This document shows, piece after piece, positions 1 to 64,000 of a DNA stretch of 64,000 nucleotides (position 1 is its first letter; each line of letters starts with the position of its first letter). The DNA is taken from NCBI RefSeq assembly GCF_003122215.1, contig NZ_QEYD01000004.1, forward strand, positions 186,001 to 250,000. Reading direction: 5' to 3'. The position numbers were made by a program, and so were the translations under genes. Source of the DNA: Pararhodobacter marinus. Lineage in GTDB: Bacteria; Pseudomonadota; Alphaproteobacteria; Rhodobacterales; Rhodobacteraceae. The notes below the pieces were generated by a model. It saw only the letters and a list, made by a program, of their open reading frames with translations. It was not told the origin of the DNA and did not search any database.

Positions 1-699
1 GGTCGGATCGTCCAGCGCCTGTGCGAGATCGAGACCTACCGCGCGATGTCGATGCTGGGGCTGGCGCGGGCGCGGCAGGTTTCGGGACAGATGGGGGTAC
101 TGGACCGGCGGCTGGGCGATCTGCAGGCAGGGATGTCGGGCGGGGCCAGCCATGCCGAAGAGGTGCTGGGCGCGCTGATCGAGGTCTCGGCCGAACTCGA
201 GCGGCTTGAAATGGCCTCGTCCTTCCGGTTCGGAGCGACGCGGGCCTACGAGGCCATCGTGCATGACCGTATCGCCGTGCTGCGCGAGGAACGGTACGAA
301 GGGCGCCAGACCCTGGCCGAGTTCATGCGCCGCCGCTGGGATCCGGCGATGCGCACCGTGCGCGCCGCCGAAAGCCGGCTGGCGCTGTTGTCCGAGCGCG
401 CGATGCGGGCCGGGCGGCTGCTGTCGACGCAGGTCGAGGTCGCGCGCTCGGCGCAGAATGCCGAGCTCCTGCAAAGCATGGATCGCCGCGCCGATCTGCA
501 ACTGCGCCTGCAGCACACGGTCGAGGGGCTGTCGGTCGTGGCGATCAGCTATTACGCGGTGGGGCTGGTGTCGAACATGGTCACGCCCTTGGCCGAGCCG
601 ATGGGGCTGAGCAAGACCTCGGTCTACGCGATGGTCACGCCGGTCGTGGTGCTGGCCGTCTGGCTGGCGCTGCGGCGCATCCGGTCCAAGCTGCACTGA
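1..699 (+). CDS. DUF3422 family membrane protein, C-terminal part
   Basis: The reading frame is open from the first base, so the gene begins outside the window and only about its last 232 residues are visible. The family is usually a little over 400 residues, so this is roughly the C-terminal half. The visible part is mostly charged alpha-helix, probably coiled coil, rich in Arg, Glu and Ala. It ends in two hydrophobic segments (VVAISYYAVGLVSNMV and VYAMVTPVVVLAVWLAL) and a basic tail RRIRSKL. This arrangement matches the DUF3422 family of putative membrane-anchored proteins with no established function. The family call is by recognition of the motif style; the role is unknown. Confidence 0.7.
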   Translation, partial: GRIVQRLCEIETYRAMSMLGLARARQVSGQMGVLDRRLGDLQAGMSGGASHAEEVLGALIEVSAELERLEMASSFRFGATRAYEAIVHDRIAVLREERYEGRQTLAEFMRRRWDPAMRTVRAAESRLALLSERAMRAGRLLSTQVEVARSAQNAELLQSMDRRADLQLRLQHTVEGLSVVAISYYAVGLVSNMVTPLAEPMGLSKTSVYAMVTPVVVLAVWLALRRIRSKLH

Positions 700-703
700 C
701 GCA

Positions 704-728
704 AAAGGGGGGCACGAAGCCCCCCTTT
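704..728. terminator. bidirectional intrinsic terminator
   Basis: A perfect 10-bp inverted repeat (AAAGGGGGGC / GCCCCCCTTT) surrounds a 5-nt loop. It lies between the convergent DUF3422 gene and valS. The A and T flanks give a short U-run in both directions, so it can end both transcripts. Confidence 0.85.
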
Positions 729-750
729 ACTCGTTTCCGTCGTGCCGGGC

Positions 751-3675
751 TCAGGCCATCGCGCGCAGCTTTTCCAGCACCTCGCGCAGGCGCGCGGCTT
801 CGTCCGACCGCTCGGCCAGATTGGCGCGGGCTTCCTCGACCACCTCGTCCGAGGCATTGGCCACGAATTTCGGGTTGTTCAGCCGCCCGCTCAGCCCGCC
901 GATTTCCTTGTCGAGCTTCTGCAGCGATTTCTCCAGCCGGTCGGCCTCGGCGGTGATGTCGATCACGTCCTCGATCGGCAGGGCATAGGTCGCCCCCTCG
1001 ACCGCGACGGTCAGCGCGGCTTTCGGGATCTCGGCGCCTTCATGCAGCCCGTCCAGACGCGCCAGACGCTGGATCAGCGCCTCGTTGCGGGCATAGGCGG
1101 CCCTGGCGGTGTCGTCCTGATCCACCACCAGCATCGGCAGCTTCATCCCCGCCGGCACCCGCATCTGCGTGCGCGACGAGCGGATGCTTTCGATCAGGCC
1201 GATGGTCCAGCCCATTTCGCGATCGGCTGCGGCATCGGCGATATCGGTCGTGTAATCGGGCCAGTCGGCATGGGCGCAGAGTTTCTCGCGCGGCCCGGTC
1301 AGGCCCCACAGCTCTTCGGTGATGAAGGGCATGATCGGGTGCAGCAGGACAAAGCACTGATCGAGCACCCAGCGCATCGTCGCGCGGGTTTCATCGGCCT
1401 GATCACCATCGAACAGCGGCTTGGCGAATTCGACATACCAGTCGCAGACCTTGCCCCAGACGAAAGCGTAAAGCGCGTTCGCCGCGTCGTTGAAACGGAA
1501 ATTGGCGAAGGCTTCGTTGACCACGGCCAGCGTGCGCGCGGTCTCGCCGATGATCCAGCGGTTGGCGGTGGCCTGCGGCTGCGGCACCTGCGCCACGGGC
1601 GCGCCCTCGAACACGCCATTCATCTCGGCGAAGCGGGTGGCGTTCCACAGCTTGGTGGTGAAGTTGCGATAGCCGGTGATGCGCTGGGTATCGAGCTTGA
1701 GCACCCCGCCAAGGCTGGCCATCGCCGCATTGGTGAACCGCAGCGCATCGGCGCCGAACTCGTCGATGATGTCCAAGGGGTCGATGACGTTGCCCACCGA
1801 TTTCGACATCTTCTTGCCCTTGGCGTCGCGCACCAGGCCGTGCAAGTAGACAGTGTGGAACGGCACCTGGTCGACGACGGCCAGCTGCATCATCATCATC
1901 CGCGCCACCCAGAAGAACAGGATGTCCTGCCCGGTGATCAGCACGTCGGTGGGGAAATACCTCGCCAGTTCCGGGGTTTGCTCAGGCCAGCCCAGCGTGC
2001 CGATGGGCCACAGGCCGGACGAGAACCAGGTGTCCAGCACATCCTCTTCACGACGCAGCGTCTTCCCGGGCGCCATCGTCTGCGCTTCGGCTTCCGAGGG
2101 CGCGCAATACTGGTTGCCCTCGTCGTCGTACCACACCGGGATCTGGTGCCCCCACCACAGCTGGCGCGAGATGCACCAGGGCTCGATATTCTCCAGCCAG
2201 TGGTAATACACCTTCTCGCCCGATTCCGGCAGGATCCGGGTATAGCCCGCCTGCGGATCGAACGTCCCGTCCCGCTCGGCCGCGCAGCCCTTGCGCACCG
2301 CGTCCAGCGCGGGGCCCACGATCTTCGACGTATCGACGAACCATTGCCAGGTCAGGAACGGCTCGATCACCACTTTCGAGCGGTCGCCGAAAGGCTGCAT
2401 GATCGGCTTGTCCTCGACCAGGGGCTCGCGGGTCAGGTCCTCGGCCTTGGTCTCGGGGTCGATGGTCTTCTTCAGATAGGTGACCGCCAGCCCCTCGGCA
2501 TTGATCGCTTCGACCACGGCCTTGCGCGCGTCATAGCGGTCGAGACCGCGCAGTTCTTCGGGGACAAGGTTGATCTGGCTCACGTCGCCCGCCTCGCGCT
2601 CGCCGCGCGCGATGGCCCCGGCGATCTGCGCGCTTTCCTCGTAGGACAGACCATCGGCCCGCATCCGCGCCTTGGTGTCCATCAGGTTGTAAAGCGGGAT
2701 GTTGTTGCGCTTGGCGACCGCGTAGTCGTTGAAATCATGCGCGCCGGTGATCTTCACCGCACCCGAGCCGAAATTCGGATCGGGGTATTCGTCGGTGATG
2801 ATCGGGATCAGGCGGCGGTGCTCTTTCGGACCCACCGGGATCTCGCACAGCATGCCCACGATGGGCTTGTAGCGCTCGTCCGTGGGATGCACGGCCACCG
2901 CGCCGTCGCCCAGCATGGTCTCGGGGCGGGTCGTGGCGATCGAGATGTAGTTGCGGGTCTCGCGCTTGGTGACGCGGCCGTCCTCGTCGCGCTCGACATA
3001 TTCGTAGGTCGCGCCGTTCGCCAGCGGGTACTTGAAGTGCCACATATGGCCCGCGACCTCGGTATTCTCGACCTCCAGATCCGAGATCGCCGTCTCGAAA
3101 TGCGGGTCCCAGTTCACCAGCCGCTGACCGCGATAGATGTAGCCCTTGTTGTAAAGATCGACGAAGACCTTGATCACCGCGTCGTGGAAATTGCCTTCCT
3201 CGCCCGCCGGGGCGCCGGGGGCGCCGGACATGGTGAAGGCGTTGCGCGACCAGTCGAGCGAGCAGCCCAGCCGCTGCAGCTGACCGATGATCGTGCCGCC
3301 CGATTGCGCTTTCCATTCCCAGATCTTCCGGGTGAAGGCCTCGCGCCCCATCTCGCGCCGCGTGGCGTTCGACTTGTCCTTGGCCAGCTCACGCTCGACC
3401 ACCATCTGCGTGGCAATGCCGGCATGGTCCTGACCCGGCTGCCAGAGCGTGTCGAAACCGCGCATCCGGTGCCAACGCACGAGGATGTCCTGCAGCGTGT
3501 TGTTGAACGCATGCCCCATATGCAGGCTGCCCGTCACGTTGGGCGGCGGGATCATGACCGAGAAGCTCGCATCGCGGCTGGCATTGGCGCCGGCTTTGAA
3601 CGCACCGCGTTCTTCCCACAGCGCGGCGATCCGCGCCTCGGCCTCGGCGGCGTTGAAGGTCTTGTCCATCGTCAT
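751..3675 (-). CDS. valS: valine--tRNA ligase
   Basis: Class I aminoacyl-tRNA synthetase of 974 residues that charges tRNA-Val with valine in the cytoplasm. The HIGH-type signature is GSLHMGHAF near residues 49-57 and the KMSKS loop is [10 protein letters not shown] near residue 621. The C-terminal roughly 60 residues form the coiled-coil arm typical of ValRS ([17 protein letters not shown] onward). Length is normal. The start was chosen at the first of two close ATGs because it has a good Shine-Dalgarno (GAGGGAAG). A single-copy housekeeping gene; its downstream terminator is the hairpin at 704-728. A very long open frame on the opposite strand is a high-GC shadow. Confidence 0.97.
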
Positions 3676-3802
3676 CTGCGTCTTCCCTCACGGCGTTCGG
3701 CGGGCTTTCGCGCTGTTTAGCGGGGCCGGGCTGAAAGGGAAAGAGCGGCGCTGCGTTCCGGCAGGCGCGCGGGATGGAGAGGCCGGGGGATCCTCCCCCG
3801 GA

Positions 3803-3885
3803 CCCCCTGGGATATTTGGGGAACAAAGACGCAGGGTTAACGAAGCGCTAACGCCGCGTCTTTGTTCCTCAAATATCCTCGGGGG
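3803..3885. repeat. long imperfect palindromic intergenic element
   Basis: Two 30-bp arms (3803-3832 and 3856-3885) are reverse complements with only three mismatches. Their core reads GGATATTTG(A/G)GGAACAAAGACGC. The 23-bp centre contains a second nested inverted repeat (GTTAACG / CGCTAAC, one mismatch). The element is AT-richer than its surroundings and lies between valS and the flavin oxidoreductase, downstream of the latter. I have seen similar GATATTTGAGGAACAAAGA sequences between genes in Rhodobacterales genomes, so it may be a dispersed family repeat. Transcribed, it would form a very stable hairpin that could act as a terminator or RNA stabiliser for the gene ending at 3956. Confidence 0.8.
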
Positions 3886-3955
3886 TGAATTTGCCGACAG
3901 GCAAAGAGGGGGCAGACAGCCCCCTCCCTGCGGTCGATGCGGGCGCGGCGCCGGG

Positions 3956-4984
3956 TCAGCTGGCCAGCATGTCCTTCACCATCGGGATGACCTCTTCGCC
4001 GTACAGCTTCAGACCTTCCATGTTCTGCTCGTGCGGCACCGGGCCCGTGGTGTATTTCAGATCGAAGCGCTGCACGTTCAGCCCCTTGACCGCGCGGGCG
4101 ATCTTGCGGGCGACAGTTTCCGGCGAGCCCACGACCAGCGCCCCATGCGCCACTTCGGCGAGGTATTTGTCCTTGCTCATCGGGCCCCAGCCGCGCTCGC
4201 GCCCGATGCGGCCGAAATTGGCGGCGTAATGCGGCCAGAGGCGTTCACGGGCTTCCTCGTCGGTTTTCGCCACGAGGCCCGGCGAATGGATGCCGATCGG
4301 GCGGGCGGTCATGCCCAGCTGGTCGACCGCGCGATGGTAAAGATCGACATAGGGTTTGAAGCGCAGCGGGTCGCCGCCGATGATCGCCAGCATCAGCTGC
4401 AAATCGTGGCGCACGACGCGGACGACCGAATCCGGGCTGCCGCCCACGCCCACCCATGTGGTCATCGGCTGGCCCAGCGGCGGGTAGACTTTGGCCTTGT
4501 GCAGCGGTGCGCGGGTCTGGCCCTGCCAGCTGACCTCGTCCTCGCGCAGAAGGCGCGCGAAGATGTCGAGCTTTTCTTCGAACAGCTCGTTGTAGAGGTT
4601 CATGTCGTAGCCGAAGAGCGGGTAGCTTTCGGTGAAGGACCCGCGCCCGAGGATCGGCTCGGCGCGGCCGTTCGAGACCGCGTTGAGGGTCGAGAAGCGC
4701 TGGAACACGCGCACGGGATCGTCGGTCGACAGGATCGTCACCGCCGTGCCCAGCTTGATGCGCTTGGTGCGCCCGGCGATGGCGCCGAGCACGATTTCGG
4801 GCGAGGAAATCGCGAAATCGTCGCGGTGGTGCTCGCCCAGGCCGATGAAGTCGATGCCGAGTTCGTCGGCATAGGCCGCTTCTTCGACCACGTCGCGCAG
4901 CACCTGGTCCATGGGTTTGAGCTGGCCGTCGGCGCCCATGCTGATATCGCCGAAAGTATCGAGGCCGAGGGAAATCTCGCTCAT
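3956..4984 (-). CDS. LLM-class (luciferase-like) flavin-dependent oxidoreductase
   Basis: 342-residue TIM-barrel protein of the bacterial luciferase-like monooxygenase superfamily. These enzymes use FMN or F420, reduced by a partner, to oxidise varied substrates. Recognisable stretches are GLDTFGDISMGADG at the N-terminus, IDFIGLGEHHRDDF, the strand-loop RIKLGTAVTILSTDDPVRVF, and the GRGSFTESYPLFGYD region after the fourth strand. The start has a strong AGGAGA Shine-Dalgarno. It is a single gene flanked by non-coding DNA, so the context gives no substrate. The exact reaction is unknown. Confidence 0.85.
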   Translation of the reverse strand: MSEISLGLDTFGDISMGADGQLKPMDQVLRDVVEEAAYADELGIDFIGLGEHHRDDFAISSPEIVLGAIAGRTKRIKLGTAVTILSTDDPVRVFQRFSTLNAVSNGRAEPILGRGSFTESYPLFGYDMNLYNELFEEKLDIFARLLREDEVSWQGQTRAPLHKAKVYPPLGQPMTTWVGVGGSPDSVVRVVRHDLQLMLAIIGGDPLRFKPYVDLYHRAVDQLGMTARPIGIHSPGLVAKTDEEARERLWPHYAANFGRIGRERGWGPMSKDKYLAEVAHGALVVGSPETVARKIARAVKGLNVQRFDLKYTTGPVPHEQNMEGLKLYGEEVIPMVKDMLAS

Positions 4985-5114
4985 GATCGTCTCCTGTTTG
5001 AGCGAGAGATAAGGGTTCGGGGCGCGCGGTCAAAGGCGCGTGCGCGCAAGGGGGATGTGCAGGGATGCACCGGGGGCGCGACGGTGTGCGGCCGGACGGG
5101 GCCGGTTGCCCGGT

Positions 5115-6014
5115 CTAAGTCGCGTCCCGGCGCGGCTCGATCAGCCCGACCATCATCGCCAGCGCGCGGTTGAGGGGCGCGTCGATCCCCAGGGCCGCGC
5201 CGCGTCGGGCGATTTCGCCGTTGAGCATGGCGATTTCCGTGGGCTTGCCCGCGATCACGTCCTGCGCGGTGGACGAAAGCTGTCCGCTCATCGACCGGGT
5301 GATGCCGATGACCTGATCGAGCATGTCTTCGGGGAGGGTGACGCCGCTGGCCTGGGCGACCGCGCGGCATTCGGCGACGAGCGCGGCGAAGGTCGCTTCG
5401 GCCTCGGGGCGCCGGGCGATCACGCCGTAGGGCCGGCGCGTCAGGGCCGAGATCGCGTTGACCGCGCAATTGAGCGTCAGCTTGGTCCAGAGCGCGGTTT
5501 CCGCCTGCGCGGAGACCTCGGTCGGGATCTGCGCGGCGTTGAGCCGGGTCGCGGCGGCATCGGCGCCGGGGCCTTCGCCCAGTACCAGCTCGCCGCGCCC
5601 CTTGTGCTGGACATGGCCCGGCCCGGCCATGCCGACCGCGACATAGACCACGGCGGGGATCACGGGGCGGTTCAGCTCGGCGCTTAACAGGTCCGCATTG
5701 CCGATGCCATTCTGCAGGCTGAGAACGGTGGCATCGGCGGAAAGGTGCGGTTTCATCGCCTGCGCCGCCGCCTGCGTGTCGGGGGATTTGACGCAGACCA
5801 GCACCAGGTCGGCCCCGGCGATGGCGGCGGGATCGGTGCTGGCGCGGACCGTGACATGCTCGATCCGGCCGTCCTTTTCCAGCTGCAGGCCGCGAAAGCT
5901 CATCGCGTCCACAAGCGTCTGGCGCCCGATCAGCACGACATCCTCGCCCGCCCGCGCCAGCAGCGCACCGAAATAGCAACCGACGGCGCCCGCGCCGAAG
6001 ATGGCGATGGTCAT
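5115..6014 (-). CDS. 2-dehydropantoate 2-reductase family protein (ketopantoate reductase-like)
   Basis: 299 residues with an N-terminal Rossmann fold ([21 protein letters not shown], residues about 3-23) and the family's helical C-terminal domain ([19 protein letters not shown]). Ketopantoate reductase makes pantoate for coenzyme A with NADPH, but many paralogues act on other 2-oxo acids. Its ATG overlaps the gcvP stop codon by 4 bp (ATGA), so it is translationally coupled at the end of the glycine-cleavage operon. That position hints that it may work on a small oxo acid linked to glycine or one-carbon metabolism. Whether it is the cell's true PanE cannot be told from this window. Confidence 0.85.
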
Positions 6015-8851
6015 TCGGCGGCCTCCTGATAATCGGTAAGCGGCGGGCAGACGCAGAACAGGTTCCGGTCGCCATAGACGTTATCGACGCGGCCCACCGG
6101 CGGCCAGTACTTGTCGACGCGGAAGCTGCCCGGCGGGAAGCAGCCCTGTTCGCGCGAATATTCGCGGTCCCAGTCGGCGACGAGGTCTTCGACCGTGTGG
6201 GGCGCGTGGCGCAGGGGCGAGGCTTCGGCACTGATCTCGCCGGCCTCGACGGCCCTGATCTCATCGCGGATCGCCAGAAGCGCGGCGATGAAGCGGTCGA
6301 TCTCGGCCTTGGTCTCGGATTCCGTCGGCTCGACCATCAGCGTGCCCGCGACCGGCCAACTCATCGTTGGCGCGTGGAAACCGTTGTCGATCAGACGCTT
6401 GGCGATGTCCTCGACCGTCACGCCCGCTTCGGCGAAGGGGCGGGTGTCGAGGATGCATTCATGCGCCACGCGGCCCTTGTTGCCCATGAACAGCACGTCA
6501 TAGGCACCGTGCAGCCGGGCGGCGATGTAATTGGCGTTCAGGATCGCCACGCGGGTGGCCTGCGTCAGGCCGGGCCCGCCCATCATCAGGCAATAGGCCC
6601 AGGAAATCAGCAGGATGGACGCGCTGCCATAGGGGGCTGCGCTGACCGGCCCCTCGGTGCCGCCGGTTTCGGGGTGACCGGGCAGGTGGGGGGCCAGATG
6701 CGCCTTCACGCCGATGGGGCCCATGCCGGGACCGCCGCCGCCATGGGGAATGGCGAAGGTCTTGTGCAGGTTCAGGTGGCTGACATCGCCGCCGATCTCG
6801 CCCGGTTTCACAAGGCCCACCATGGCGTTCATGTTGGCGCCGTCGATATAGACCTGTCCGCCATGGTCATGGGTGATCTTGCAGACCTCGCGCACGGTTT
6901 CCTCGAACACGCCATGGGTCGAGGGATAGGTGATCATGCAGGCGGCCAGCCGGTCCCCGGCCGCCGCCGCCTTGTCGCGGAAATCCTCGGTGTCGATATC
7001 GCCGTTGGGGGCGGATTTGACCACCACCACCTGCATCCCCGCCATCTGGGCCGAGGCCGGGTTCGTGCCATGCGCCGACATCGGGATCAGGCAGATGTCG
7101 CGCTCGGGCTGGCCCTTGGCGCGGTGATAGGCCTGGATCGTCAGCAGACCCGCATATTCCCCCTGCGCGCCGGAATTGGGCTGCATGGACATCGCGTCAT
7201 AGCCGGTGATCTCGCACAGCTTGGCGGAGAGATCCTCGATCACCTCGGCATAGCCCGCCGCCTGATCGGGCGGACAGAACGGGTGCAGGGCTGCGAATTC
7301 GGGCCAGCTGATCGGCATCATCTCGGCCGCGGCGTTCAGCTTCATCGTGCAGGACCCCAGCGGGATCATCGCCCGGTCGAGCGCCAGGTCGCGGTCCGAC
7401 AGGCGGCGCATGTAGCGCATCATCTCGCTTTCGGCGCGGTTCATGTGGAAGATGGGATGGGTGAGATAATCGCTCTCGCGCGCCATCGCGGCGGGAAAGC
7501 CCAGTTTGGCGCGGTGCGGCGGTACGCCGTCGATGCCGAAGGCTTTCAGCACGCGGTAGAGGACGTTCTCGTCCGTCGTCTCATCCAGCGCGATGCCGAC
7601 ATGGCGGGTGCCGATCTTGCGGAAATTGAGCCCCTCTTGCCGCGCGGCGGCAAGGATCCCGGCCTGACCCACGCCGACCTCGACGGTGATCGTGTCGAAG
7701 AAGGCCTCGGGCTCGACCACGGCGCCGGCGGCTTTCAGCGCGCGGGCCAGCCGCTCGGTCATGAAATGCACCCGCTCGGCGATGGCGCGCAGACCGGCGG
7801 GGCCGTGAAACACCGCGTACATCGAGGCCATGACGGCCAGCAGTGCCTGCGCGGTGCAGACGTTCGAGGTGGCCTTCTCGCGGCGGATATGCTGCTCGCG
7901 GGTTTGCAGGGCCAGACGGTAGGCTTTGTTGCCCCGCGCATCGACCGACACGCCGACCAGTCGCCCGGGCATCTGTCGTTTATGGGCATCCGCGCAGGAC
8001 AGGAACGCGGCATGGGGCCCGCCATATCCCAGGGGCACGCCAAAGCGCTGGGCCGAGCCCACGGCGATATCCGCCCCCATCGCGCCCGGCTCCTTGATCA
8101 TGCACAAAGCCAGCAGATCGGTGGCGACGATGGCGATGGCCTTGTGCGCGTGCAGCGCGGCGATGTCATCGGTGAAATCGCGCACATGGCCATAGGTGCC
8201 CGGATACTGGAACAGCGCACCGAAGACGACGGCGGGTTCGAGCGTTTCAGGCTCGCCCACGATGACCGAGATGCCCAGCGGCGCCGCGCGGGTCTTGATG
8301 ACGGCGATGGTCTGCGGATGGCAATTGGTGTCGACAAAAAAGCCCGTGGCCTTCGACTTGGCGACCCGCTGGGCCATGACCATCGCTTCGGCCGCCGCCG
8401 TCGCCTCGTCCAGAAGCGAGGCATTGGCGACGGGCAGGCCGGTCAGGTCGGCGACCATGGTCTGAAAGTTCAGCAGCGCCTCCAGACGGCCCTGCGCGAT
8501 TTCCGGCTGATAGGGGGTATAGGCGGTGTACCACGCCGGGTTTTCCAGGATGTTCCGCTGGATCGCCGGGGGCGTGATGGTGCCGTAATAGCCCTGCCCG
8601 ATGAGCGAGGTCAGCACCTTGTTCTTCGCCCCCACGGCACGCATCCGCGCCAGAAGCCCGCCTTCGGACAAGGGCGCCCAGTCCAGCGGCTTGTCCTGCC
8701 GGATCGACGGCGGAATCGTCTCGTCGATCAGCGCGTCGAGGCTGGGCGCGCCGACGGCTTTCAGCATCGCGTCCATCTCGGCGGGCGAGGGGCCGATATG
8801 GCGGCGATTGGCGAAATCATACGGATCGTAGGCGGATTCGGTGAAAGGCAT
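6011..8851 (-). CDS. gcvP: glycine dehydrogenase (aminomethyl-transferring), P-protein
   Basis: PLP-dependent P-protein of the glycine cleavage system, a single chain of about 946 residues holding both halves of the two-subunit form. It decarboxylates glycine and passes the aminomethyl group to the lipoyl arm of GcvH. The PLP lysine lies in the [19 protein letters not shown] motif near residue 697. The glycine-rich [15 protein letters not shown] and [13 protein letters not shown] stretches are typical. A GTG lies 12 nt further upstream, but the ATG at 8851 gives the expected N-terminus ([20 protein letters not shown]). It follows gcvT, gcvH, VOC and SRPBCC genes in one riboswitch-led operon. 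The very long antisense frame is a shadow. Confidence 0.96.
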
Positions 8852-8859
8852 GGCGGGTC

Positions 8860-9351
8860 TCACAAGGTTTGCGCGAGGCGGTCGAGATTGGCGAGCGACG
8901 AGGCCAGCGCGCGTTCATGGATGTCTTGCTCGATGCCCGGGGGCACCTGCGTGGCTTCGACCGAGGCCAGGCAGCCGCCCGGGGCGGGGTCAAAGCGCCA
9001 CGCCATCCGCATCGTGCCGTCGAAGGCCGGGTCGAGGCTGGGAAAACGGATGTCGAGCACAAGCCGGTGCGGCGGCTCTAGCGTGACGAAACGGGCGCGA
9101 ACGACATCGTGTGCGTTGCCCGCCTTGCCCGGCGAGCCGGACGCGAAGCGCAGGACCATGCGCAACGCGCCGCCGGGCCGGGGATCGAGCGCTTCGATAT
9201 GCGCCTCGGCCCCGTCCGGGGGCAGCCACCGGGCGAGTTTCGCGGTGTCTGTCCAGCAACCGTACAGGGTTTCGGGCGCCGCGGCGATCTGGCGCGTGGC
9301 CCGGTCCCGGCGGGCGGGATCGGCCTTTGGCCGGCGATCGGGGTCAATCAT
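8860..9351 (-). CDS. SRPBCC (AHSA1-type) domain protein
   Basis: 163-residue START-like helix-grip protein of the Activator-of-Hsp90-ATPase-1 C-terminal type. The pattern begins with [16 protein letters not shown], then [19 protein letters not shown] and the Arg/Trp-rich [19 protein letters not shown], and ends in the long C-terminal helix [13 protein letters not shown]. These proteins bind small hydrophobic ligands; most bacterial members have no known function. It overlaps the VOC gene before it by 8 bp and ends 8 bp before the gcvP ATG, so it is a true member of the glycine-cleavage operon. Why a ligand-binding protein sits there is unclear. Confidence 0.8.
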
Positions 9352-9694
9352 GGGTCACCACGTTGACCAGATTGCCCTCGGGGTCGCGCAGGTAGAAGCG
9401 CCGCACGCCCCAGGGCTCGGTAACGGGGCCATAGACCGGCTGGTGGCCCGTGGCCTTCAGCCGTTCCAGCGTCACGTCCAGATCGTCGACGCCGATGGAA
9501 ATGGCCGGCAGATCGGTCCCCGACCCGCCCTCGGCCGCCAGTTGCAGCCGCGTGCCGGTCGCGCCGGGGATGCCGAGAAAGGCGATCCAGCCCATGTCGA
9601 AATCGGCCTTGAGGCCGAACACCGCCTCGTAGAAGCGCGCCAGCGCCAGCGGGTCGCGTGCGGGCAGGTTGGGGACAAGGCTGGTGACGGCCAT
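9344..9694 (-). CDS. VOC-family (glyoxalase/bleomycin-resistance fold) protein
   Basis: 116-residue single-module vicinal-oxygen-chelate protein. The first beta-alpha-beta-beta-beta unit begins LVPNLPARDPLALARFYEAV, and the second ends in the classic GVRRFYLRDPEGNLVNVV. VOC proteins bind a divalent metal and act as isomerases, dioxygenases or drug-binding proteins; the ligand set cannot be assigned confidently here. It lies 18 bp after gcvH and overlaps the SRPBCC gene by 8 bp, so it should be co-transcribed with the glycine-cleavage genes. Small VOC and SRPBCC proteins often occur as pairs, which suggests one shared side task. Confidence 0.82.
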   Translation of the reverse strand: MAVTSLVPNLPARDPLALARFYEAVFGLKADFDMGWIAFLGIPGATGTRLQLAAEGGSGTDLPAISIGVDDLDVTLERLKATGHQPVYGPVTEPWGVRRFYLRDPEGNLVNVVTHD

Positions 9695-9712
9695 GGCGTT
9701 TCCGATCCGGGC

Positions 9713-10072
9713 TTAGCCGATGAAGTCCTTGTAGGCGTCTTCATCCATGTAGCTGTCGAGTTCGGCCATATCCGCGATCTTCATCTTGAAGAACCACGCA
9801 TCGCCGGTCGGGTCCTCGTTCACGAGCGCGGGGTTGTCGATCAGCGCCTCGTTGGTCTCGACGATCTCGCCATCCAGCGGGGCGAGGATGTCCGAGGCCG
9901 CCTTGACCGATTCAATCACGCAGATCTCGTCGCCCTTGGCGACCTGCGTTTCCAGCTCGGGCAGTTCCACGAAGACAACATCGCCCAGTTGCTCTGCGGC
10001 ATGTTCGGTGATGCCGACGACGACCAGATCGCCCTCGACGCGGAGCCATTCGTGTTCTTCGGTGTATTTCAT
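9713..10072 (-). CDS. gcvH: glycine cleavage system H protein
   Basis: Lipoyl carrier of 119 residues that shuttles the aminomethyl group between GcvP, GcvT and the L-protein. The protein starts [15 protein letters not shown], the canonical N-terminus. The lipoylated lysine is Lys57 in ESVKAASD. The C-terminal [12 protein letters not shown] is also typical. A longer frame extends upstream, but the internal ATG at 10072 is chosen because it restores the family start and length. It lies 10 bp after gcvT in the same operon. Confidence 0.96.
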
Positions 10073-10082
10073 CGCGTTAGCC

Positions 10083-11171
10083 TCATTTGCGATAGGTGGA
10101 GGGACGGAAGGGAAGGGGGACGACGCGCACGGGCAGGCGTTTGCCGCGCAGTTCGCCCCAGACAACGGTATCGGGTTTGGTCAGTTCCACAGGGAGATAG
10201 CCCATGGCGACAGGCGCCTGCAGCGACGGCCCGAAACCGCCCGATGTGATGGTTCCGACCGGCTCGGGGCTGTCCTCGGTCGCGAACAGTTTCGTCCCCT
10301 CGCGCATCGGTGCGCGGCCCTCGGGCCTGAGGCCCACGCGCAGGCGGGCGGGACCGTCTGCCAGTTCGCGCTGGATGCGCGCGGCACCGGGAAAGCCCCC
10401 CTCGGTGCGGCGGCGTTTCTGGATCGCCCAGGTCAGCCCCGCCTCGACGGGCGAGGTGGTGGCGTCGATGTCATGGCCGTAAAGGCACAGCCCCGCTTCC
10501 AGCCTGAGCGAATCGCGCGCGCCAAGGCCGACCGGCGCGACCTCGTCCATGGCCAGCAGGGCGCGGGCGAAAGCTTCGGCCCGGGTTTCCGGCAGCGAGA
10601 TTTCGAACCCGTCCTCGCCGGTATAGCCCGACCGCGAGATCCAGAGTTCGGTCCCCTCCCAATCGAGGCTGCGCAAATCCATGAAGCGCATCGCATCGAC
10701 GCCCGGCACCAGCCGCGCCAACGCCGTTTCCGCCATCGGCCCCTGCAGGGCCAGAAGCGCGCGGTCGGCGACAGGTTCGACCCCGTCCAGATGGGCGCGC
10801 AGATGGGCGATATCGGCGTGTTTGCACGCGGCATTTACCACCAGAAACAGGTGATCGCCCCGGTTCGCGACCATCAGGTCATCCAGGATGCCGCCGCGAT
10901 CATCCGTGAAGAACGCATAGCGCTGGCGCCCCTCGGCCAGGCCGGCGATATCCATCGGCACCAGAGCCTCGAGCGCCTCTGCCGGGGCGCGCAGGATCAC
11001 CTGCCCCATATGCGAGACATCGAACAGCCCGGCCTGCGCGCGGGTATGCTGATGCTCGCCCATCACGCCCATCGGGTATTGCACCGGCATCTCGTAGCCG
11101 GCGAAGGGCACCATGCGGGCGCCCAGTTCGACATGCAGGTCATGAAGACATGTGCGTTGCAGATCGGTCAT
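10083..11171 (-). CDS. gcvT: glycine cleavage system aminomethyltransferase (T protein)
   Basis: 362-residue folate-dependent T-protein. It takes the aminomethyl group from GcvH, releases ammonia and forms 5,10-methylene-THF. Typical stretches are [18 protein letters not shown] at the N-terminus, [11 protein letters not shown], and [14 protein letters not shown] in the folate-binding domain. The start at 11171 is chosen over an upstream one because of a GGAAGGA Shine-Dalgarno and the family N-terminus. It is the first gene of the operon; the tandem glycine riboswitch lies about 58 nt upstream, so glycine should turn the operon on. Confidence 0.96.
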
Positions 11172-11228
11172 TCCGTCCTTCCCCTCCGGTCGGATGACCG
11201 GCACCAGATCGGGCGCTGACCGCGCCCA

Positions 11229-11399
11229 TGGTGCCCCCTCTGTCCTTGCCCGTCCGGGCGCCTGAGATCGTTATCCCTTCGGCGGGCGCGCATGCGCCAC
11301 TCTCCAGAGTTCCAGTGCGATCACGGTCCTTGGCGCCTGAGAGTTTACCGGGGCGGTTGCTCCTTCGGCACCGGCCCGGGGGCCGGATTCTCCCGTCAT
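11229..11399 (-). promoter_or_regulatory. tandem glycine riboswitch (gcvT motif)
   Basis: Read on the minus strand, two glycine aptamers follow each other. The first has CCGAAGGAGCAA and then AAACTCTCAGGCGCCAAGGAC. The second has CCGAAGGGATAACGAT, then CTCAGGCGCC and GGGCAAGGAC. These are the conserved cores of the gcvT RNA. The pair ends about 58 nt before gcvT, leaving room for an expression platform over its ribosome-binding site. Known members are ON switches: glycine binding raises expression of glycine-cleavage genes. Confidence 0.93.
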
Positions 11400-11408
11400 C
11401 ACCCCTTG

Positions 11409-11438
11409 TCGATAGCAAGCCCGATGCGGCGCTGGCAA
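11409..11438 (-). promoter_or_regulatory. putative sigma-70 promoter of the gcv operon
   Basis: On the minus strand TTGCCA (11433-11438) and TATCGA (11409-11414) are separated by 18 bp. The expected transcription start near 11402 falls just before the first glycine aptamer, which supports the assignment. The -10 match is only partial. Confidence 0.45.
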
Positions 11439-11532
11439 GTCCCATCGCGCGCGGCCGGTCGCGGGTCTTGCGCCCCGGGGCCCGAGCGGGCATCCCTTGG
11501 ACGATCCGCCCCCTTCAAGAAAAGGCCGTCCC

Positions 11533-12093
11533 GTGTCCGAACCCTATTTCTTTGGCTATGGCTCGCTGGTGAACCGGCAGACGCATATCTACACCCCGGC
11601 CTACCGCGCCCGGCTGAGCGGCTGGCGCCGCGCGTGGAAGCATACGCAGGGGCGGGTGACGCCCTTCCTGACCGGCATTCGCGACGAGGGGTCGGCCATC
11701 GACGGGCTGGTCGCGCATGTGCCGGGCGGCGACTGGGCGGCGCTCGATCTGCGCGAAGAGGGTTACGACCGCCACGCGATCCCCTCGGGGCTGGTGGTCG
11801 AGGGCGACCCGGCGCTGGCCGCTCAGGTCTACGCGGTGCCGGTCGTGTCGATGGTGGTGCAGGACGATCCCGCGCCCATCCTGCTGAGCTATCTCGACGT
11901 GGTGGTGCAGGGCTATCTGCGCGAATTCGGCGAGGTCGGCGCGCATGATTTCTTCGCCACGACCGATGGCTGGGACACCCCGGTTCTGGATGACCGCGCC
12001 GCGCCGCGCTACCCGCGCGCGCAGGTGCTGACCGGGTCGGAAACCGCCTTCGTCGATGCGCGGTTGACGGAATACGGTGTGCGGGTGGTCTGA
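11533..12093 (+). CDS. gamma-glutamylcyclotransferase-like (GGCT/AIG2 fold) protein
   Basis: About 186 residues. The protein opens with YFFGYGSLVN, the glycine-rich YGSL loop that marks the GGCT/AIG2-like fold. It continues with RLSGWRRAW and a LREEGYDR segment that carries the likely catalytic glutamate. Members cleave gamma-glutamyl peptides to 5-oxoproline, but many bacterial members are unassigned. A GTG at 11533 is taken as start because it places the YGSL loop at the usual distance; an ATG at 11497 in the same frame would add 12 residues with no similarity. It overlaps the next gene by one base (TGATG). Confidence 0.78.
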   Translation: MSEPYFFGYGSLVNRQTHIYTPAYRARLSGWRRAWKHTQGRVTPFLTGIRDEGSAIDGLVAHVPGGDWAALDLREEGYDRHAIPSGLVVEGDPALAAQVYAVPVVSMVVQDDPAPILLSYLDVVVQGYLREFGEVGAHDFFATTDGWDTPVLDDRAAPRYPRAQVLTGSETAFVDARLTEYGVRVV

Positions 12094-12890
12094 TGCGGCT
12101 CGTCTGCCTCAACGCCTGGGGCGGTACGCTGCACGACGCGCTGATCCCGTGGCTGCAGGCCGAGACGGCGGATATCTTCTGCCTGCAAGAGGTCATCCAT
12201 TCCCCGGGCGCCGCGCAGAACTGGCTGGAATACCGCGACGGCGCGCATGTCCTGCCACAGCGCGCGCGGATGCTCGATGAGCTGCGCGCGGCCTTGCCCG
12301 GCCATGTCGCCACCTTCTGCCCGGCGGCGACCGGGGTTCTGTGGGACGGCGACCGGACGGTGCCGTCGCATTGGGGGCTGGCCAGTGTCATCCGCGACAC
12401 GGTGCCGGTGATCGGGCAGGTGCAGGGCTTCGTGCACAAGAGCTATTCGGCAGCGGGTTTTGGGGCTCATCCCCGCTCGCGCCCGGCGCATGTGTTCCGG
12501 ATCTGGGACGGCGGAAGGCCCGTCGTCGTGGCGCAGATGCACGGGCTGCGCGATCCGTCGGCGGGCAAGGCCGATACGCCCGAGCGCGCGGCGCAGGCGG
12601 CGCGGCTGATCGCCCTGATCGACGCGCTGCGCGAGCCCGGCGACGGCCTGATCGTCTGCGGCGATTTCAACGTCGAGCCCGATAGCGAGACCCTGACGCG
12701 GCTGAGGGCGCTGGGCCTGCGCGAGCTGGTGAGCGAGGGCGGCTTTCCCGGTACGCGGACCGCGCGCTACACGAAGCCCGGACGTTTTGCCGATTACCTG
12801 CTGGTCAGCGACGAGATCCGGGTCCGCCGTTTCGACGTGCTCTACCAGCCCGAGATCAGCGATCACTGCCCGCTGGTGCTGGATTTCTGA
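12093..12890 (+). CDS. endonuclease/exonuclease/phosphatase (EEP) family protein
   Basis: 265 residues with the EEP metal-dependent phosphoesterase fold. It starts LVCLNAWGGTLH (the N-W strand), then FCLQEVIH (catalytic Glu), VAQMHGLRDPS, CGDFNVEPDS (Asp and Asn) and ends with ISDHCPLVLDF (Asp-His). All signature motifs are present, so it should be active. Substrates in this family range from DNA to phospholipids and sugar phosphates and cannot be chosen here. Translation is coupled to the GGCT-like gene through a TGATG overlap. Confidence 0.85.
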   Translation: MRLVCLNAWGGTLHDALIPWLQAETADIFCLQEVIHSPGAAQNWLEYRDGAHVLPQRARMLDELRAALPGHVATFCPAATGVLWDGDRTVPSHWGLASVIRDTVPVIGQVQGFVHKSYSAAGFGAHPRSRPAHVFRIWDGGRPVVVAQMHGLRDPSAGKADTPERAAQAARLIALIDALREPGDGLIVCGDFNVEPDSETLTRLRALGLRELVSEGGFPGTRTARYTKPGRFADYLLVSDEIRVRRFDVLYQPEISDHCPLVLDF

Positions 12891-12906
12891 CGGCCTCGCG
12901 GCACAG

Positions 12907-12932
12907 AAAAAACCGGGCGCGAACGCCCGGTT
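12907..12932 (-). terminator. intrinsic terminator of the degP-like gene
   Basis: A 9-bp perfect stem (AACCGGGCG / CGCCCGGTT) with a CGAA-type loop is followed on the minus strand by six Ts. It lies between two convergent genes and serves mainly the protease gene that ends at 12965. Confidence 0.88.
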
Positions 12933-12964
12933 CAAGGTTACGAGGGATCGCCTCTGACGGGCTG

Positions 12965-14458
<1,494 letters not shown>

Positions 14459-14981
14459 GTTGATTTCCCCTTGATGATATCGCTCCCGGAGCCTCTCACC
14501 CCGGGGCATGCCCGAACTTATGACCATTGACGCGCGGTGCAAACATTGTCCGAGCGTTTTCAAGCGAAGGTGAATATCGCGTTAATTTCCCGTGCGCAGC
14601 AAGGCCCGCGCTTCGCGACAAAGGCAAGCGCCCCTTGCAAAGCGGCCCTGAAGGGCACGGGCTTTGACCGGTGCAGGTTCCGAAGCGCGCGAGCCCTGTC
14701 AGCGCGCGGGGTTCGCGGGGGGCTGAGATCGGACGGGGCGGAAAGCGCGCCGCTCCGAGGCGCCCCGGCCGCTGCGGTTCTGTGCCCGGGGCTTAGGCCA
14801 ATGGTCTCATCGGCTAGTGCCTTTCGCGCGGGATTTGCCGGCGCCCCGGCCCGCCCGCGACGGACGAGCCCGCACTGCCCGGCGCGCCATCCTCTGCCCC
14901 TGCAACTTCGGCTCCGCTTCGCCTCCGCCCGCGCGCATTTCCTCTTGTACCCGCCCCGCATTCCCGGTTATTGCCGCAGGC
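14459..14981. other. intergenic region between degP-like gene and tRNA-Ser
   Basis: This 523-bp stretch holds no convincing gene. Short frames on both strands have no recognisable start context or motif. The right end must contain the tRNA promoter and the left end the protease promoter, but I see no clear -35/-10 pair. A CTTGAAAA sequence on the minus strand about 110 nt before the protease start is the only RpoH-like element and is weak. Confidence 0.5.
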
Positions 14982-15071
14982 GGAGACGTGGCCGAGTGGT
15001 CGAAGGCACACCCCTGCTAAGGGTGCAGACGGGAAACCGTCTCGAGGGTTCGAATCCCTTCGTCTCCGCCA
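14982..15071 (+). tRNA. tRNA-Ser (anticodon GCT)
   Basis: A 90-nt cloverleaf with encoded CCA. The acceptor stem is GGAGACG / CGTCTCC with discriminator G. The anticodon stem is CACCC / GGGTG with loop CTGCTAA, so the anticodon GCT (15016-15018) reads AGC/AGU serine codons. A long variable arm (CAGACGGGAAACCGTCTC region) is the class II hallmark of tRNA-Ser. The T arm has GGGTTCGAATCCC. T-rich DNA follows. No integrase or att duplication is seen beside it. Confidence 0.97.
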
Positions 15072-15271
15072 TTTTCCTTCCGTTCACATTTTTCGTTTTT
15101 TCCATAAATGGTTCTGCGAAGACGCCGCCAACGTGGCAAGCCGGGGCCAAAGCGCCAAACACGTTTTTGCCGCACCCTTGTCGCAGGCAACGCCTGCCCA
15201 GGTGAAGCGTCGACAGGCGTTTGCGCCAGCGGTGCTTTCCGCGTCCGGATCCCCCCCTCGGAATCGGCGTG

Positions 15272-16198
15272 TCAGGCGCCGTCGCTGAAGCCGCCCGCCT
15301 CGCTGATCGCCGTCACCCGGTCGCGGAACCAGCGGAAGCCGGGATCGGACTCGGCGCGAAGGCTCCAGATCATGGTGACGGGCGCGTTCGATGATCCCAG
15401 AGAGCCGGGCAGCATCCGCGCGCGCCCGGCGCGGGCCAGCCGTGTCGCATAGGCGCGCGGCACGATGGCAAGGAAGCGGTCGTCCAGCAACAGGTCCGGC
15501 AGCGCCGAGACGTCGCGCAGACAGACCGCCACATTGCCGCCCAGGCCGCGGCGCGCCAGGATCGCGGTGACCTCGGCGGCATAGGTGGCTGCGGGGGCGG
15601 CGACGACCAGGCGCGAGTCTCGCAAGGCCTTGTCGGTCGCCGGAAGAGGGCCGTCATGCGGCCCGGTAAGGGCAACGTAATCCTCGGAATGCAGCGCCCT
15701 GACACCGATCTCGGGGCCATCCAGCGCCAGCAATCCCAGCGCCAGGTCGATCTGGCCCTGATGCAACGCCTCCGCCAGGTCCGGGGCCGCCACCGGGTCG
15801 TTCTGGATCCGGATATGCGGCGCTTCGTCGAACAGCGTGCGAACCAGCGCCGGGAGGAACAGGGCCTCGCCCAGCCCTGAGAGCGACAGGCGAAAGCAGC
15901 GCCGGCTTTGGGCCGGGTCGAAATGACTGGCTTCGCTCAGGGCGCCGATCACCCCGTCCAGAGCCGCGCGGACCGAGGGCAACACGGCGGAGGCATAGCG
16001 CGTGGGCATCATGCCGTGGCGCTCGCGCCGGAACAGCGGATCGCCCAGGGCGTGGCGCAGGCGCGAAAGCGCGTTCGAGGCGGCGGGCTGGGTCAGACCC
16101 ACCCGCAACGCCGCCTGCGAGACCGATCCGGTTTCCGCCACGGCGACGAACAGCTTCAGCAGGTTCAGGTCCAGCGTTTCCAGCCGTATTGATTTCAT
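15272..16198 (-). CDS. LysR-family transcriptional regulator
   Basis: About 308 residues with an N-terminal winged HTH (LDLNLLKLFVAVAETGSVSQ, then GLTQPAASNALSRLRHALGD, the classic LysR recognition helix). A periplasmic-binding-like effector domain follows. The start at 16198 is preferred because GGAG sits 7 nt upstream. It is transcribed divergently from the ThDP enzyme gene at 16360, the usual arrangement in which a LysR protein controls its neighbour and itself in response to a substrate or product. An inverted repeat covers its own start codon. Confidence 0.9.
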   Translation of the reverse strand: MKSIRLETLDLNLLKLFVAVAETGSVSQAALRVGLTQPAASNALSRLRHALGDPLFRRERHGMMPTRYASAVLPSVRAALDGVIGALSEASHFDPAQSRRCFRLSLSGLGEALFLPALVRTLFDEAPHIRIQNDPVAAPDLAEALHQGQIDLALGLLALDGPEIGVRALHSEDYVALTGPHDGPLPATDKALRDSRLVVAAPAATYAAEVTAILARRGLGGNVAVCLRDVSALPDLLLDDRFLAIVPRAYATRLARAGRARMLPGSLGSSNAPVTMIWSLRAESDPGFRWFRDRVTAISEAGGFSDGA

Positions 16199-16202
16199 CA
16201 AT
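16188..16202. promoter_or_regulatory. candidate LysR-type operator over the regulator's start codon
   Basis: A perfect inverted repeat ATTGAT-TTC-ATCAAT includes a T-N11-A pattern and overlaps the ATG of the lysR gene. Position suggests autorepression. It is short, so chance cannot be excluded. Confidence 0.4.
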
Positions 16203-16359
16203 AATCTCCATGCCGAAGATAATTTGGACAATATCGCCGCCGCGATCCATGCTTATTCGCAGATCGGATCGGGTTGGGAAACCAAATGGCGGTCGGGGGG
16301 CTGCGAGTGGCGTCCCGGACAAAGGCCGCCGGCAAGGTCAATCAAGAGGCGAAACAGCG

Positions 16360-18069
16360 ATGAACGAAACAGCGATGACCGCCGGCGGCGCGATCTTCGG
16401 CAAGCTGGGCGCGCTGGGCGTCGAGCATGTCTTTGTCAATTCGGGCACCGATTTCCCGCCCATCGTCGAGGGCCTGATCGAGGCGCGGCGGCAGGGTCTG
16501 CGCCTGCCCGACCCGGTGACCTGCCCGCACGAGAGCGTCGCGATGGGCATGGCGCATGGCTATCACCTGATCTCGGGCAAGGTGCCGGCGGTGATGCTGC
16601 ACACCAATGTGGGGCTGGCCAACGGCGCCATCGGTGCGATCAACGCCTGGTGCGACCGGGTGCCGGTGATGATGATGTCGGGACGGACGCCCGTGGCCGA
16701 GGCCCGGCGCTTCGGGGCGCGCACCGTGCCGGTCGGCTGGGGACAGGAGATGTTCGATCAGACCGCTTTGGTACGCGAATGCACCAAGTGGGATTACGAG
16801 CTGCGTTTTCCCGATCAGGTGGCCGAGGTTTTCGACCGCGCGTGGTCGATCGCAAGCTCGGTCCCGCAGGGGCCTGTCTATCTGACGCTCCCGCGCGAGG
16901 TTCTGTGCGAAGACACCCCGCCCGAAGGGCTCGACCAACCGTCGCGCATGGCGCCCGTGCGCCCCGCGCCCGATCCCGCCGCGCTGGAAGAGGCCGCGCG
17001 CCTTCTTGCGCAGGCCAGGGCGCCGCTGATCATCGCGCAGCGCGGGGCGGGAAGCGAGACGGCCTTTGCCGCGCTGTCGCGCTTCGTCGAGGATCGTGCG
17101 CTGCCCGTGTCGCAATACTGGGCGACGCGGCTCGCATTGCCGCTGGGCCACCCGATGCATATCGGCTGGAATCCCGATGCGTGGCTGGCCGAGGCGGACG
17201 TGGTGCTGGTGATCGATTCGCTGGCGCCGTGGTGGCCCGACCGCGTGCAATTGCGCCCGGATCTGAAAGTGATCCAGCTGGGTCCCGATCCGCTGTTCAC
17301 CCGCACGCCCATTCGCAACTTTCCGGCGGATCTGTCGCTGGTGGGGGAAACCGCGCCGACATTGTTGTCGCTGATCGAGGCCGTCGAACGCCTGCCCCGC
17401 GATGCCGCGGCGCTGGACGCACGGCGCGACCGCATCGCCGCGGCGGCGGCGAGTGACCGCGAAATTCTGCGCAAAACCTCGGAGCAGGGCCGGGGCGAGC
17501 CGATGACCAAGGCCTGGGTCGCCGCCTGCCTGGGCCGCGCGATCAAGGCGCAGGAGCGCCCGGCGACGGTGTTCCACGAACTGGGCTGCCCGCTGCCGCA
17601 TCTCGATCTGGACCATCACAACAGCTACTTCCAGGAGCCGCATTCGGGCGGTCTGGGCTGGGGCCTGCCCGCGGCGATGGGCGCGCAACTGGCCGATCCC
17701 GGGCGGCTGATCTTTGCCACGATGGGGGACGGCAGCTACATGTTCGCCAATCCCACCGCCTGCCATCTGGTGGCCGAGGCGCATGCGCTGCCGGTCATCA
17801 CGCTGGTGCTCAATAACGGGGAATGGGGCGCGGTGCGGCAATCGGTGCTGGGGCTTTACCCGGGCGGCGAGGCGGACCGCGCGAACGCGGTGCCGCTGAC
17901 CAGCCTGCAGCCCAGCCCGGATTTCACCCTGACCGCCGCCGCCAGCCGGGCGCATGTCGAAACCGTGACCGACGGCGCCGAGTTGCCCGACGCGCTGAAG
18001 CGCGCGATCCGCGTCGCGACTGATGAGCGGCGGCAGGTCCTGCTGAACATCGCGGTGCGTCCCGACTGA
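16360..18069 (+). CDS. thiamine-diphosphate-dependent enzyme (acetolactate synthase/decarboxylase-like)
   Basis: 569 residues with the three-domain ThDP fold. The N-terminal PYR domain has the catalytic glutamate in PHESVAMGMAHGYH near residue 54. The central domain contains APLIIAQRGAGSE. The PP domain carries the ThDP/metal motif beginning GDGSYMFANP and ending about 25 residues later in LNNGEW. Enzymes of this superfamily decarboxylate 2-oxo acids or condense them. Substrate is not assignable; benzoylformate decarboxylase-like and acetolactate synthase-like activities are both possible. The start follows an AGAGG Shine-Dalgarno. A lysR gene lies divergently and a strong terminator follows, so it is a single-gene unit. 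Confidence 0.88.
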   Translation: MNETAMTAGGAIFGKLGALGVEHVFVNSGTDFPPIVEGLIEARRQGLRLPDPVTCPHESVAMGMAHGYHLISGKVPAVMLHTNVGLANGAIGAINAWCDRVPVMMMSGRTPVAEARRFGARTVPVGWGQEMFDQTALVRECTKWDYELRFPDQVAEVFDRAWSIASSVPQGPVYLTLPREVLCEDTPPEGLDQPSRMAPVRPAPDPAALEEAARLLAQARAPLIIAQRGAGSETAFAALSRFVEDRALPVSQYWATRLALPLGHPMHIGWNPDAWLAEADVVLVIDSLAPWWPDRVQLRPDLKVIQLGPDPLFTRTPIRNFPADLSLVGETAPTLLSLIEAVERLPRDAAALDARRDRIAAAAASDREILRKTSEQGRGEPMTKAWVAACLGRAIKAQERPATVFHELGCPLPHLDLDHHNSYFQEPHSGGLGWGLPAAMGAQLADPGRLIFATMGDGSYMFANPTACHLVAEAHALPVITLVLNNGEWGAVRQSVLGLYPGGEADRANAVPLTSLQPSPDFTLTAAASRAHVETVTDGAELPDALKRAIRVATDERRQVLLNIAVRPD

Positions 18070-18097
18070 CCGGTCATGAGGCGCCGTGATGCTGACA

Positions 18098-18127
18098 GGG
18101 CCCGGCGTGATCGCCGGGCCCTTTTTT
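18098..18127 (+). terminator. intrinsic terminator
   Basis: A 10-bp perfect GC stem (GGGCCCGGCG / CGCCGGGCCC) with a TGAT loop is followed by six Ts, 28 bp after the ThDP enzyme gene. Textbook plus-strand terminator. Confidence 0.95.
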
Positions 18128-18149
18128 CCGGCCTTCCGGCCCTTGAAGG

Positions 18150-18181
18150 AAAAAGCGGCGCGACCCCCAAGGTCGCGCCGC
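18150..18181 (-). terminator. intrinsic terminator of the first TRAP operon
   Basis: An 11-bp perfect stem (GCGGCGCGACC / GGTCGCGCCGC) with a CCCAA loop is followed on the minus strand by five Ts. It ends the P450-TRAP transcript just beyond the large permease gene. Confidence 0.92.
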
Positions 18182-18198
18182 GAGTTCGAACCGGTGCG

Positions 18199-19515
18199 TC
18201 AGCGCATCAGTTCGGGGAGGAAAAGGCTGATCTGCGGGAAGGCGATGAGCAGCGCCATCACCACCACCTCGGCGGCCAGGAACCACAGCACGCCGCGATA
18301 GATCGTCCAGATCGGCACGGCCGGTCCGATCACGGATTTGACCACGAAGACGTTCATCCCGAGGGGCGGGGTTATCATCCCGATTTCCACGTATTTCACG
18401 ACGATGATGCCGAACCAGATCAGGTTGAGATCCAGCGCCTCCATCATCGGCAGGAAGACGGGGAGGGTGATCAGCATGATCCCCAGCGGGTCGAGGAACA
18501 TCCCCAGCACCAGGAACACGACCGAGATCGCAAGGATCACCAGCAGCGGATCGCCGGCATAGCCGCCGACCATGTCGGCGAGCAATTGCGACACGCCGGT
18601 CAGCGACAGCAGGCGGGTATACATCACCGCGCCCATGCCGACGAAGAAGATCTGCGCGGTCCCTGACATGGATTCCTTCATCGCGTCGATGAAGGTGGCG
18701 ACGTTGATGCGCCGTTGCACCATCGCGATGACAAGGGCCAGCGCGGCGCCGACGGCCCCGGCCTCGGTCGGGGTGACGATGCCGCCATAAAGCCCGCCGA
18801 TGATCCCGAGGATCAGCACGGTGACCGGCCAGACCTCTTTCAGCGCGGACATGCGGTCGGCGCGCAGGGTCTGAAGCTCGTCATCGCTGAGCTTCGGCGC
18901 CAGCGCCGGGTTCAGTTTGCAGCGGATGACGATCAGCGCGACATAGGCGGCGGCGGTCAGGATGCCGGGCAGGATCCCCGCGATCAGCAGGCGCGAGATC
19001 GAGACCTCGGCGAAGACGCCGTAGAGCACCAGCATGATCGAGGGCGGGATCAGCGCGGCCAGCGTCCCGGCCGAGGCGACGACGCCGGTGGCCAGCGCCT
19101 TGTCGTAGCCCACGCGCAGCATCTCGGGGATGGCCAGCCGTCCCATCGCCGCCGACGACGCCAACGACGAGCCGCAGGCGGCGGCAAAGCCGACGCTGGC
19201 CATGTTGGCGGCCACGGCCAGACCGCCGGGCAGGGCGCTGAACCACAGCCGCGCCGCGCGGAACAGGGCAGACGAGATGCCGGAATGGTTGGCGATCGCG
19301 CCCATCAGCAGGAACATCGGGATCGCGGTCAGGTCCCAGCTTGCGGCGAAGGCAAAGGGCGTTTCGCGCAGGATCGACAGCGCGATGGGGAAGTTGCGCA
19401 CATAGGCCAGCCCCAGGATCGATACGACGCCCAGCGCCACACCGATCGGCACGCGCAGCGCGATCAGGAACAGCATGCAGCCCAGTGTCACCAGGCCGAA
19501 GGTCAACGGATCCAT
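18199..19515 (-). CDS. TRAP transporter large permease (DctM family)
   Basis: 438 residues, almost entirely membrane-embedded, with about a dozen hydrophobic segments. The start MDPLTFGLVTLGCMLFL, the motif GVALGVVSILGLAYV, the SSAAMGRLAIPEMLRVGYDK loop and PPSIMLVLYGVFAE are typical of DctM. It forms the ion-driven channel that imports the ligand delivered by the periplasmic binding protein. Its ATG overlaps the stop of the small permease gene by one base (TGATG). A longer frame runs upstream through that gene, but it lacks sense. The operon order is P450, dctP, dctQ, dctM. Confidence 0.93.
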   Translation of the reverse strand: MDPLTFGLVTLGCMLFLIALRVPIGVALGVVSILGLAYVRNFPIALSILRETPFAFAASWDLTAIPMFLLMGAIANHSGISSALFRAARLWFSALPGGLAVAANMASVGFAAACGSSLASSAAMGRLAIPEMLRVGYDKALATGVVASAGTLAALIPPSIMLVLYGVFAEVSISRLLIAGILPGILTAAAYVALIVIRCKLNPALAPKLSDDELQTLRADRMSALKEVWPVTVLILGIIGGLYGGIVTPTEAGAVGAALALVIAMVQRRINVATFIDAMKESMSGTAQIFFVGMGAVMYTRLLSLTGVSQLLADMVGGYAGDPLLVILAISVVFLVLGMFLDPLGIMLITLPVFLPMMEALDLNLIWFGIIVVKYVEIGMITPPLGMNVFVVKSVIGPAVPIWTIYRGVLWFLAAEVVVMALLIAFPQISLFLPELMR

Positions 19516-20033
19516 CAGTTCTGTCCTTCGCTGTCGTAGGCGTAGTCGTAGCGGGTCAGGCGGGCAATCAGGCGGAAGATCATGGTCAGCACCATCGCGG
19601 CGCCGGCGACCGGCAGCAGCCAGCGCGTGGGCCAGACGGGCAGGAAGCCGCCGAGGATCTCCCACACCTCGCCGCGTTCGGTCCGCGCAAGGGCGGAAAT
19701 CCATGTCTGCCAGACGAAGGCCGAGACGTAGACGATGATCAGCAGATCGACGAGCACCGCGATCACGGCGCGCATCGCCCCGGGCAGGGCGCTGACGAAG
19801 ATATCGGCGGTGACGTGCTGATCGCGCAGCGTGATCCAGGCCAGCGGCAGGAAGGCCACGGCAATCATGTAATAGGTGGCGGTGATTTCGCCGGTTCCGG
19901 CAAGCGGCGCGTTGAACAGCGTGCGCGAGACCACGTCGGCGGTCACGTGCAGCATCATCAGCAGGCCGGCCAGCAGCGACGCGGCGAAGAGGGCGTCGGC
20001 CAGACGCGAGACAAGGCGGTGCAGAAGGGTCAT
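19515..20033 (-). CDS. TRAP transporter small permease (DctQ family)
   Basis: 172 residues with four predicted membrane helices. The MLHVTADVVSRTLFNAPLAG segment after helix 1 and ITLRDQHVTADIFVSAL are the family marks. It pairs with DctM to form the membrane part of the transporter. The start at 20033 gives the usual length; upstream in-frame codons only add a non-hydrophobic extension. About 80 bp separate it from the binding-protein gene upstream. Confidence 0.9.
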   Translation of the reverse strand: MTLLHRLVSRLADALFAASLLAGLLMMLHVTADVVSRTLFNAPLAGTGEITATYYMIAVAFLPLAWITLRDQHVTADIFVSALPGAMRAVIAVLVDLLIIVYVSAFVWQTWISALARTERGEVWEILGGFLPVWPTRWLLPVAGAAMVLTMIFRLIARLTRYDYAYDSEGQN

Positions 20034-20115
20034 ATCGAGCCCCGGGGGAATTGGGTGCGACGACGGTCGCGGGCTTGGATCGCAGGGGCACCGGGCGGCG
20101 CCCCTGCGGATGATG

Positions 20116-21231
20116 TTACAGCGACGAGACGTCGACTTGCGAGAAGACGTCATCCCACAGGCGCTGCGTCCAGGCGTCGATATCCGTGCCCAGCTCGGCC
20201 GAGACACCCTGCCAGCGCTCGACGGCGGCGAGATAGGTCTCGATCAGCGCTTCGGGATCCTCGACGCCCAGCTGGGTGCCGACCTCGATCAGGCGCGCGC
20301 GGTCGGCTTCCGAGAAGCCCTCGACCATGGCGACCAGCTCGGCATCCGGCTCGACCAGCTCGACGCCGTTGACCTCCTGCTGGTTCTCGAAGCTTTCCTG
20401 GTCGCGCAGCACGTAGTTGCCGATCGTGTGCTTGGCGGTGATGAAGGCCGAGGCGTGCAGCATCGCCTGTTGCTCGTCTTCCGACAGGCCGGTGAACAGC
20501 GCGCGGTTCATCAGCAGGCCGATGGCCGGGGCCGAATTGCCCAGCGGCAGGTCGGTGACGTATTTCGCGTATTCGCCGTAGCCATAGGTCTGCAGCCATT
20601 CGCGCGTCGCCATCAGGCAGTCCAGGCCGCCGCGCTGCAGAAGGCCCACGGCCTCGGTCAGCGTGGTCGACATCGGCGTCGCGCCGCCCATCGCGGCCAG
20701 TTCCGAATAGCCGCCGGTGGCGCGGATGCGCAGGCCTTCCATGTCCGAGATCGTGCGGACGGGCGAGGTGCACATCAGCCGGTACGAGGCCGAGGCGAAG
20801 CCGCCCAGCAACAGCGTGTTGTTGTCCCGCGCTTCGGCCAGGCAGGACGGGCAGTTCAGGAACACCGTCTCGGCAGCCGCGGCGGCGGCCGCCATCGGGT
20901 CATCGCCCGGCACGACGATGGAATAGAGCAGCGTCAGCGACGGCATGGCCTGCGGGGTATAGACCGGGATCTGCAGCCCGCCCTGCATCAGGTCATCGGT
21001 CACCGCCGCCAGCGTGCCACGACCGTCGGCAAGCTGACCGCCCGCGATGAGTTCCCATTGCAGCGCCCCGTCCGTCGCTTCCGAGATCATCTCGAAGGCT
21101 TCGGGCAGCGTGTCGGTATTGAGGTAATCCGACGCCGGCGGCCACGAGCCGTAGATCGGGCTTTGCGCCAGCGCCCCGGTGGCGAGCACGGCCAGCGCGC
21201 TTGTCAGGGTCAGTGTCTTGGTCATCGTCAT
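20116..21231 (-). CDS. TRAP transporter solute-binding protein (DctP family)
   Basis: 371 residues. A signal peptide (KTLTLTSALAVLATGALAQ, residues about 5-23) sends it to the periplasm. The mature protein has DctP features such as DMEGLRIRATGGYSELAAMG, which holds the arginine that usually binds the ligand carboxylate, and TTLTEAVGLLQRGGLD. The ligand is therefore probably an organic acid. The start at 21231 has GGAGGAG upstream. It lies 56 bp after the P450 gene on the same strand, so the imported acid may be the P450's substrate (inference). Confidence 0.9.
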   Translation of the reverse strand: MTMTKTLTLTSALAVLATGALAQSPIYGSWPPASDYLNTDTLPEAFEMISEATDGALQWELIAGGQLADGRGTLAAVTDDLMQGGLQIPVYTPQAMPSLTLLYSIVVPGDDPMAAAAAAAETVFLNCPSCLAEARDNNTLLLGGFASASYRLMCTSPVRTISDMEGLRIRATGGYSELAAMGGATPMSTTLTEAVGLLQRGGLDCLMATREWLQTYGYGEYAKYVTDLPLGNSAPAIGLLMNRALFTGLSEDEQQAMLHASAFITAKHTIGNYVLRDQESFENQQEVNGVELVEPDAELVAMVEGFSEADRARLIEVGTQLGVEDPEALIETYLAAVERWQGVSAELGTDIDAWTQRLWDDVFSQVDVSSL

Positions 21232-21287
21232 CTTTACTCCTCCCAGAAAGTCACGCCGAAAAGGCGCTTGTGAAACTTCGTGAAACC

Positions 21288-22499
21288 TCATGCGGCGGTC
21301 AGCCGGACCGGCAGGCGGTGATAGCCGCGCAGCCAGTTGATGTGGACGTTCTCGGCCGGGCCCGCCATCTCGATGCGCGACACCTTGCGCGCCAGCGCGC
21401 CCAGTACCGATTCCGCTTCCAGCCGGGCGACCATCTGGCCCACGCAGCCATGGATCCCGGTGCCGAAGGCCAGGTGCCCGACGGTGCGGCGGCTGATGTC
21501 GTAGCGGTCGGGATCGTCCCAGCGGACCGGGTCGCGGTTCGCCGCGGCAAGCCACATCATCACCTTTTCCTCGGCCCCCAGCGGCACGCCCGCCACTTCG
21601 GTCGCGGCGCTGGTCGTGCGGCCGATCACCGGCGAGGGGGCGAACCAGCGCAGGCCCTCTTCGAACGCCGCGCGGGCAAGGCCCGGATCGGCGCGCAGCT
21701 TGTTCCATTCCGACGGGTTGTCGATCAGCGCCTTGATGGCGATGCCGATGCCGAACACCGTGGTGTCGATGCCCGCCGAGATGAAGGCGCGCACCAGCAT
21801 ACCGGCATCTTCGTGGCTGATCTCGCCGCGATGGGCGTAGCCGTAGATCTCTTCGCCGAATCCGCCGGGAAGCAGGTTTTCCTCGGCCATCTGTGCCGCG
21901 ACATATTCGAAGGTTCCCTGCTCCTCGACCACCTTGCGGGCCGCGAGATACAGGTCGTTCTTCGGACCCATCGCGTTGAAATTCAGCTCGGAATACGGCA
22001 TCAGGTGATGCCGTCCCGAAGGCTGCAGGCCGACCGCGTCGGGCAGCACCTTGAACGGAAAGGCAAAGGCCAGATCGGTGGCGATGTCGATCTCGCCGCC
22101 GCGTTCCAGAAGTCCGTCGACCATGCGTTCGGCCTCGGCGCGGAAATCGTCGGCCATCTTGCGCAGCGCGCCGGGCGACAGGACGCGCGCCAGAACCTTG
22201 CGGTTGGGCGTATGCACCGGCGGATCGGCTTCCAGGATGGACGAGGGTTTGCGCCACGGCTCTTCGCGCACGACATTGGTCAGCCCGGTGCCGAAGGCCG
22301 AGGAAAAGCGGCGCCAATCCTCGAAGATCTCGCGCACGACGGCGTCCTGCCCCGAGATCCAGAAACCGTATTTCGGAACCCAGGCGATCGGCCCCGCCGC
22401 GCGGATCGTTTCGTCAAGGGCGATGGGGTTGTCCATCGACTCGCGGCTGAACGGGTCGATGTCCAGCACCGGACGATCATGTGCATCTGGGACGGACAT
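21288..22499 (-). CDS. cytochrome P450
   Basis: 403-residue soluble bacterial P450. The heme-thiolate loop is FGTGIHGCVG with Cys352; the oxygen-activating I-helix is ISAGIDTTVFG; the ExxR motif is EGLRWF. It needs two electrons from a ferredoxin, and the putidaredoxin-type ferredoxin at 24873 is the obvious candidate; no ferredoxin reductase gene is in the window. Sequence style recalls CYP199-like enzymes that act on para-substituted benzoates, but that is a tentative impression. It heads the operon with a TRAP transporter and has a strong GAGGAGA Shine-Dalgarno. An AT-rich operator-like site lies just upstream. Confidence 0.92.
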   Translation of the reverse strand: MSVPDAHDRPVLDIDPFSRESMDNPIALDETIRAAGPIAWVPKYGFWISGQDAVVREIFEDWRRFSSAFGTGLTNVVREEPWRKPSSILEADPPVHTPNRKVLARVLSPGALRKMADDFRAEAERMVDGLLERGGEIDIATDLAFAFPFKVLPDAVGLQPSGRHHLMPYSELNFNAMGPKNDLYLAARKVVEEQGTFEYVAAQMAEENLLPGGFGEEIYGYAHRGEISHEDAGMLVRAFISAGIDTTVFGIGIAIKALIDNPSEWNKLRADPGLARAAFEEGLRWFAPSPVIGRTTSAATEVAGVPLGAEEKVMMWLAAANRDPVRWDDPDRYDISRRTVGHLAFGTGIHGCVGQMVARLEAESVLGALARKVSRIEMAGPAENVHINWLRGYHRLPVRLTAA

Positions 22500-22520
22500 G
22501 CGAATCTCCTCTCATAGCCT

Positions 22521-22545
22521 GTTTAATTAGCAACTGATTTATTGT
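22521..22545. promoter_or_regulatory. AT-rich operator-like site A in the P450 promoter
   Basis: The sequence TTTAATTAGCAACTGATTTA contains an imperfect palindrome AATTAG-CAA-CTGATT, in sharp contrast to the GC-rich surroundings. Thirteen bases (TTTAATTAGCAAC) recur with two mismatches at site B (24301-24327, reverse strand). It lies 22 bp upstream of the P450 start, consistent with a repressor site for the neighbouring MarR protein. Confidence 0.5.
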
Positions 22546-22572
22546 GCAAGCGGAATGTCTCATTCCGCTTGC
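22546..22572 (-). terminator. 12-bp perfect hairpin after the kinase gene
   Basis: GCAAGCGGAATG and CATTCCGCTTGC are perfect complements around a 3-nt loop, 34 bp beyond the kinase stop codon. There is no clean T-run, so it could be a weak terminator, an RNA-stabilising hairpin or a protein-binding palindrome next to operator site A. Confidence 0.6.
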
Positions 22573-22605
22573 GCGTTTCTGTGCCAAAGGCGGCCTCTCA
22601 TGCGG

Positions 22606-24282
22606 TCAGGCGCGGGTACCCGCGGCCGCGTCGAGCCACTTCGCCACCGCGACGGCACCCGGATCGGGGTGGCCCAGCACGCGGTCGCCGACATAGCTGG
22701 AGCGCCCGCGCCGGGGCTTCATCTGCCGGGTGGCCTGGGCGCCGTCAGCGGCGGCGCGGGCGGCGGCGGTCAGTCGTTCGGCGGCGCTGCCGGCGGTCGC
22801 CATCGCCGTGACGGCGGGGGCCAGCGCATCGACCATCGTTCGGTCGCCCGGCTCGGCGCCGCCCAGATCGCACAGGGCTTTCACGCCATGGGCGAAGGCC
22901 GCGGCAAGGGTTTCGCCGGCATCGCCCTGCGTCTCTTCCAGCGCATTGGCGGCCCCGAAGGCGAGGATCGCGTAGAGCGGCCCCGAGGTGCCGCCGGTCG
23001 AGCGGCGGATCACCGCGCCGACATGCCGCCAGAAGGCCGCGCCGGTCAGTCCCGCCAGCGTGTCCTGCTCGGCCAGCAGCGCCTCGGCCCCGCCGGCGAG
23101 CGAGCGGCCGATATCGCCGTCGCCGACTTGCTGGTCCATGCGGGTGAGTTCCGGCTCGGCGTCGACCATCGCGCGGCATCCGGCCACCAGCGCGGCCAGC
23201 ACGGCGGGATCGGCGCGCCCGTTCGACGCGGTGGCGGGCTGGGCCTCGGGCGCGGGAATGGTCTGGCCAAGCCGCCGGCCCGGCAGGGTCCAGGCCGGGG
23301 CGCTGGCCGGCGCGTCCAGCGCCTCGAGCCGCGCTTCGTCCAGGGCCATCAGCGACAGCGAGACGCCCGCCATGTCGATGGCGGTCAGGTAAGTGCCTGA
23401 CCAGACGCGCTGCACGTCGAGCCTCAGCGCGGCGCAGGCGTCAAGCGCGTCGCCCGCCATGATGGACACTTCCATCGGCGGCGTGGCGCCCAGATTGTTG
23501 ACCAGCAGCGCGACCTTGTCGCCCGATTTAAGCCCGCGATCCCTGGCGATGGTGGCGATCATGTCGCGCGCCAGATGTCTGGCGGGCCGCAGGTTGACGC
23601 GCTCGAGGCCGGCTTCGCCGTGGATCCCGAGACCCAGTTCGATCTCGTCATGCGCCAGATCGAAATTCGGCGTTCCGGCGGCGGGCACGATGCAGGGGCT
23701 CAGCGCCACGCCCATCGAGCCGGTGGCGGCGACGGCGGCCTCGCCTGCCGCTTTCACTTCGGCCAGCGAACGACCAGCCTCGGCGGCGGCACCGACGATC
23801 TTGTGCACCAGCACGGTGCCCGCGATTCCCCGGCGTCCGGCGGTTTTCTCGGCGCTGCCCAGGGCCGCGTCGTCATCCACGACCAGCACGTCGCAATCGA
23901 TCCCCTCGCCCTGCGCGATCTGCGCGGCGAGACCGAAATTCAGCCGGTCGCCGGTGTAGTTCTTGACGATCAGCAGCACGCCGCCCGGACCGGCGACGGC
24001 GCGGATCGCCATCAGCACCTGATCGGTCGAGGGTGAGGCGAACACGTCTCCCGCTACGGCCGCGCTGAGCATGCCGGGACCCACATAGCCCGCATGGGCC
24101 GGTTCGTGCCCCGAGCCGCCGCCCGAGATCAGCGCCACCTTGCCCGCGCCGGTGACGGCGTCGAGATCGTCGCGCACGACAATGGTGGTGCCCTCGATCA
24201 GGCGCAGCCCGTTCGACGTCGCGACAAGCCCGCTCAGAGCCTGCGGTACAACCTCGGCCACGTCGTTGATCAGTTTCTTCAT
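22606..24282 (-). CDS. single-chain dihydroxyacetone kinase-type protein (DhaK-DhaL fusion)
   Basis: 558 residues. The N-terminal DhaK domain (about 1-330) has SGGGSGHEPAHAGYVGPGML and the histidine that covalently binds the ketose, His221 in GLGIHGEAG. The C-terminal DhaL domain (about 350-558) has the ATP/Mg motif MDQQVGDGDIGRSLAGG, LYAILAFGAANALEE and RGRSSYVGDRVLGHPDPGA. This is the ATP-dependent form, not the PTS-dependent one. It would phosphorylate dihydroxyacetone or another short ketose or ketotetrose. It is transcribed divergently from the marR gene and shares its promoter region. Confidence 0.9.
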   Translation of the reverse strand: MKKLINDVAEVVPQALSGLVATSNGLRLIEGTTIVVRDDLDAVTGAGKVALISGGGSGHEPAHAGYVGPGMLSAAVAGDVFASPSTDQVLMAIRAVAGPGGVLLIVKNYTGDRLNFGLAAQIAQGEGIDCDVLVVDDDAALGSAEKTAGRRGIAGTVLVHKIVGAAAEAGRSLAEVKAAGEAAVAATGSMGVALSPCIVPAAGTPNFDLAHDEIELGLGIHGEAGLERVNLRPARHLARDMIATIARDRGLKSGDKVALLVNNLGATPPMEVSIMAGDALDACAALRLDVQRVWSGTYLTAIDMAGVSLSLMALDEARLEALDAPASAPAWTLPGRRLGQTIPAPEAQPATASNGRADPAVLAALVAGCRAMVDAEPELTRMDQQVGDGDIGRSLAGGAEALLAEQDTLAGLTGAAFWRHVGAVIRRSTGGTSGPLYAILAFGAANALEETQGDAGETLAAAFAHGVKALCDLGGAEPGDRTMVDALAPAVTAMATAGSAAERLTAAARAAADGAQATRQMKPRRGRSSYVGDRVLGHPDPGAVAVAKWLDAAAGTRA

Positions 24283-24300
24283 CTCGCCCTCCCTCTCGGT

Positions 24301-24327
24301 TTGTAATTAAACTGGTTGCTGATAAAA
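24301..24327. promoter_or_regulatory. AT-rich operator-like site B between kinase and marR
   Basis: The divergent promoter region holds GTAATTAAACTGGTTGCTGA followed by TAAAA. On the reverse strand it reads TTTTATCAGCAAC, matching site A (TTTAATTAGCAAC) at 11 of 13 positions. Its position between two divergent genes, one a MarR regulator, suggests a shared operator. The palindrome itself is poor. Confidence 0.45.
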
Positions 24328-24354
24328 GTCTGCGAACACAATGGAGCCCGCCGG

Positions 24355-24843
24355 ATGAACGATCCCGAATTGATTACCGAACACGGAAAATCGGTGCAGG
24401 CCACGCGCTACGCGCCGTATTTCCTGTCGGTCATCAACAACCGGCTGTCCTGGGGCGCGTCGCAGGTCTATCTGAAGCTCTTCGACATCGGCCTGAACGA
24501 GTGGCGCATCCTGTCCGCTCTGCGCAACGAGCCCGGGGTCCAGGCTCTGCGCGTTGGCGAAATGGTGGGCATGAACAAGTCGGTGGTCAGCCGTTCGACC
24601 CGCAGGCTCGAAGACATGGGGCATGTCGTGTCCAGACTGGACCGGGCCCGCCGGCTGCTGTGGCTGACCCCGTCGGGCGCCGACCTGCATGACAAGATCA
24701 TCGCCATCGCCCTGCGGCGGGAAGCGGCGCTGCTGGACGGCTTCTCGCAGGACGAGCTGAACACGATGTTCACCTTGCTCGAGCGGATGCGCGCCAATCT
24801 GGGCAAGGTCGATGCGGTCGACCACGACCTGACCGGGCGCTGA
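24355..24843 (+). CDS. MarR-family transcriptional regulator
   Basis: 162 residues with the winged-helix MarR fold. ARYAPYFLSVINNRLSWGAS is the dimerisation helix, LNEWRILSALRNEPGVQAL begins the HTH, MVGMNKSVVSRSTRRLEDMG is the recognition helix, and SRLDRARRLLWLTPSGADLH is the wing. Such proteins repress catabolic or efflux genes until an aromatic acid or similar ligand binds. It is divergent from the kinase gene; similar AT-rich sites also precede the P450 gene. Start at the ATG of MNDPELITEH; an upstream ATG would add 13 residues. Confidence 0.9.
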   Translation: MNDPELITEHGKSVQATRYAPYFLSVINNRLSWGASQVYLKLFDIGLNEWRILSALRNEPGVQALRVGEMVGMNKSVVSRSTRRLEDMGHVVSRLDRARRLLWLTPSGADLHDKIIAIALRREAALLDGFSQDELNTMFTLLERMRANLGKVDAVDHDLTGR

Positions 24844-24872
24844 GCGCGCGGTCGCTGCGCAGGCGGCTGTCA

Positions 24873-25196
24873 TCACACCTGGCTCTCGGGCAGATAAACG
24901 GTGATCCCGTCCAGATCGGACGTCAGTTCGATCTGACAGCCCAGGCGGCTGCGATCGTCGACCGGCGCGGTCGCGCATTCCAGCATCGCCTCTTCCATGT
25001 CACCCATGGGCGGGAGCTTCGGCGCGAAATCCGCCTCGATATGGCAGTGGCAGGTGGCGCACATCGCCGAGCCGCCGCATTCGCCGATCACGCCCTCGAC
25101 CCCGTTCTGAACCGCCGCCTGCATGATCGACGTGCCCTCGGGCACCGAAAGGCGGGTCTCTTTGCCGGAATGGTCGATAAAGGTGATCTGAATCAT
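24873..25196 (-). CDS. [2Fe-2S] ferredoxin, adrenodoxin/putidaredoxin type
   Basis: 107 residues. Four cysteines (Cys40, Cys46, Cys49 and Cys87) in the pattern C-x5-C-x2-C-x37-C bind the cluster; the first three sit in GECGGSAMCATCHCHIEAD. This spacing marks the vertebrate-type ferredoxins that feed class I bacterial P450s. It is the likely electron donor of the P450 at 21288, from which it is separated by the kinase and marR genes. No NADH-ferredoxin reductase lies nearby, so a general one must serve. Confidence 0.93.
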   Translation of the reverse strand: MIQITFIDHSGKETRLSVPEGTSIMQAAVQNGVEGVIGECGGSAMCATCHCHIEADFAPKLPPMGDMEEAMLECATAPVDDRSRLGCQIELTSDLDGITVYLPESQV

Positions 25197-25221
25197 GGCT
25201 GGTCCTCCAGCGCAAAGTTTA

Positions 25222-25241
25222 ACTATAAACTCGTTTATAGT
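25222..25241. promoter_or_regulatory. perfect palindrome in the ferredoxin promoter
   Basis: ACTATAAAC-TC-GTTTATAGT is a perfect 9-bp inverted repeat, 25 bp upstream of the ferredoxin ATG. It is strongly AT-rich and would overlap a -10 region (TATAGT on the minus strand). A repressor operator is the simplest reading. The sequence differs from sites A and B, so it may be read by a different protein. Confidence 0.6.
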
Positions 25242-25283
25242 ACAACCCGCAATTCAGGGAAGCCCTGTGCCATGGAAAGGCGG

Positions 25284-26078
25284 TCACGGGGTCGTTTCGG
25301 TGAGCCCGCCGTCGATCACCAGGCATTGCGCCGTGACATAGCCCGCCTCGTCCGAGGCAAGGTAAACGGCGGCGTGGGCCACGTCCCAGGCGCTGCCCAT
25401 GCGCTTCATCGGGACCTGATCGTGACGCTTCTGCACGAAGGCTTCATAGTCGCCGCCTGCGTATTTCTCGGCCAGACGCCGGACAAGCGGGGTGAAGATC
25501 AGCCCCGGCACCACGCAATTCAGCCGGATGCCGCGCTCGGCATAGATCACCGCCGTGGTCTTCGTCATCTGCATCAGCGCGGCCTTTGCCGCCGCGTAGC
25601 CGACCTGCGGCTTGCCGATATAGCGCAGCCCGGCGATGGACGAGACATTGACGATGGCGCCCGTGCCTTGTCGCTCCATGACCGGCAGAACCGCCCTGCA
25701 GCCCAGAAAGGCGGTGTTGAGATTCAGGTCAAGCTGCGCGTGCCATGTCTCTTCGGCCATGGTGCCGGGATCGCCGGGTTCGGACTGGCCGACATTGTTG
25801 ACCAGAATGTCGATCCGACCGTGCCGGGCTACGCAATCCTGCACCGCCGCATTCAGGTCGGACGAGAGGGTCGCATCGGCCTGCCGGATCGTCACCTGCC
25901 CGCCCTCATCCCGGATCTGATCCGCCGTGCGCCGCGCGGCGGCTAGATCGCGGTCGAGCCCGTAGATCACCGCGCCCTGCCGGGCCATCGCCACGGCAAT
26001 CGCCTGCCCGTTGCCGACGCCGTCACCCGGCGCGCCGCAGCCGACGATCAGGGTGATCTTTCCGTCCAGTCTGAACAT
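25284..26078 (-). CDS. SDR-family oxidoreductase
   Basis: 264 residues, classical short-chain dehydrogenase. The cofactor loop is unusual: VGCGAPGDGVGNGQAIAVAM instead of the standard TGxxxGxG, with an insertion. The downstream marks are normal: NNVG, the catalytic serine in NVSSIAGLRY, and YAAAKAAL as the YxxxK motif. Product-side motif VVPGLIFTPL is typical. It lies 87 bp upstream of the ferredoxin and on the same strand, between the P450 set and a lysR gene, so it may oxidise an alcohol made by the P450 (inference). Confidence 0.87.
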   Translation of the reverse strand: MFRLDGKITLIVGCGAPGDGVGNGQAIAVAMARQGAVIYGLDRDLAAARRTADQIRDEGGQVTIRQADATLSSDLNAAVQDCVARHGRIDILVNNVGQSEPGDPGTMAEETWHAQLDLNLNTAFLGCRAVLPVMERQGTGAIVNVSSIAGLRYIGKPQVGYAAAKAALMQMTKTTAVIYAERGIRLNCVVPGLIFTPLVRRLAEKYAGGDYEAFVQKRHDQVPMKRMGSAWDVAHAAVYLASDEAGYVTAQCLVIDGGLTETTP

Positions 26079-26169
26079 CGGGGTCCTCGGGCTTTTGCGT
26101 TTGGCTGCGCTGAAACTGGCATGCCGCGACCGTCAGGGGAAGCGCGCGGCGACACTCCGGGCGTATGGC

Positions 26170-27105
26170 CTATGCCCGGGCCTCGGTCCGGCGCGCGGCC
26201 AGTTCGCCCTCGACGATGGATGACAGCGCGTCCCCCACCAGCCGCGCGGCGCGCAGAAGCGGGCGGCGGGCATCGACGGTGACCGAAATCGTCTGCGGCT
26301 TCAGCCCCGGATCGGTCAGCCGTGCAAACCACAACTCGCCTGCGCGCAGTTCGGAGATCGCCGTCAGTTCCGAGGTGATCGCCATCAGCCTTCCCTGCTG
26401 CAACGCCTTCTTCATCAGTTGCTGGGAATTCGACACCAGCACCGGCTCGACCGGGTCGAACAGCCAGCCATAGCGGCGGTCGAGATATTCGCGCACCGGC
26501 AGGTCGCGGCTTTGCGCGGCCATCGGAAAGCGCGCGGCCTCGTTCAGCGTGGTTTCGGGCACGCCCCACAGCGGATGGCCCGGGCCGACGATGCAACCGA
26601 AGGGCAGCGGCGCGCTCCACAAGACGTGGCGCCAGCGGTCGGCGGGTAGGTTGAAGACGATGGCCAGATCGATCGCCCCGCTGTCCAGATCGGCGGCGGC
26701 CTTGGGCGGTGACAGGATCTCGATGGCCAGATGGATGCGCGGATGGTCGCGGGCAATGGTGTCGACCAGCAGCGGCAGCACGCTGTTGGACAGGCTGTCC
26801 ATCGCGCCCAGCCGCACCGTGCCGTATTGCTCGCCGCGCATCTCGCGCAGCTCGGCCTCCAGCCGGTCGGCATCGTCCTGCCAGCGCCGGGCCAGCAGTA
26901 CCACGGATTCGCCCGCCGTGGTCAGCCGCATTCCGCGCGGATGGCGTTCGAAAAGTGGCGCCTGACAGGCGTCTTCCAGTGCGATGACCTGCCGGTCGAT
27001 GGCCGAGGCGGCAATCCCCAGCGCCCGCGATGCCGCCTGGATCGAGCCCAGCCGGGCCACGGTTTCCAGATAGAGCAACGCGCGCGGGACAAGGTGCAGG
27101 CTCAT
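26170..27105 (-). CDS. LysR-family transcriptional regulator
   Basis: 311 residues. The HTH region runs LLYLETVARLGSIQAASRAL and GIAASAIDRQVIALEDACQA, with PLFERHPRGMRLTTAGE as the linker. An effector-binding domain follows (SLSNSVLPLLVDTIARDHP, GAIDLAIVFNLPAD). The start at 27105 gives the usual length. It is divergent from the uraD-tctBAC-bmp genes (102-bp gap) and probably controls them. An ATTG-N10-CAAT inverted repeat lies between. Confidence 0.9.
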   Translation of the reverse strand: MSLHLVPRALLYLETVARLGSIQAASRALGIAASAIDRQVIALEDACQAPLFERHPRGMRLTTAGESVVLLARRWQDDADRLEAELREMRGEQYGTVRLGAMDSLSNSVLPLLVDTIARDHPRIHLAIEILSPPKAAADLDSGAIDLAIVFNLPADRWRHVLWSAPLPFGCIVGPGHPLWGVPETTLNEAARFPMAAQSRDLPVREYLDRRYGWLFDPVEPVLVSNSQQLMKKALQQGRLMAITSELTAISELRAGELWFARLTDPGLKPQTISVTVDARRPLLRAARLVGDALSSIVEGELAARRTEARA

Positions 27106-27145
27106 GCGGTTCCGTTCTGTTTTTGAGAATGCAGGCTGACCCCGA

Positions 27146-27163
27146 TTGAAATAGTTGGCAATG
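27146..27163. promoter_or_regulatory. possible LysR operator between lysR and uraD
   Basis: ATTG-N10-CAAT lies in the 102-bp divergent region. It resembles the TTG/CAA-ended LysR boxes, but the spacing is one base longer than T-N11-A. Low certainty. Confidence 0.3.
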
Positions 27164-27207
27164 CTTTTCTTCGCTAGGTTTTCCGCGTCACACGCAGGAA
27201 CCGCCGG

Positions 27208-27756
27208 ATGCCCTACCGCGAACAGCCCCCGCTTTCGATTGCCGCGCTCAATGCCGCTTCGCCCGAGGATGCCGTCGCGATGCTGGCGCCGGTGGTCGAG
27301 CGGTCGCCATGGCTGGCCCGGCGCCTTGCTGGGGCGCGGCCTTTTGCCGATGCGGCGCAACTGGCCGCTCTGCTGCGCCGCACGATCATGGCCCTGTCGC
27401 GGGACGAACGGCTTCTTCTGCTGCGCGCCCATCCCGAGCTGGCGCCCGCGACGCCGGAAACGATGACCGCCGCTTCGCAGGGCGAGCAGGGTCGCCTTGG
27501 ACTGGCACACCCGTCGCCCGCGATCGCCGGTCGGTTGTCCGCGCTCAATCGCCAGTATTCGGAGCGGTTTGGCTATCCCTTCATCATCGCGCTGCACGCA
27601 ATGCAGGATCTGGACGCGGTTCTCGCCCAGTTCGAAGGCAGGCTGCGCAACGACCCCGTGGAAGAAATGGTGCAGGCGCTGAGCAACGTTGTCTCGGTCG
27701 CGACGGCGCGCTTGGCTCGGATGACCGGCGGCGCCGCAATCGGCGAGGCCGTGTGA
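27208..27756 (+). CDS. uraD: 2-oxo-4-hydroxy-4-carboxy-5-ureidoimidazoline (OHCU) decarboxylase
   Basis: 182 residues of the OHCU decarboxylase family, the third step of urate breakdown to (S)-allantoin. The catalytic histidine is His75 in LLRAHPELA. The family signature RLSALNRQYSERFGYPFIIA is present, as is the C-terminal substrate loop near RNDPVEEMVQALSNV. The start has AGGAA upstream. No uricase, HIU hydrolase or allantoinase gene is in the window. It is followed directly by a TctBAC transporter, so the unit may import and use a purine-ring product, or the enzyme may serve a related ureido acid. Confidence 0.92.
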   Translation: MPYREQPPLSIAALNAASPEDAVAMLAPVVERSPWLARRLAGARPFADAAQLAALLRRTIMALSRDERLLLLRAHPELAPATPETMTAASQGEQGRLGLAHPSPAIAGRLSALNRQYSERFGYPFIIALHAMQDLDAVLAQFEGRLRNDPVEEMVQALSNVVSVATARLARMTGGAAIGEAV

Positions 27757-27791
27757 TGCTTTTCCCGATTTCCGCCCCGAAAGGACCGGCC

Positions 27792-28289
27792 ATGCCCAGC
27801 GTCATCTCCGTCTTTCAACGGCTGCAACAGGCCGAGGACACGGCCCGCCCGCCCCATGCCTGGCTGGGGGCGCTGGGCGGGGTGGCTCTGCTGGCGCTGA
27901 GCGTTCTGTTCATCTGGGGCGGGATCGAACTGGGCGTCGGTTCGCCGCGCCGTCTGGGGACGGGGGCGTTTCCGGTTCTTACCGGCATCGCGCTGGCGCT
28001 TCTGTCGCTGGCGGTCATCGTCATGGATCTGCGTGACACATCGGATGCCGAACGGCCCGACTGGCTGGCCTTCGCCGCCATCGGCGCGGCGCTGATGGTC
28101 TTTGCCTCCAGCGTCGAGCGGATCGGGCTGGCGCCCGGGGTATTCCTGACCGTGATCATCGCCAGCCTGCCGGACCCCAGCCTGCCGTGGCGCGGAAAGC
28201 TGTTGCTGGGCGGTATCGTGGCCTTGGGCTGCTGGGGGCTGTTCATCGGCGCGCTGGGCCTGCCCTTCGACGCGTTCAAGGGGTTCTGA
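27792..28289 (+). CDS. tripartite tricarboxylate transporter small permease (TctB family)
   Basis: 165 residues with four hydrophobic segments: ALGGVALLALSVLFIWGGIE, FPVLTGIALALLSLAVIVM, WLAFAAIGAALMVFAS and LLLGGIVALGCWGLFIGAL. The LGTGAFPVLTG loop is a TctB hallmark. The ATG at 27792 has AAAGGA in front; an ATG at 27756 overlapping the uraD stop would add 12 residues. It pairs with TctA. Confidence 0.88.
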   Translation: MPSVISVFQRLQQAEDTARPPHAWLGALGGVALLALSVLFIWGGIELGVGSPRRLGTGAFPVLTGIALALLSLAVIVMDLRDTSDAERPDWLAFAAIGAALMVFASSVERIGLAPGVFLTVIIASLPDPSLPWRGKLLLGGIVALGCWGLFIGALGLPFDAFKGF

Positions 28290-28292
28290 GCC

Positions 28293-29807
28293 ATGGAAAT
28301 CATCGCCGGATTCAGCCACGGGCTCATGGTCGCGCTTCAGCCCGAGAACCTGCTCTACTGCTTCATCGGCGTGACGCTGGGGACCTTCATCGGCGTGCTG
28401 CCGGGCATCGGTTCGATGGCGGCGATCGCCATGATCCTGCCCCTGACCTTCTATCTCGAGCCGACCTCGGCGCTGGTGATGATCGCGGGCGTCTACTACG
28501 GCGCGGAATATGGCGGGTCGATCGCGTCGATTCTGATGAACATCCCAGGCACGCCGTCGTCGTCCATCACCTGTATCGACGGCTACCCGATGGCGCGGCA
28601 GGGCCGCGCGGGCGTCGCCCTGTTCGCCAGCGCCATCGCCTCGTTCGGGGGCGGCATGATCGGCATGGTGGTGATGGCGGTGCTGGCGCCGGTTCTGGCG
28701 CAACTGGCGCTGAATTTCGGGCCGACCGAGTATTTCGCTGTGATCCTGCTGGGCCTCGTCGCGGCCTCGGCGGTGTCGAACGGCTCGCCGGTCAAGGGCG
28801 TGGCGATGGTCGTCGCGGGGCTGATGCTGGGCACGATCGGCGTCGACATCACCACCGGGGCCGAGCGTTTCACCATGGGCATTCCCGAACTTCGCGACGG
28901 CGTGTCGCTGGTGATCGTGGCGATGGGTCTGTTCGGCGTGGGCGAGCTGATCGTGTCGATCAAGGCCAATGCCTCGGGCGCGCATCAGAACCGGATCGAC
29001 TATGCGCAATTCTACCCGACCCGCGCCGAGTGGAAGGCGATGGTCGCGCCGATCCTGCGCGGCGGTGGCATCGGCAGCTTCTTCGGCGCGTTGCCCGGCA
29101 CGGGACAGACCGTGGCCTCGGCCGTGGCCTACGCGGTCGAGAAGAAACTCTCGCCGGCGCGGGCCCGCTTCGGGCAGGGCGCGGTCGAAGGCGTGGCGGT
29201 GCCCGAATCCGCCAACAACTCGGCCACGCAGACCGCGTTCATACCGACGCTGACGCTGGGCGTGCCCGGCTCGGCCTCGATGGCGCTGGTCATCGGGGCG
29301 CTGATGATCCACGGCATCGTGCCGGGGCCGCGGCTCTTGGTCGATCATTCGGACCTGTTCTGGGGACTCGTGGCCAGCTTCCTGATCGGCAACATTCTTT
29401 TGCTGATCCTCAATATCCCGCTGATCGGGCTTTGGGTGCGGCTGCTGCAGATCCCCTACAAGTACTTGTACCCGACGATCATCGTGCTGATCTGCGTCGG
29501 CGTCTATTCGATCAACAACAACGTCTTCGACGTCTGGCTGACGCTGGCCTTCGGCTGGGCGGGGTATCTGATGCGGCTGTTCCGCTTCGAGCCCGCGCCG
29601 CTGCTGATCGGCTTCGTGCTGGGACCGATGATGGAAGAGCAGCTGCGCCGCGCCATGCTGCTGTCGCGCGGTGATGCCGGCGTTTTCCTGACCCGTCCGA
29701 TCAGCGGCGTGCTGATCGTGCTGACCGTCGTTCTTCTGGTCTGGTCCATCCTGTCGGCCCTGCGCGCCAAGCGGCGGGTGCGCGCGGCGATGCGCTCGGC
29801 CGAATGA
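28293..29807 (+). CDS. tripartite tricarboxylate transporter large permease (TctA family)
   Basis: 504 residues, highly hydrophobic, 10-12 membrane helices. Family motifs are GVTLGTFIGVLPGIGSMAAI, the GSIASILMNIPGTPSSSITC loop with DGYPMARQGRAGVAL, and ALPGTGQTVASAVAYAVEKK. This is the sodium- or proton-driven channel subunit of a TctABC importer. It begins 3 bp after tctB. Confidence 0.95.
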   Translation: MEIIAGFSHGLMVALQPENLLYCFIGVTLGTFIGVLPGIGSMAAIAMILPLTFYLEPTSALVMIAGVYYGAEYGGSIASILMNIPGTPSSSITCIDGYPMARQGRAGVALFASAIASFGGGMIGMVVMAVLAPVLAQLALNFGPTEYFAVILLGLVAASAVSNGSPVKGVAMVVAGLMLGTIGVDITTGAERFTMGIPELRDGVSLVIVAMGLFGVGELIVSIKANASGAHQNRIDYAQFYPTRAEWKAMVAPILRGGGIGSFFGALPGTGQTVASAVAYAVEKKLSPARARFGQGAVEGVAVPESANNSATQTAFIPTLTLGVPGSASMALVIGALMIHGIVPGPRLLVDHSDLFWGLVASFLIGNILLLILNIPLIGLWVRLLQIPYKYLYPTIIVLICVGVYSINNNVFDVWLTLAFGWAGYLMRLFRFEPAPLLIGFVLGPMMEEQLRRAMLLSRGDAGVFLTRPISGVLIVLTVVLLVWSILSALRAKRRVRAAMRSAE

Positions 29808-29851
29808 TTCCCTCGTTTCTGCGTCTCCTCCCCAAGAAAGGTTCCCTACCG

Positions 29852-30817
29852 ATGAGTTTCCGTGCCGCGACTGCCCTGACCCTTGCCGCCGCCCTGATGG
29901 GCTCGACCGCGCTGGCCGAGCCGGGCGCCTGGAGCGACGAGCCCGTGCGCATCGTCGTGACCTTCCCGCCGGGCGGGACCTCGGACCTGATCGCGCGTAT
30001 CCTTGCGCAGTATTTCGAAAGCGAATTCGGCCAGCGTGCCGTGGTCGACAACCGTCCCGGCGCGGGCGGCACCGTGGCGGCCGATTACGTGGCCCAGCAG
30101 GACCCCGACGGCACGACGCTGATCCTGGGCAACAACGCGCCTTTCACCATCGCGCCCACGCAGTTCGACAGCCTGCCCTACGACCCGATGGCGGGCTTTA
30201 CCCATATCGCCTATCTCGGCGCCTCGACCCCGGCTTTGTACGTCCAGCCGACGATGGGCATCGCCACGCTTGACGACTTCATCGCCTATGCCAACGAGAA
30301 CGGCATCACCTATGGTTCCTCGGGCGTGGGCTCTATCACGCATATTCTGGGGCAGGCGGTCGACAGCGCGCTGGGGATCGAGCAGATCCACGTTCCCTAT
30401 CAGGGCAGCGCGCCCGCGATTCAGGATTTCCGCGCCGGGGTGCTGGAAAGCTATTACGACATGCTCGCGCAGAACCGGGACCTGATCAACGATGGCGAGA
30501 CGCTGCCGCTGGCGCTGGCCGCGCCCGCGCGCTCACCGCTCTTCCCGCAAATCCCCACCTTCCGTGAGCTGGGCTATGACGTGGTGATCGAGAACTGGAC
30601 CGGCCTGTCGGGGCCTGCGGGGATGGATCCCGAGACGGTGCAGACCATCCACGACACGGTCGAAGCCATCATGGCGATGCAGCCGGTGGTCGACCAGCTG
30701 GCGCAATGGGGGATCACCCACACCGCGATGACTTCTGAAGAGTTCACGGGCTTTGTCGGCGGCACGATCGAGACCTGGCGCCCGCTGATCCTGTCGGCGA
30801 ATGTAAACGGCGGCTGA
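29852..30817 (+). CDS. tripartite tricarboxylate transporter substrate-binding protein (TctC/Bug family)
   Basis: About 321 residues. A signal peptide (ATALTLAAALMGSTALAEPG) precedes the Bug-family fold. Marks are IRIVVTFPPGG-type sequence (here VRIVVTFPPGGTSDLIARIL), VVDNRPGAGGTVAADYVAQ and SSGVGSITHILG. The ligand is probably a carboxylate or a related small acid. The ATG at 29852 has AAAGG upstream; an ATG at 29804 overlaps tctA but would place 16 residues before the signal peptide. Confidence 0.93.
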   Translation: MSFRAATALTLAAALMGSTALAEPGAWSDEPVRIVVTFPPGGTSDLIARILAQYFESEFGQRAVVDNRPGAGGTVAADYVAQQDPDGTTLILGNNAPFTIAPTQFDSLPYDPMAGFTHIAYLGASTPALYVQPTMGIATLDDFIAYANENGITYGSSGVGSITHILGQAVDSALGIEQIHVPYQGSAPAIQDFRAGVLESYYDMLAQNRDLINDGETLPLALAAPARSPLFPQIPTFRELGYDVVIENWTGLSGPAGMDPETVQTIHDTVEAIMAMQPVVDQLAQWGITHTAMTSEEFTGFVGGTIETWRPLILSANVNGG

Positions 30818-30858
30818 CCGCGTTTCGTCGCCGCGCGCGTTCCTTCCTGAACCCTTGT

Positions 30859-30879
30859 CCCGGGCGCCTGTCGCCCGGG
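30859..30879 (+). terminator. GC hairpin after tctC
   Basis: CCCGGGCG / CGCCCGGG with a 5-nt loop lies 42 bp after the binding-protein gene and 49 bp before the next gene. No T-run follows, so it may slow or stabilise rather than end transcription. Confidence 0.35.
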
Positions 30880-30927
30880 CCTGTCTGCCCGAGCGCGCCC
30901 ATGGCCGCTCGTCTCCGAGGTATATGC

Positions 30928-31836
30928 ATGAAGATTGCCGTCGTTTTCGTGGGGGAACTCCACGATCAGGGTTTCAACGCCAGCGGGCTGGAAGGCGCCC
31001 TTCGCGCACGCGATCTGCCGGGGGTCGAGATCGAGATCGTCAACGACCTGCCCTATGACGAGGCGGCCATCGAACAGGCGCTGTTTGCCGTGGCCGCGCG
31101 CGCCGAGGGCTGCGTCATCGTCGGCGGACAGGGCAACCGCGTGACGCACGCCGTCGCCGCTGCCTGCCCGCGCACCGCTTTCGCGGTCGTGCAGGGCGAG
31201 GTGACAGGGCCGAACCTGGCCAGCTACGATGTGCTGCAGGAGGAATCGGCGTTTCTGGCCGGGGTGCTGGCGGCACGGATGACGCGCAGCGGCATCGTCG
31301 GGCATCTGTCGGGCCACCGGGTCACCCCGGGACTGAAGGGGCGCGCGGCTTTCGTGTCGGGCGTCGCGCAGGCCGATCCCTCGGTGCGCGTCCTGACGGG
31401 GTTCTGCGGCACGCAGGACGACAGCGCCGTCACGCGCGCCTGGACCGAAGCGCTGGCGGGAGAGGGGGTGGATATCCTCTTCACCATGCTCAACGCGGCG
31501 CGGGGCGGCGCGATCGCGGCCTGCCGCAGCGCCGGGATCCGCCAGATCGGCAATGTCATCGACTGGTGCGCGGTGGATCCGGCGGTGTTCATCGGCTCGG
31601 CCATGGCAGGGATCGACCGGGGCGTCGAGCGCGCGATCCGCGACATGCTGGCCGGAGTTTCGCCCGACACCGTCGTGCCGCTGGGGCTGGCCACATCCGA
31701 CGCGATAAAGCTATCCATGGCGCCCGACGTGCCCGCCACCGTGATGGACGAAATCGCCGCCATGGCCGGGGCGTTGTCGCAAGGCCGGATCCTGCCCGCG
31801 ACAATCTATTCCGGACCCGAAATGGAGCGCGCCTGA
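30928..31836 (+). CDS. BMP/PnrA-like ligand-binding protein without a signal peptide
   Basis: 302 residues in the periplasmic-binding fold of the basic membrane protein (BMP, PnrA/Med) family, which usually binds nucleosides. Recognisable parts are MKIAVVFVGELHDQGFNASG (the D-x-G-F-N start), CVIVGGQGNRVTHAVAAACP, SYDVLQEESAFLAGVLAARM, and the GHRVTPGLKGRAAFVSGV segment. No signal sequence or lipobox precedes the fold: after a GAGG Shine-Dalgarno the ATG leads straight into the first strand. It would therefore be cytoplasmic, perhaps a sensor or carrier. No ABC transporter genes accompany it. Its place after uraD-tctBAC fits a purine-related ligand (inference). Confidence 0.8.
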   Translation: MKIAVVFVGELHDQGFNASGLEGALRARDLPGVEIEIVNDLPYDEAAIEQALFAVAARAEGCVIVGGQGNRVTHAVAAACPRTAFAVVQGEVTGPNLASYDVLQEESAFLAGVLAARMTRSGIVGHLSGHRVTPGLKGRAAFVSGVAQADPSVRVLTGFCGTQDDSAVTRAWTEALAGEGVDILFTMLNAARGGAIAACRSAGIRQIGNVIDWCAVDPAVFIGSAMAGIDRGVERAIRDMLAGVSPDTVVPLGLATSDAIKLSMAPDVPATVMDEIAAMAGALSQGRILPATIYSGPEMERA

Positions 31837-31843
31837 CCGCGCC

Positions 31844-32629
31844 TCAGGCGACCGGACGCCAGCCCAGCCCGCGGCTGATCCTGGCGCCCGCGTCGTTCAG
31901 CGCATGGGCGATGTCGTCGGGGATCGTCTCGGTCGAGCGGGTGGCGCTGATCGCGGCGACCACCTCGCCCGTCAGGTCCAGAACCGGCGCCGCCATGCTG
32001 GACAGGCCGCTTTCGAAGCTGCCGATCCCTGCGACATGGCCGGTCGTGCGGTCCTGCGCGGCGCGGGTGAGAATCGCCTCGACCGCGCGGGGTTCCAGAT
32101 CGTCATAGAGCTTGCGCAAGAAACTTTCGGGCTTGCCCGAGAGCAGCACGCGGCCCATTGCCGTCGTCGCGGCGGGCAACCGGCTGCCGACATGCACCAG
32201 CGACGACAATCCCCCCGTCGCGGGCAACCGCATCAGGTAGAGCACATGGCGTCCGTCCAGCACGCCCAGATGGGTCGACCAGTCATGCACATCGCGCACC
32301 TTGGCCAGCACCGGCTGCGCCACTTCCAGCAATTCGCGGCTGGCATGATAACCATAGCTCAGCCGCACCACGGCAGGGCCCAGCCGGTAACAGGTGCCTT
32401 CGCGCGTGGCCAGAAGATAGCCTTCGGAAACAAGGGTATGCACCGTCCGGAACGCCGCCGAGCGGGTGATGCCCAGCTCGTTGGCGATGCCGGTCAGGGT
32501 CAGTTCGGGCTTGAGCGGGGTAAAGGCCTGCAACACGGCCAGCCCGCGCATCAATCCGGGGACCAGATAGGGGTCTTTGGAATCGCTCACGTGTTTCACC
32601 CGTAAAACGGTTTCTTCCTCTTGAAACAC
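31844..32629 (-). CDS. IclR-family transcriptional regulator
   Basis: 261 residues. N-terminal winged HTH: LVPGLMRGLAVLQAFTPLKP and LTGIANELGITRSAAFRTVH. The C-terminal effector domain has LPATTAMGRVLLSG-type sequence (here LPAATTAMGRVLLSG) and ISATRSTETIP. The frame opens with a GTG at 32629; other GTGs at 32599 and 32590 are also possible because none has a good Shine-Dalgarno. It is divergent from the bicupin-Rieske unit and convergent with the BMP gene by 7 bp. It has its own distinct inverted repeat upstream, so it may control itself or tctBAC-bmp rather than the large regulon. Confidence 0.88.
   Translation of the reverse strand: MFQEEETVLRVKHVSDSKDPYLVPGLMRGLAVLQAFTPLKPELTLTGIANELGITRSAAFRTVHTLVSEGYLLATREGTCYRLGPAVVRLSYGYHASRELLEVAQPVLAKVRDVHDWSTHLGVLDGRHVLYLMRLPATGGLSSLVHVGSRLPAATTAMGRVLLSGKPESFLRKLYDDLEPRAVEAILTRAAQDRTTGHVAGIGSFESGLSSMAAPVLDLTGEVVAAISATRSTETIPDDIAHALNDAGARISRGLGWRPVA
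32591..32629. promoter_or_regulatory. inverted repeat at the start of the iclR gene
   Basis: GTGTTTCA (32591-32598) and TGAAACAC (32622-32629) are perfect complements 23 bp apart; a nested GTTTC-N8-GAAAC lies on the right side. If the true start is the downstream GTG, this is upstream DNA and a possible autoregulatory operator. Confidence 0.4.
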
Positions 32630-32657
32630 CTTCGCCTATTGTCGTGTCAAGCCAACA

Positions 32658-32681
32658 TGAACAATGGGTGCAAATATGAAC
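32658..32681 (+). promoter_or_regulatory. IclR-type operator at the bicupin-Rieske unit
   Basis: In the direction of transcription this reads TGAAC-N5-GTGCA-N4-TGAAC. It has the same half-sites, spacing and orientation as the sites before the FAD monooxygenase (43184-43161) and the hydrolase (50736-50713), with one mismatch in the middle half. It covers the presumed ATG of the bicupin gene, so either repression is at the start codon or the true translation start is elsewhere. Confidence 0.65.
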
Positions 32682-33629
32682 ATTCAGAACGCAGTCTCCG
32701 ATCTTCAATCCGCGCTCGAAGCGGGCACCGGGCGTTTCGTCGACAAGACCTTCGACTGGAAGGCCTTCCCGTCGAATGTGGGCTTCCCCGAACTCGAGCG
32801 CGCGCAGATGCGCTATATCGGCGCCGGTGGCTCGCCCAAGGTCGGCGATACCACCACCATCAAGCCCGAGAACTTCACCCTGAGCCTGATCTACAAGGAG
32901 CCGGGCCGCTATGCCGCCTGCCACAGCCACGAGGTTGAAGAAAGCTTCCTGATCCTCGACGGCGCGCTGATTGTCGGCTGGGAAAAGGACGGCGAAGTGG
33001 TCGAGGTCAATCTCGGACCCAAGGACATGATCCTGAACGCCCGCGAAGTGGCGCATGGCTTCCGCGTCGACGGGGTCGAGCCGGTGATGATGTCGATCTC
33101 GGTCGATGTGGGCAAGCCGCTGCCGCCGGTCTATCGCTATCACCCCAAGGACCACCCCGCCGAACTGGCCCGGTCCTTTGGCGCCGAGCCGGGCAAGACG
33201 TTGCCCTTCGACCGCAACGGCACGCATCCGCTGCAGGAGCTGATGGCGAAATTCGTCGTCCGCCATACCGAGCTGCCGACGATCTGGGAAGACGCGGGCT
33301 TTACCCGCAAGATCTATGTCGGCGATGCGCCCAAGGCCGTGAACAACGACAGCTGCCGCAAGGAAATGTGGGGCGTGCCGTCGCGTTGCACGCTCAAGCC
33401 CTTCACCCGCAAGGTGGAAGACGCCATCCTGTGCCTTGAAGGCTCGGTCGAGGTCGTCTGGGTCGATGACAATGGCAACGAGGCGGTGATCGAGCTGGGT
33501 CCGCGCGATCTGGTCCGTACCCCGGCCGGTCAGGCGCATTACATCCGCAACAACGGCGCCGGTGCCGCCACGCTGTGGACAGTGATCGGCCAGGCCGAGA
33601 ACGACGATTTCGCCTATCAGGCCGCCTGA
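32676..33629 (+). CDS. bicupin protein (gentisate dioxygenase-like fold)
   Basis: About 317 residues with two cupin domains. Domain 1 has a complete motif 1, GRYAACHSHEVEESFLILDG (two His and a Glu as metal ligands, about residues 83, 85 and 89) and a histidine in EVAHGF. Domain 2 has lost the HxH of motif 1 (PFTRKVEDAILCLEG) but keeps PAGQAHYIRNN. A single N-terminal metal site is expected. The fold suits a ring-cleaving or hydroxyquinol/gentisate-type dioxygenase or an isomerase; function is not certain. The start is unsure: ATGs at 32664 and 32676 both lack a clear Shine-Dalgarno and lie in the operator. Confidence 0.82.
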   Translation: MNIQNAVSDLQSALEAGTGRFVDKTFDWKAFPSNVGFPELERAQMRYIGAGGSPKVGDTTTIKPENFTLSLIYKEPGRYAACHSHEVEESFLILDGALIVGWEKDGEVVEVNLGPKDMILNAREVAHGFRVDGVEPVMMSISVDVGKPLPPVYRYHPKDHPAELARSFGAEPGKTLPFDRNGTHPLQELMAKFVVRHTELPTIWEDAGFTRKIYVGDAPKAVNNDSCRKEMWGVPSRCTLKPFTRKVEDAILCLEGSVEVVWVDDNGNEAVIELGPRDLVRTPAGQAHYIRNNGAGAATLWTVIGQAENDDFAYQAA

Positions 33630-33646
33630 AGATCAAGAGGAACGCC

Positions 33647-33973
33647 ATGAGCAATGAGCAGCAGAAATCGCGCGACGCCTTCACCGATGTGATGGCCGCC
33701 GCCTTGCGTGAGCCGGGCCGTGCCGAGCTGGCGCATCAGAGCACCGGCCGCGCGCCCTCGGCCGAGGAGCATGCGCTGGCCGAGGCGATGATGGACATCT
33801 ACGGCAGCGGGGTCAGCGATCCCGCCGCCATGGCCAAGGCGCTGACCGAGCGGGGCGTGAAAGCCCCGGTTTCGGGTCGCACCGACTGGGACGCGGCGCT
33901 GTTCGAAGCCGAACTGACCGCCATCAATGAGGCCTATGACGCCGCCTATGCCGAGAACGGCATCGGCGCCTGA
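33647..33973 (+). CDS. small conserved-type protein, possibly recombinase-like HTH
   Basis: 108 residues, acidic and helical. After an unstructured-looking start (MSNEQQKSRDAF) it reads PSAEEHALAEAMMDIYGSGV and then ALTERGVKAPVSGRTDWDAA, followed by ELTAINEAYDAAYAENG. The middle stretch resembles the helix-turn-helix of serine recombinases (GV-P-GR pattern) and I recall such small proteins next to Rieske oxygenase genes. There is no catalytic recombinase domain. It may be a small accessory or regulatory protein. Good AAGAGGAA Shine-Dalgarno; it sits between the bicupin and Rieske genes. Confidence 0.7.
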   Translation: MSNEQQKSRDAFTDVMAAALREPGRAELAHQSTGRAPSAEEHALAEAMMDIYGSGVSDPAAMAKALTERGVKAPVSGRTDWDAALFEAELTAINEAYDAAYAENGIGA

Positions 33974-34011
33974 CCGACGCCGCGGATCAAGAACCGCGAG
34001 GGAGACAGAGA

Positions 34012-35046
34012 ATGCTGACTGACCCAGCCACCAAAGCAAGGATCGAAGCCCGCGTGAACGAGGGGCTTCGCGGATACTGGTACCCGGTCGCCAAATCGGT
34101 GCAGATCTCGGCCAAGCGGCCCTATGGCACCAAGGTTCTGGGCGAGAAGATCGTCCTGTGGCGCGACCGCGACGGCAAGATCCGCTGCATCGAGGATTAC
34201 TGCCCGCACCGGGGTGCGCCCCTGAGCTACGGCGAAGTGCATGACGGCAATATCGGCTGCCGCTATCACGGTGTCATCGTCGACGGGACCGGCACCGTGC
34301 AGCGCGTGCCCGCGATGCCCGATTGCGCGATGGAAGGCCGCAAGGCCCTGCGCGACTTCGTCGTGCAGGAAGCGCATGACGCGGTCTTCGTCTATATCCC
34401 CTCGGTCGACCGCCCCGAGCCGCCCGAATTGCCGCTGCCCAAGGAATTGTCCGATCCGGAATGGACCGGTTTCCTGTGCACTTCGGTCTGGGACGTGAAT
34501 TACCGCTACGCGCTCGATAACCTCGCCGACCCGATGCACGGCTGCTACCTGCATGCCGAAAGCTTCACGCTGGCCTTCGGCTCGAAACAGGATCTGCTGG
34601 AGCTCGACCGCCGCGACGACGGGTTCCGCGTCAGCCGCGTGGGTCAGACGGGCGAGAATTTCGACTGGTCGGAATTCGTCGTGGCCGAAAGCGGGATGTT
34701 CTGCTTCCTCGACATCCCCTATCCGCCGGCGGCGGGTCCGGGGGGCAACATGCGCATCCTGGGCTATGTCTGTCCGATCGACGAGACGCATTGCAAGGTG
34801 TTTTTCTGGCGGATGCGCAAGGTCACCGGCATCGAGCGTCAGAGCTGGCGTTTCCTGTACCGCACGATGCTGGAAGAGCGTCACTGGGCGGTGCTGGAAC
34901 AGGACCGCGTGATGCTCGAAGGGATGCCCGACGATGCCCGCAAGCGCGAGATGCTGTACCAGCACGATATCGGCGTGGCCCATCTGCGCCGCGCGCTGAA
35001 CAGCGCGGCCAAGGCGCAGATCGCGGCCGAGGATTCGGCAGCGTGA
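34012..35046 (+). CDS. Rieske non-heme iron oxygenase, terminal (alpha) component
   Basis: 344 residues. The Rieske [2Fe-2S] ligands are Cys64 and His66 (DYCPHRGAP) and Cys83 and His86 (IGCRYHGV). The mononuclear iron site is DNLADPMHGCYLH with His176 and His181; Asp173 is the bridging residue. Its size is close to the vanillate demethylase/phthalate dioxygenase class, which are single-type oxygenases. They hydroxylate, dihydroxylate or demethylate aromatic acids using a flavin-ferredoxin reductase; none is found in the window. It overlaps the next SDR gene by one base (TGATG), so the SDR probably acts on its product. Confidence 0.94.
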   Translation: MLTDPATKARIEARVNEGLRGYWYPVAKSVQISAKRPYGTKVLGEKIVLWRDRDGKIRCIEDYCPHRGAPLSYGEVHDGNIGCRYHGVIVDGTGTVQRVPAMPDCAMEGRKALRDFVVQEAHDAVFVYIPSVDRPEPPELPLPKELSDPEWTGFLCTSVWDVNYRYALDNLADPMHGCYLHAESFTLAFGSKQDLLELDRRDDGFRVSRVGQTGENFDWSEFVVAESGMFCFLDIPYPPAAGPGGNMRILGYVCPIDETHCKVFFWRMRKVTGIERQSWRFLYRTMLEERHWAVLEQDRVMLEGMPDDARKREMLYQHDIGVAHLRRALNSAAKAQIAAEDSAA

Positions 35047-35771
35047 TGCTGGACGGACGCCATGTCATGGTGACCGGCGCCGCGCGCGGATTGGGCGCGG
35101 TGCTGGCCCGCGCGGTGGTCGAGGCGGGGGCCCGCCTGACCATCGCCGATCTCGCCGAGGAAGAGGGCCGCACGCTGGCGACCGAGCTGGGCGCGGGTTT
35201 CGTTCGTGTCGATCTGGGCGAGCCCGAGAGCATCAAGGCGGCCGTCGCCTCGCTGGACGGCCCGCTTGACGGGCTGGTCAATAACGGCGCCATTGCCACC
35301 GGGATCGGCGGGATCGGGTTCGAGGATATCGAGCTTGAGACCTGGGACCGGGTGATGCGCGTCAACGTGCGCGGCACCTGGCTGATGATCCGCGCCTGCG
35401 CGCCGCTCTTGCGGCAATCGGGCAGCGGGCGGGTGGTCAACGTGGCCTCGGATACCGCGCTGTGGGGCGCGCCGAACCTGTTGAGCTATACGGCCTCGAA
35501 AGGCGCGGTCATGTCGATGACGCGGTCGCTGTCGCGCGAGCTGGGGCCCGACCGGATCGGCATCGCCGCTGTGGCGCCGGGCATCCTGACCACGCCCTCG
35601 ACCGATTACGTCCCCGAGGCGCGCCACAAGCTGTACGAGGACGGCCGCGCCGTGCCCGGTCCGCAGCCGCCCGAGGATATCGCGCCCACCGTGGTCTTCC
35701 TGCTGTCCGAAGGCGCTTTGACGCTGACCGGGCAGGTACTGCCGGTCAACCGGGGCTTCGTGTTCACATGA
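35046..35771 (+). CDS. SDR-family dehydrogenase following the Rieske oxygenase
   Basis: 241 residues, classical SDR: TGAARGLGAVLARAV cofactor loop, NNGA, catalytic Ser in NVASDTALWG, and SYTASKGAV as YxxxK. C-terminal GQVLPVNRGFVFT is family-like. Genes directly coupled to Rieske oxygenases often encode cis-dihydrodiol dehydrogenases, which re-aromatise the diol to a catechol; that is a plausible but unproven role. Start and stop overlap with both neighbours (TGATG and ATGA). Confidence 0.88.
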   Translation: MLDGRHVMVTGAARGLGAVLARAVVEAGARLTIADLAEEEGRTLATELGAGFVRVDLGEPESIKAAVASLDGPLDGLVNNGAIATGIGGIGFEDIELETWDRVMRVNVRGTWLMIRACAPLLRQSGSGRVVNVASDTALWGAPNLLSYTASKGAVMSMTRSLSRELGPDRIGIAAVAPGILTTPSTDYVPEARHKLYEDGRAVPGPQPPEDIAPTVVFLLSEGALTLTGQVLPVNRGFVFT

Positions 35772-36289
35772 CGCCCGATGCGCTGACCGACAGCCTGACC
35801 CGGCCCTGGGCGCATGGCGAGCATGCCGAGCTTGCGGGCGCGTCCTTCGACGCGCCCGTGGTACTGGACGACAAGGTTCTGCGCAGTTTCGATCTGACGG
35901 GCGCGCGTTTCGGCGCGGGCCTGTCGGCGCAGCGCGCGGTGTTTCGCGGCATGGCCTGGCTGCACCGGGCCGAGGTGACGGGTAAGGTCGATCTGTCGGA
36001 CGCCGTGTTCCGCAGCGATCTGCGCATGGACGGGCTGGTCTGCGACACGCTGATCCTGTCGGGCGCGGAATTTCAGGGCGTGCTGACGCTCGACCGGGCG
36101 CGGATTGGCACGCTGATCGCGCGCGACTGCATCTGTCTGGCGAACCTGTCGCTGGCGGGCGCGCGGATCACCGGTCATGCCGATTTCTCGGGCTCGGAAG
36201 TGCTGGGCGGCGCCTGGGCCGACGGGGCCGAGCTGCACGCGCTCGAGCAGGTCGGCATGGTTGTCGACGGCCGCCGCACAGGGCTCTGA
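35768..36289 (+). CDS. pentapeptide-repeat-like protein
   Basis: 173 residues with repeating A(D/N)LxX-type units: DLTGARFGAGLSAQRAVFRG, then KVDLSDAVFRSDLRMDG, LILSGAEFQGVLTLDRARIG and NLSLAGARITGHADFSGSEV. The pattern suggests a right-handed quadrilateral beta-helix. Function in a catabolic operon is unknown; such proteins may be scaffolds. Its ATG overlaps the SDR stop (ATGA). It is the last gene of the plus-strand unit and faces an FAD monooxygenase gene with only 22 bp between stops and no clear terminator. Confidence 0.75.
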   Translation: MTPDALTDSLTRPWAHGEHAELAGASFDAPVVLDDKVLRSFDLTGARFGAGLSAQRAVFRGMAWLHRAEVTGKVDLSDAVFRSDLRMDGLVCDTLILSGAEFQGVLTLDRARIGTLIARDCICLANLSLAGARITGHADFSGSEVLGGAWADGAELHALEQVGMVVDGRRTGL

Positions 36290-36311
36290 CACTGGGCCTT
36301 GGGCCGGCGCC

Positions 36312-37490
36312 TTACGCCAGCGCGGCGATTTTCGCGTCCGCTTCGGCGTTCATCGCCCGAAGCCTGGCGTAGAATCCATCGACCGCGTCCTGCGCCGTTG
36401 CACGCAATTGTTCATGGCGTTGGGGCAGGCTGGCAAGGTCTTCGTCTGCCCCCGCCTCGCCCACCGCGCGCGACACATCCTGTACGAACTGGCAGACCGG
36501 CAGGCGCAGCGTGCCGAAGGTCGCAAGCGCCGTTTCCAGATCGTCCCCGGCGCCCAGGATCCGCGCCAGCACCAGCGCGTCCTGCATCGCCATCGCGCCG
36601 CCCTGTCCCATGAACGGGGTTGAGGCATGGGCCGCGTCGCCGATCAGCAGCACGCGGTCGCGGTGCCAGGGCAGGGGCATGACCACCTCGTCCACGGCGG
36701 TGAACAGGATCTCGCTGTCGTCGTTCAGCTCCGACAGGAAGGGCGCGGCGGGGCCATCGAATTCGGCCAGCGCCGCGCGCATCGCGCCGGGCCAGTCGGT
36801 CGGGTCGATATGGCGCCCCTTGGGATGCGCGACGGTGCCGAAGGTATAGAGCCGGTCGTCGCTGATCGGCATGATGCCGAAGCGCTTGGCGGGGCCCATC
36901 ATCATGATCTTCTGCGTCAGATCGGCAGGCCGTTCATGGACCGAGCGCCAGATGCCGAAGCCGGTATAACGCGGCTCGACCCCCGGCGCGAGCTGTGCGC
37001 GGGTCCATGACCGCACGCCATCGGCGCCAAGGATCAGATCGGCGCGCAATTCCGTACCATCCGCCAGTGTCATGCCGCCTGCCGGGTCCAGCGCCGTGAC
37101 CTCGGCCCCCAGCGTGACCTGCACCCCCAGCGCATCCATGCGCTGCGACAGCACGCGGTGCAGCTCGGCCCGCTTGATGCCCAGGATCGCGGGCACGCGG
37201 CCGTTGCGGGCCGTGGGGTAATGGGTGGTGGTCAGCGGCGTGCCGTGATGGTCGAAATAGGCATTCTCGCCCCCGTCGACGGCAAAGCCGGTGGCGAGGA
37301 TGTCATCGAGCAGGCCTAGATCGTCCAGCGTTTCCAGCCCGTTCGAGTAGACAAAAATGCCCGAGGACTGGAACCGCCATTCGGTCTGCTTTTCCAGAAC
37401 CCGCACGCGGTGACCCGCCTGCGTCAGCGCGATGGCCGCCGAACAGCCGGCGATCCCCGCGCCGATGATGATGATATCCAGTCCGGTCAT
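36312..37490 (-). CDS. FAD-dependent aromatic monooxygenase (group A) 1
   Basis: 392 residues of the p-hydroxybenzoate hydroxylase type. GxGxxG motif IIGAGIAGCSAAIALTQAGH at residues about 8-27, DG motif LILGADGVRSW, and GD motif LLIGDAAHASTPFMGQGGAM. It hydroxylates an aromatic acid or phenol with NAD(P)H and oxygen; 3-hydroxybenzoate 6-hydroxylase and salicylate hydroxylase are relatives. It is the last gene of the minus-strand unit that runs from 43132, 10 bp after the sulfatase gene. Confidence 0.92.
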   Translation of the reverse strand: MTGLDIIIIGAGIAGCSAAIALTQAGHRVRVLEKQTEWRFQSSGIFVYSNGLETLDDLGLLDDILATGFAVDGGENAYFDHHGTPLTTTHYPTARNGRVPAILGIKRAELHRVLSQRMDALGVQVTLGAEVTALDPAGGMTLADGTELRADLILGADGVRSWTRAQLAPGVEPRYTGFGIWRSVHERPADLTQKIMMMGPAKRFGIMPISDDRLYTFGTVAHPKGRHIDPTDWPGAMRAALAEFDGPAAPFLSELNDDSEILFTAVDEVVMPLPWHRDRVLLIGDAAHASTPFMGQGGAMAMQDALVLARILGAGDDLETALATFGTLRLPVCQFVQDVSRAVGEAGADEDLASLPQRHEQLRATAQDAVDGFYARLRAMNAEADAKIAALA

Positions 37491-37500
37491 GGCGCCCTCC

Positions 37501-39117
37501 TCAGGCTTGGTGGGTGGCGAGCACGGCTTTGTCCCTGAGCGCGATCTGCCGTTGGATCAGCATCAGCAGCATTTCGGCCCGCTTCGATTGCGCGGCGGGT
37601 TCGGCCCACAGGTTTACCAGCTCGTCGGGATCGGTGTTCAGGTCGTAAAGCTCGCCCAGATCCGACCCTTCGAACACGCTGAGCCGCCAGCCCCCGAACA
37701 CCACCGAGCGGATCGAACTGTCGGCATCCGGATCGCCATAGACACCCATGCCGGGATCCTCGATCAGGACGGGCAGGTCGGGCGCGTCGTCGGCCAACAG
37801 GTCGTGGCCCTGCATCCCCACCGGGATCTTCAGCCCGGCGCGCTGCAGCACCGTGGGCGCGAAGTCGATGGCGCTGCCATGCAGGCGGCTGACATGGCCC
37901 TGCGCGCCCTGCGGATCGGCCCACAGGAAGGGGACATTGATCACGCCGCGTGTATGCAGCCCGTGTTTCAGCATCGTGCCATGATCGCCCATGTAATCGC
38001 CATGGTCGGACATGAAGCACAGCACCGTGTCGCCCGCGCGTCCCACAGCATCGAGCGCGGCCAGGACCTGTCCGATCCTGTCGTCGATCATGGTGATCGC
38101 GCCGTAATTCAGGGCAATCATGCGGCGGGTGGTGTCGGCATCGGCGTGGAACGGCCAATAGGCATCGCGGTCGGCATCCCCGCGCGCATAGCCCTGAAGC
38201 AGGCTGTCGGGCAGATCCCCGCGCGCGCCGGTCGGGTGCGTGAAACTGGCGGGCAGGGCGATGGCGTCGGGGTCATAGAGATCGAAATAGCGTCCCGGCG
38301 GCGTGAACGGGTGGTGCGGATCGGGGAACGAGACGATTAGGAAGAAGGGGCGCGGGTCGGTCTCTTGGAGAAAAGTGCAGGCTTCCTCGGCAATATAGGC
38401 GGTGGGATACAGATCCTCGGGCAAAGCGGTGCGCCAGATCTGCGGCGCCTCGCCCTTGTCGTCGGGCAGCGCCTGCGCCCGTCCGCGCGGATCGGGGGCG
38501 CCGTTCAGCCGCTCTTGCAACCAGCCGGAATAATGCCCCTCGACCTGATCGCCATGGCCGATGCACAGGCGGACATGCTCGAACCCGTAATAGGGCAGGG
38601 GGATCTGGCGGCCCGGGTCGCGCGCCCAGGCCATGCGGGTTTCGGCGCCGTAATCGGGGCCGGTGCGCTGGTCGCGGCGGGCCGTCTCATAGGGGGGCAC
38701 CGGATCATTGCCCCGGCCGCGCAGGGCGCGCGGGCTGGCGGGAACGGGCGAGACGTTCTGGAAATGCGCCTTGCCCACCAGCCCGGTGCGATAGCCGGCC
38801 GCGCGCAGCACGTCCGCGACGGTGGTGCTGTCGAGCGAGACGGGGATCCCGTTCTGACGACAGCCATTGACCGAGGGCATCTGCCCGGTGATCAGCGAGG
38901 CCCGGTTGGGCTGGCAGATGGGCGTGGCGGTGAAGACATTCTCGAACCGCACGCCGCGTTGAGCGATGCCGTCGATATGCGGCGTGCGGACGACGGGGTT
39001 GCCGTAGCAGCCCAGATGATCCGCGCGCTGCTGATCGGTCATGAAGACGATGAAGCTGGGGCGCGTCGCGGTTGCGGCGCGCCCCGTTTCGTTGCGGTTC
39101 GGTTCCGGCCCCGTCAT
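37501..39117 (-). CDS. sulfatase (formylglycine type)
   Basis: 538 residues of the arylsulfatase/alkaline-phosphatase superfamily. The catalytic cysteine is Cys68 in the CxPxR motif (TPICQPNRASLITGQ), which must be converted to formylglycine. N-terminal metal site PSFIVFMTDQQRADHLGCYG and the later FLIVSFPDPHHPFTPP and MSDHGDYMGDHGTMLKHG are typical. No signal peptide is visible, so it works in the cytoplasm on an imported sulfate ester. No formylglycine-generating enzyme gene is in the window. Its ATG overlaps the dctM stop (ATGA), tying it to the TRAP importer. Confidence 0.93.
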   Translation of the reverse strand: MTGPEPNRNETGRAATATRPSFIVFMTDQQRADHLGCYGNPVVRTPHIDGIAQRGVRFENVFTATPICQPNRASLITGQMPSVNGCRQNGIPVSLDSTTVADVLRAAGYRTGLVGKAHFQNVSPVPASPRALRGRGNDPVPPYETARRDQRTGPDYGAETRMAWARDPGRQIPLPYYGFEHVRLCIGHGDQVEGHYSGWLQERLNGAPDPRGRAQALPDDKGEAPQIWRTALPEDLYPTAYIAEEACTFLQETDPRPFFLIVSFPDPHHPFTPPGRYFDLYDPDAIALPASFTHPTGARGDLPDSLLQGYARGDADRDAYWPFHADADTTRRMIALNYGAITMIDDRIGQVLAALDAVGRAGDTVLCFMSDHGDYMGDHGTMLKHGLHTRGVINVPFLWADPQGAQGHVSRLHGSAIDFAPTVLQRAGLKIPVGMQGHDLLADDAPDLPVLIEDPGMGVYGDPDADSSIRSVVFGGWRLSVFEGSDLGELYDLNTDPDELVNLWAEPAAQSKRAEMLLMLIQRQIALRDKAVLATHQA

Positions 39118-40433
39118 CGCATCATGTAGGCGACCGGCGCGGTCACCAGAGCGGGGAAGAAGAACAGGATCAGGATCGCCACAAGGTCACAAATGATGAA
39201 GGGCATTGCGGCCTTGTAGATGTCGTTCATCGACGTGCCCTTGGGTGCCACCGCCTTCATCACGAAAAGCGCGGCCCCCAGCGGCGGCGAGGTCGAGCCG
39301 GTCTCGATCGCCACCAGATACATCGCCGCGAACCAGATCGGGTCGAAGCCGAACTGGATGACGATCGGCACGAAGATCGGCAGGGTGATCAGCATGATGG
39401 GCAGGGGACCCATGAACATGCCCAGGAAGATCACCGCGCCGATCATCGCCAGCACGATGATCGAGGGGCTGGCATCGAGCGAGGTGATCGCATCGACCAT
39501 GCCGTAAGTGGCGCCGGTATAGGCGAGGATCTGCGTGAAGGCGGTCGCGCCCGAGACGATCAGCAGCACCATCACCGAGATATTCGCGCTGTTGAAGATC
39601 GAGGTCGAGAAGACCTTCCAGCTTAGCCGCCGCTTGATCGCGGCCAGCGCCAGCGTTGCGAAGGCCCCGGTCGCGGCGGCTTCGGACGGCGTGGCGAGGC
39701 CGAGGAAGATCACCCCCACCACCGAGAAGACGACGATGGTCAGCGGCAGGATATGCACCGCCGTGGCGTGCAGCTTGTCCTTCATCGGCACCGGCGGCAC
39801 GTCGAAACTGGGCGCCAGATCGGGCTGCAGCGTGCAGCGCACGAGGATATAGACCGCGTAGAGCACGGCCATCAGCAGGCCCGGCACGATGATCCCGATC
39901 AGGATGCGGCCGATCGACAGCTCGGACACCACGCCCAGCACGACCGCCAGCGACGAGGGCGGGATCATGATCGCCAGCCCGGCCGAGCCCAGAATCGGGC
40001 CCAGCGACATCGGCTTCTTGTAGCCGCGCTTTTCCATCTCGGGGACCAGCGTCGAGCCCAGAAGCGCGATCGACCCCATCGAGTTGCCCGTCAGCGTCGA
40101 GAACATCACGCCGCCGCCCACGGCCATGAAGGCCAGCCGTCCGCGCAGCTTGCCGATCCACTTGTCCAGCGTGTCCATCAGGTCGATGGCGATGCGCGAC
40201 TGGAACATGGCTTCGCCCATGATCATGAACAGCGCGATGGGAACCAGCGTGAAGCTGGCCAGCGAATCGACGGTGTTCAGCACCAGCTGCTCGACCCCCG
40301 ACATGCCCCCCATCAGCATGTAGCCGCCGACGAGGTTCACCACCAGAAAGGCAAAGGCCACGGGCAGTCCCGTCACCATCAAGAGCAGAAGCGGGGCGAC
40401 GATGACCAGAACGACGATGTACCATTCCATCAT
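39114..40433 (-). CDS. TRAP transporter large permease (DctM family)
   Basis: 439 residues, multi-spanning. Starts MMEWYIVVLVIVAPLLLLMV; shows VAFAFLVVNLVGGYMLMGG, GSIALLGSTLVPEMEKRGYK and IMIPPSSLAVVLGVVSELS, all DctM marks. It is the ion-coupled channel. Its ATG overlaps the dctQ stop (ATGA) and its stop overlaps the sulfatase start, so three genes are translationally coupled. Confidence 0.93.
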   Translation of the reverse strand: MMEWYIVVLVIVAPLLLLMVTGLPVAFAFLVVNLVGGYMLMGGMSGVEQLVLNTVDSLASFTLVPIALFMIMGEAMFQSRIAIDLMDTLDKWIGKLRGRLAFMAVGGGVMFSTLTGNSMGSIALLGSTLVPEMEKRGYKKPMSLGPILGSAGLAIMIPPSSLAVVLGVVSELSIGRILIGIIVPGLLMAVLYAVYILVRCTLQPDLAPSFDVPPVPMKDKLHATAVHILPLTIVVFSVVGVIFLGLATPSEAAATGAFATLALAAIKRRLSWKVFSTSIFNSANISVMVLLIVSGATAFTQILAYTGATYGMVDAITSLDASPSIIVLAMIGAVIFLGMFMGPLPIMLITLPIFVPIVIQFGFDPIWFAAMYLVAIETGSTSPPLGAALFVMKAVAPKGTSMNDIYKAAMPFIICDLVAILILFFFPALVTAPVAYMMR

Positions 40434-40930
40434 GCTTCGGCCCTGCCCGTCACTGCGCGGACGCATTGGTCCAGAAATTGAAATGCCATCAGGGCCATGC
40501 CCAGCGGCAAAGAAAGCGTCAGCCAGAAGCTGTGCGGGCGCATCACCGTGACCTCGCGCACACCGCTGGCGATCTGGTCGATGACGACCTGCGTTCCGAC
40601 GATGGCCAGCGCGACGCAGACCAGAAGGCCCAGCACCCCGTTGAACAGCGCGGCCGCCCGCTGGCCCGACGGGCTGAGATGGGCATAAAGCACATCAAGC
40701 ATGACATGCTGGTTCTTCTCGAGCAGGTAGGGCGCGCCGAGGAAGGTGATGTAGAGCAGCGAGTATTCGCTGACCTCGACCACCCATAGCTGCGACGTGC
40801 CGGTCAGGGCGCGACCGACGACCTCGACAAAGATGATGGTCGCGATGAAGAACAGGATCGCGGACGCCAGCACAGCACAGGCAAGGTTGAGCCGGCTGAA
40901 CAGACGGACGATCAGGGTGTAGAGTGCCAA
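40430..40930 (-). CDS. TRAP transporter small permease (DctQ family)
   Basis: 166 residues with four membrane segments. FVEVVGRALTGTSQLWVVEV followed by YITFLGAPYLLEKNQHVMLD is the DctQ signature. Completes the membrane part of the second TRAP importer. It is separated from dctP by a terminator hairpin. Confidence 0.9.
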   Translation of the reverse strand: MALYTLIVRLFSRLNLACAVLASAILFFIATIIFVEVVGRALTGTSQLWVVEVSEYSLLYITFLGAPYLLEKNQHVMLDVLYAHLSPSGQRAAALFNGVLGLLVCVALAIVGTQVVIDQIASGVREVTVMRPHSFWLTLSLPLGMALMAFQFLDQCVRAVTGRAEA

Positions 40931-40948
40931 AGCCCGTCCCCTTGTTTG

Positions 40949-40977
40949 AAAAAAGCGGCCGGGGGAATCCCGGCCGC
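40949..40977 (-). terminator. intrinsic terminator between dctP and dctQ
   Basis: GCGGCCGGG / CCCGGCCGC with a 5-nt loop is followed on the minus strand by six Ts. It lies inside the operon, just after the binding-protein gene. Partial termination here would give more binding protein than permease, a usual ratio for such systems. Confidence 0.88.
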
Positions 40978-40998
40978 CTGAATGTCAGTCCTGGCCGG

Positions 40999-41985
40999 TC
41001 ATTCCATCATCGGGCGCAGTTCGGCGGCGATTTCCTCGCCCGCGCTTTCCACGATGGTGGCCCAGGCCGCGTCCATGGCAGTCTGGCGATACGCTTCCTC
41101 GTCGGCGCCGGTCAGTTCCAGGCGCTGGAAGCCCGCCTGCTCCATTTCCGCCACGCCCTGGGCCAGGTCGTCTTCCCAGATCTCATCCATGCGCGGCGCG
41201 AAGTCGTCGCGCAGGAACGAGACCAGCTCGGCCTGCGTTTCGGCCGGGATCTCGGCCCAGGTGTCGGGATTGACCAGCACGGGGAAGCCCGCGCGATAGA
41301 CGCCGGGATAGATGACCTGTTGCACGATGCCTTCGAATTGCAGGTGATTGCCGACCGGACCCTGCACGAAACCGTCGACGGTGCCGCGCTCCATGGCGGT
41401 GAAGATCTCTTCCATCGGCAGCACGATGGGCTCGGCGCCCAGCGCCTGGATCAGCGGCAGCAGGGTCGGGAAGACGCGGATACGCTTGCCCTGCAGCTCG
41501 TCCAGCGACTCGATGGGTTCCGCAAGGTAGATCAGGAAGTCGAGATCGGTCGCCGGGATCTCGCCCAGCAGAACCAGGCCCTGCTCTTCGTGCAGCTCGG
41601 TCAGACGCTCGTGGTAATCGGTCGCGGCGATGGTTTCGTAATCGTTGAACGACAGGTTCATCGTCGGCGAGGCAGGGACCAGACCGCCGTAATAGCTGGG
41701 GCTGGTATAGGCCATGTCGATCGACCCGTTGCGCACGCCCTCGGCCTGACGGAAGGGCGGCATCACCTCGGGGCCACCGCGCCAGACGATGCGGACACGG
41801 CCTTCGAAGCGCTCGTTCACCTCGTCCACGAACAGCGCGAAGGGCTCGGTGATGTTCACCTGGCGCGGGGCCAGCGTGACGGCGTTCAGGACGACTTCAT
41901 CGGCCAGCGCCGGGGCGGCGGCACCGACGAGACCGGCGGCGACAACAGCGCTTTTCACGAGGGCGCTTTTGAACAGATGTTTCAT
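40999..41985 (-). CDS. TRAP transporter solute-binding protein (DctP family)
   Basis: 328 residues. Signal peptide KSALVKSAVVAAGLVGAAAP ends near ALADE. The mature protein has GSIDMAYTSPSYYGGLVPAS, DELQGKRIRVFPTLLPLIQA (ligand-carboxylate arginine) and MERGTVDGFVQGPVG. Ligand probably an aromatic or other organic acid. ATG at 41985 follows GGGAG. It is 22 bp after the FAD monooxygenase gene, first in the transporter. Confidence 0.92.
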   Translation of the reverse strand: MKHLFKSALVKSAVVAAGLVGAAAPALADEVVLNAVTLAPRQVNITEPFALFVDEVNERFEGRVRIVWRGGPEVMPPFRQAEGVRNGSIDMAYTSPSYYGGLVPASPTMNLSFNDYETIAATDYHERLTELHEEQGLVLLGEIPATDLDFLIYLAEPIESLDELQGKRIRVFPTLLPLIQALGAEPIVLPMEEIFTAMERGTVDGFVQGPVGNHLQFEGIVQQVIYPGVYRAGFPVLVNPDTWAEIPAETQAELVSFLRDDFAPRMDEIWEDDLAQGVAEMEQAGFQRLELTGADEEAYRQTAMDAAWATIVESAGEEIAAELRPMME

Positions 41986-42007
41986 GGTGACTCCCAGTTG
42001 GTATTGG

Positions 42008-43132
42008 TTACGAGAGCGGCACGGACCATGCGTCATACGCATAGACCCAGTCCGCGTTGCTGCCTTTCTTCAACCACTCATTGGCCAGAGAACTTTCCTG
42101 GATGCGCGCCGTACGCGGCTTGCGCTCGGCCTCGTAGGCGGCAAGCGCGGCGTCCACGTCGGCGGCATCGGTCAGGGCGCGGGCCAGCACGACCGCGTCC
42201 TCGATCGCCATGCAGGCGCCCTGCGCCATGAAGGGCACCATCGGATGCGCGGCATCGCCCAGAAGCGTGACGCGGCCCTTGGCCCAGCGTTCCATCGGTT
42301 CGCGCACGAACAGTGCCGAGGCGGTGACCTCGTCGCAGGCATCGAGGATCTTGCGCGCTTCGGGGTGGAAATCGGCATAGGCGCTGCGCAGCGCGTCGAT
42401 ATCGCCGGGCAGGGTCCAGCCCTCTTCGGTCCAGTCGTCCTGCGGGGTGGTGGCGAAGACGAAGATTTCACGCCCCAGCGTCAGCGGAAAGACGACGATC
42501 TGCTTGTCCTTGCTGGTGCCCCACCACTTGGTGAAGGCGTCGATATCGGCCATGCCTTCGACCCGTTCGCGCGGGAACACGCCGCGATAGGAGACAAGGC
42601 CGGTGAATTCCGGGTCGTCCTGGCCCCACAGCGCGGTGCGGGTGGGTGAATGGATCCCGTCCGCGCCGATCACCAGATCAAAGGTCTTCTGACTGCCATC
42701 GGCGAAGTGGATGGTCGCGTCGGTCGCGCCCGGCTCGACCTTCTCGACCCTGGCGCCCAGGTGGATGCAGCCCTCGGGCAGCTGGTCTTGCAGCGCCTGC
42801 AGCAGGTCCGCGCGGTGGATGGTCAGTTGCGGCGCGCCGTATTTCTCTTCGGCCGCGGCGCTCATCGGCAGGCGCGAGGTTTCCTCGCCCGTGAGACCGT
42901 CGCGGCTGATGCGGAAGGTGGGGCGCGCGGCCGAGTGGCGCAGGAACTGGCCGACGCCCAGCTTGTCGAGCGCGAAGACCGCGTTCGGCGTCAGGTTGAT
43001 ATCGGCGCCGACGCGGTTGAACTTCGCGGTGCGTTCGAAAACCTCGACCCGGTGACCGGCCTTGCGCAGCGCGATGGCGGCGGCCAATCCCCCCAGTCCC
43101 GCACCACAGATCCCGATGGACAGCGTCGACAT
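42008..43132 (-). CDS. FAD-dependent aromatic monooxygenase (group A) 2
   Basis: 374 residues. ICGAGLGGLAAAIALRKAGH (FAD loop), DLVIGADGIHSPTRTALWG (DG motif) and VTLLGDAAHPMVPFMAQGA (GD motif) place it with single-component aromatic hydroxylases such as salicylate hydroxylase, 3-hydroxybenzoate 6-hydroxylase and 6-hydroxynicotinate monooxygenase. It heads the minus-strand unit containing the TRAP importer, sulfatase and the other monooxygenase. The IclR-type operator lies at 43161-43184. The ATG at 43132 gives the usual N-terminus; the frame upstream has no coding sense. Confidence 0.92.
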   Translation of the reverse strand: MSTLSIGICGAGLGGLAAAIALRKAGHRVEVFERTAKFNRVGADINLTPNAVFALDKLGVGQFLRHSAARPTFRISRDGLTGEETSRLPMSAAAEEKYGAPQLTIHRADLLQALQDQLPEGCIHLGARVEKVEPGATDATIHFADGSQKTFDLVIGADGIHSPTRTALWGQDDPEFTGLVSYRGVFPRERVEGMADIDAFTKWWGTSKDKQIVVFPLTLGREIFVFATTPQDDWTEEGWTLPGDIDALRSAYADFHPEARKILDACDEVTASALFVREPMERWAKGRVTLLGDAAHPMVPFMAQGACMAIEDAVVLARALTDAADVDAALAAYEAERKPRTARIQESSLANEWLKKGSNADWVYAYDAWSVPLS

Positions 43133-43160
43133 GCCAGTTCCCCGCATTCTTTTCGTAGGT

Positions 43161-43184
43161 GTTCTATTGTGAACATAGCGTTCA
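43161..43184 (-). promoter_or_regulatory. IclR-type operator of the FAD monooxygenase-TRAP-sulfatase unit
   Basis: On the plus strand: GTTCT-N4-TGAAC-N5-GTTCA, a palindrome plus one direct repeat 19 bp apart. It lies 29 bp upstream of the gene start, in the probable promoter. Identical architecture to the site at 50713-50736. Confidence 0.7.
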
Positions 43185-43288
43185 AACAGGCTAGACCGCT
43201 TCCAGAAACCAGTCAAGGAATTTAGCGGGGCTTTGTCCGGGCGGGCCATCGTGACGCCGGGACCTGCCGTCCGCAGGCACAAGGCGCT

Positions 43289-43317
43289 GTTCAAATACGC
43301 TTCAAGTGTTCTATAAT
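43289..43317 (+). promoter_or_regulatory. promoter and degenerate operator of the iclR gene
   Basis: A perfect -10 hexamer TATAAT (43312-43317) lies 16 bp after TTCAAA (43290-43295). Overlapping it are GTTCA (43289-43293) and GTTCT (43308-43312) at the same 19-bp spacing as in the other sites; the middle half-site is lost, and TGAGC follows at N4. The overlap suggests autorepression. Confidence 0.6.
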
Positions 43318-43342
43318 GAGCGAAAATTCGAGGGAGTGACGC

Positions 43343-44146
43343 ATGGACGGCGATGGCAAACCCAAGGCGGCGGAGTATTCCGTTCCGCCGGTCGAGCGGG
43401 CGCTGAAGCTTCTGCGTCACATTGGCGACGGTAACACCTGCCGCAATCTGAGCGCCACGTCCGAAGCGCTGGGAATCAACCGTACCACGCTGATTCGCCT
43501 TATTCACACGCTCAGCACGAACCGCATGATCGAGGAAATCGCCAACGGCGCGGGCTATCGGCTGGGCGTCGGGCTGATCACGCTGGGATCGCAGGCGATG
43601 CACGGGCGCGATCTGGTGCAGGTCTGCCAGCCGGTTCTGGCCGAGCTTTGCGCCGAAACGGGTATGTCCGCGCATATGGGCATCCTTGACGGGCCCGACA
43701 TCGTCTATCTCAGCCGCGAGACACCCAACACGCACCTGGTCAGCAACGTGCGCGCCGGGTCGCGGCTGGCCGCCCATGCTTCGTCCATCGGACGCGCGAT
43801 CCTGGCCGAGCTGAGCGAGGACCAGATCACCGCGCTTTTCGCGGATGCGCCGCTGCCCGCGAATACGTCGAAGACCCCCGTCACCCTGTCCGAGGTCCTG
43901 GAACAGGCGCGCGCCGACAGGGCGGCGGGCGTGGCGTGGAGCGAGGGGAATTTCGAAGCCGGTATCGGCTCTTGCGCGGCGGCGATCTTCGATCATCAGC
44001 GCACGCCGGTGGGGGCGCTGAACGTCTCGGGCCCGCAATCGGCGTTCTCGGCGGAAGCGGCCGAGGGTACGGACCGGATCCGGAAAGCGGTCAAGGGCGC
44101 GGCTTTCCGGGCGTCGCAGGCGCTGGGCTACATGCCCCGCGCCTGA
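43343..44146 (+). CDS. IclR-family regulator, likely master of the catabolic regulon
   Basis: 267 residues. HTH: PPVERALKLLRHIGDGNTCR and SEALGINRTTLIRLIHTLST. Effector domain: GMSAHMGILDGPDIVYLSRE, SRLAAHASSIGRAILAELSE and GIGSCAAAIFDHQRTPVGAL. Such proteins activate or repress aromatic-catabolic operons on binding a pathway intermediate. It sits between the two minus-strand catabolic units, is divergent from the monooxygenase unit, and its own promoter carries a weaker copy of the shared operator. GAGGGAG Shine-Dalgarno. The other IclR (31844) is the alternative master. Confidence 0.9.
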   Translation: MDGDGKPKAAEYSVPPVERALKLLRHIGDGNTCRNLSATSEALGINRTTLIRLIHTLSTNRMIEEIANGAGYRLGVGLITLGSQAMHGRDLVQVCQPVLAELCAETGMSAHMGILDGPDIVYLSRETPNTHLVSNVRAGSRLAAHASSIGRAILAELSEDQITALFADAPLPANTSKTPVTLSEVLEQARADRAAGVAWSEGNFEAGIGSCAAAIFDHQRTPVGALNVSGPQSAFSAEAAEGTDRIRKAVKGAAFRASQALGYMPRA

Positions 44147-44168
44147 CGCTTTCGCCACGGGCAGGGTT

Positions 44169-45641
44169 TCACGGCCAGCGCGCCCACGGGTGCGGGCGGC
44201 CGGACATATCCTCGTAGATCGACTTCTGCGACTGGTAGGCGCGCAGCCCCGCGCGGCCCTTTTCGCGCCCGATGCCGCTGGCCCCGTCGCCGCCGAACGG
44301 CGTCGAGATCGAGAATTGCTTGTAGGTATTGATCCAGACCGTCCCCGCCTTGATCGCCCGCGCGATGCGCTGACATTTGACGTGGTCGCGGCTCCAGATC
44401 CCGCAGGCGAGGCCGTATTCGTTGTCGTTGCCCGTGGCGATCACGTCGGCCTCGTCGTCAAACGGCATCACCACCAGAACCGGGCCGAACACCTCTTCGC
44501 GGCAGATCCGGTCGGTATTGGCGACATCGGCGATGATCGTGGGTTCGTAGAAGGCACCCACGTCCAGCCCTTCGGGCCGTTTGCCGCCGCACAGGACCCG
44601 CCCGCCGTCTTCCAGCGCCATGGCGACATAGCCCTCGACCGAGGCGCGGTGATCGGCATGGACCAGCGACGAGACCTGCGTGTCCACGTCGAAGGGATGG
44701 CCGACCTTCAGCGCCTTGGTCGCGGTGACCAGACGGTCGACGAAACGGGCGTAAATCGAGCGCTGCACGAACAGGCGCGAGCCGGCGATGCAGCTTTGCC
44801 CGCTCGATGAGAAGATGCCGAACAGGATGCCGGCGATGGCCAGATCCTCGTCGCAATCCTCGAACACGATGGTGGGGGATTTCCCGCCCAGTTCCAGCGA
44901 AACGGGCATCAGCTTGTCGGCGGCGATGCGCGCCAGATGCTTGCCGGTCGAGGTGCCGCCGGTGAAGGACACCTTGGCGATGTCCGGATGCTCGACCAGC
45001 AGGTTGCCGACCTCGCGCCCGGATCCGGGCAGGACCGAGAACAGGCCCTTGGGCAGCCCCGCCTCGTCGATGATCCGCGCGAGTTCAAGGCAGACCAGCG
45101 GCGACCAGCTTGCGGGCTTCAGCAGCACCGCGTTCCCGGCGGCCAGGGCGGGCGCGACCTTTTGCGCGTCGGATGCGATGGGCGAATTCCACGGCGTGAT
45201 CGCGGCGACGACGCCCAGGGGTTCATGCACCGATAGCGTGGTGTAATCTCCGCGCGGCACGGTCAGCAGCTCGTCCGAGGTTTCCAGAACGGCGGCGAAA
45301 TAGCGGAAGGTCGCGGCAGCCGAGGCCGCCAGCGCGCGCGTCTCGGCCAGCGTTTTCGACGTGTCGCGGCTTTGCACCCAGGAAATGCGGTCGATATCGG
45401 CGCTGATCCCTTCCGAGATACGGTAGAGATAGCTTGCACGCTCATGCGGTTTCAGCGCGCCCCAGGCGGGTTGGGCGGCCTTTGCCGCGGCAATGGCCTC
45501 GTCGACATCCTCGCGCGAGGCGCCGTTGAAGGTCTGGTTCTCGGTTCCTTCGGCGGCGAAGATCGAGGTGATCGGCGCGCCTTTGCCCGCGCGCCACTGG
45601 CCGCCGATCAGCAGATGGCCGTTCGAGAAATCGTGACTCAT
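44169..45641 (-). CDS. NAD(P)-dependent aldehyde dehydrogenase
   Basis: 490 residues, normal for the family. Cofactor segment AITPWNSPIASDAQKVAPAL, FTGGTSTGKHLARIA, catalytic glutamate in LELGGKSPTIVF, catalytic cysteine in SSSGQSCIAGSRLF, and the EEVFGPVLVVMPFDDE motif. It oxidises an aldehyde to an acid. It is the last gene of the hydrolase-to-ALDH operon, 9 bp after the aspartate-dehydrogenase-like gene. The ThDP enzyme of the operon may make its aldehyde. Confidence 0.94.
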   Translation of the reverse strand: MSHDFSNGHLLIGGQWRAGKGAPITSIFAAEGTENQTFNGASREDVDEAIAAAKAAQPAWGALKPHERASYLYRISEGISADIDRISWVQSRDTSKTLAETRALAASAAATFRYFAAVLETSDELLTVPRGDYTTLSVHEPLGVVAAITPWNSPIASDAQKVAPALAAGNAVLLKPASWSPLVCLELARIIDEAGLPKGLFSVLPGSGREVGNLLVEHPDIAKVSFTGGTSTGKHLARIAADKLMPVSLELGGKSPTIVFEDCDEDLAIAGILFGIFSSSGQSCIAGSRLFVQRSIYARFVDRLVTATKALKVGHPFDVDTQVSSLVHADHRASVEGYVAMALEDGGRVLCGGKRPEGLDVGAFYEPTIIADVANTDRICREEVFGPVLVVMPFDDEADVIATGNDNEYGLACGIWSRDHVKCQRIARAIKAGTVWINTYKQFSISTPFGGDGASGIGREKGRAGLRAYQSQKSIYEDMSGRPHPWARWP

Positions 45642-45650
45642 GCTCTGTCC

Positions 45651-46472
45651 TCAGATGACGATGCCGGCCGAGCGGTTCAGCACCGCGCGCGCGACGCTGT
45701 AGGCGGTCGAGGCCGAGGTTTTCGGATTGCGCGGCGAAGCTTTGGCAGTCAGCGTGACCGCGAAATCCACCGCCTGCGACTGCACGCTGAATTCATGCGT
45801 GTTGGTATCGACGCCGGGATCGGCGACCAGCCGAACGCGGGTCTCGTCCATGCCCAGACCGGCGATTGCCAGCGTGGCGGCGACATTGGCGTTCTTGGGG
45901 TATTGCGTCGCCGCCTCGCGCGCCGAGCCTTCGAAGAACACCGTGGCTTCGGTCAGCGCGGGCAGATCGACGGCCTGTTCGGCGGGCGTGCCGCTCCAGG
46001 CGCGGGGCGGTTTGCGGCCAGTATACGTGACGCCGGTCAGGCCCGACAAGCGGGCGGCCGCCAGCATGTCGATGCCGCCGATGGCGCCCGCAGGCAGCAC
46101 GAGCTGGGCCGAGCCGCCCTCGGCGGCGGCTTTCAGCGCGGCCTCGGTCTGCGGGTCGGCCAGCGCGCCGATCGACGCGACAACAATGTCGATCTGCGCG
46201 CGCAGGATGGCGGGGCCGAACTGGGCCACGGCGGTATGGCTGGCGCATTCGGCGATCACGTCGGGCCGGGCAGCGAACAGGCCCGTCGTGTCGGACACGA
46301 CATGGACCGCGCAACGCCCGGCGACCTGCTCTTGCGCCGCAGCCAGCGTTTCGCCCGTCTTCTCGGGACGCACCATGATGACCAGTGCCTCGGGCGGCGG
46401 GTCCTGCGCGCAGAGGATGTCGATCAGGTCGCGCGCGATCGAGCCGAAGCCGATGATTCCGATCGTCGTCAC
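45651..46472 (-). CDS. L-aspartate dehydrogenase-like protein (DUF108 family)
   Basis: 273 residues. Rossmann start TIGIIGFGSIARDLIDIL, then VIAECASHTAVAQFGPAIL, a central LPAGAIGGIDMLAAARLSGL, and the family block PKNANVAATLAIAGLGMDET. Known members interconvert L-aspartate and oxaloacetate (via iminoaspartate) with NAD(P)+, but family members in catabolic clusters may act on other amino acids. The start is a GTG overlapping the ThDP gene stop (GTGA). Beside a 2-oxo-acid-decarboxylase-like enzyme and an aldehyde dehydrogenase, a deamination of an amino acid to a 2-oxo acid is a natural guess. Confidence 0.9.
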   Translation of the reverse strand: MTTIGIIGFGSIARDLIDILCAQDPPPEALVIMVRPEKTGETLAAAQEQVAGRCAVHVVSDTTGLFAARPDVIAECASHTAVAQFGPAILRAQIDIVVASIGALADPQTEAALKAAAEGGSAQLVLPAGAIGGIDMLAAARLSGLTGVTYTGRKPPRAWSGTPAEQAVDLPALTEATVFFEGSAREAATQYPKNANVAATLAIAGLGMDETRVRLVADPGVDTNTHEFSVQSQAVDFAVTLTAKASPRNPKTSASTAYSVARAVLNRSAGIVI

Positions 46473-48121
46473 GACTTGCCCCCGGCGGCCCCGGCGGGCG
46501 GGCCGGCAAAGGCCACCGCGTAAGGGCCGATGGCCGTCATGTCGACCTCGACCACATGCGGGCCCTTGCGCGTCATGCTCTCGTTGAAGACCGCCTCGAA
46601 CGCGGTGATGTCGTCAACCTTGGTATGGGGCAGGTCGATGGCATCGCACAGCTTGGCGAAATTCGGCGTCTTCAGTTTCGAGTAATGCCGCCGCCCGTCA
46701 TACTGGGCATCCTGGATGTTCTCGATCACGCCGTAAGCCTGATCGTTCATCAGCAGGAACGTCATGTCGAGATCTTCGTCCACCGCGGTGATCAGCTCGG
46801 CCAGGCCCAGCATCGTGCCCCCGTCGCCCAGAAGCGTGACGGTGCGCGCATCGGGCGAGGCGACGGCAGCGCCGATGCCCATCGCCACGCCCTGACCGAT
46901 GCCGCCCCCCAGCGCGTGCACGCCAAGATTGGGCGCACCGATCTGGACGTAACGGTTGCCGAAGGTCGAGTTCGAGATCGTCACGTCGCGCACCCAGGGA
47001 TGCTTGCCCGCCGGGATCACGCTCATCAGGTGATCGGCGATGACCTGATACGGTCCCAGCCGCTCGCGCAGGACGCCCTCGGCCTTGGCGCGGGCGACGG
47101 CGATGTCATAGGCCTGCTGCGGGTCCACATCCAGTTTCGCGGGCAGCCGGTCCAGAAGCCCGCGCAGGGTCTTGGCCGCATCGCCGCACAGGAACAGGTC
47201 GACCGGGTAGTTGCGGCCGTATTGCGTGGCGTCGGCGTCGATCTGAACCAGCGGACGGGGCAGCGCCATCTTGTTGTTGAGCGTCTCGTTCCCCCGCAGA
47301 CGCGAGCCCACGACGATCATCAGGTCGGATTGCGCGTAGATTGCCTGCGCCTCGGGCGTCATGTTGAACGCGCCCAACGTGGCGGGGTTCTCCTCGGGCA
47401 CCACGGCGCGGCCCTGGGTCGAGGTGACGGCGCCGAAACCGCGCGCGACCAGCTCGGTCGCTTCGGCCTGCGCGCCGCGCGCGCCGCCTCCCAGCCAGAT
47501 CATCGGGCGTTTGGCCTGTTTCACCATCTCGGCCAGCGCATCGAGGCGCGTCTCGTCATTGCCGGGAAGCGCGACGACGGGGGCCACCGCCGGGTGGCCG
47601 TCCATCGCGTCAAGCCGCTGCACATCGACCGGGATCTCAAGGCTGACGGGGCCGGTGGGGGGCGTCAGGGCCGCGCGCACGGCGGCTTCAAGCGTGCCGG
47701 TGGCGGATTTCTCGTCCCAGATGCGGAACACGGCCTTGGACACGCCGCGCAGCATTTCGGGCTGTTTGGGCACGTCGTGGATGGCGGCGCGGTCGCGATC
47801 CATGAATTCGCGGTCGATCTGGGTGGTGATGTGCAGCACACGGCTGCCGGCGGTCAGGGCCTCGGCCTGCGCGCCGGCGGCGTTGCCCGCTGCAGTCCCG
47901 GTCGAGGTGATGACCACGCCCAGCTCGCCCGTGACGCGCGAATAGGCGTCGGCCATGCCCATCGCCCCGGCCTCGCCCCGCGCAGGGACGAATCGGATGC
48001 GGTCCTGCGTGGCGATGCCGTCGAGGATCGGCATGTTGTGGATCGAGATCACCCCGAACACCGTTTTCACCCCGATATCGGCAAGCGCGCGGGCGATCTG
48101 ATAACCGACTGTTTCCGTCAT
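46469..48121 (-). CDS. thiamine-diphosphate-dependent enzyme (2-oxo acid decarboxylase/ALS-like)
   Basis: 550 residues. PYR domain start TVGYQIARALADIGVKTVFG with the catalytic glutamate in PARGEAGAMGMADAYSR; middle domain KRPMIWLGGGARG; PP domain with LLGDGGTMLGLAELITAVDE and LLMNDQAYGVIE, the ThDP-Mg motif. It is not closely similar to the one at 16360. It could decarboxylate an aryl or other 2-oxo acid to an aldehyde. AAGGAAG Shine-Dalgarno; 21 bp after the SDR gene. Confidence 0.9.
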   Translation of the reverse strand: MTETVGYQIARALADIGVKTVFGVISIHNMPILDGIATQDRIRFVPARGEAGAMGMADAYSRVTGELGVVITSTGTAAGNAAGAQAEALTAGSRVLHITTQIDREFMDRDRAAIHDVPKQPEMLRGVSKAVFRIWDEKSATGTLEAAVRAALTPPTGPVSLEIPVDVQRLDAMDGHPAVAPVVALPGNDETRLDALAEMVKQAKRPMIWLGGGARGAQAEATELVARGFGAVTSTQGRAVVPEENPATLGAFNMTPEAQAIYAQSDLMIVVGSRLRGNETLNNKMALPRPLVQIDADATQYGRNYPVDLFLCGDAAKTLRGLLDRLPAKLDVDPQQAYDIAVARAKAEGVLRERLGPYQVIADHLMSVIPAGKHPWVRDVTISNSTFGNRYVQIGAPNLGVHALGGGIGQGVAMGIGAAVASPDARTVTLLGDGGTMLGLAELITAVDEDLDMTFLLMNDQAYGVIENIQDAQYDGRRHYSKLKTPNFAKLCDAIDLPHTKVDDITAFEAVFNESMTRKGPHVVEVDMTAIGPYAVAFAGPPAGAAGGKS

Positions 48122-48142
48122 GAGCGGATCTTCCTTGAGAGG

Positions 48143-48934
48143 TCAGGCGAAGCGCGAAACGCCGCCCGAGATTTCCAGCTGTGCCCCGGTGATGTAACTG
48201 GCGGCAGGAGAGGCGAGGAAAGTCAGCGCGCGGGCCGCTTCCTGCGGGTCGCCCAGACGTCCGAGGGGGATCTTCTTCTTGGCGGCGAGCTGCCCGTACC
48301 ACTCGGCGCGCGACTGGCTCTGATCCTCGCGCGCGTCGAAGCGGCGCTGCCATTGCTGGCTGTCGACCAGACCCAGCAGGATCGAGTTGACGCGCACCTT
48401 GGGGGCCAGCTCGACCGACAGGGATTTCAGCAGGTTCTGCACGCCGCTGCGCGCAGCCGAGGTGCAGACCATATGCGGCTCGGGCTGATAGGCCAGCAGC
48501 GAATTGACCGCCACGATGGCGCCCGCGTCCGAGGCTTTGAGCATCGGCAGGCAGGCATGGATCGGGTTGAGCTGGCTGAAGAATTTCAGCTCAAGCTCGT
48601 CGCGCCAATCCTGCTCGGACGTGTCGGCGAAGGTCGACACCCGGCCCTGACCGGCATTGGTGATGAGCACGTCGCAGCCGCCGAAACGGTCGTTCACCTC
48701 GGCGGCGAAGGCCTCGACCTCGGCCCGGTCGAGCACCGAGAACGCCTTGGCAAGGACCCGGTCTTCCCCGAACTCGCCAGCGAAATCTGCGCGGACCTTT
48801 TCCAGCCGCTCGGCGCCCCGGGCGCAGATGGCGACGTTTGCGCCTTCTTCCAGCAGGCAGCGCGCGGTAGCCAGACCGATGCCCGACGACCCGCCGGTGA
48901 CGATGGCCGTCTTGTAGTTCAGTTGCAGATCCAT
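48143..48934 (-). CDS. SDR-fold protein with degenerate catalytic motif
   Basis: 263 residues. Cofactor loop TGGSSGIGLATARCL, NAGQG and a serine at about 145 (VNSLLAY) are normal. At the place of YxxxK the protein reads CTSAARSG: Tyr is replaced by Cys157 and Lys by Ala161. C-terminal LEISGGVSRFA is family-like. It may be a non-classical reductase, a lyase-like or a binding protein. Related SDRs with TSAARAG in this place exist to my memory, so it may be a subfamily. Start at 48934 follows GGAG. Confidence 0.85.
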   Translation of the reverse strand: MDLQLNYKTAIVTGGSSGIGLATARCLLEEGANVAICARGAERLEKVRADFAGEFGEDRVLAKAFSVLDRAEVEAFAAEVNDRFGGCDVLITNAGQGRVSTFADTSEQDWRDELELKFFSQLNPIHACLPMLKASDAGAIVAVNSLLAYQPEPHMVCTSAARSGVQNLLKSLSVELAPKVRVNSILLGLVDSQQWQRRFDAREDQSQSRAEWYGQLAAKKKIPLGRLGDPQEAARALTFLASPAASYITGAQLEISGGVSRFA

Positions 48935-48938
48935 GCCG

Positions 48939-49847
48939 TCACTCCGGTTTGGGGAAGCCAAAATCCGGCCGTCCGGCCATCACGGTGCGTTGCGCGGGCG
49001 TGGGCGGGCCGGCGGTCATCCACTGGTCCATCGCCTCGGGGTCCGAGCGCGACCAGACGCGCGCCTCGTGCGTGTCCTCGTCGATCAGCTCGACATCGGC
49101 GGTGAACTCGATGACGAAGCCCGAGGGCGAGACGAAATAGGCGAACGGGTTGTCGCCCGGCCCGTGACGGCCCGGCCCCCAGCTGGGAACCTGTCCGTTC
49201 TGCTTCATCCGGCCGATCGCGCGCATGAAGCTGTTGATGCCGGGCACTTCGAAGGCAACGTGGTTGATCGACGGATACTGCGCCCGCACCAGCGCCACGG
49301 CGTGATGGGTTTCGTTGCAGCGCATGAAGGTCATCTGATCGGCGGAATAGTCGCTGGTGCGGAAGCCCAGCACGCGCGCATACCACGCCTCGGAGCCTTC
49401 GAGATCGGGCGTGTTGAACACCAGATGCGAGATCTTGTGCGGATAGGCGTGTTTCTGGGACGCCTCGCGCATCTGCAGATCGGTGGTGAAGCGCAGGCGG
49501 CGGTTGTCGGGGTCCAGCATTTCGAACCCGTAGCCGCCGATCTTGTCGTTGAAGAGCGCGGGCGCGCCCAGCACGGTCCCGCCCTCGGCCACGACCTGCG
49601 CATAGAGCGCGATCATATCGTCGCGGTTTTCCATGCCGAAATGGGCGTATTCGATGCCATAGGTGTCGCCGTCCTTCAGCCCGTAGAGAAAGGGCTCGGC
49701 GCTGGTGCCGTGCAGATAGACGATGCCCTCGTCGCTGGCGGCTTCGTGCAGGCCCCATTGCTCGGTATAGAAGGCCTTGGTCGCGGTCATGCCGGGCGCG
49801 CGCATGACGATACCGCGCAGATGTCCGACGCTGATCTTGTCAGCCAT
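48939..49847 (-). CDS. extradiol-type ring-cleavage dioxygenase (VOC family, type I)
   Basis: 302 residues with two VOC modules. The C-terminal module holds the probable iron ligands: a histidine in KISHLVFNTPDL, one in SINHVAFEVPG and a glutamate in GFVIEFTADVE (2-His-1-Glu). It resembles catechol 2,3-dioxygenases, which open a catechol next to the diol. WGPGRHGPGDNPFAYFVSPS is a known extradiol loop. GGAGGA Shine-Dalgarno. It overlaps the hydrolase gene by 8 bp, the usual dioxygenase-hydrolase partnership of meta-cleavage pathways. Confidence 0.88.
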   Translation of the reverse strand: MADKISVGHLRGIVMRAPGMTATKAFYTEQWGLHEAASDEGIVYLHGTSAEPFLYGLKDGDTYGIEYAHFGMENRDDMIALYAQVVAEGGTVLGAPALFNDKIGGYGFEMLDPDNRRLRFTTDLQMREASQKHAYPHKISHLVFNTPDLEGSEAWYARVLGFRTSDYSADQMTFMRCNETHHAVALVRAQYPSINHVAFEVPGINSFMRAIGRMKQNGQVPSWGPGRHGPGDNPFAYFVSPSGFVIEFTADVELIDEDTHEARVWSRSDPEAMDQWMTAGPPTPAQRTVMAGRPDFGFPKPE

Positions 49848-50688
49848 GATGTCCTCCGGTCGGGCTGGGCATGCGCGCATCCGCATGCGGGGGGATGAGC
49901 TGCAAAAGCGCCTGAACGAAGTCCTGCGGCTTTTGCAGATAGACGGCGTGGCCGGCCCCGGCGATGTCGATGCGGCGCGGGGTCTGGCCGGTCGTGGCAA
50001 GCGCGCGCATCGCGCGCTCGGTCTGGTCGGGGGGCGTGACGATGTCCCCGGCCCCCAGAATGAAATCGCAAGGTACCGTCACGCCGCGCAGATTGGCCTC
50101 CAGATCGCCACCCGCCAGCATCCGCACCGCCTGCGCGTAGCCTTCGGGATCGACCTGCGCCATGCCCGCCTCGACGCGGGCGACAAGCGCGGGATTGGCC
50201 TCGGGATCGAAGATGAGGCGCGGCGCGCGGGTGCGGGCGAATTCTGCCGGTCCCAGCGCGCGCAGGTCGGTGATCCGCGCGGCCACCTTGGGCGGCAGGT
50301 CGTCGCCGGGCGCGACGGCATAGCCACAGGCACTGGCGGCAAGGATCAGCTGCCCGACCCGGTCGGGATAGGCGCGGGCAAAGGCACTGCCCATCAGCGT
50401 GCCCAGCGAATGGCCGACGATGATCACCCGGTCACAATCCAGCGCATCGAGAAACCGCGCCAAGGCATCGGCATAATCGCGGTCGGTCGGCCAGTCGACG
50501 GCCAGCCGCTCAGAGCCGCCATAACCGGGCGCATTCCACGCGATCAGGCGGGGGCCTTCGGGAATGAGCGGCATGAGGTCGCCAAAGGAGGCGGCGTTCG
50601 AACCGATGCCATGCAGGAACACGATGGCAGGATCGCGGCCATCGCGGCCGATCCACTCGATCCCTGCCTTGCGTCCCTGCCGTTCCAT
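49840..50688 (-). CDS. alpha/beta hydrolase (possible meta-cleavage product hydrolase)
   Basis: 282 residues, alpha/beta-hydrolase fold. VFLHGIGSNAASFGDLMPLI (oxyanion HG), nucleophile serine in VIIVGHSLGTLMGSAFA, acid in LGAGDIVTPPDQ and catalytic histidine in GAGHAVYLQKPQDF. It would hydrolyse the C-C bond of a ring-fission product or an ester. The ATG at 50688 is preferred; a TTG at 50718 lies within the operator. It heads the six-gene minus-strand operon. Confidence 0.9.
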   Translation of the reverse strand: MERQGRKAGIEWIGRDGRDPAIVFLHGIGSNAASFGDLMPLIPEGPRLIAWNAPGYGGSERLAVDWPTDRDYADALARFLDALDCDRVIIVGHSLGTLMGSAFARAYPDRVGQLILAASACGYAVAPGDDLPPKVAARITDLRALGPAEFARTRAPRLIFDPEANPALVARVEAGMAQVDPEGYAQAVRMLAGGDLEANLRGVTVPCDFILGAGDIVTPPDQTERAMRALATTGQTPRRIDIAGAGHAVYLQKPQDFVQALLQLIPPHADARMPSPTGGHHG

Positions 50689-50712
50689 CGCGCTACCCGT
50701 TCGCTCCGTCGC

Positions 50713-50736
50713 GTTCAAATATGAACAACTCGTTCA
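50713..50736 (-). promoter_or_regulatory. IclR-type operator of the hydrolase-to-aldehyde dehydrogenase operon
   Basis: On the plus strand GTTCA-N4-TGAAC-N5-GTTCA: a perfect palindrome GTTCA-AATA-TGAAC and a third half-site as direct repeat. On the minus strand it overlaps a plausible -10 (CATATT) with TTAGCA 17 bp upstream. Best copy of the shared motif. Confidence 0.75.
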
Positions 50737-50815
50737 AAAATGCTAAAGCGAGATCGGGATTGTGTCAACGACAGATTGCAGCCGGCTTCCCGTGGCGCAG
50801 AAGCGGGCACGACGG

Positions 50816-50848
50816 AAAAGGCCACGCGCGCGGATGCGGCGTGGCCTT
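50816..50848 (-). terminator. intrinsic terminator
   Basis: AAGGCCACGC / GCGTGGCCTT stem with an 11-nt loop, followed on the minus strand by TTTT. It ends the transcript of the unknown gene that stops at 50881. Confidence 0.8.
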
Positions 50849-50880
50849 GAGGCGGTGCGCGATGGTCGGGCGACGGCCCG

Positions 50881-51501
50881 TCAGCTTGCGGCGGCGAGAG
50901 CCTTCGCGCCGTCCGGATCGGTGACGAACAGCGTCATGTTGCGCAATTCCATCGAGAAATTCGTGCGCGGCAACTGGATCACCAGCGTCAGGTAATCCGA
51001 GGGCTGGGCCAGCGGCTGCCCCTCGGCGACCGGGTGAATCAGGGTCCTCTGTACGGGTTCGCCCGAGCCCCGCAGCGGCATGGCGATCGGCGTATCCGCC
51101 AGCTCGCCACCCTTGAGGGCGCGGATGAACACCGGAAGGCTTTCGCCCTCGCAGCCCTCGATCTCGAAGACGAGGCCCAGTGCCGACCCGGCGGGCACAT
51201 GCCCCGGCCCGAGCGACAGGTTGAAGTTCAGCCAGCGCGGCTTGCGCGCGATCTCGGCGTCAAGCCGGAACAGGCTGCCCAGCTTGGGGCGCACGCGCAG
51301 GGTGGCGTCGCCCTGATCGGCGTCCCAGCTGAAATAGGCCCCGTCGCGAAGGGTCAGTTTGTCACGGTCATGGGCGGGAAGATGTTCGAAACGAAGGGAA
51401 TGAATAAGCGAAGAGGCGGTCAGTTCAATCGGATTGGTCACGCGATGCCTGCTATGGGTGGCGGGCCGGAACACATGGCCCTTAGAACGGAACTGGGTCA
51501 T
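50881..51501 (-). CDS. uncharacterised protein, probable beta-sandwich
   Basis: Not recognised. About 206 residues if the ATG at 51501 is used; a GTG at 51438 would give 185 and removes a basic leader (FRSKGHVFRPATHSRHR). The body is rich in beta-strand patterns: LRVRPKLGSLFRLDAEI, LNFNLSLGPGHVPAGSALGL and YLTLVIQLPRTNFSMELRN. No signal peptide or membrane helix. The last stretch resembles a segment of the large polysaccharide-region protein at 60583 (YQAVQLRIPASNGARILSLT). It has its own terminator and lies beside the surface-sugar and tail-fibre genes. Confidence 0.65.
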   Translation of the reverse strand: MTQFRSKGHVFRPATHSRHRVTNPIELTASSLIHSLRFEHLPAHDRDKLTLRDGAYFSWDADQGDATLRVRPKLGSLFRLDAEIARKPRWLNFNLSLGPGHVPAGSALGLVFEIEGCEGESLPVFIRALKGGELADTPIAMPLRGSGEPVQRTLIHPVAEGQPLAQPSDYLTLVIQLPRTNFSMELRNMTLFVTDPDGAKALAAAS

Positions 51502-51613
51502 GTTATGATGCGGTTTGCGGCTTTGTCGAGGGCGGGGATACCCCCGCACGGCAAAGCGCCGCATCTGTTGCGCTCATGCGATACGCATCCGCCCGGGCCG
51601 CGAGACGCGCGCA

Positions 51614-51633
51614 GGCCGGGCCAGAGCCCGGCC
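51614..51633 (-). terminator. GC hairpin after the tail-fibre cassette
   Basis: GGCCGGGC / GCCCGGCC with a CAGA loop, about 15 bp after the last gene of the cassette. There is no T-run, so termination is uncertain. Confidence 0.35.
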
Positions 51634-51647
51634 CGGGCGGGGGCGCA

Positions 51648-51968
51648 TCAGCCCGGCCAGACGGGCAGGGCCGCGATCACCGATTCGGCATCGGGCAGCG
51701 GCGCCTCGCCGTCACCCGGTTCCGCGCACAGGGCGATCAGCGCCTCCCAGACAGAATCGCGCCAGGCGCTGAAGGTCTCGGCCTCGTCGACCCAGCTTTG
51801 CACCTTCGAGGCGCGGTAACTCACGCAGCTGACCGCGCTGTTGTAGCCCAGCATCCGGGCGCGGGCCTCGATATGGGTGTCGACGGCGGCGACGATCTGC
51901 GCGCGCTGCTCGGCGCGGGCCGCCTGGGCGATGTCTTTCGGGGTCCGGATATGAAGCTGGAAGGTCAT
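51648..51968 (-). CDS. phage-tail-associated small protein
   Basis: 106 residues. After MTFQLHIRTPKDIAQAARAE it has AAVDTHIEARARMLGYNSAV, then YRASKVQSWVDEAETFSAWR and DSVWEALIALC. This pattern (VDxHI...A...GY...A..Y..S....W..E...F..WRD.VW) occurs in small phage proteins encoded beside tail fibres, often tail-fibre assembly proteins or chaperones. The ATG overlaps the stop of the previous gene (ATGA). Assignment is by pattern memory. Confidence 0.65.
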   Translation of the reverse strand: MTFQLHIRTPKDIAQAARAEQRAQIVAAVDTHIEARARMLGYNSAVSCVSYRASKVQSWVDEAETFSAWRDSVWEALIALCAEPGDGEAPLPDAESVIAALPVWPG

Positions 51969-52288
51969 TGTGCGACCTCGCTGCTGTGGCGGGTGGCGGG
52001 AATCGTGACCGCGCCGTCGGTGGCGTTGACATGCCACGCCGTGCCGGGTTGCTCCGGCGCGGCATCGTCGCCCAGCGTCACGCGAAGGGTGGCATGAATC
52101 TCCCCGTCGCGCCGGGTGATCGGCGCGATGAAGGGATGTCCGTCACCGTCCGCGATGGCCTCGCCGCCCTCGGGGACGGGCGACAGGTCATAGCTCTGGC
52201 CGTCGACGATCAGGCGCTCGCGCTCGACCGCGATGGTGGTGGTGGCGCTGCCGGGCAGGCCGCGGATGGGGGAAAGTGTCAACTGCAT
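51965..52288 (-). CDS. uncharacterised small protein of the tail-fibre cassette
   Basis: 107 residues, mostly beta: LTLSPIRGLPGSATTTIAVE, RERLIVDGQSYDLSPVPEGG, FIAPITRRDGEIHATLRVTL. No known motif. It lies 11 bp after the tail-fibre gene with a GAGG Shine-Dalgarno and overlaps the next gene. A structural or assembly protein for the fibre is the likely role, by context only. Confidence 0.65.
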   Translation of the reverse strand: MQLTLSPIRGLPGSATTTIAVERERLIVDGQSYDLSPVPEGGEAIADGDGHPFIAPITRRDGEIHATLRVTLGDDAAPEQPGTAWHVNATDGAVTIPATRHSSEVAQ

Positions 52289-52299
52289 GGGGAACCTCG

Positions 52300-53871
52300 T
52301 CAGAACCAGCGCCCGATGGCACAGGCGAAAATCGTCTTGGCGGTGGAGGTGCCGGGCGCCGAGGACGACCACGGCATCAGCAGCACCGCGTTGGTGGCCG
52401 GCACGCCCCTCGGGCGGCAGCCGGCGATCCAGTCATTGCCGATATGCGCGGTGGCAGTGACACAGGGCGGGACGGAAAAGAGCGCGGCATAGGTCCAGGT
52501 CGCGGGCGAGGCGCGGCGGAACAGGCCGCTTTCCGCGGTGCCCCAGGCGGTCGCGGTATCGTCGATGGCGTGCCAGCATATCTGAGTCCCGTCGGCCAGC
52601 CGGACATAGCTGCCATTCGCATTCGCGCCGCGCTCGAGGACCGCGCCGGTAGGGATGCCCGCCGACTGACCGACCGGACCCACCAGGTTGCGCGAATGCA
52701 CGAGTTGTGCCCAGGGATGCCAGGTGCCGCTGTCGTCCTGCGTGCGCACGCCCCAGCGGTTGCCCAGCCCGCCATTCGACGCGATCTGCGCTTTGCGCGT
52801 ATTGCTGCGCTGGAACGAGATCAGCGCCCCGGCGCCACCGATGAAGCCGGGGCTGTTGGCCGCCGAGGCGCCGATGGTCCAGAAACCCAGACCCTCGATC
52901 GTGTCGAGATCGGTATTCTCGGGACTGCCATCGCCCGGCGAGAGGCGCGTATCGCCGACTTTCAGCAGCCGCCCGGCGGTGGCGTCGGTGGCGCTCTGGG
53001 TGATGGCGCTGCCGCTGGCAAGGCCGGTGATCGCGGGTGCGGCGAGGGTCTTGTTCGACAGCGTCTCGGCCCCGGCCTGCGTGGCCAGCGTGCCGGTCGT
53101 GGGCAGCGTCAGGGCGCTGGGCGCGATCGTGGTCAGGTTCAGCGCATGGGCACCGTTTCGCGTCAGCGTCGCGCCCGCCGGGTTGGCCACCCCCGTCCCG
53201 CCCGAGCCGGGCGCCAGCGGCGCGCCCAGCGACAGGGCGCCCATCGCGGTATTCCCGGTCGCGGCGTCGATTTCCAGCGCGGTGGTCCAGCCGCTGCCAT
53301 CGGCCGAGACCTTGACCGCGAAGTCGTCGTTGCCCGTGGTGCCCATCTCGGCCCGGCCGGAATACCCGGTCTGGAACAGAAGCGCGGCGGTGTCGCTGCC
53401 GCTGTCCTTGTTCACTACCAGCCGATGCCCGGCGCCGGCATTGTCGAGAAGGGTGGACGCGGCCCGGACCGACAGCCTGTTGGTCGCGTCGTAACTGGCG
53501 TTGATACCGAGGCCCGGCAGGTTCTGCAGCGGGGGCAGATCGGTGGCAATCCAGGCCGTCCCGCTCCAGACCCGCAGATCGCTGCCCATCGCGCCGCGCC
53601 AGCCGGGGCGCGGGGTGATGAACAGCCAGCCGCCATTCGACCACGCGGCCAGTTCGCCGTCATGGCCGACCCAGTCGTTGACCGCGCCGTTGCCCACCGC
53701 CCAGACCTGCCCCTCATCGGGGGCAAGCGGCGGCGTGGTCTGGGAAAAGGATTGCAGCACCAGCTGGACGATCAGGTCCAGCGCCTCGAGCGCGGCATTG
53801 TGGGTGACGTGTTTCTGCGCCTGCGATGCCTGCAGATAGGGCAGGGACAGGTTGGGGGATGTCTCGTCCAT
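52300..53871 (-). CDS. DUF2793-domain tail-fibre-like protein
   Basis: 523 residues. The N-terminal DUF2793 domain is clear: LSLPYLQASQAQKHVTHNAA, then WAVGNGAVNDWVGHDGELAA and GGWLFITPRPGW. The middle is a low-complexity fibre region (GALSLGAPLAPGSGGTGVAN, TLPTTGTLATQAGAETLSNK). The end has the receptor-binding-like SYVRLADGTQICWHAI and ends NDWIAGCRPRG... FACAIGRW. It has a perfect AGGAGG Shine-Dalgarno. DUF2793 proteins are linked with prophages and gene transfer agents in Rhodobacterales. No head, terminase or portal gene is near. Confidence 0.85.
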   Translation of the reverse strand: MDETSPNLSLPYLQASQAQKHVTHNAALEALDLIVQLVLQSFSQTTPPLAPDEGQVWAVGNGAVNDWVGHDGELAAWSNGGWLFITPRPGWRGAMGSDLRVWSGTAWIATDLPPLQNLPGLGINASYDATNRLSVRAASTLLDNAGAGHRLVVNKDSGSDTAALLFQTGYSGRAEMGTTGNDDFAVKVSADGSGWTTALEIDAATGNTAMGALSLGAPLAPGSGGTGVANPAGATLTRNGAHALNLTTIAPSALTLPTTGTLATQAGAETLSNKTLAAPAITGLASGSAITQSATDATAGRLLKVGDTRLSPGDGSPENTDLDTIEGLGFWTIGASAANSPGFIGGAGALISFQRSNTRKAQIASNGGLGNRWGVRTQDDSGTWHPWAQLVHSRNLVGPVGQSAGIPTGAVLERGANANGSYVRLADGTQICWHAIDDTATAWGTAESGLFRRASPATWTYAALFSVPPCVTATAHIGNDWIAGCRPRGVPATNAVLLMPWSSSAPGTSTAKTIFACAIGRWF

Positions 53872-53976
53872 CGGTGGGCCTCCTGGTCGGGGCCGGACAA
53901 TGGCGGGCAAGTGCTAAGACGGGACGAGGTGACAGCGACGGCGCGTTAACCGTACTGCCCTGCAACACGGCCGGGA

Positions 53977-55350
53977 CTATCCCAGCCGCGCGCGCAGGGT
54001 TTCCAGCCCTTTGGCCAGCAGGGCCAGTGCGGCGTCGGGGTTTTCGGCCTCGGCGTAAAAGCGCAGTTCGGGCGCGTTGCCCGAAGGACGCAGGTGAATG
54101 ATCCGGCCCGAGGCCAGCGTCAGCCGCAAGCCGTCGGTCGTATCGGTCCCGGCAAGGCTTGCATCGCCGAATTCCGCAAGGAACCCCGCCTGCGCCGACG
54201 CATCGGTGCTGAGCGCGGCCACCAGCGCGGCCGAGGCTTCGGTCGGGACCTCCTGCAGCCGGTCGGCGGCGGTGAAGCGCGCGGGCTCGGCCGCCACGCG
54301 GGCGCTGAGCGGCCCGGCCCCGGCGGCGACGAGCGTCGCGATGATCGGCAGATGGCTGTCGCGGGTCATCAGCGCGGGCAGGGGGCCAGCGGGTCCCGTG
54401 GCTTCGAACCCCAGCAGAAAGCCGCCATTCGCCTCGTAGCCCACGACCCGCTCGCCCGGCACACGCTCCATCCCGGCGATGACAAAGGGCGAGCCGATCT
54501 TCGTGCGGATCACCCGCAGCCCCAGCGTATCGATGCCGGTATTCGACGAAACCGGCGTGACGGCGGTCCGGGCCTCCAGAAGCTGCGCGGCGATCTGGCC
54601 CAGCACGTCGCCCGGCACCACCTGTCCGGTCTCATCCGTCACCAGCGGGCGGTCGCCATCGCCATCGGTCGAGACGATGGTATCCAGTCCCTGCGCAGCG
54701 GCGGTGTCGCGCAGGAAGGCGCGCACAGCCTTGGGGACCGCTTCGGTATCGACCGGGATGAAGGTATCGGACCGCGCGATCTCGGCCACGTCGGCGCCGA
54801 GCGCCTGCAACGTGTCGATAAGCAGGTCGCGGCCCACGGCGCTGTGCGACCACACACCGACGCGCTTGCCCGCCAACGCCTGCGCGCCAAAGGCAGTGAC
54901 ATAGCGCGCAACGAAAGCCGGGCCGGGGTCGGCCTGCGCCAAGGCACTCTCGGGGCCAGTGGGAGCCGTGGCATCCAGCGCGGCCAGGATCGCCGCCTCG
55001 TGCGCCTTGGTGATCTCTCCCCCAGGCGTGTAGAATTTCAGCCCGTTGCGATCGGCGGGAATGTGGCTGCCGGTGACCATCACCGCCGCCGCCCCTGCGC
55101 CCATCGCCGCCAGCGCCAGCGCCGGGGTCGGCACCGCGCCGCAATCGGTGACATCGACGCCCGCCCCCCGCGCCGCCGCGATCACGTCGCCGGCGATGCG
55201 GGGCGAGCTGTCGCGCAAATCGCGCCCCACGAACAGGCCCGTCCCGACCGGACAGGCGCGCAGGAAGGCCGCGACATGCGCGCCGATCAGGTCGGGCGTC
55301 AGCTCGACGACCAGCCCGCGCAGGCCCGAGGTTCCGAATTTCGGCGCCAT
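53977..55350 (-). CDS. phosphomannomutase/phosphoglucomutase-type enzyme
   Basis: 457 residues of the alpha-D-phosphohexomutase superfamily. Start FGTSGLRGLV, catalytic serine in VMVTGSHIPADRNGLKF (TGSHIP instead of the usual TASHNP), Mg loop DGDGDRPLV and a sugar-binding YEANGGFLLG. C-terminal phosphate-binding loop LRPSGNAPELRFYAEA. With manC upstream it most likely makes mannose-1-phosphate for GDP-mannose. The altered serine loop is a normal variant in some manB-type enzymes. It is 4 bp after manC. Confidence 0.9.
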   Translation of the reverse strand: MAPKFGTSGLRGLVVELTPDLIGAHVAAFLRACPVGTGLFVGRDLRDSSPRIAGDVIAAARGAGVDVTDCGAVPTPALALAAMGAGAAAVMVTGSHIPADRNGLKFYTPGGEITKAHEAAILAALDATAPTGPESALAQADPGPAFVARYVTAFGAQALAGKRVGVWSHSAVGRDLLIDTLQALGADVAEIARSDTFIPVDTEAVPKAVRAFLRDTAAAQGLDTIVSTDGDGDRPLVTDETGQVVPGDVLGQIAAQLLEARTAVTPVSSNTGIDTLGLRVIRTKIGSPFVIAGMERVPGERVVGYEANGGFLLGFEATGPAGPLPALMTRDSHLPIIATLVAAGAGPLSARVAAEPARFTAADRLQEVPTEASAALVAALSTDASAQAGFLAEFGDASLAGTDTTDGLRLTLASGRIIHLRPSGNAPELRFYAEAENPDAALALLAKGLETLRARLG

Positions 55351-55354
55351 CGCC

Positions 55355-56788
55355 TTACCCTTTCGCGCCCTGTCCGCGGGCATAGACATCCTCGTAGCGG
55401 ATGATGTCGTCCTCGCCCAGATAGGCGCCGGTCTGCACCTCGATCAGCACCATCGGCAGCTTGCCGGGATTCTCCATCCGGTGCTTGGCGCCCAGCGGGA
55501 TATAGACCGACTGGTTTTCCGAGACGAGCTTCACCTCGTCATCGATCGTCACCTTCGCCGTGCCCTCGACCACGATCCAGTGTTCGGCCCGGTGGTGGTG
55601 GCTTTGCAGGCTCAACGCGGCGCCCGGATGGACATGGATGCGCTTGACCTGAAACCGCCCGCCCACGACGAGGCTTTCATACCAGCCCCAGGGCCGGAAA
55701 TCGCGCGGCAGCGTTTCGGCCTGCGGTACCTGTCGTGCCTTGAGCGCGCTCACTGCGTTCTTCACATCCTGTGCGCGGTCCTTGTGGGCGACCAGAACCG
55801 CATCGGGCATCGCCACGACCACCATGTCCGTCAGCCCGATCCCCACGACCTGCAGCGCGTCGTTTTCCGACCGCAGGAGCGTGTTCTCGCAATCGATCGA
55901 CAGCGCCTCGCCCGAGGTGACGACGCCGGTCGCGTCGCCCTCGCCCTCGCGCCAGACGGCTTCCCAGCCGCCAAGGTCGGACCACACGCCGCCATAGGGC
56001 ACGACGCTGAGGTTATCGGCCTTTTCCATCACCGCGTAATCGATCGAGATATCCTCGATCCCGCCCCAGGCGGCAGGGTCGAGCCGGGTAAAGGCCAGGT
56101 CTTCCTGCGCGGCGTCGAGCGCCGCGCGCACCTGTGCCAGGATCTCCGGCTGATAGGCCTTGAACGCCTCGACCAGCTTGTCAGCGCGGAACAGGAAGAT
56201 GCCCGCGTTCCACAGGTGCCGTCCGCCGTCCAGCATGGCCTGCGCGGTGGCAAGGTCGGGCTTCTCGACGAAGCGTGCGAGCGGCTGGGCCACGGGGCTG
56301 AAATCGGCATCGGGCTGGGCGCTGAGTTCCAGCCAGCCATAGCCGGTTTCGGGGCGGTCGGGACGGATGCCGAAGGTCACGATCTGTCCGGCCTGCGCCG
56401 CCCCGGACGCGGCCCGGACAACCTCGCGGAACCGGGCGGCATCAGGGATCACATGATCCGAAGGCGCGACCAGCACAAGCGCGTCGCCGCCCACCTGTAG
56501 CGCGGCGGCCAGGATCGCGGGGGCGGTGTTGCGCGCCGAAGGTTCGATCAGGATCGCGCCGGGGGTAATGCCGACCTGCAGCAACTGCTCGGTGACGATG
56601 AAGCGGAAATCGCTGCCGGTCACCACGACGGGCAGGGCGAAACCCGGGCCCGAGAGACGCTGCGCCGAGGTCTGAAACAGGCTCTTCTCGCCCGTCAGCG
56701 GCGCGAATTGCTTGGGATAGGATTTGCGCGAGAGGGGCCACAGGCGCGTGCCGGAGCCGCCGCAAAGAAGAACAGGATGAATCAGCAT
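55355..56788 (-). CDS. manC: mannose-1-phosphate guanylyltransferase/mannose-6-phosphate isomerase
   Basis: 477 residues, bifunctional type II enzyme. N-terminal nucleotidyltransferase: HPVLLCGGSGTRLWPLSRKS, YPKQFAPL; EKPDLATAQAM and NAGIFLFRADKLVEAF. C-terminal cupin isomerase domain: RPWGWYESLVVGGRFQVKRI, PGAALSLQSHHHRAEHWIVV with the metal histidines, and ENPGKLPMVLIEVQTGAYLGE. It makes GDP-mannose for surface polysaccharide. ATG preceded by GGAAAG. Together with the mutase it forms a two-gene unit. Confidence 0.94.
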   Translation of the reverse strand: MLIHPVLLCGGSGTRLWPLSRKSYPKQFAPLTGEKSLFQTSAQRLSGPGFALPVVVTGSDFRFIVTEQLLQVGITPGAILIEPSARNTAPAILAAALQVGGDALVLVAPSDHVIPDAARFREVVRAASGAAQAGQIVTFGIRPDRPETGYGWLELSAQPDADFSPVAQPLARFVEKPDLATAQAMLDGGRHLWNAGIFLFRADKLVEAFKAYQPEILAQVRAALDAAQEDLAFTRLDPAAWGGIEDISIDYAVMEKADNLSVVPYGGVWSDLGGWEAVWREGEGDATGVVTSGEALSIDCENTLLRSENDALQVVGIGLTDMVVVAMPDAVLVAHKDRAQDVKNAVSALKARQVPQAETLPRDFRPWGWYESLVVGGRFQVKRIHVHPGAALSLQSHHHRAEHWIVVEGTAKVTIDDEVKLVSENQSVYIPLGAKHRMENPGKLPMVLIEVQTGAYLGEDDIIRYEDVYARGQGAKG

Positions 56789-57235
56789 TCGGGCTTTCCG
56801 GAAACTCGTATGATGGGCGGGGCCGGCACCGGGGATTCGGACCGTGACACAGGGTATGGCCCTGCAATGTGAAAGGAATTTCTGTCAATAAATTGTTCAC
56901 CAGCCCACATTCCCGCCAAAGTTTCCGACAGTTCCGGCGCGGCGCTGCAAGTGGCTTGCCGCGGGGCGCCGCGCCCGCGCGGCCAATCCCGCGCGCGGCG
57001 GTCAGGCGAAAGACCGGGGTGGCGGAAAAATGCCATGCAATCGTTACGTTTTCCTGTGATGCCGCTGACCTGCGGCTGTTCCCCCGGGCACCGGCAAGGT
57101 CTTGCTGCAGGTGCGAAATGGCGCGGGAGCCAGCCTAGACAGAAATTGGCCTGACTGATATGGAAACCCAGCACATTGGACGTGCCTTTCTTTCTCATCC
57201 GGCCGCTCGTTTTTGCGGCGAAAGCATAGTGAATT
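56789..57235. other. divergent intergenic region between manC and rfbC
   Basis: 447 bp without a convincing gene; short frames have no motif. It is AT-richer in two places (about 56875-56900 and 57150-57235) and must hold the two divergent promoters. A TTGACA hexamer on the minus strand near 56890 is a possible -35 for manC, but no good -10 follows. A small GCCGC/GCGGC hairpin lies about 20 bp before rfbC. Confidence 0.5.
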
Positions 57236-57802
57236 ATGGTCCAGATTGACTCTACCAGATTGCCTGGCGTTCTCGTCATCACGCCGCGCCGTTTCGGCGA
57301 TGCCCGGGGCTTCTTTTCCGAAACCTGGAATCGCAAGGCGCTTGAAGGCGCCGGGGTGACGCTGCCCGAATTCGTGCAGGACAACCATTCCTTCAGCACC
57401 GCCAAGGGCACCCTGCGCGGCCTGCATTATCAGTCGCCGCCCCATGCGCAGGGCAAGCTGGTGCGCTGCGGGCGCGGCAGCCTGCTCGATGTCGCGGTGG
57501 ATGGGCGCAAGGGCTCGCCGACCTATGGTCAATGGGTGGCCGAGGAACTGAGCTACGAGAACGGGCGCCAGCTCTGGATTCCGGCCGGGTTCCTGCACGG
57601 CTTCGTCACGCTCGAACCCGATACCGAGATCATCTACAAATGCACCGATCACTACGCGCCCGATTGCGACGGCGCGGTGCGCTTCGACACGGTCGGGATC
57701 GACTGGGGCTTTGATGCCGAAACCGCGGTTCTGTCGGAAAAAGACGCCGCGGCGGTGTCTTTCGCCGAGTGGCAATCCCCTTTCGAATGGAATGACGGAT
57801 GA
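57236..57802 (+). CDS. rfbC: dTDP-4-dehydrorhamnose 3,5-epimerase
   Basis: 188 residues, cupin-like epimerase for dTDP-L-rhamnose synthesis. [40 protein letters not shown] with the catalytic histidine, [20 protein letters not shown] with Tyr, and a C-terminal WQSPFEW. Length is normal. The start lacks a strong Shine-Dalgarno; its ATG gives the family N-terminus. First of four genes with 4-base overlaps. Nonstandard order rfbC-B-D-A, but common in alphaproteobacteria. Confidence 0.95.
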
Positions 57803-58848
57803 AAATTCTTGTGACCGGCGGCGCCGGGTTCATCGGCTCTGCCGTCGTGCGGCAGGCGATCCGTGACGGCCATTCCGTGGTCAATGTCGACGCGCTGACC
57901 TATGCCGCCTGCCTTGAAAACGTGGCGAGCGTCTCGAACGCGCCCGGCTATGCGTTCGAGCACGCCGATATCCGCGACCGCGCCGCGCTGGATCGGATCT
58001 TTGCCGCGCATGAACCCGACGCGGTGATGCATCTAGCGGCGGAAAGCCATGTCGACCGGTCGATCGACGGCCCCGGCGATTTCGTCGAAACCAACATCAC
58101 CGGCACCTACAATATGCTGGAAGCCGCGCGCGCCTACTGGGTGCGGCAGGGCAGGCCCGAGAGCTTCCGCTTTCACCATATCTCGACGGACGAGGTGTTC
58201 GGTTCGCTGCCCGCCGATCCGTCGGTGAAATTCACCGAAGACACGCCCTACGATCCGCGCAGCCCCTATTCGTCGTCCAAGGCGGCGTCCGACCATCTGG
58301 TCCGCGCGTGGCACGAAACCTATGGCCTGCCGGTGGTGCTGACGAATTGTTCCAACAATTACGGGCCGTTCCACTTTCCGGAAAAGCTGATCCCGGTGGT
58401 GATCCTGAACGCGCTCGCGGGCAAGCCGCTGCCGATCTACGGCAAGGGCGAGAATATCCGCGACTGGCTGTTCGTCGAGGATCACGCCGACGCGCTGCTC
58501 CTTGTGGTCGCCAAGGGCAAGCTGGGCCGGAGCTATAATATCGGCGGCGAGAACGAGCGCACGAACCTTGATCTGGTGAAGACGCTCTGCGGCATCCTCG
58601 ACGCCAAGAAACCCAAGGCGCAAGGGTCCTATGCCGATCAGATCACCTTCGTGACCGACCGTCCGGGCCACGATGCGCGTTATGCCATCGACCCGAGCCG
58701 CATCCGCGAGGAGCTCGGCTGGCGCCCCTCGGTCACGGTCGAGGAAGGGCTCGAGCGGACCGTGCAATGGTATCTCGACAACGAAGCCTGGTGGCGCCCG
58801 CTGCAAGAGCGTCACGGCGTCGGCGAACGGCTGGGGACCAAGGCATGA
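57799..58848 (+). CDS. rfbB: dTDP-glucose 4,6-dehydratase
   Basis: 349 residues, extended [38 protein letters not shown], catalytic TDE in [12 protein letters not shown] and YxxxK in [34 protein letters not shown] completes it. Converts dTDP-glucose to dTDP-4-keto-6-deoxyglucose. Start overlaps the rfbC stop (ATGA). Confidence 0.96.
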
Positions 58849-59696
58849 GCATTCTCGTCTTCGGATCGACCGGGCAGGTTGCCACGGAACTGAAGCGACT
58901 GGCGCCCGACGCGATCTTTCTGGGCCGCGCGCAGGCCGACCTGTCCGACCCCGCCGCCTGCGCCGCCGCGATCCGCGCGGCGCGGCCAACTGCCGTGATC
59001 AACGCCGCCGCCTGGACCGCCGTCGACAAGGCGGAAGCCGAGGAAGCGGCGGCCGAGGTCGTGAACGGCGACGCCCCCACCGCGATGGCGGAGGCCTGCG
59101 CCGAGCTGGGCATTCCCTTCGTCCATATCTCGACCGATTACGTCTTTGACGGCGCGGGCGAGACGCCCTTCACGCCCGATCACCCGACCGCGCCGCTGGG
59201 CGCCTATGGCCGGACCAAGCTGAAGGGCGAAGAGGGCGTGCGCGCGGCAGGCGGCCCCCATGCGATCCTGCGCACAAGCTGGGTCTTCTCGGCCCATGGC
59301 AACAATTTCCTGAAGACGATGCTGCGGCTCGGGGCAGAACGCGACGGGCTGACCGTGGTGGCCGATCAGATCGGCGGCCCGACCCCGGCGTCGGCGATCG
59401 CTGAAGCCTGCCTTGCCATCGCCGCGCAACTGAGCGTCGATGCGTCGAAATCGGGCACCTACCACTTCTCGGGCACGCCCGATGCAAGCTGGGCCGATTT
59501 CGCGCGCGAGATCATGGCGCAGGCGGGCCTCGACTGCACGATCACGGACATTCCCAGTTCGCAATTTCCGACCCCCGCGAAACGCCCCGCCAATTCGCGC
59601 ATGGCGTGCGAGACGCTGGCCGTGTTCGGCCTGTCCCGGCCCGACTGGAAGGCCGCGACGACCCAAGCCCTCAAGGATCTCGGAGCGATCACATGA
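58845..59696 (+). CDS. rfbD: dTDP-4-dehydrorhamnose reductase
   Basis: 283 residues. [65 protein letters not shown] (YxxxK), [18 protein letters not shown]. Last reduction to dTDP-L-rhamnose. ATG overlaps the rfbB stop (ATGA); upstream in-frame starts are inside rfbB. Confidence 0.95.
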
Positions 59697-60583
59697 CCCA
59701 GCGCAAGGGTATTATCCTGGCCGGTGGCTCGGGGACCCGTCTGTACCCGATCACCATCGGCGTCTCGAAGCAGCTTCTGCCGGTCTATGACAAGCCGATG
59801 ATCTATTACCCGCTTTCGGTGCTGATGCTGTCTGGCATCCGCGAGGTAGCGATCATCACCACGCCGCAGGATCAGGAACAATTCGTTCGTGCGCTGGGCG
59901 ATGGCTCGCAATGGGGGATGTCGCTGACCTTCATCACCCAGCCCTCGCCCGACGGGCTCGCGCAGGCCTTTACCCTGGCCGAGGATTTCCTTGATGGCGC
60001 GCCCTCGGTTCTGGTTCTGGGCGACAACATCTTCTTCGGTCACGGCCTGCCCGAGCTTCTGGCCTCGGCCGACCGGAAGGAAAGCGGCGCGACGGTCTTC
60101 GCCTACCGCGTCAGCGACCCCGAGCGCTACGGCGTGGTGGCCTTCGACAAGGACCGCAAGGTCGGCCAGATCGTTGAAAAGCCCAAACAGGCGCCGTCGA
60201 ATTATGCGGTGACCGGGCTTTACTTCGTCGATGGCGGCGCGCCCGAACGCGCCAAGCGTATCAAGCCCTCGCCGCGCGGCGAGGTTGAGATCGTCGATCT
60301 GCTGCAGGGCTATCTGGACGAAGGCGCGCTGACGGTCGAGCTGATGGGGCGCGGCTATGCGTGGCTCGATACCGGCACGCATGGCAGCTTGCTGGACGCC
60401 GGCAACTTCGTGCGCACGCTGCAAAGCCGCCAGGGTCTGCAGACCGGCTGCCCGGAAGAGATCGCCTTCTCGAAAGGCTGGATCTCGGCCGATCACCTCG
60501 CCAACCTGGCGCGGCCGCTGGCCAAGGGGGAATACGGCAGGCACCTGCTGGCCATCGCCGAAGAGCATCGCTCAAGGTCCTGA
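59693..60583 (+). CDS. rfbA: glucose-1-phosphate thymidylyltransferase
   Basis: 296 residues. KGIILAGGSGTRLYPITIGV and SKQLLPVYDKPMIYYPLSVL are the nucleotide and sugar motifs; LGDNIFFGHGLPELL and EKPKQAPSNYAVTGLYFVD follow. Makes dTDP-glucose, the first step of the rhamnose pathway. ATG overlaps the rfbD stop, and its own stop overlaps the next gene (TGATG). Confidence 0.96.
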   Translation: MTQRKGIILAGGSGTRLYPITIGVSKQLLPVYDKPMIYYPLSVLMLSGIREVAIITTPQDQEQFVRALGDGSQWGMSLTFITQPSPDGLAQAFTLAEDFLDGAPSVLVLGDNIFFGHGLPELLASADRKESGATVFAYRVSDPERYGVVAFDKDRKVGQIVEKPKQAPSNYAVTGLYFVDGGAPERAKRIKPSPRGEVEIVDLLQGYLDEGALTVELMGRGYAWLDTGTHGSLLDAGNFVRTLQSRQGLQTGCPEEIAFSKGWISADHLANLARPLAKGEYGRHLLAIAEEHRSRS

Positions 60584-62340
60584 TGGCGGACGCCCGGCCT
60601 CCGGTCTTCTGCGCGGTCGTGTCATGGCGCGGCATGAGGGATGCCGCCGCTGCCATCGCCTCGGCGCTGGAGGGCGTGCTTGACGGGCTTCTGGTCGTCT
60701 ATTCCAACCCTGACGGGACCGAGGAAACCGGAGCGGGGCGATGGATCCGCGCCGACGAGGCGGATTTTTTCGGCCGCAAGTTCCAGAGGCTTGCGGCCGA
60801 GGTTCCTCAGGGCGCCGCGATGCTGCTCATTCAGGCCGATGCTGGCTGCGATGACTGGCCCGGGCTGGCGCGGCGCTGGGCGGATCTGCTGCGGCGTCAC
60901 CCCACGATCGGCATCTGGACGCCCGAGATCGACAATACCGCCTATCCCTTTGCCCTGACTGCCCGCGGTCAGGGGCCGGAGGACGGGTTGCTGGACGTCA
61001 CCCAGACCGACGGGATCGTACTGGGCATCGCGCCTGCGGTGCTGGACCGGCTGCGCGGGCTCGATTATGCCGAGAACAATCTGGGCTGGGGGATCGACTG
61101 GGCCGCGATATCCTATTGCGGGACCGCCGGGCTGTCGGTGGTGGGCGATCCGCTGGTGCAGGTGTCGCATCCGCCCTCGCGTGGATACGAGGGCGACGCG
61201 GCCGGGCGCCAGATGGCCGCGTTCCTGACCCAGCTGACCCCCTCCGAGGCCAATATCCGCGACCGTGTTCAGCGTGACCTGACGCTGACCGCGCAGGAGC
61301 AGGGCGGCCGGGTGCACATGCTGGTCTCGGCCTACCGCCCCGATGCGCCGGCGGCAGGCGGTGTCGATCCGGCGCGGCTGGCCAGGTCTGTCGCGGGGCT
61401 GCATCTTGTCGCGGGCGGTCTTCTGCTGGCCTCCGCTGAGGACCGGGACACGCCCCTCGGGATCGAGGCCGACGGCCTCTCGCTGCCGCTGTCGCCGGTG
61501 CCCGTGGGGGCGTTGCCGGATGTGGTTCCCCTTGCGCCCTCGGTCCCGGCGGGCGCGGTCTGCCGCGATGTCAGCGGTCAGCGCTGGAGCTGTCCGGGGC
61601 AGGCGACATGGAGCCTGACCTTCCCTCCCGCGACCGGCCCGGCGCGGGTGCCGCTGTGCGATCCGGTCGAGATTTCGCCCGGCGCCGGGGACCTGACGCT
61701 TCTGATGGGGATGGCGGTGCATCGCGGCTATGGCGACCTGCAGGTCAGCTGGCAGGATATCGACGATCCTGGCACCGCGACCCGGCATTTCGTCAAGATG
61801 GACCCGGCCTTTTCGGGCACCGCCGCCAAGGGCGATTACCAGGCGGTGCAGCTGCGCATCCCGGCATCGAATGGCGCACGGATCCTGTCGCTGACGCTTT
61901 GCGTCTGGCCGGTCAGCCCGGCGCCGAAGGATCCGCTGGTGTTCTTTTTCACCGCGCCGCTGCTTTTGCCGACCGCCCGCGCCGAGAGCCCCGAGATGCC
62001 GCTTGTGGTGACGCAGGCGGTCCCGCCGTCGCCCGCGCTGTGGCGGCAGACCCGGATCCCGCCCGGCGCCTCGGCGGTGGATCTGGTGACCGGGGGCATC
62101 CACCTGCCGCTTCTGCGGGCCGGTGCCAGCGGCGCGCGCCTGCACCCGCTGGACGAGCCCGGCCGGTTCGAGGCCACCGCGGATCATCCCACGCCCGCGC
62201 TTCTGACCCTCGACGGCCGCCCGACCCGGCGCCTGTGGCTGAGCCCGGCCCCCACCCGCCTGCACCTCCCCCGCTTTCCCAACGGCACGGGCGTGGCCCT
62301 GTGCGATGTGACGGGCAGCGTGGTGTTGCGAGGCGGTTGA
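60583..62340 (+). CDS. large two-part protein, glycosyltransferase-like N-terminus plus beta-sandwich
   Basis: 585 residues, not assigned to a known family. The first about 250 residues look like a GT-A-type fold: PVFCAVVSWRGMRDAAAAIA, AMLLIQADAGCDDWPGLARR, HPTIGIWTPEIDNTAYPF and a later LGWGIDWAAISYCGTAGLSV (a region similar to that of GT2 acceptor sites). The rest is beta-rich (DLTLLMGMAVHRGYGDLQVS, YQAVQLRIPASNGARILSLT). No signal peptide. It is coupled to rfbA by a TGATG overlap, so a role in surface-polysaccharide assembly is expected. A stretch recalls the protein at 50881. Confidence 0.72.
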   Translation: MADARPPVFCAVVSWRGMRDAAAAIASALEGVLDGLLVVYSNPDGTEETGAGRWIRADEADFFGRKFQRLAAEVPQGAAMLLIQADAGCDDWPGLARRWADLLRRHPTIGIWTPEIDNTAYPFALTARGQGPEDGLLDVTQTDGIVLGIAPAVLDRLRGLDYAENNLGWGIDWAAISYCGTAGLSVVGDPLVQVSHPPSRGYEGDAAGRQMAAFLTQLTPSEANIRDRVQRDLTLTAQEQGGRVHMLVSAYRPDAPAAGGVDPARLARSVAGLHLVAGGLLLASAEDRDTPLGIEADGLSLPLSPVPVGALPDVVPLAPSVPAGAVCRDVSGQRWSCPGQATWSLTFPPATGPARVPLCDPVEISPGAGDLTLLMGMAVHRGYGDLQVSWQDIDDPGTATRHFVKMDPAFSGTAAKGDYQAVQLRIPASNGARILSLTLCVWPVSPAPKDPLVFFFTAPLLLPTARAESPEMPLVVTQAVPPSPALWRQTRIPPGASAVDLVTGGIHLPLLRAGASGARLHPLDEPGRFEATADHPTPALLTLDGRPTRRLWLSPAPTRLHLPRFPNGTGVALCDVTGSVVLRGG

Positions 62341-62617
62341 TCCTGCGCACCGGGCCGACGAGGATGATCGTCGGTCGAATGGCCGAGAAAAGCCGTTTTC
62401 ATTGGTCTTCGAGGCCACAAGAGGTAAGGAATAGCTTTGACGCACCGCCTTGAGTTGCCTTCGCGACTGCGCCACAAATTGCCACGTCCGTTGCGTGACC
62501 GGCGATAGAAAGTGCACCTGCCCGAACCTTGCGTATGCTGTAACCGAATGTCGAGACAGCGTGTGACAATGTCGGCAAGCTAAGAAATTGCCGTTCAGAG
62601 AATAAAGAGAATGCCTT

Positions 62618-63337
62618 ATGACAAAGTCTAAGTTGCTTATCCTGGGTAACAGCCACTCCGAGGCGCTGCCCAGAGATCCGATCGATGGCTATGACCTTGA
62701 GATCCACTGGCTCAAGACCAAGGATAATGCGAAATTCGGGACCATGACCTTGCCCGAAGCACGGGAGAAAGCCGCGTCATTGACTGCCAACGATACGCTC
62801 GTTCTGATGCATCTGGGGGCTCTCCATAATATCTATGGTTTGCTCAATCACGACGTCCCCTACGGCGTTCTCTTGGACGATGGCACCCGGGTTGGGCCAG
62901 AGGACGCGCAGATTATTCCGGTTTCATCCATTCGCGCAGTGTTCCAGAACAAGTTCGAGAGCGACAAGGTCGTTCCCGCGATCAAGGAAGCAACACGAGC
63001 ACAGGTTGTGCATGTTATGCCGCCGCCTCCCAAAGAAGAGATCCCTGAAAGGTTCAGGAACAAGGGGGGCGACTACCACGGGCGCGGGATCGCTGAGTTC
63101 GGCTTCGCGCCAGCAGACCTGCGCCTTGCGCTTTGGAGGATTGAGGAGAGCGCATTGAGCAGTTTCCTCGGAAAACTGGGTATCATGCATTACGCCGCGC
63201 CCGCTGAAACGCTGACCGCGACCGGTTTTCTTGCCCCGGACTTCTACGCGAATGACGCAACCCATGCCAACGCGGCGTTCGGTAAACAGCTGATGGATGC
63301 CATCGTGCGACTTTCAAAGTCTCGTGCCTACATCTGA
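62618..63337 (+). CDS. SGNH-like hypothetical protein
   Basis: 239 residues. SKLLILGNSHSEALPRDPID holds a GNSHS block I-like motif, and the C-terminal ANDATHANAAFGKQLMDAIV has a D-x-x-H as in SGNH/GDSL esterases (acyl-sugar esterases). The middle (TLVLMHLGALHNIYGLL, VVHVMPPPPKEEIPERFR) fits the fold loosely. No signal peptide. The DNA here is AT-richer than its neighbours, suggesting transfer. The 277-bp gap before it contains nothing else clear. Probably acts on a polysaccharide or its precursor. Confidence 0.7.
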   Translation: MTKSKLLILGNSHSEALPRDPIDGYDLEIHWLKTKDNAKFGTMTLPEAREKAASLTANDTLVLMHLGALHNIYGLLNHDVPYGVLLDDGTRVGPEDAQIIPVSSIRAVFQNKFESDKVVPAIKEATRAQVVHVMPPPPKEEIPERFRNKGGDYHGRGIAEFGFAPADLRLALWRIEESALSSFLGKLGIMHYAAPAETLTATGFLAPDFYANDATHANAAFGKQLMDAIVRLSKSRAYI

Positions 63338-63413
63338 GACACCCTGCGAAAGCCGACTATTCCAAACTCCGCTGTCGGGATTCCCTGACACAGGCCAGCG
63401 TTAGGAGATTGAC

Positions 63414-64000
63414 ATGACTGACCACCCCTACAAATCCCTTCCCGACAAGGCGTTCTGGCGGCGGTCGGTGGCGCGGCCGGCCTTCTCGGCGGTCGATCCG
63501 GTCGGGGAGTTCTCGCTCAAGATCGAAAAGGACACCAAGGTGGCGACCGCCGGGTCCTGCTTTGCCCAGCATGTCGCCCGCCATCTGGCGCAGTCCGGGT
63601 TCAACTATTTCGTGGTCGAAGAAGGCCACCCGATCCTGCGCGGGCCGGTTCGTGCCGCGCATAATTACGGCACCTTCTCGGCGCGCTACGGCAATATCTA
63701 TACCGCCCGCCAGCTTCGTCAGCTCATGGATCGCGCCTATGGCCGCTTCACGCCGGCCGAGGCCGCGTGGACCGATCCCGACGGCACCGTCCGCGACCCG
63801 TTCCGCCCGACCATCCAGCCCGGCAATTTCGCCTCGGTCGCCGAGATGGAGGTCGACCGCGCCCAGCATTTCGCGGCCGTCCGCCGGATGTTCGAGGAAC
63901 TCGACGTTTTCGTCTTTACCCTGGGCCTGACGGAATGCTGGGAAAGCCTTGAGGACGGTGCGGTCTTCCCGCTTTGCCCGGGCGTCGAAGGCGGCGACTT
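63414..64000 (+). CDS. GSCFA domain-containing protein, N-terminal part
   Basis: Runs off the right edge; about 195 residues visible. After AGGAG and ATG it reads MTDHPYKSLPDKAFWRRSVA, then KVATAGSCFAQHVARHLAQS with the GSCFA signature, HNYGTFSARYGNIYTARQLR and DVFVFTLGLTECWES. The family is an SGNH-like esterase-type fold found beside polysaccharide genes. Neighbouring sequence returns to high GC. Confidence 0.85.
   Translation, partial: MTDHPYKSLPDKAFWRRSVARPAFSAVDPVGEFSLKIEKDTKVATAGSCFAQHVARHLAQSGFNYFVVEEGHPILRGPVRAAHNYGTFSARYGNIYTARQLRQLMDRAYGRFTPAEAAWTDPDGTVRDPFRPTIQPGNFASVAEMEVDRAQHFAAVRRMFEELDVFVFTLGLTECWESLEDGAVFPLCPGVEGGD

Follow-up and report, generated by a model that had tools for sequence, protein, structure and literature searches.

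PcaU and PobR, two regulators of the IclR family, are activators. Operators made of three boxes are known for PcaU and PobR of Acinetobacter baylyi and for HmgR of Pseudomonas putida, and have been predicted for 32 orthologous IclR groups; for PcaU the third box is reported to be required for binding, and the source of these data asks whether three-box sites mean alternative dimerisation (PMC8222616). In a stretch of 64,000 nucleotides from Pararhodobacter marinus (the window), three catabolic units, A, B and C, are each preceded by a site of the type GTTCA-N4-TGAAC-N5-GTTCA (operator 2), in which a palindrome is joined by a third box lying 19 bp from the like-oriented box. We consider it likely, with a rough probability of 0.7 on sequence evidence, that operator 2 belongs to IclR2, the IclR-family product of the gene at 43343, and that IclR2 represses units A, B and C of one aromatic-degradation pathway. 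The sites and units are as follows.

50713..50736, minus strand: operator 2 of unit C, exact; in gene direction TGAAC-N5-GTTCA-N4-TGAAC; kept before the orthologous unit
43161..43184, minus strand: operator 2 of unit B, one difference (GTTCT in box 1); kept upstream of the FAD monooxygenase
32658..32681, minus-strand match, listed under the plus strand: putative operator 2 of unit A, one mismatch (middle box TGCAC)
32676..36289, plus strand: unit A, with two-domain cupin (start by alignment), HTH_62 protein (33644-33973), Rieske oxygenase (34012-35046), SDR (35043-35771) and pentapeptide-repeat protein (35768-36289)
36312..43132, minus strand: unit B, with FAD monooxygenase (42008-43132), TRAP DctP (40999-41982), DctQ (40430-40930), DctM (39114-40466), sulfatase (37501-39117) and FAD monooxygenase (36312-37490)
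44169..50688, minus strand: unit C, with alpha/beta hydrolase (49840-50688), VOC extradiol-type dioxygenase (48954-49847), SDR (48143-48952), ThDP enzyme (46469-48121), aspartate-dehydrogenase-like protein (45651-46472) and aldehyde dehydrogenase (44169-45641)

A first-pass annotation had described these three sites and a fourth before iclR2, and all four were confirmed at the stated positions; its observation that the array has the same orientation relative to transcription in the three structural units was borne out, the element before iclR2 being oriented the opposite way. Allowing up to 3 mismatches, 5 operator 2 matches are found in the window against 0.42 expected, a count reached by none of 100 shuffles. 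Two of the five are no additional sites: 50722 is the 50713 site in a shifted register, and 41637 is intragenic with 3 mismatches. When base 5 may also be T and one mismatch is permitted, the window yields 3 matches and 60 simulated windows yield 0. The form GTTC-N5-TGAAC-N5-GTTCA has just 2 exact matches in the 4.49 Mb genome, both inside the window, and 4 further ones with one mismatch, namely the 32658 site and matches on contigs C7, C22 and C30; with up to 2 mismatches permitted, the genome gives 37 matches vs. 9 for the backward pattern. A two-box palindrome without third box, at G000:C5:60884, precedes a short ORF of no evident relation.

Among 41 relatives bearing the cluster, 34 exact operator 2 matches occur in 23 genomes and the backward pattern has none; 32 of the 34 fall within the examined cluster loci and the other 2 at most 0.5 kb from them. 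The exact site is absent in 18 of the 41 genomes, where the sites have 1-2 mismatches. At up to 2 mismatches operator 2 is present in 46 of 52 proteobacterial-type loci (backward control 0/52), the 6 loci in which it was not found each being a contig shorter than 12 kb, and all four plasmid loci added afterwards carry an exact site. The first-pass annotation had let its proposal depend on an excess of the motif in front of orthologous clusters; this test was run on the relatives' loci with backward controls, and the motif held up. Third box and palindrome are equally conserved: when palindromes were collected regardless of the third box, it stood exact beside 63 of 77, every other offset giving at most 1. 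One-sided sites are oriented toward a cluster gene in 33 cases and away from one in 6, and 10 of 102 sites have no gene of the examined set nearby. Only 6 of the 15 dioxygenase-bearing genomes of the family have an exact match, and off-cluster exact matches were seen in G172 (inside an ORF that by our own reading resembles the ATP synthase delta chain), G007 and G187. An information table over the operator 2 sites, biased at the searched positions, was used solely for positions outside the pattern. That the motif is a chance resemblance or a part of the core promoter is hardly credible: the fourth site by itself, at a non-significant p 0.085 vs. shuffles, would allow it, but the genome-wide specificity, the backward controls and the fixed third-box offset contradict it.

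The locus encodes two IclR-family regulators, and beside one of them lies a second three-box element that had been missed in the first-pass annotation.

43343..44146, plus strand: iclR2, IclR-family regulator (Pfam HTH_IclR and IclR_C), proposed owner of operator 2
31844..32590, minus strand: iclR1, IclR-family regulator (Pfam), proposed owner of operator 1
32593..32627, plus strand: operator 1, presumably the IclR1 site, three boxes, GTTTC-N6-AAAAC-N14-GAAAC

The GTG start of iclR1 at 32590 is suggested by the relatives' loci L149 and L150; the listed ORF starts at 32629. Both proteins score above the Pfam cut-offs, IclR2 with 28.1 bits for HTH_IclR and 107.4 bits for IclR_C (cut-offs 22 and 24), IclR1 with 49.9 and 74.9 bits. 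Both miss TIGR02431 for PcaR/PcaU/PobR (cut-off 284.75 bits; IclR2 126.4, IclR1 155.8) and NF045644 for BhcR (cut-off 350 bits; IclR2 126.9, IclR1 74.5). IclR2 is encoded in 41/41 cluster genomes, and in 295 genomes of the family the dioxygenase occurs in 15, IclR2 in 15 and both in 14. IclR1, found in 10 of 21 cluster genomes, is missing from 11, of which 8 still carry exact operator 2 sites. It is very unlikely that IclR1 binds the GTTCA operator, by itself or together with IclR2: iclR1 does adjoin the 32658 site and belongs to many relatives' clusters, but besides these genomes without it, the gap between iclR1 and the cupin gene has its own, different conserved three-box motif, and the two proteins fall into distinct clades and differ in their recognition helices in the aligned rows shown. 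Of the genome-wide matches to operator 1, 18/29 lie in this gap (backward control 6 matches). The first-pass annotation had named either protein as the partner of the GTTCA sites; the IclR proteins split into two clades and the operators into two types, and presence and absence tie operator 2 to the 43343 protein and not to that at 31844.

How IclR2 would act is suggested by the predicted promoters, both consensus matches.

50740..50768, minus strand: predicted promoter of unit C, TTGACA (50763-50768), 17 nt, TAGCAT (50740-50745)
43188..43216, minus strand: predicted promoter of unit B, TTGACT (43211-43216), 17 nt, TAGCCT (43188-43193)

The best predicted -10 ends 3-8 nt before operator 2 in 73 of 102 sites, compared with a mean of 29.8 and a maximum of 39 in shuffles keeping the base gradient. 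Since operator 2 starts directly after the predicted -10, a few bases past it, and would cover the transcription start, a repressor sitting over that start is the best reading, and repression of units A, B and C is the most likely action of IclR2. The three-box layout shared with PcaU, PobR and HmgR (PMC8222616) could suit an IclR2 that owns operator 2 as an activator, or as activator and repressor both; we regard this as rather improbable, because a protein bound directly downstream of the -10, as at most sites, would block polymerase and not recruit it. Under repression by IclR2, an inducer, either the substrate or an early intermediate, would free the operator. Because the palindrome is accompanied by a third box 19 bp from the like-oriented box, IclR2 would bind there as more than a single dimer, probably as a tetramer.

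The 32658 site is the weakest member of the set. Its sequence and position agree with the operator proposed in the first-pass annotation; its last box shares bases with the ATG at 32676, the likely start codon of the cupin gene. A site of this type is present in the relative's locus L148; allowing up to 3 mismatches, none turned up in L149 or L150, relatives with identical gene order. It could be no operator at all, the last box being a conserved coding start ATGAAC, the rest coincidence, and unit A answering to IclR1 only. The absence in L149 and L150 fits this, as does a cupin gene starting ATGAA(C/T) in many relatives, but the other two boxes agree in 9/10 letters with spacing and polarity right, and where relatives have a separate HTH_62 unit, operator 2 precedes that unit. 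We judge the coincidence somewhat unlikely and keep the site as a putative IclR2 operator. IclR1 would control the cupin promoter via operator 1, so that in this genome both regulators may act on unit A. Tentatively, and at less than even odds, two IclR paralogs might govern one aromatic regulon through their own three-box operators, an IclR1-type cupin promoter having gained an IclR2 operator that ends in the start codon, which would make a two-input gate, with IclR2 limiting itself via a reversed site with a systematically weak middle box. The two-input gate on one promoter would concern this lineage, with its cupin, HTH_62 and second Rieske genes as one unit behind an IclR1-type promoter.

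The self-limiting part of this scheme concerns the fourth site.

43289..43321, plus strand: putative autoregulatory site of iclR2, outer boxes GTTCA/GTTCT, degenerate middle box, reversed orientation

At 43289-43312 within this element the outer boxes are 19 bp apart and the middle box differs at 4 of 5 letters; the element overlaps a predicted promoter (TTCAAA, 16 nt, TATAAT at 43312-43317). Intact outer boxes (0 and at most 1 mismatch) point toward iclR2 in 13 of 51 loci, all with 1-4 mismatches in the middle box, and the other 38 loci do not show the pattern. The site resembles an autoregulatory element in reversed and weakened form, and with such a copy over the iclR2 promoter IclR2 would keep itself in check.

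The three units would constitute one pathway of aromatic degradation, equipped with an uptake system of its own. The predicted ORF layout of 5 + 6 + 6 (17) genes plus iclR2 is consistent with the regulon of at least 14 genes first proposed, and the idea that they serve one pathway is supported by the co-localisation of core genes from all three units in 9 to 21 of 29 distant loci. Operator 2 is dispensable for the pathway, since of 28 distant loci with the core genes a single one carries the motif. Extradiol dioxygenases of type I (VOC fold) combine a glyoxalase/dioxygenase fold with a His-His-Glu metal triad. In its sequence the VOC protein has both features of this class, the fold (Pfam Glyoxalase, 1.2e-16) and a triad, H141, H196 and E247, which is invariant in 15 sequences and which we take to be the metal ligands. 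In comparisons with solved structures, phthalate-, carbazole- and dicamba-type oxygenases came up for the Rieske protein, aligning with it over its Rieske region; for the cupin nothing but designed proteins came up, over ~40 residues, which we judged not meaningful. Riboflavin/lumichrome degradation was rejected as the pathway: the P450, molybdoprotein and heterodimeric ThDP enzyme described for that route (PMC12752717) were not among the gene products scanned. A literature search for homarine as substrate gave nothing on the subject, and no paper on this gene set was among the matches listed. The cluster is distributed over Rhodobacterales, Nitratireductor, Roseomonas, SUP05/Thioglobus and a Vibrio plasmid, with a TRAP or an NMT1-type ABC transporter as uptake system in the equivalent place. 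Most likely, then, judging from sequence comparison, one regulator of a known family controls a whole aromatic-degradation pathway through operator 2 in many proteobacteria. The operator is sharply defined and, in its exact form, genome-unique, and the regulon boundary names candidate pathway genes and shows interchangeable uptake systems between species.

By its alternating box direction and its third box at a fixed offset, operator 2 fits the three-box IclR class on sequence grounds, so the kind of operator is already known; the pathway it serves is uncharacterised. The first-pass annotation had likened the sites to those of PcaU and PobR. The layout of a palindrome plus outer direct repeat upholds this, whereas the palindrome is shorter by 1 bp, its interior measuring 10 bp (TGT-10-ACA) in place of the TGT-11-ACA of the PcaU consensus (PMC8222616), and the position suggests repression. 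In contrast to PcaU, PobR and HmgR, operator 2 is predicted to lie over the transcription start, and both IclR proteins fall below the NCBIfam cut-off for PcaR, PcaU and PobR. In operators 1 and 2 alike the interior measures 10 bp and the direct repeat 19 bp, while the four palindrome subgroups printed in PMC8222616, with which we compared them, have interiors of 11 or 12 bp. Like the three-box groups of that study, the present system has boxes of alternating direction, and the functions it regulates include aromatic and DctPQM genes. With two IclR paralogs of separable codes in one cluster, it makes the question of alternative dimerisation raised there directly testable. The operator of IphR from Comamonas sp. 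E6, as given in a table entry of PMC8222616, likewise consists of a palindrome and an extra downstream half-site, but its box sequence is different and its spacing shorter.

The window spans bases 186001-250000 of a contig of 415 kb in a genome of 4.49 Mb; within it, the three gene units and the two regulator genes beside them are arranged as follows (window positions).

31844, - strand: iclR1, an IclR gene beside the units
32593-32627, between iclR1 and the cupin gene: operator 1 (GTTTY...AAAAC...RAAAC), absent from the first-pass annotation
32676-36289, + strand: unit A, two-domain cupin, HTH_62 protein, Rieske oxygenase, SDR, pentapeptide protein
43132-36312, - strand: unit B, FAD monooxygenase, TRAP DctP, DctQ, DctM, sulfatase, FAD monooxygenase
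43343, + strand: iclR2, an IclR gene beside the units
50688-44169, - strand: unit C, alpha/beta hydrolase, extradiol-type VOC dioxygenase, SDR, ThDP enzyme, aspartate-dehydrogenase-like protein, aldehyde dehydrogenase

Operator 2, the three-box motif GTTCA-N4-TGAAC-N5-GTTCA, precedes unit A (32658-32681), unit B (43161-43184) and unit C (50713-50736), with a fourth, reversed site before iclR2 (43289-43312). The first-pass annotation had read these four sites as one shared operator; their coordinates and half-sites are borne out, and chance is no explanation for them.

An ortholog of the VOC dioxygenase (E 1e-60) is present in 15 of 295 family genomes, and the 14 dioxygenase regions outside the window's own genome were retrieved. 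A scan of public genomes with the 15-sequence alignment gave at least 80 loci, and the window genes and the motif were mapped on 52 of the 80. Operator 2 was found in 46 of these 52 with up to two mismatches, in 44 with up to one and in 24 exactly, the motif pattern read backwards (backward control) in none, and the six loci without the motif are contigs of 5.3-11.7 kb. The closest relative, Rhodobacter sp. NTK016B (98% identity in the dioxygenase), has the unit B and unit C sites (locus L038) as well as the unit A site (L148) in common with the window. The remaining 28 loci, at 38-42% identity and mostly from Actinobacteria and Bacillales, hold the motif once (backward control 0), with one mismatch, at L091:19568-19591 in Nocardioides, where IclR2-like and FAD monooxygenase genes are also present.

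Whole genomes, mostly with long records, were searched for exact GTTCW-N4-TGAAC-N5-GTTCA in 41 of the 52 cases. The 34 matches came from 23 genomes (18 had none; backward control 0 in all 41), and by coordinates 32 are inside cluster loci and two within 0.5 kb. In the 295 family genomes there were 13 exact matches in 10 genomes, including 6 of the 15 dioxygenase genomes; ten matches fall within the cluster or next to iclR2 (G000, G079, G142, G162, G174, G235, G250), and the three elsewhere (G007, G172, G187) are at chance level, because the backward control also gave three. One or more exact sites are present in every one of four plasmid loci retrieved later (Vibrio nigripulchritudo, Pseudosulfitobacter, Paracoccus, Nitratireductor). 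Nitratireductor loci have an additional exact operator just past iclR1 (L056:960-983, L200:2004-2027), and that of L200 faces an ABC transporter operon, a likely extra member of the regulon.

The third box was assessed in 77 non-redundant GTTCW-N4-TGAAC palindromes chosen irrespective of it. It is exact at the canonical offset in 63, with at most one at any other offset, and 13 of the other 14 have it at one mismatch, as read from the output. Conservation extends to bases outside the search pattern, namely A after the first TGAAC (0.74) and after the last (0.73), and a T/A run preceding the first box. Units B and C each show TTGAC(A/T), a 17-base spacer and TAGC(A/C)T, with 3 nt separating the last of these from the first TGAAC. 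Of 102 non-redundant sites, 73 have their best-scoring -10 ending 3-8 nt upstream of operator 2; the corresponding count averages 14.5 (largest 24) for shuffled upstream sequences and 29.8 (largest 39) if the last 12 bases, which are A/T-rich, are shuffled apart. Divergent cluster genes flank 53 of the same 102 sites, and 10 have no gene of the set nearby. The sites flanked by a cluster gene on just one side face it in 33 cases and face away from it in 6. The placement of operator 2 over the start suggests that its owner would act as a repressor.

As to that owner, relatives of IclR2 (E 1e-45) occur in all 41 cluster genomes and IclR1 (E 1e-40) in 10 of 21 hand-chosen from them. Eight of the 11 genomes without IclR1 have exact operator 2 sites; some IclR1-less genomes are incomplete MAGs, and the isolates Limimaricola cinnabarinus (G296) and Pararhodobacter oceanensis (G297) lack IclR1 and have two exact sites each. 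Within the family, IclR2 (E 1e-68) is found in 15 of 295 genomes, 14 of them dioxygenase genomes, the exceptions to the pairing being G119 and G142 (78% and 84% complete). A midpoint-rooted tree of 88 IclR sequences separates 33 IclR1-like from 55 IclR2-like proteins (support 1.0 and 0.82), and the printed alignment rows show different recognition helices in the two groups.

A different three-box element is shared by relatives in the iclR1-cupin gap, most often as GTTTTRTCCATAAAAC-N14-RAAAC; its repeat, too, is 19 bp. A search for GTTT-N7-RAAAC-N14-RAAAC gave 29 exact matches in 23 of 42 genomes (backward control 6), 18 in the iclR1-cupin gap and 11 elsewhere by coordinates. This operator 1 is best read as the putative operator of IclR1. 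Genes for TctA, TctC and a BMP-type binding protein (28293-31836) adjoin iclR1, and neither operator was found upstream of them at the stringency scanned; tctC-like genes also lie close to Roseomonas clusters.

Two sites are weaker. The 32658 site recurs in L148 and was not found at up to three mismatches in L149 and L150, where the iclR1-cupin-HTH_62-Rieske order is the same. Its last box is start codon region too, because the cupin starts of relatives align with ATG 32676; we consider the site probably functional. The fourth site taken alone is not significant (p 0.085). In the window, L038, L040, L041 and L042, iclR2 is preceded at a distance of 29-30 bp by GTTCAAAT-N11-GTTCT, reversed and with the middle box broken every time; among 51 loci the outer boxes are intact in 13, and the middle box is degraded in all 13. 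Our preferred reading is that it may serve as a weak autoregulatory site.

Relatives of the unit C VOC dioxygenase, SDR and ThDP enzyme occur together with the unit A Rieske protein in 21 of 29 distant loci, and the unit B FAD monooxygenase has a relative in 9. We infer a single pathway that would accomplish meta-cleavage of an aromatic compound, perhaps met in some members as a sulfate ester. The sulfatase lies within unit B (37501-39117), and in SUP05/Thioglobus (L075, L078, L107) a sulfatase is likewise located after the TRAP genes, a placement hinting at such a substrate. The HTH_62 ('recombinase-like helix-turn-helix') protein of 109 residues (33644-33973) and the pentapeptide-repeat protein (35768-36289) accompany Rieske genes across orders. 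The Nitratireductor cluster additionally has an NMT1-type ABC transporter, a FAD-type reductase and a flavodoxin. In many relatives (such as L056:4602-7302 and L198:5716-8331) a transporter of this type lies behind the HTH_62 gene, where the window has its TRAP system; within a single regulon, one uptake system can apparently stand in for another.

A literature search on the gene set and the operator layout found nothing on this cluster in the collection searched. Three-box sites have been described for PcaU, PobR and HmgR and predicted for 32 groups (PMC8222616). The palindrome interior is 10 bp here, against the 11 and 12 bp printed there. Operator 2 is a predicted further member of the three-box IclR operators.
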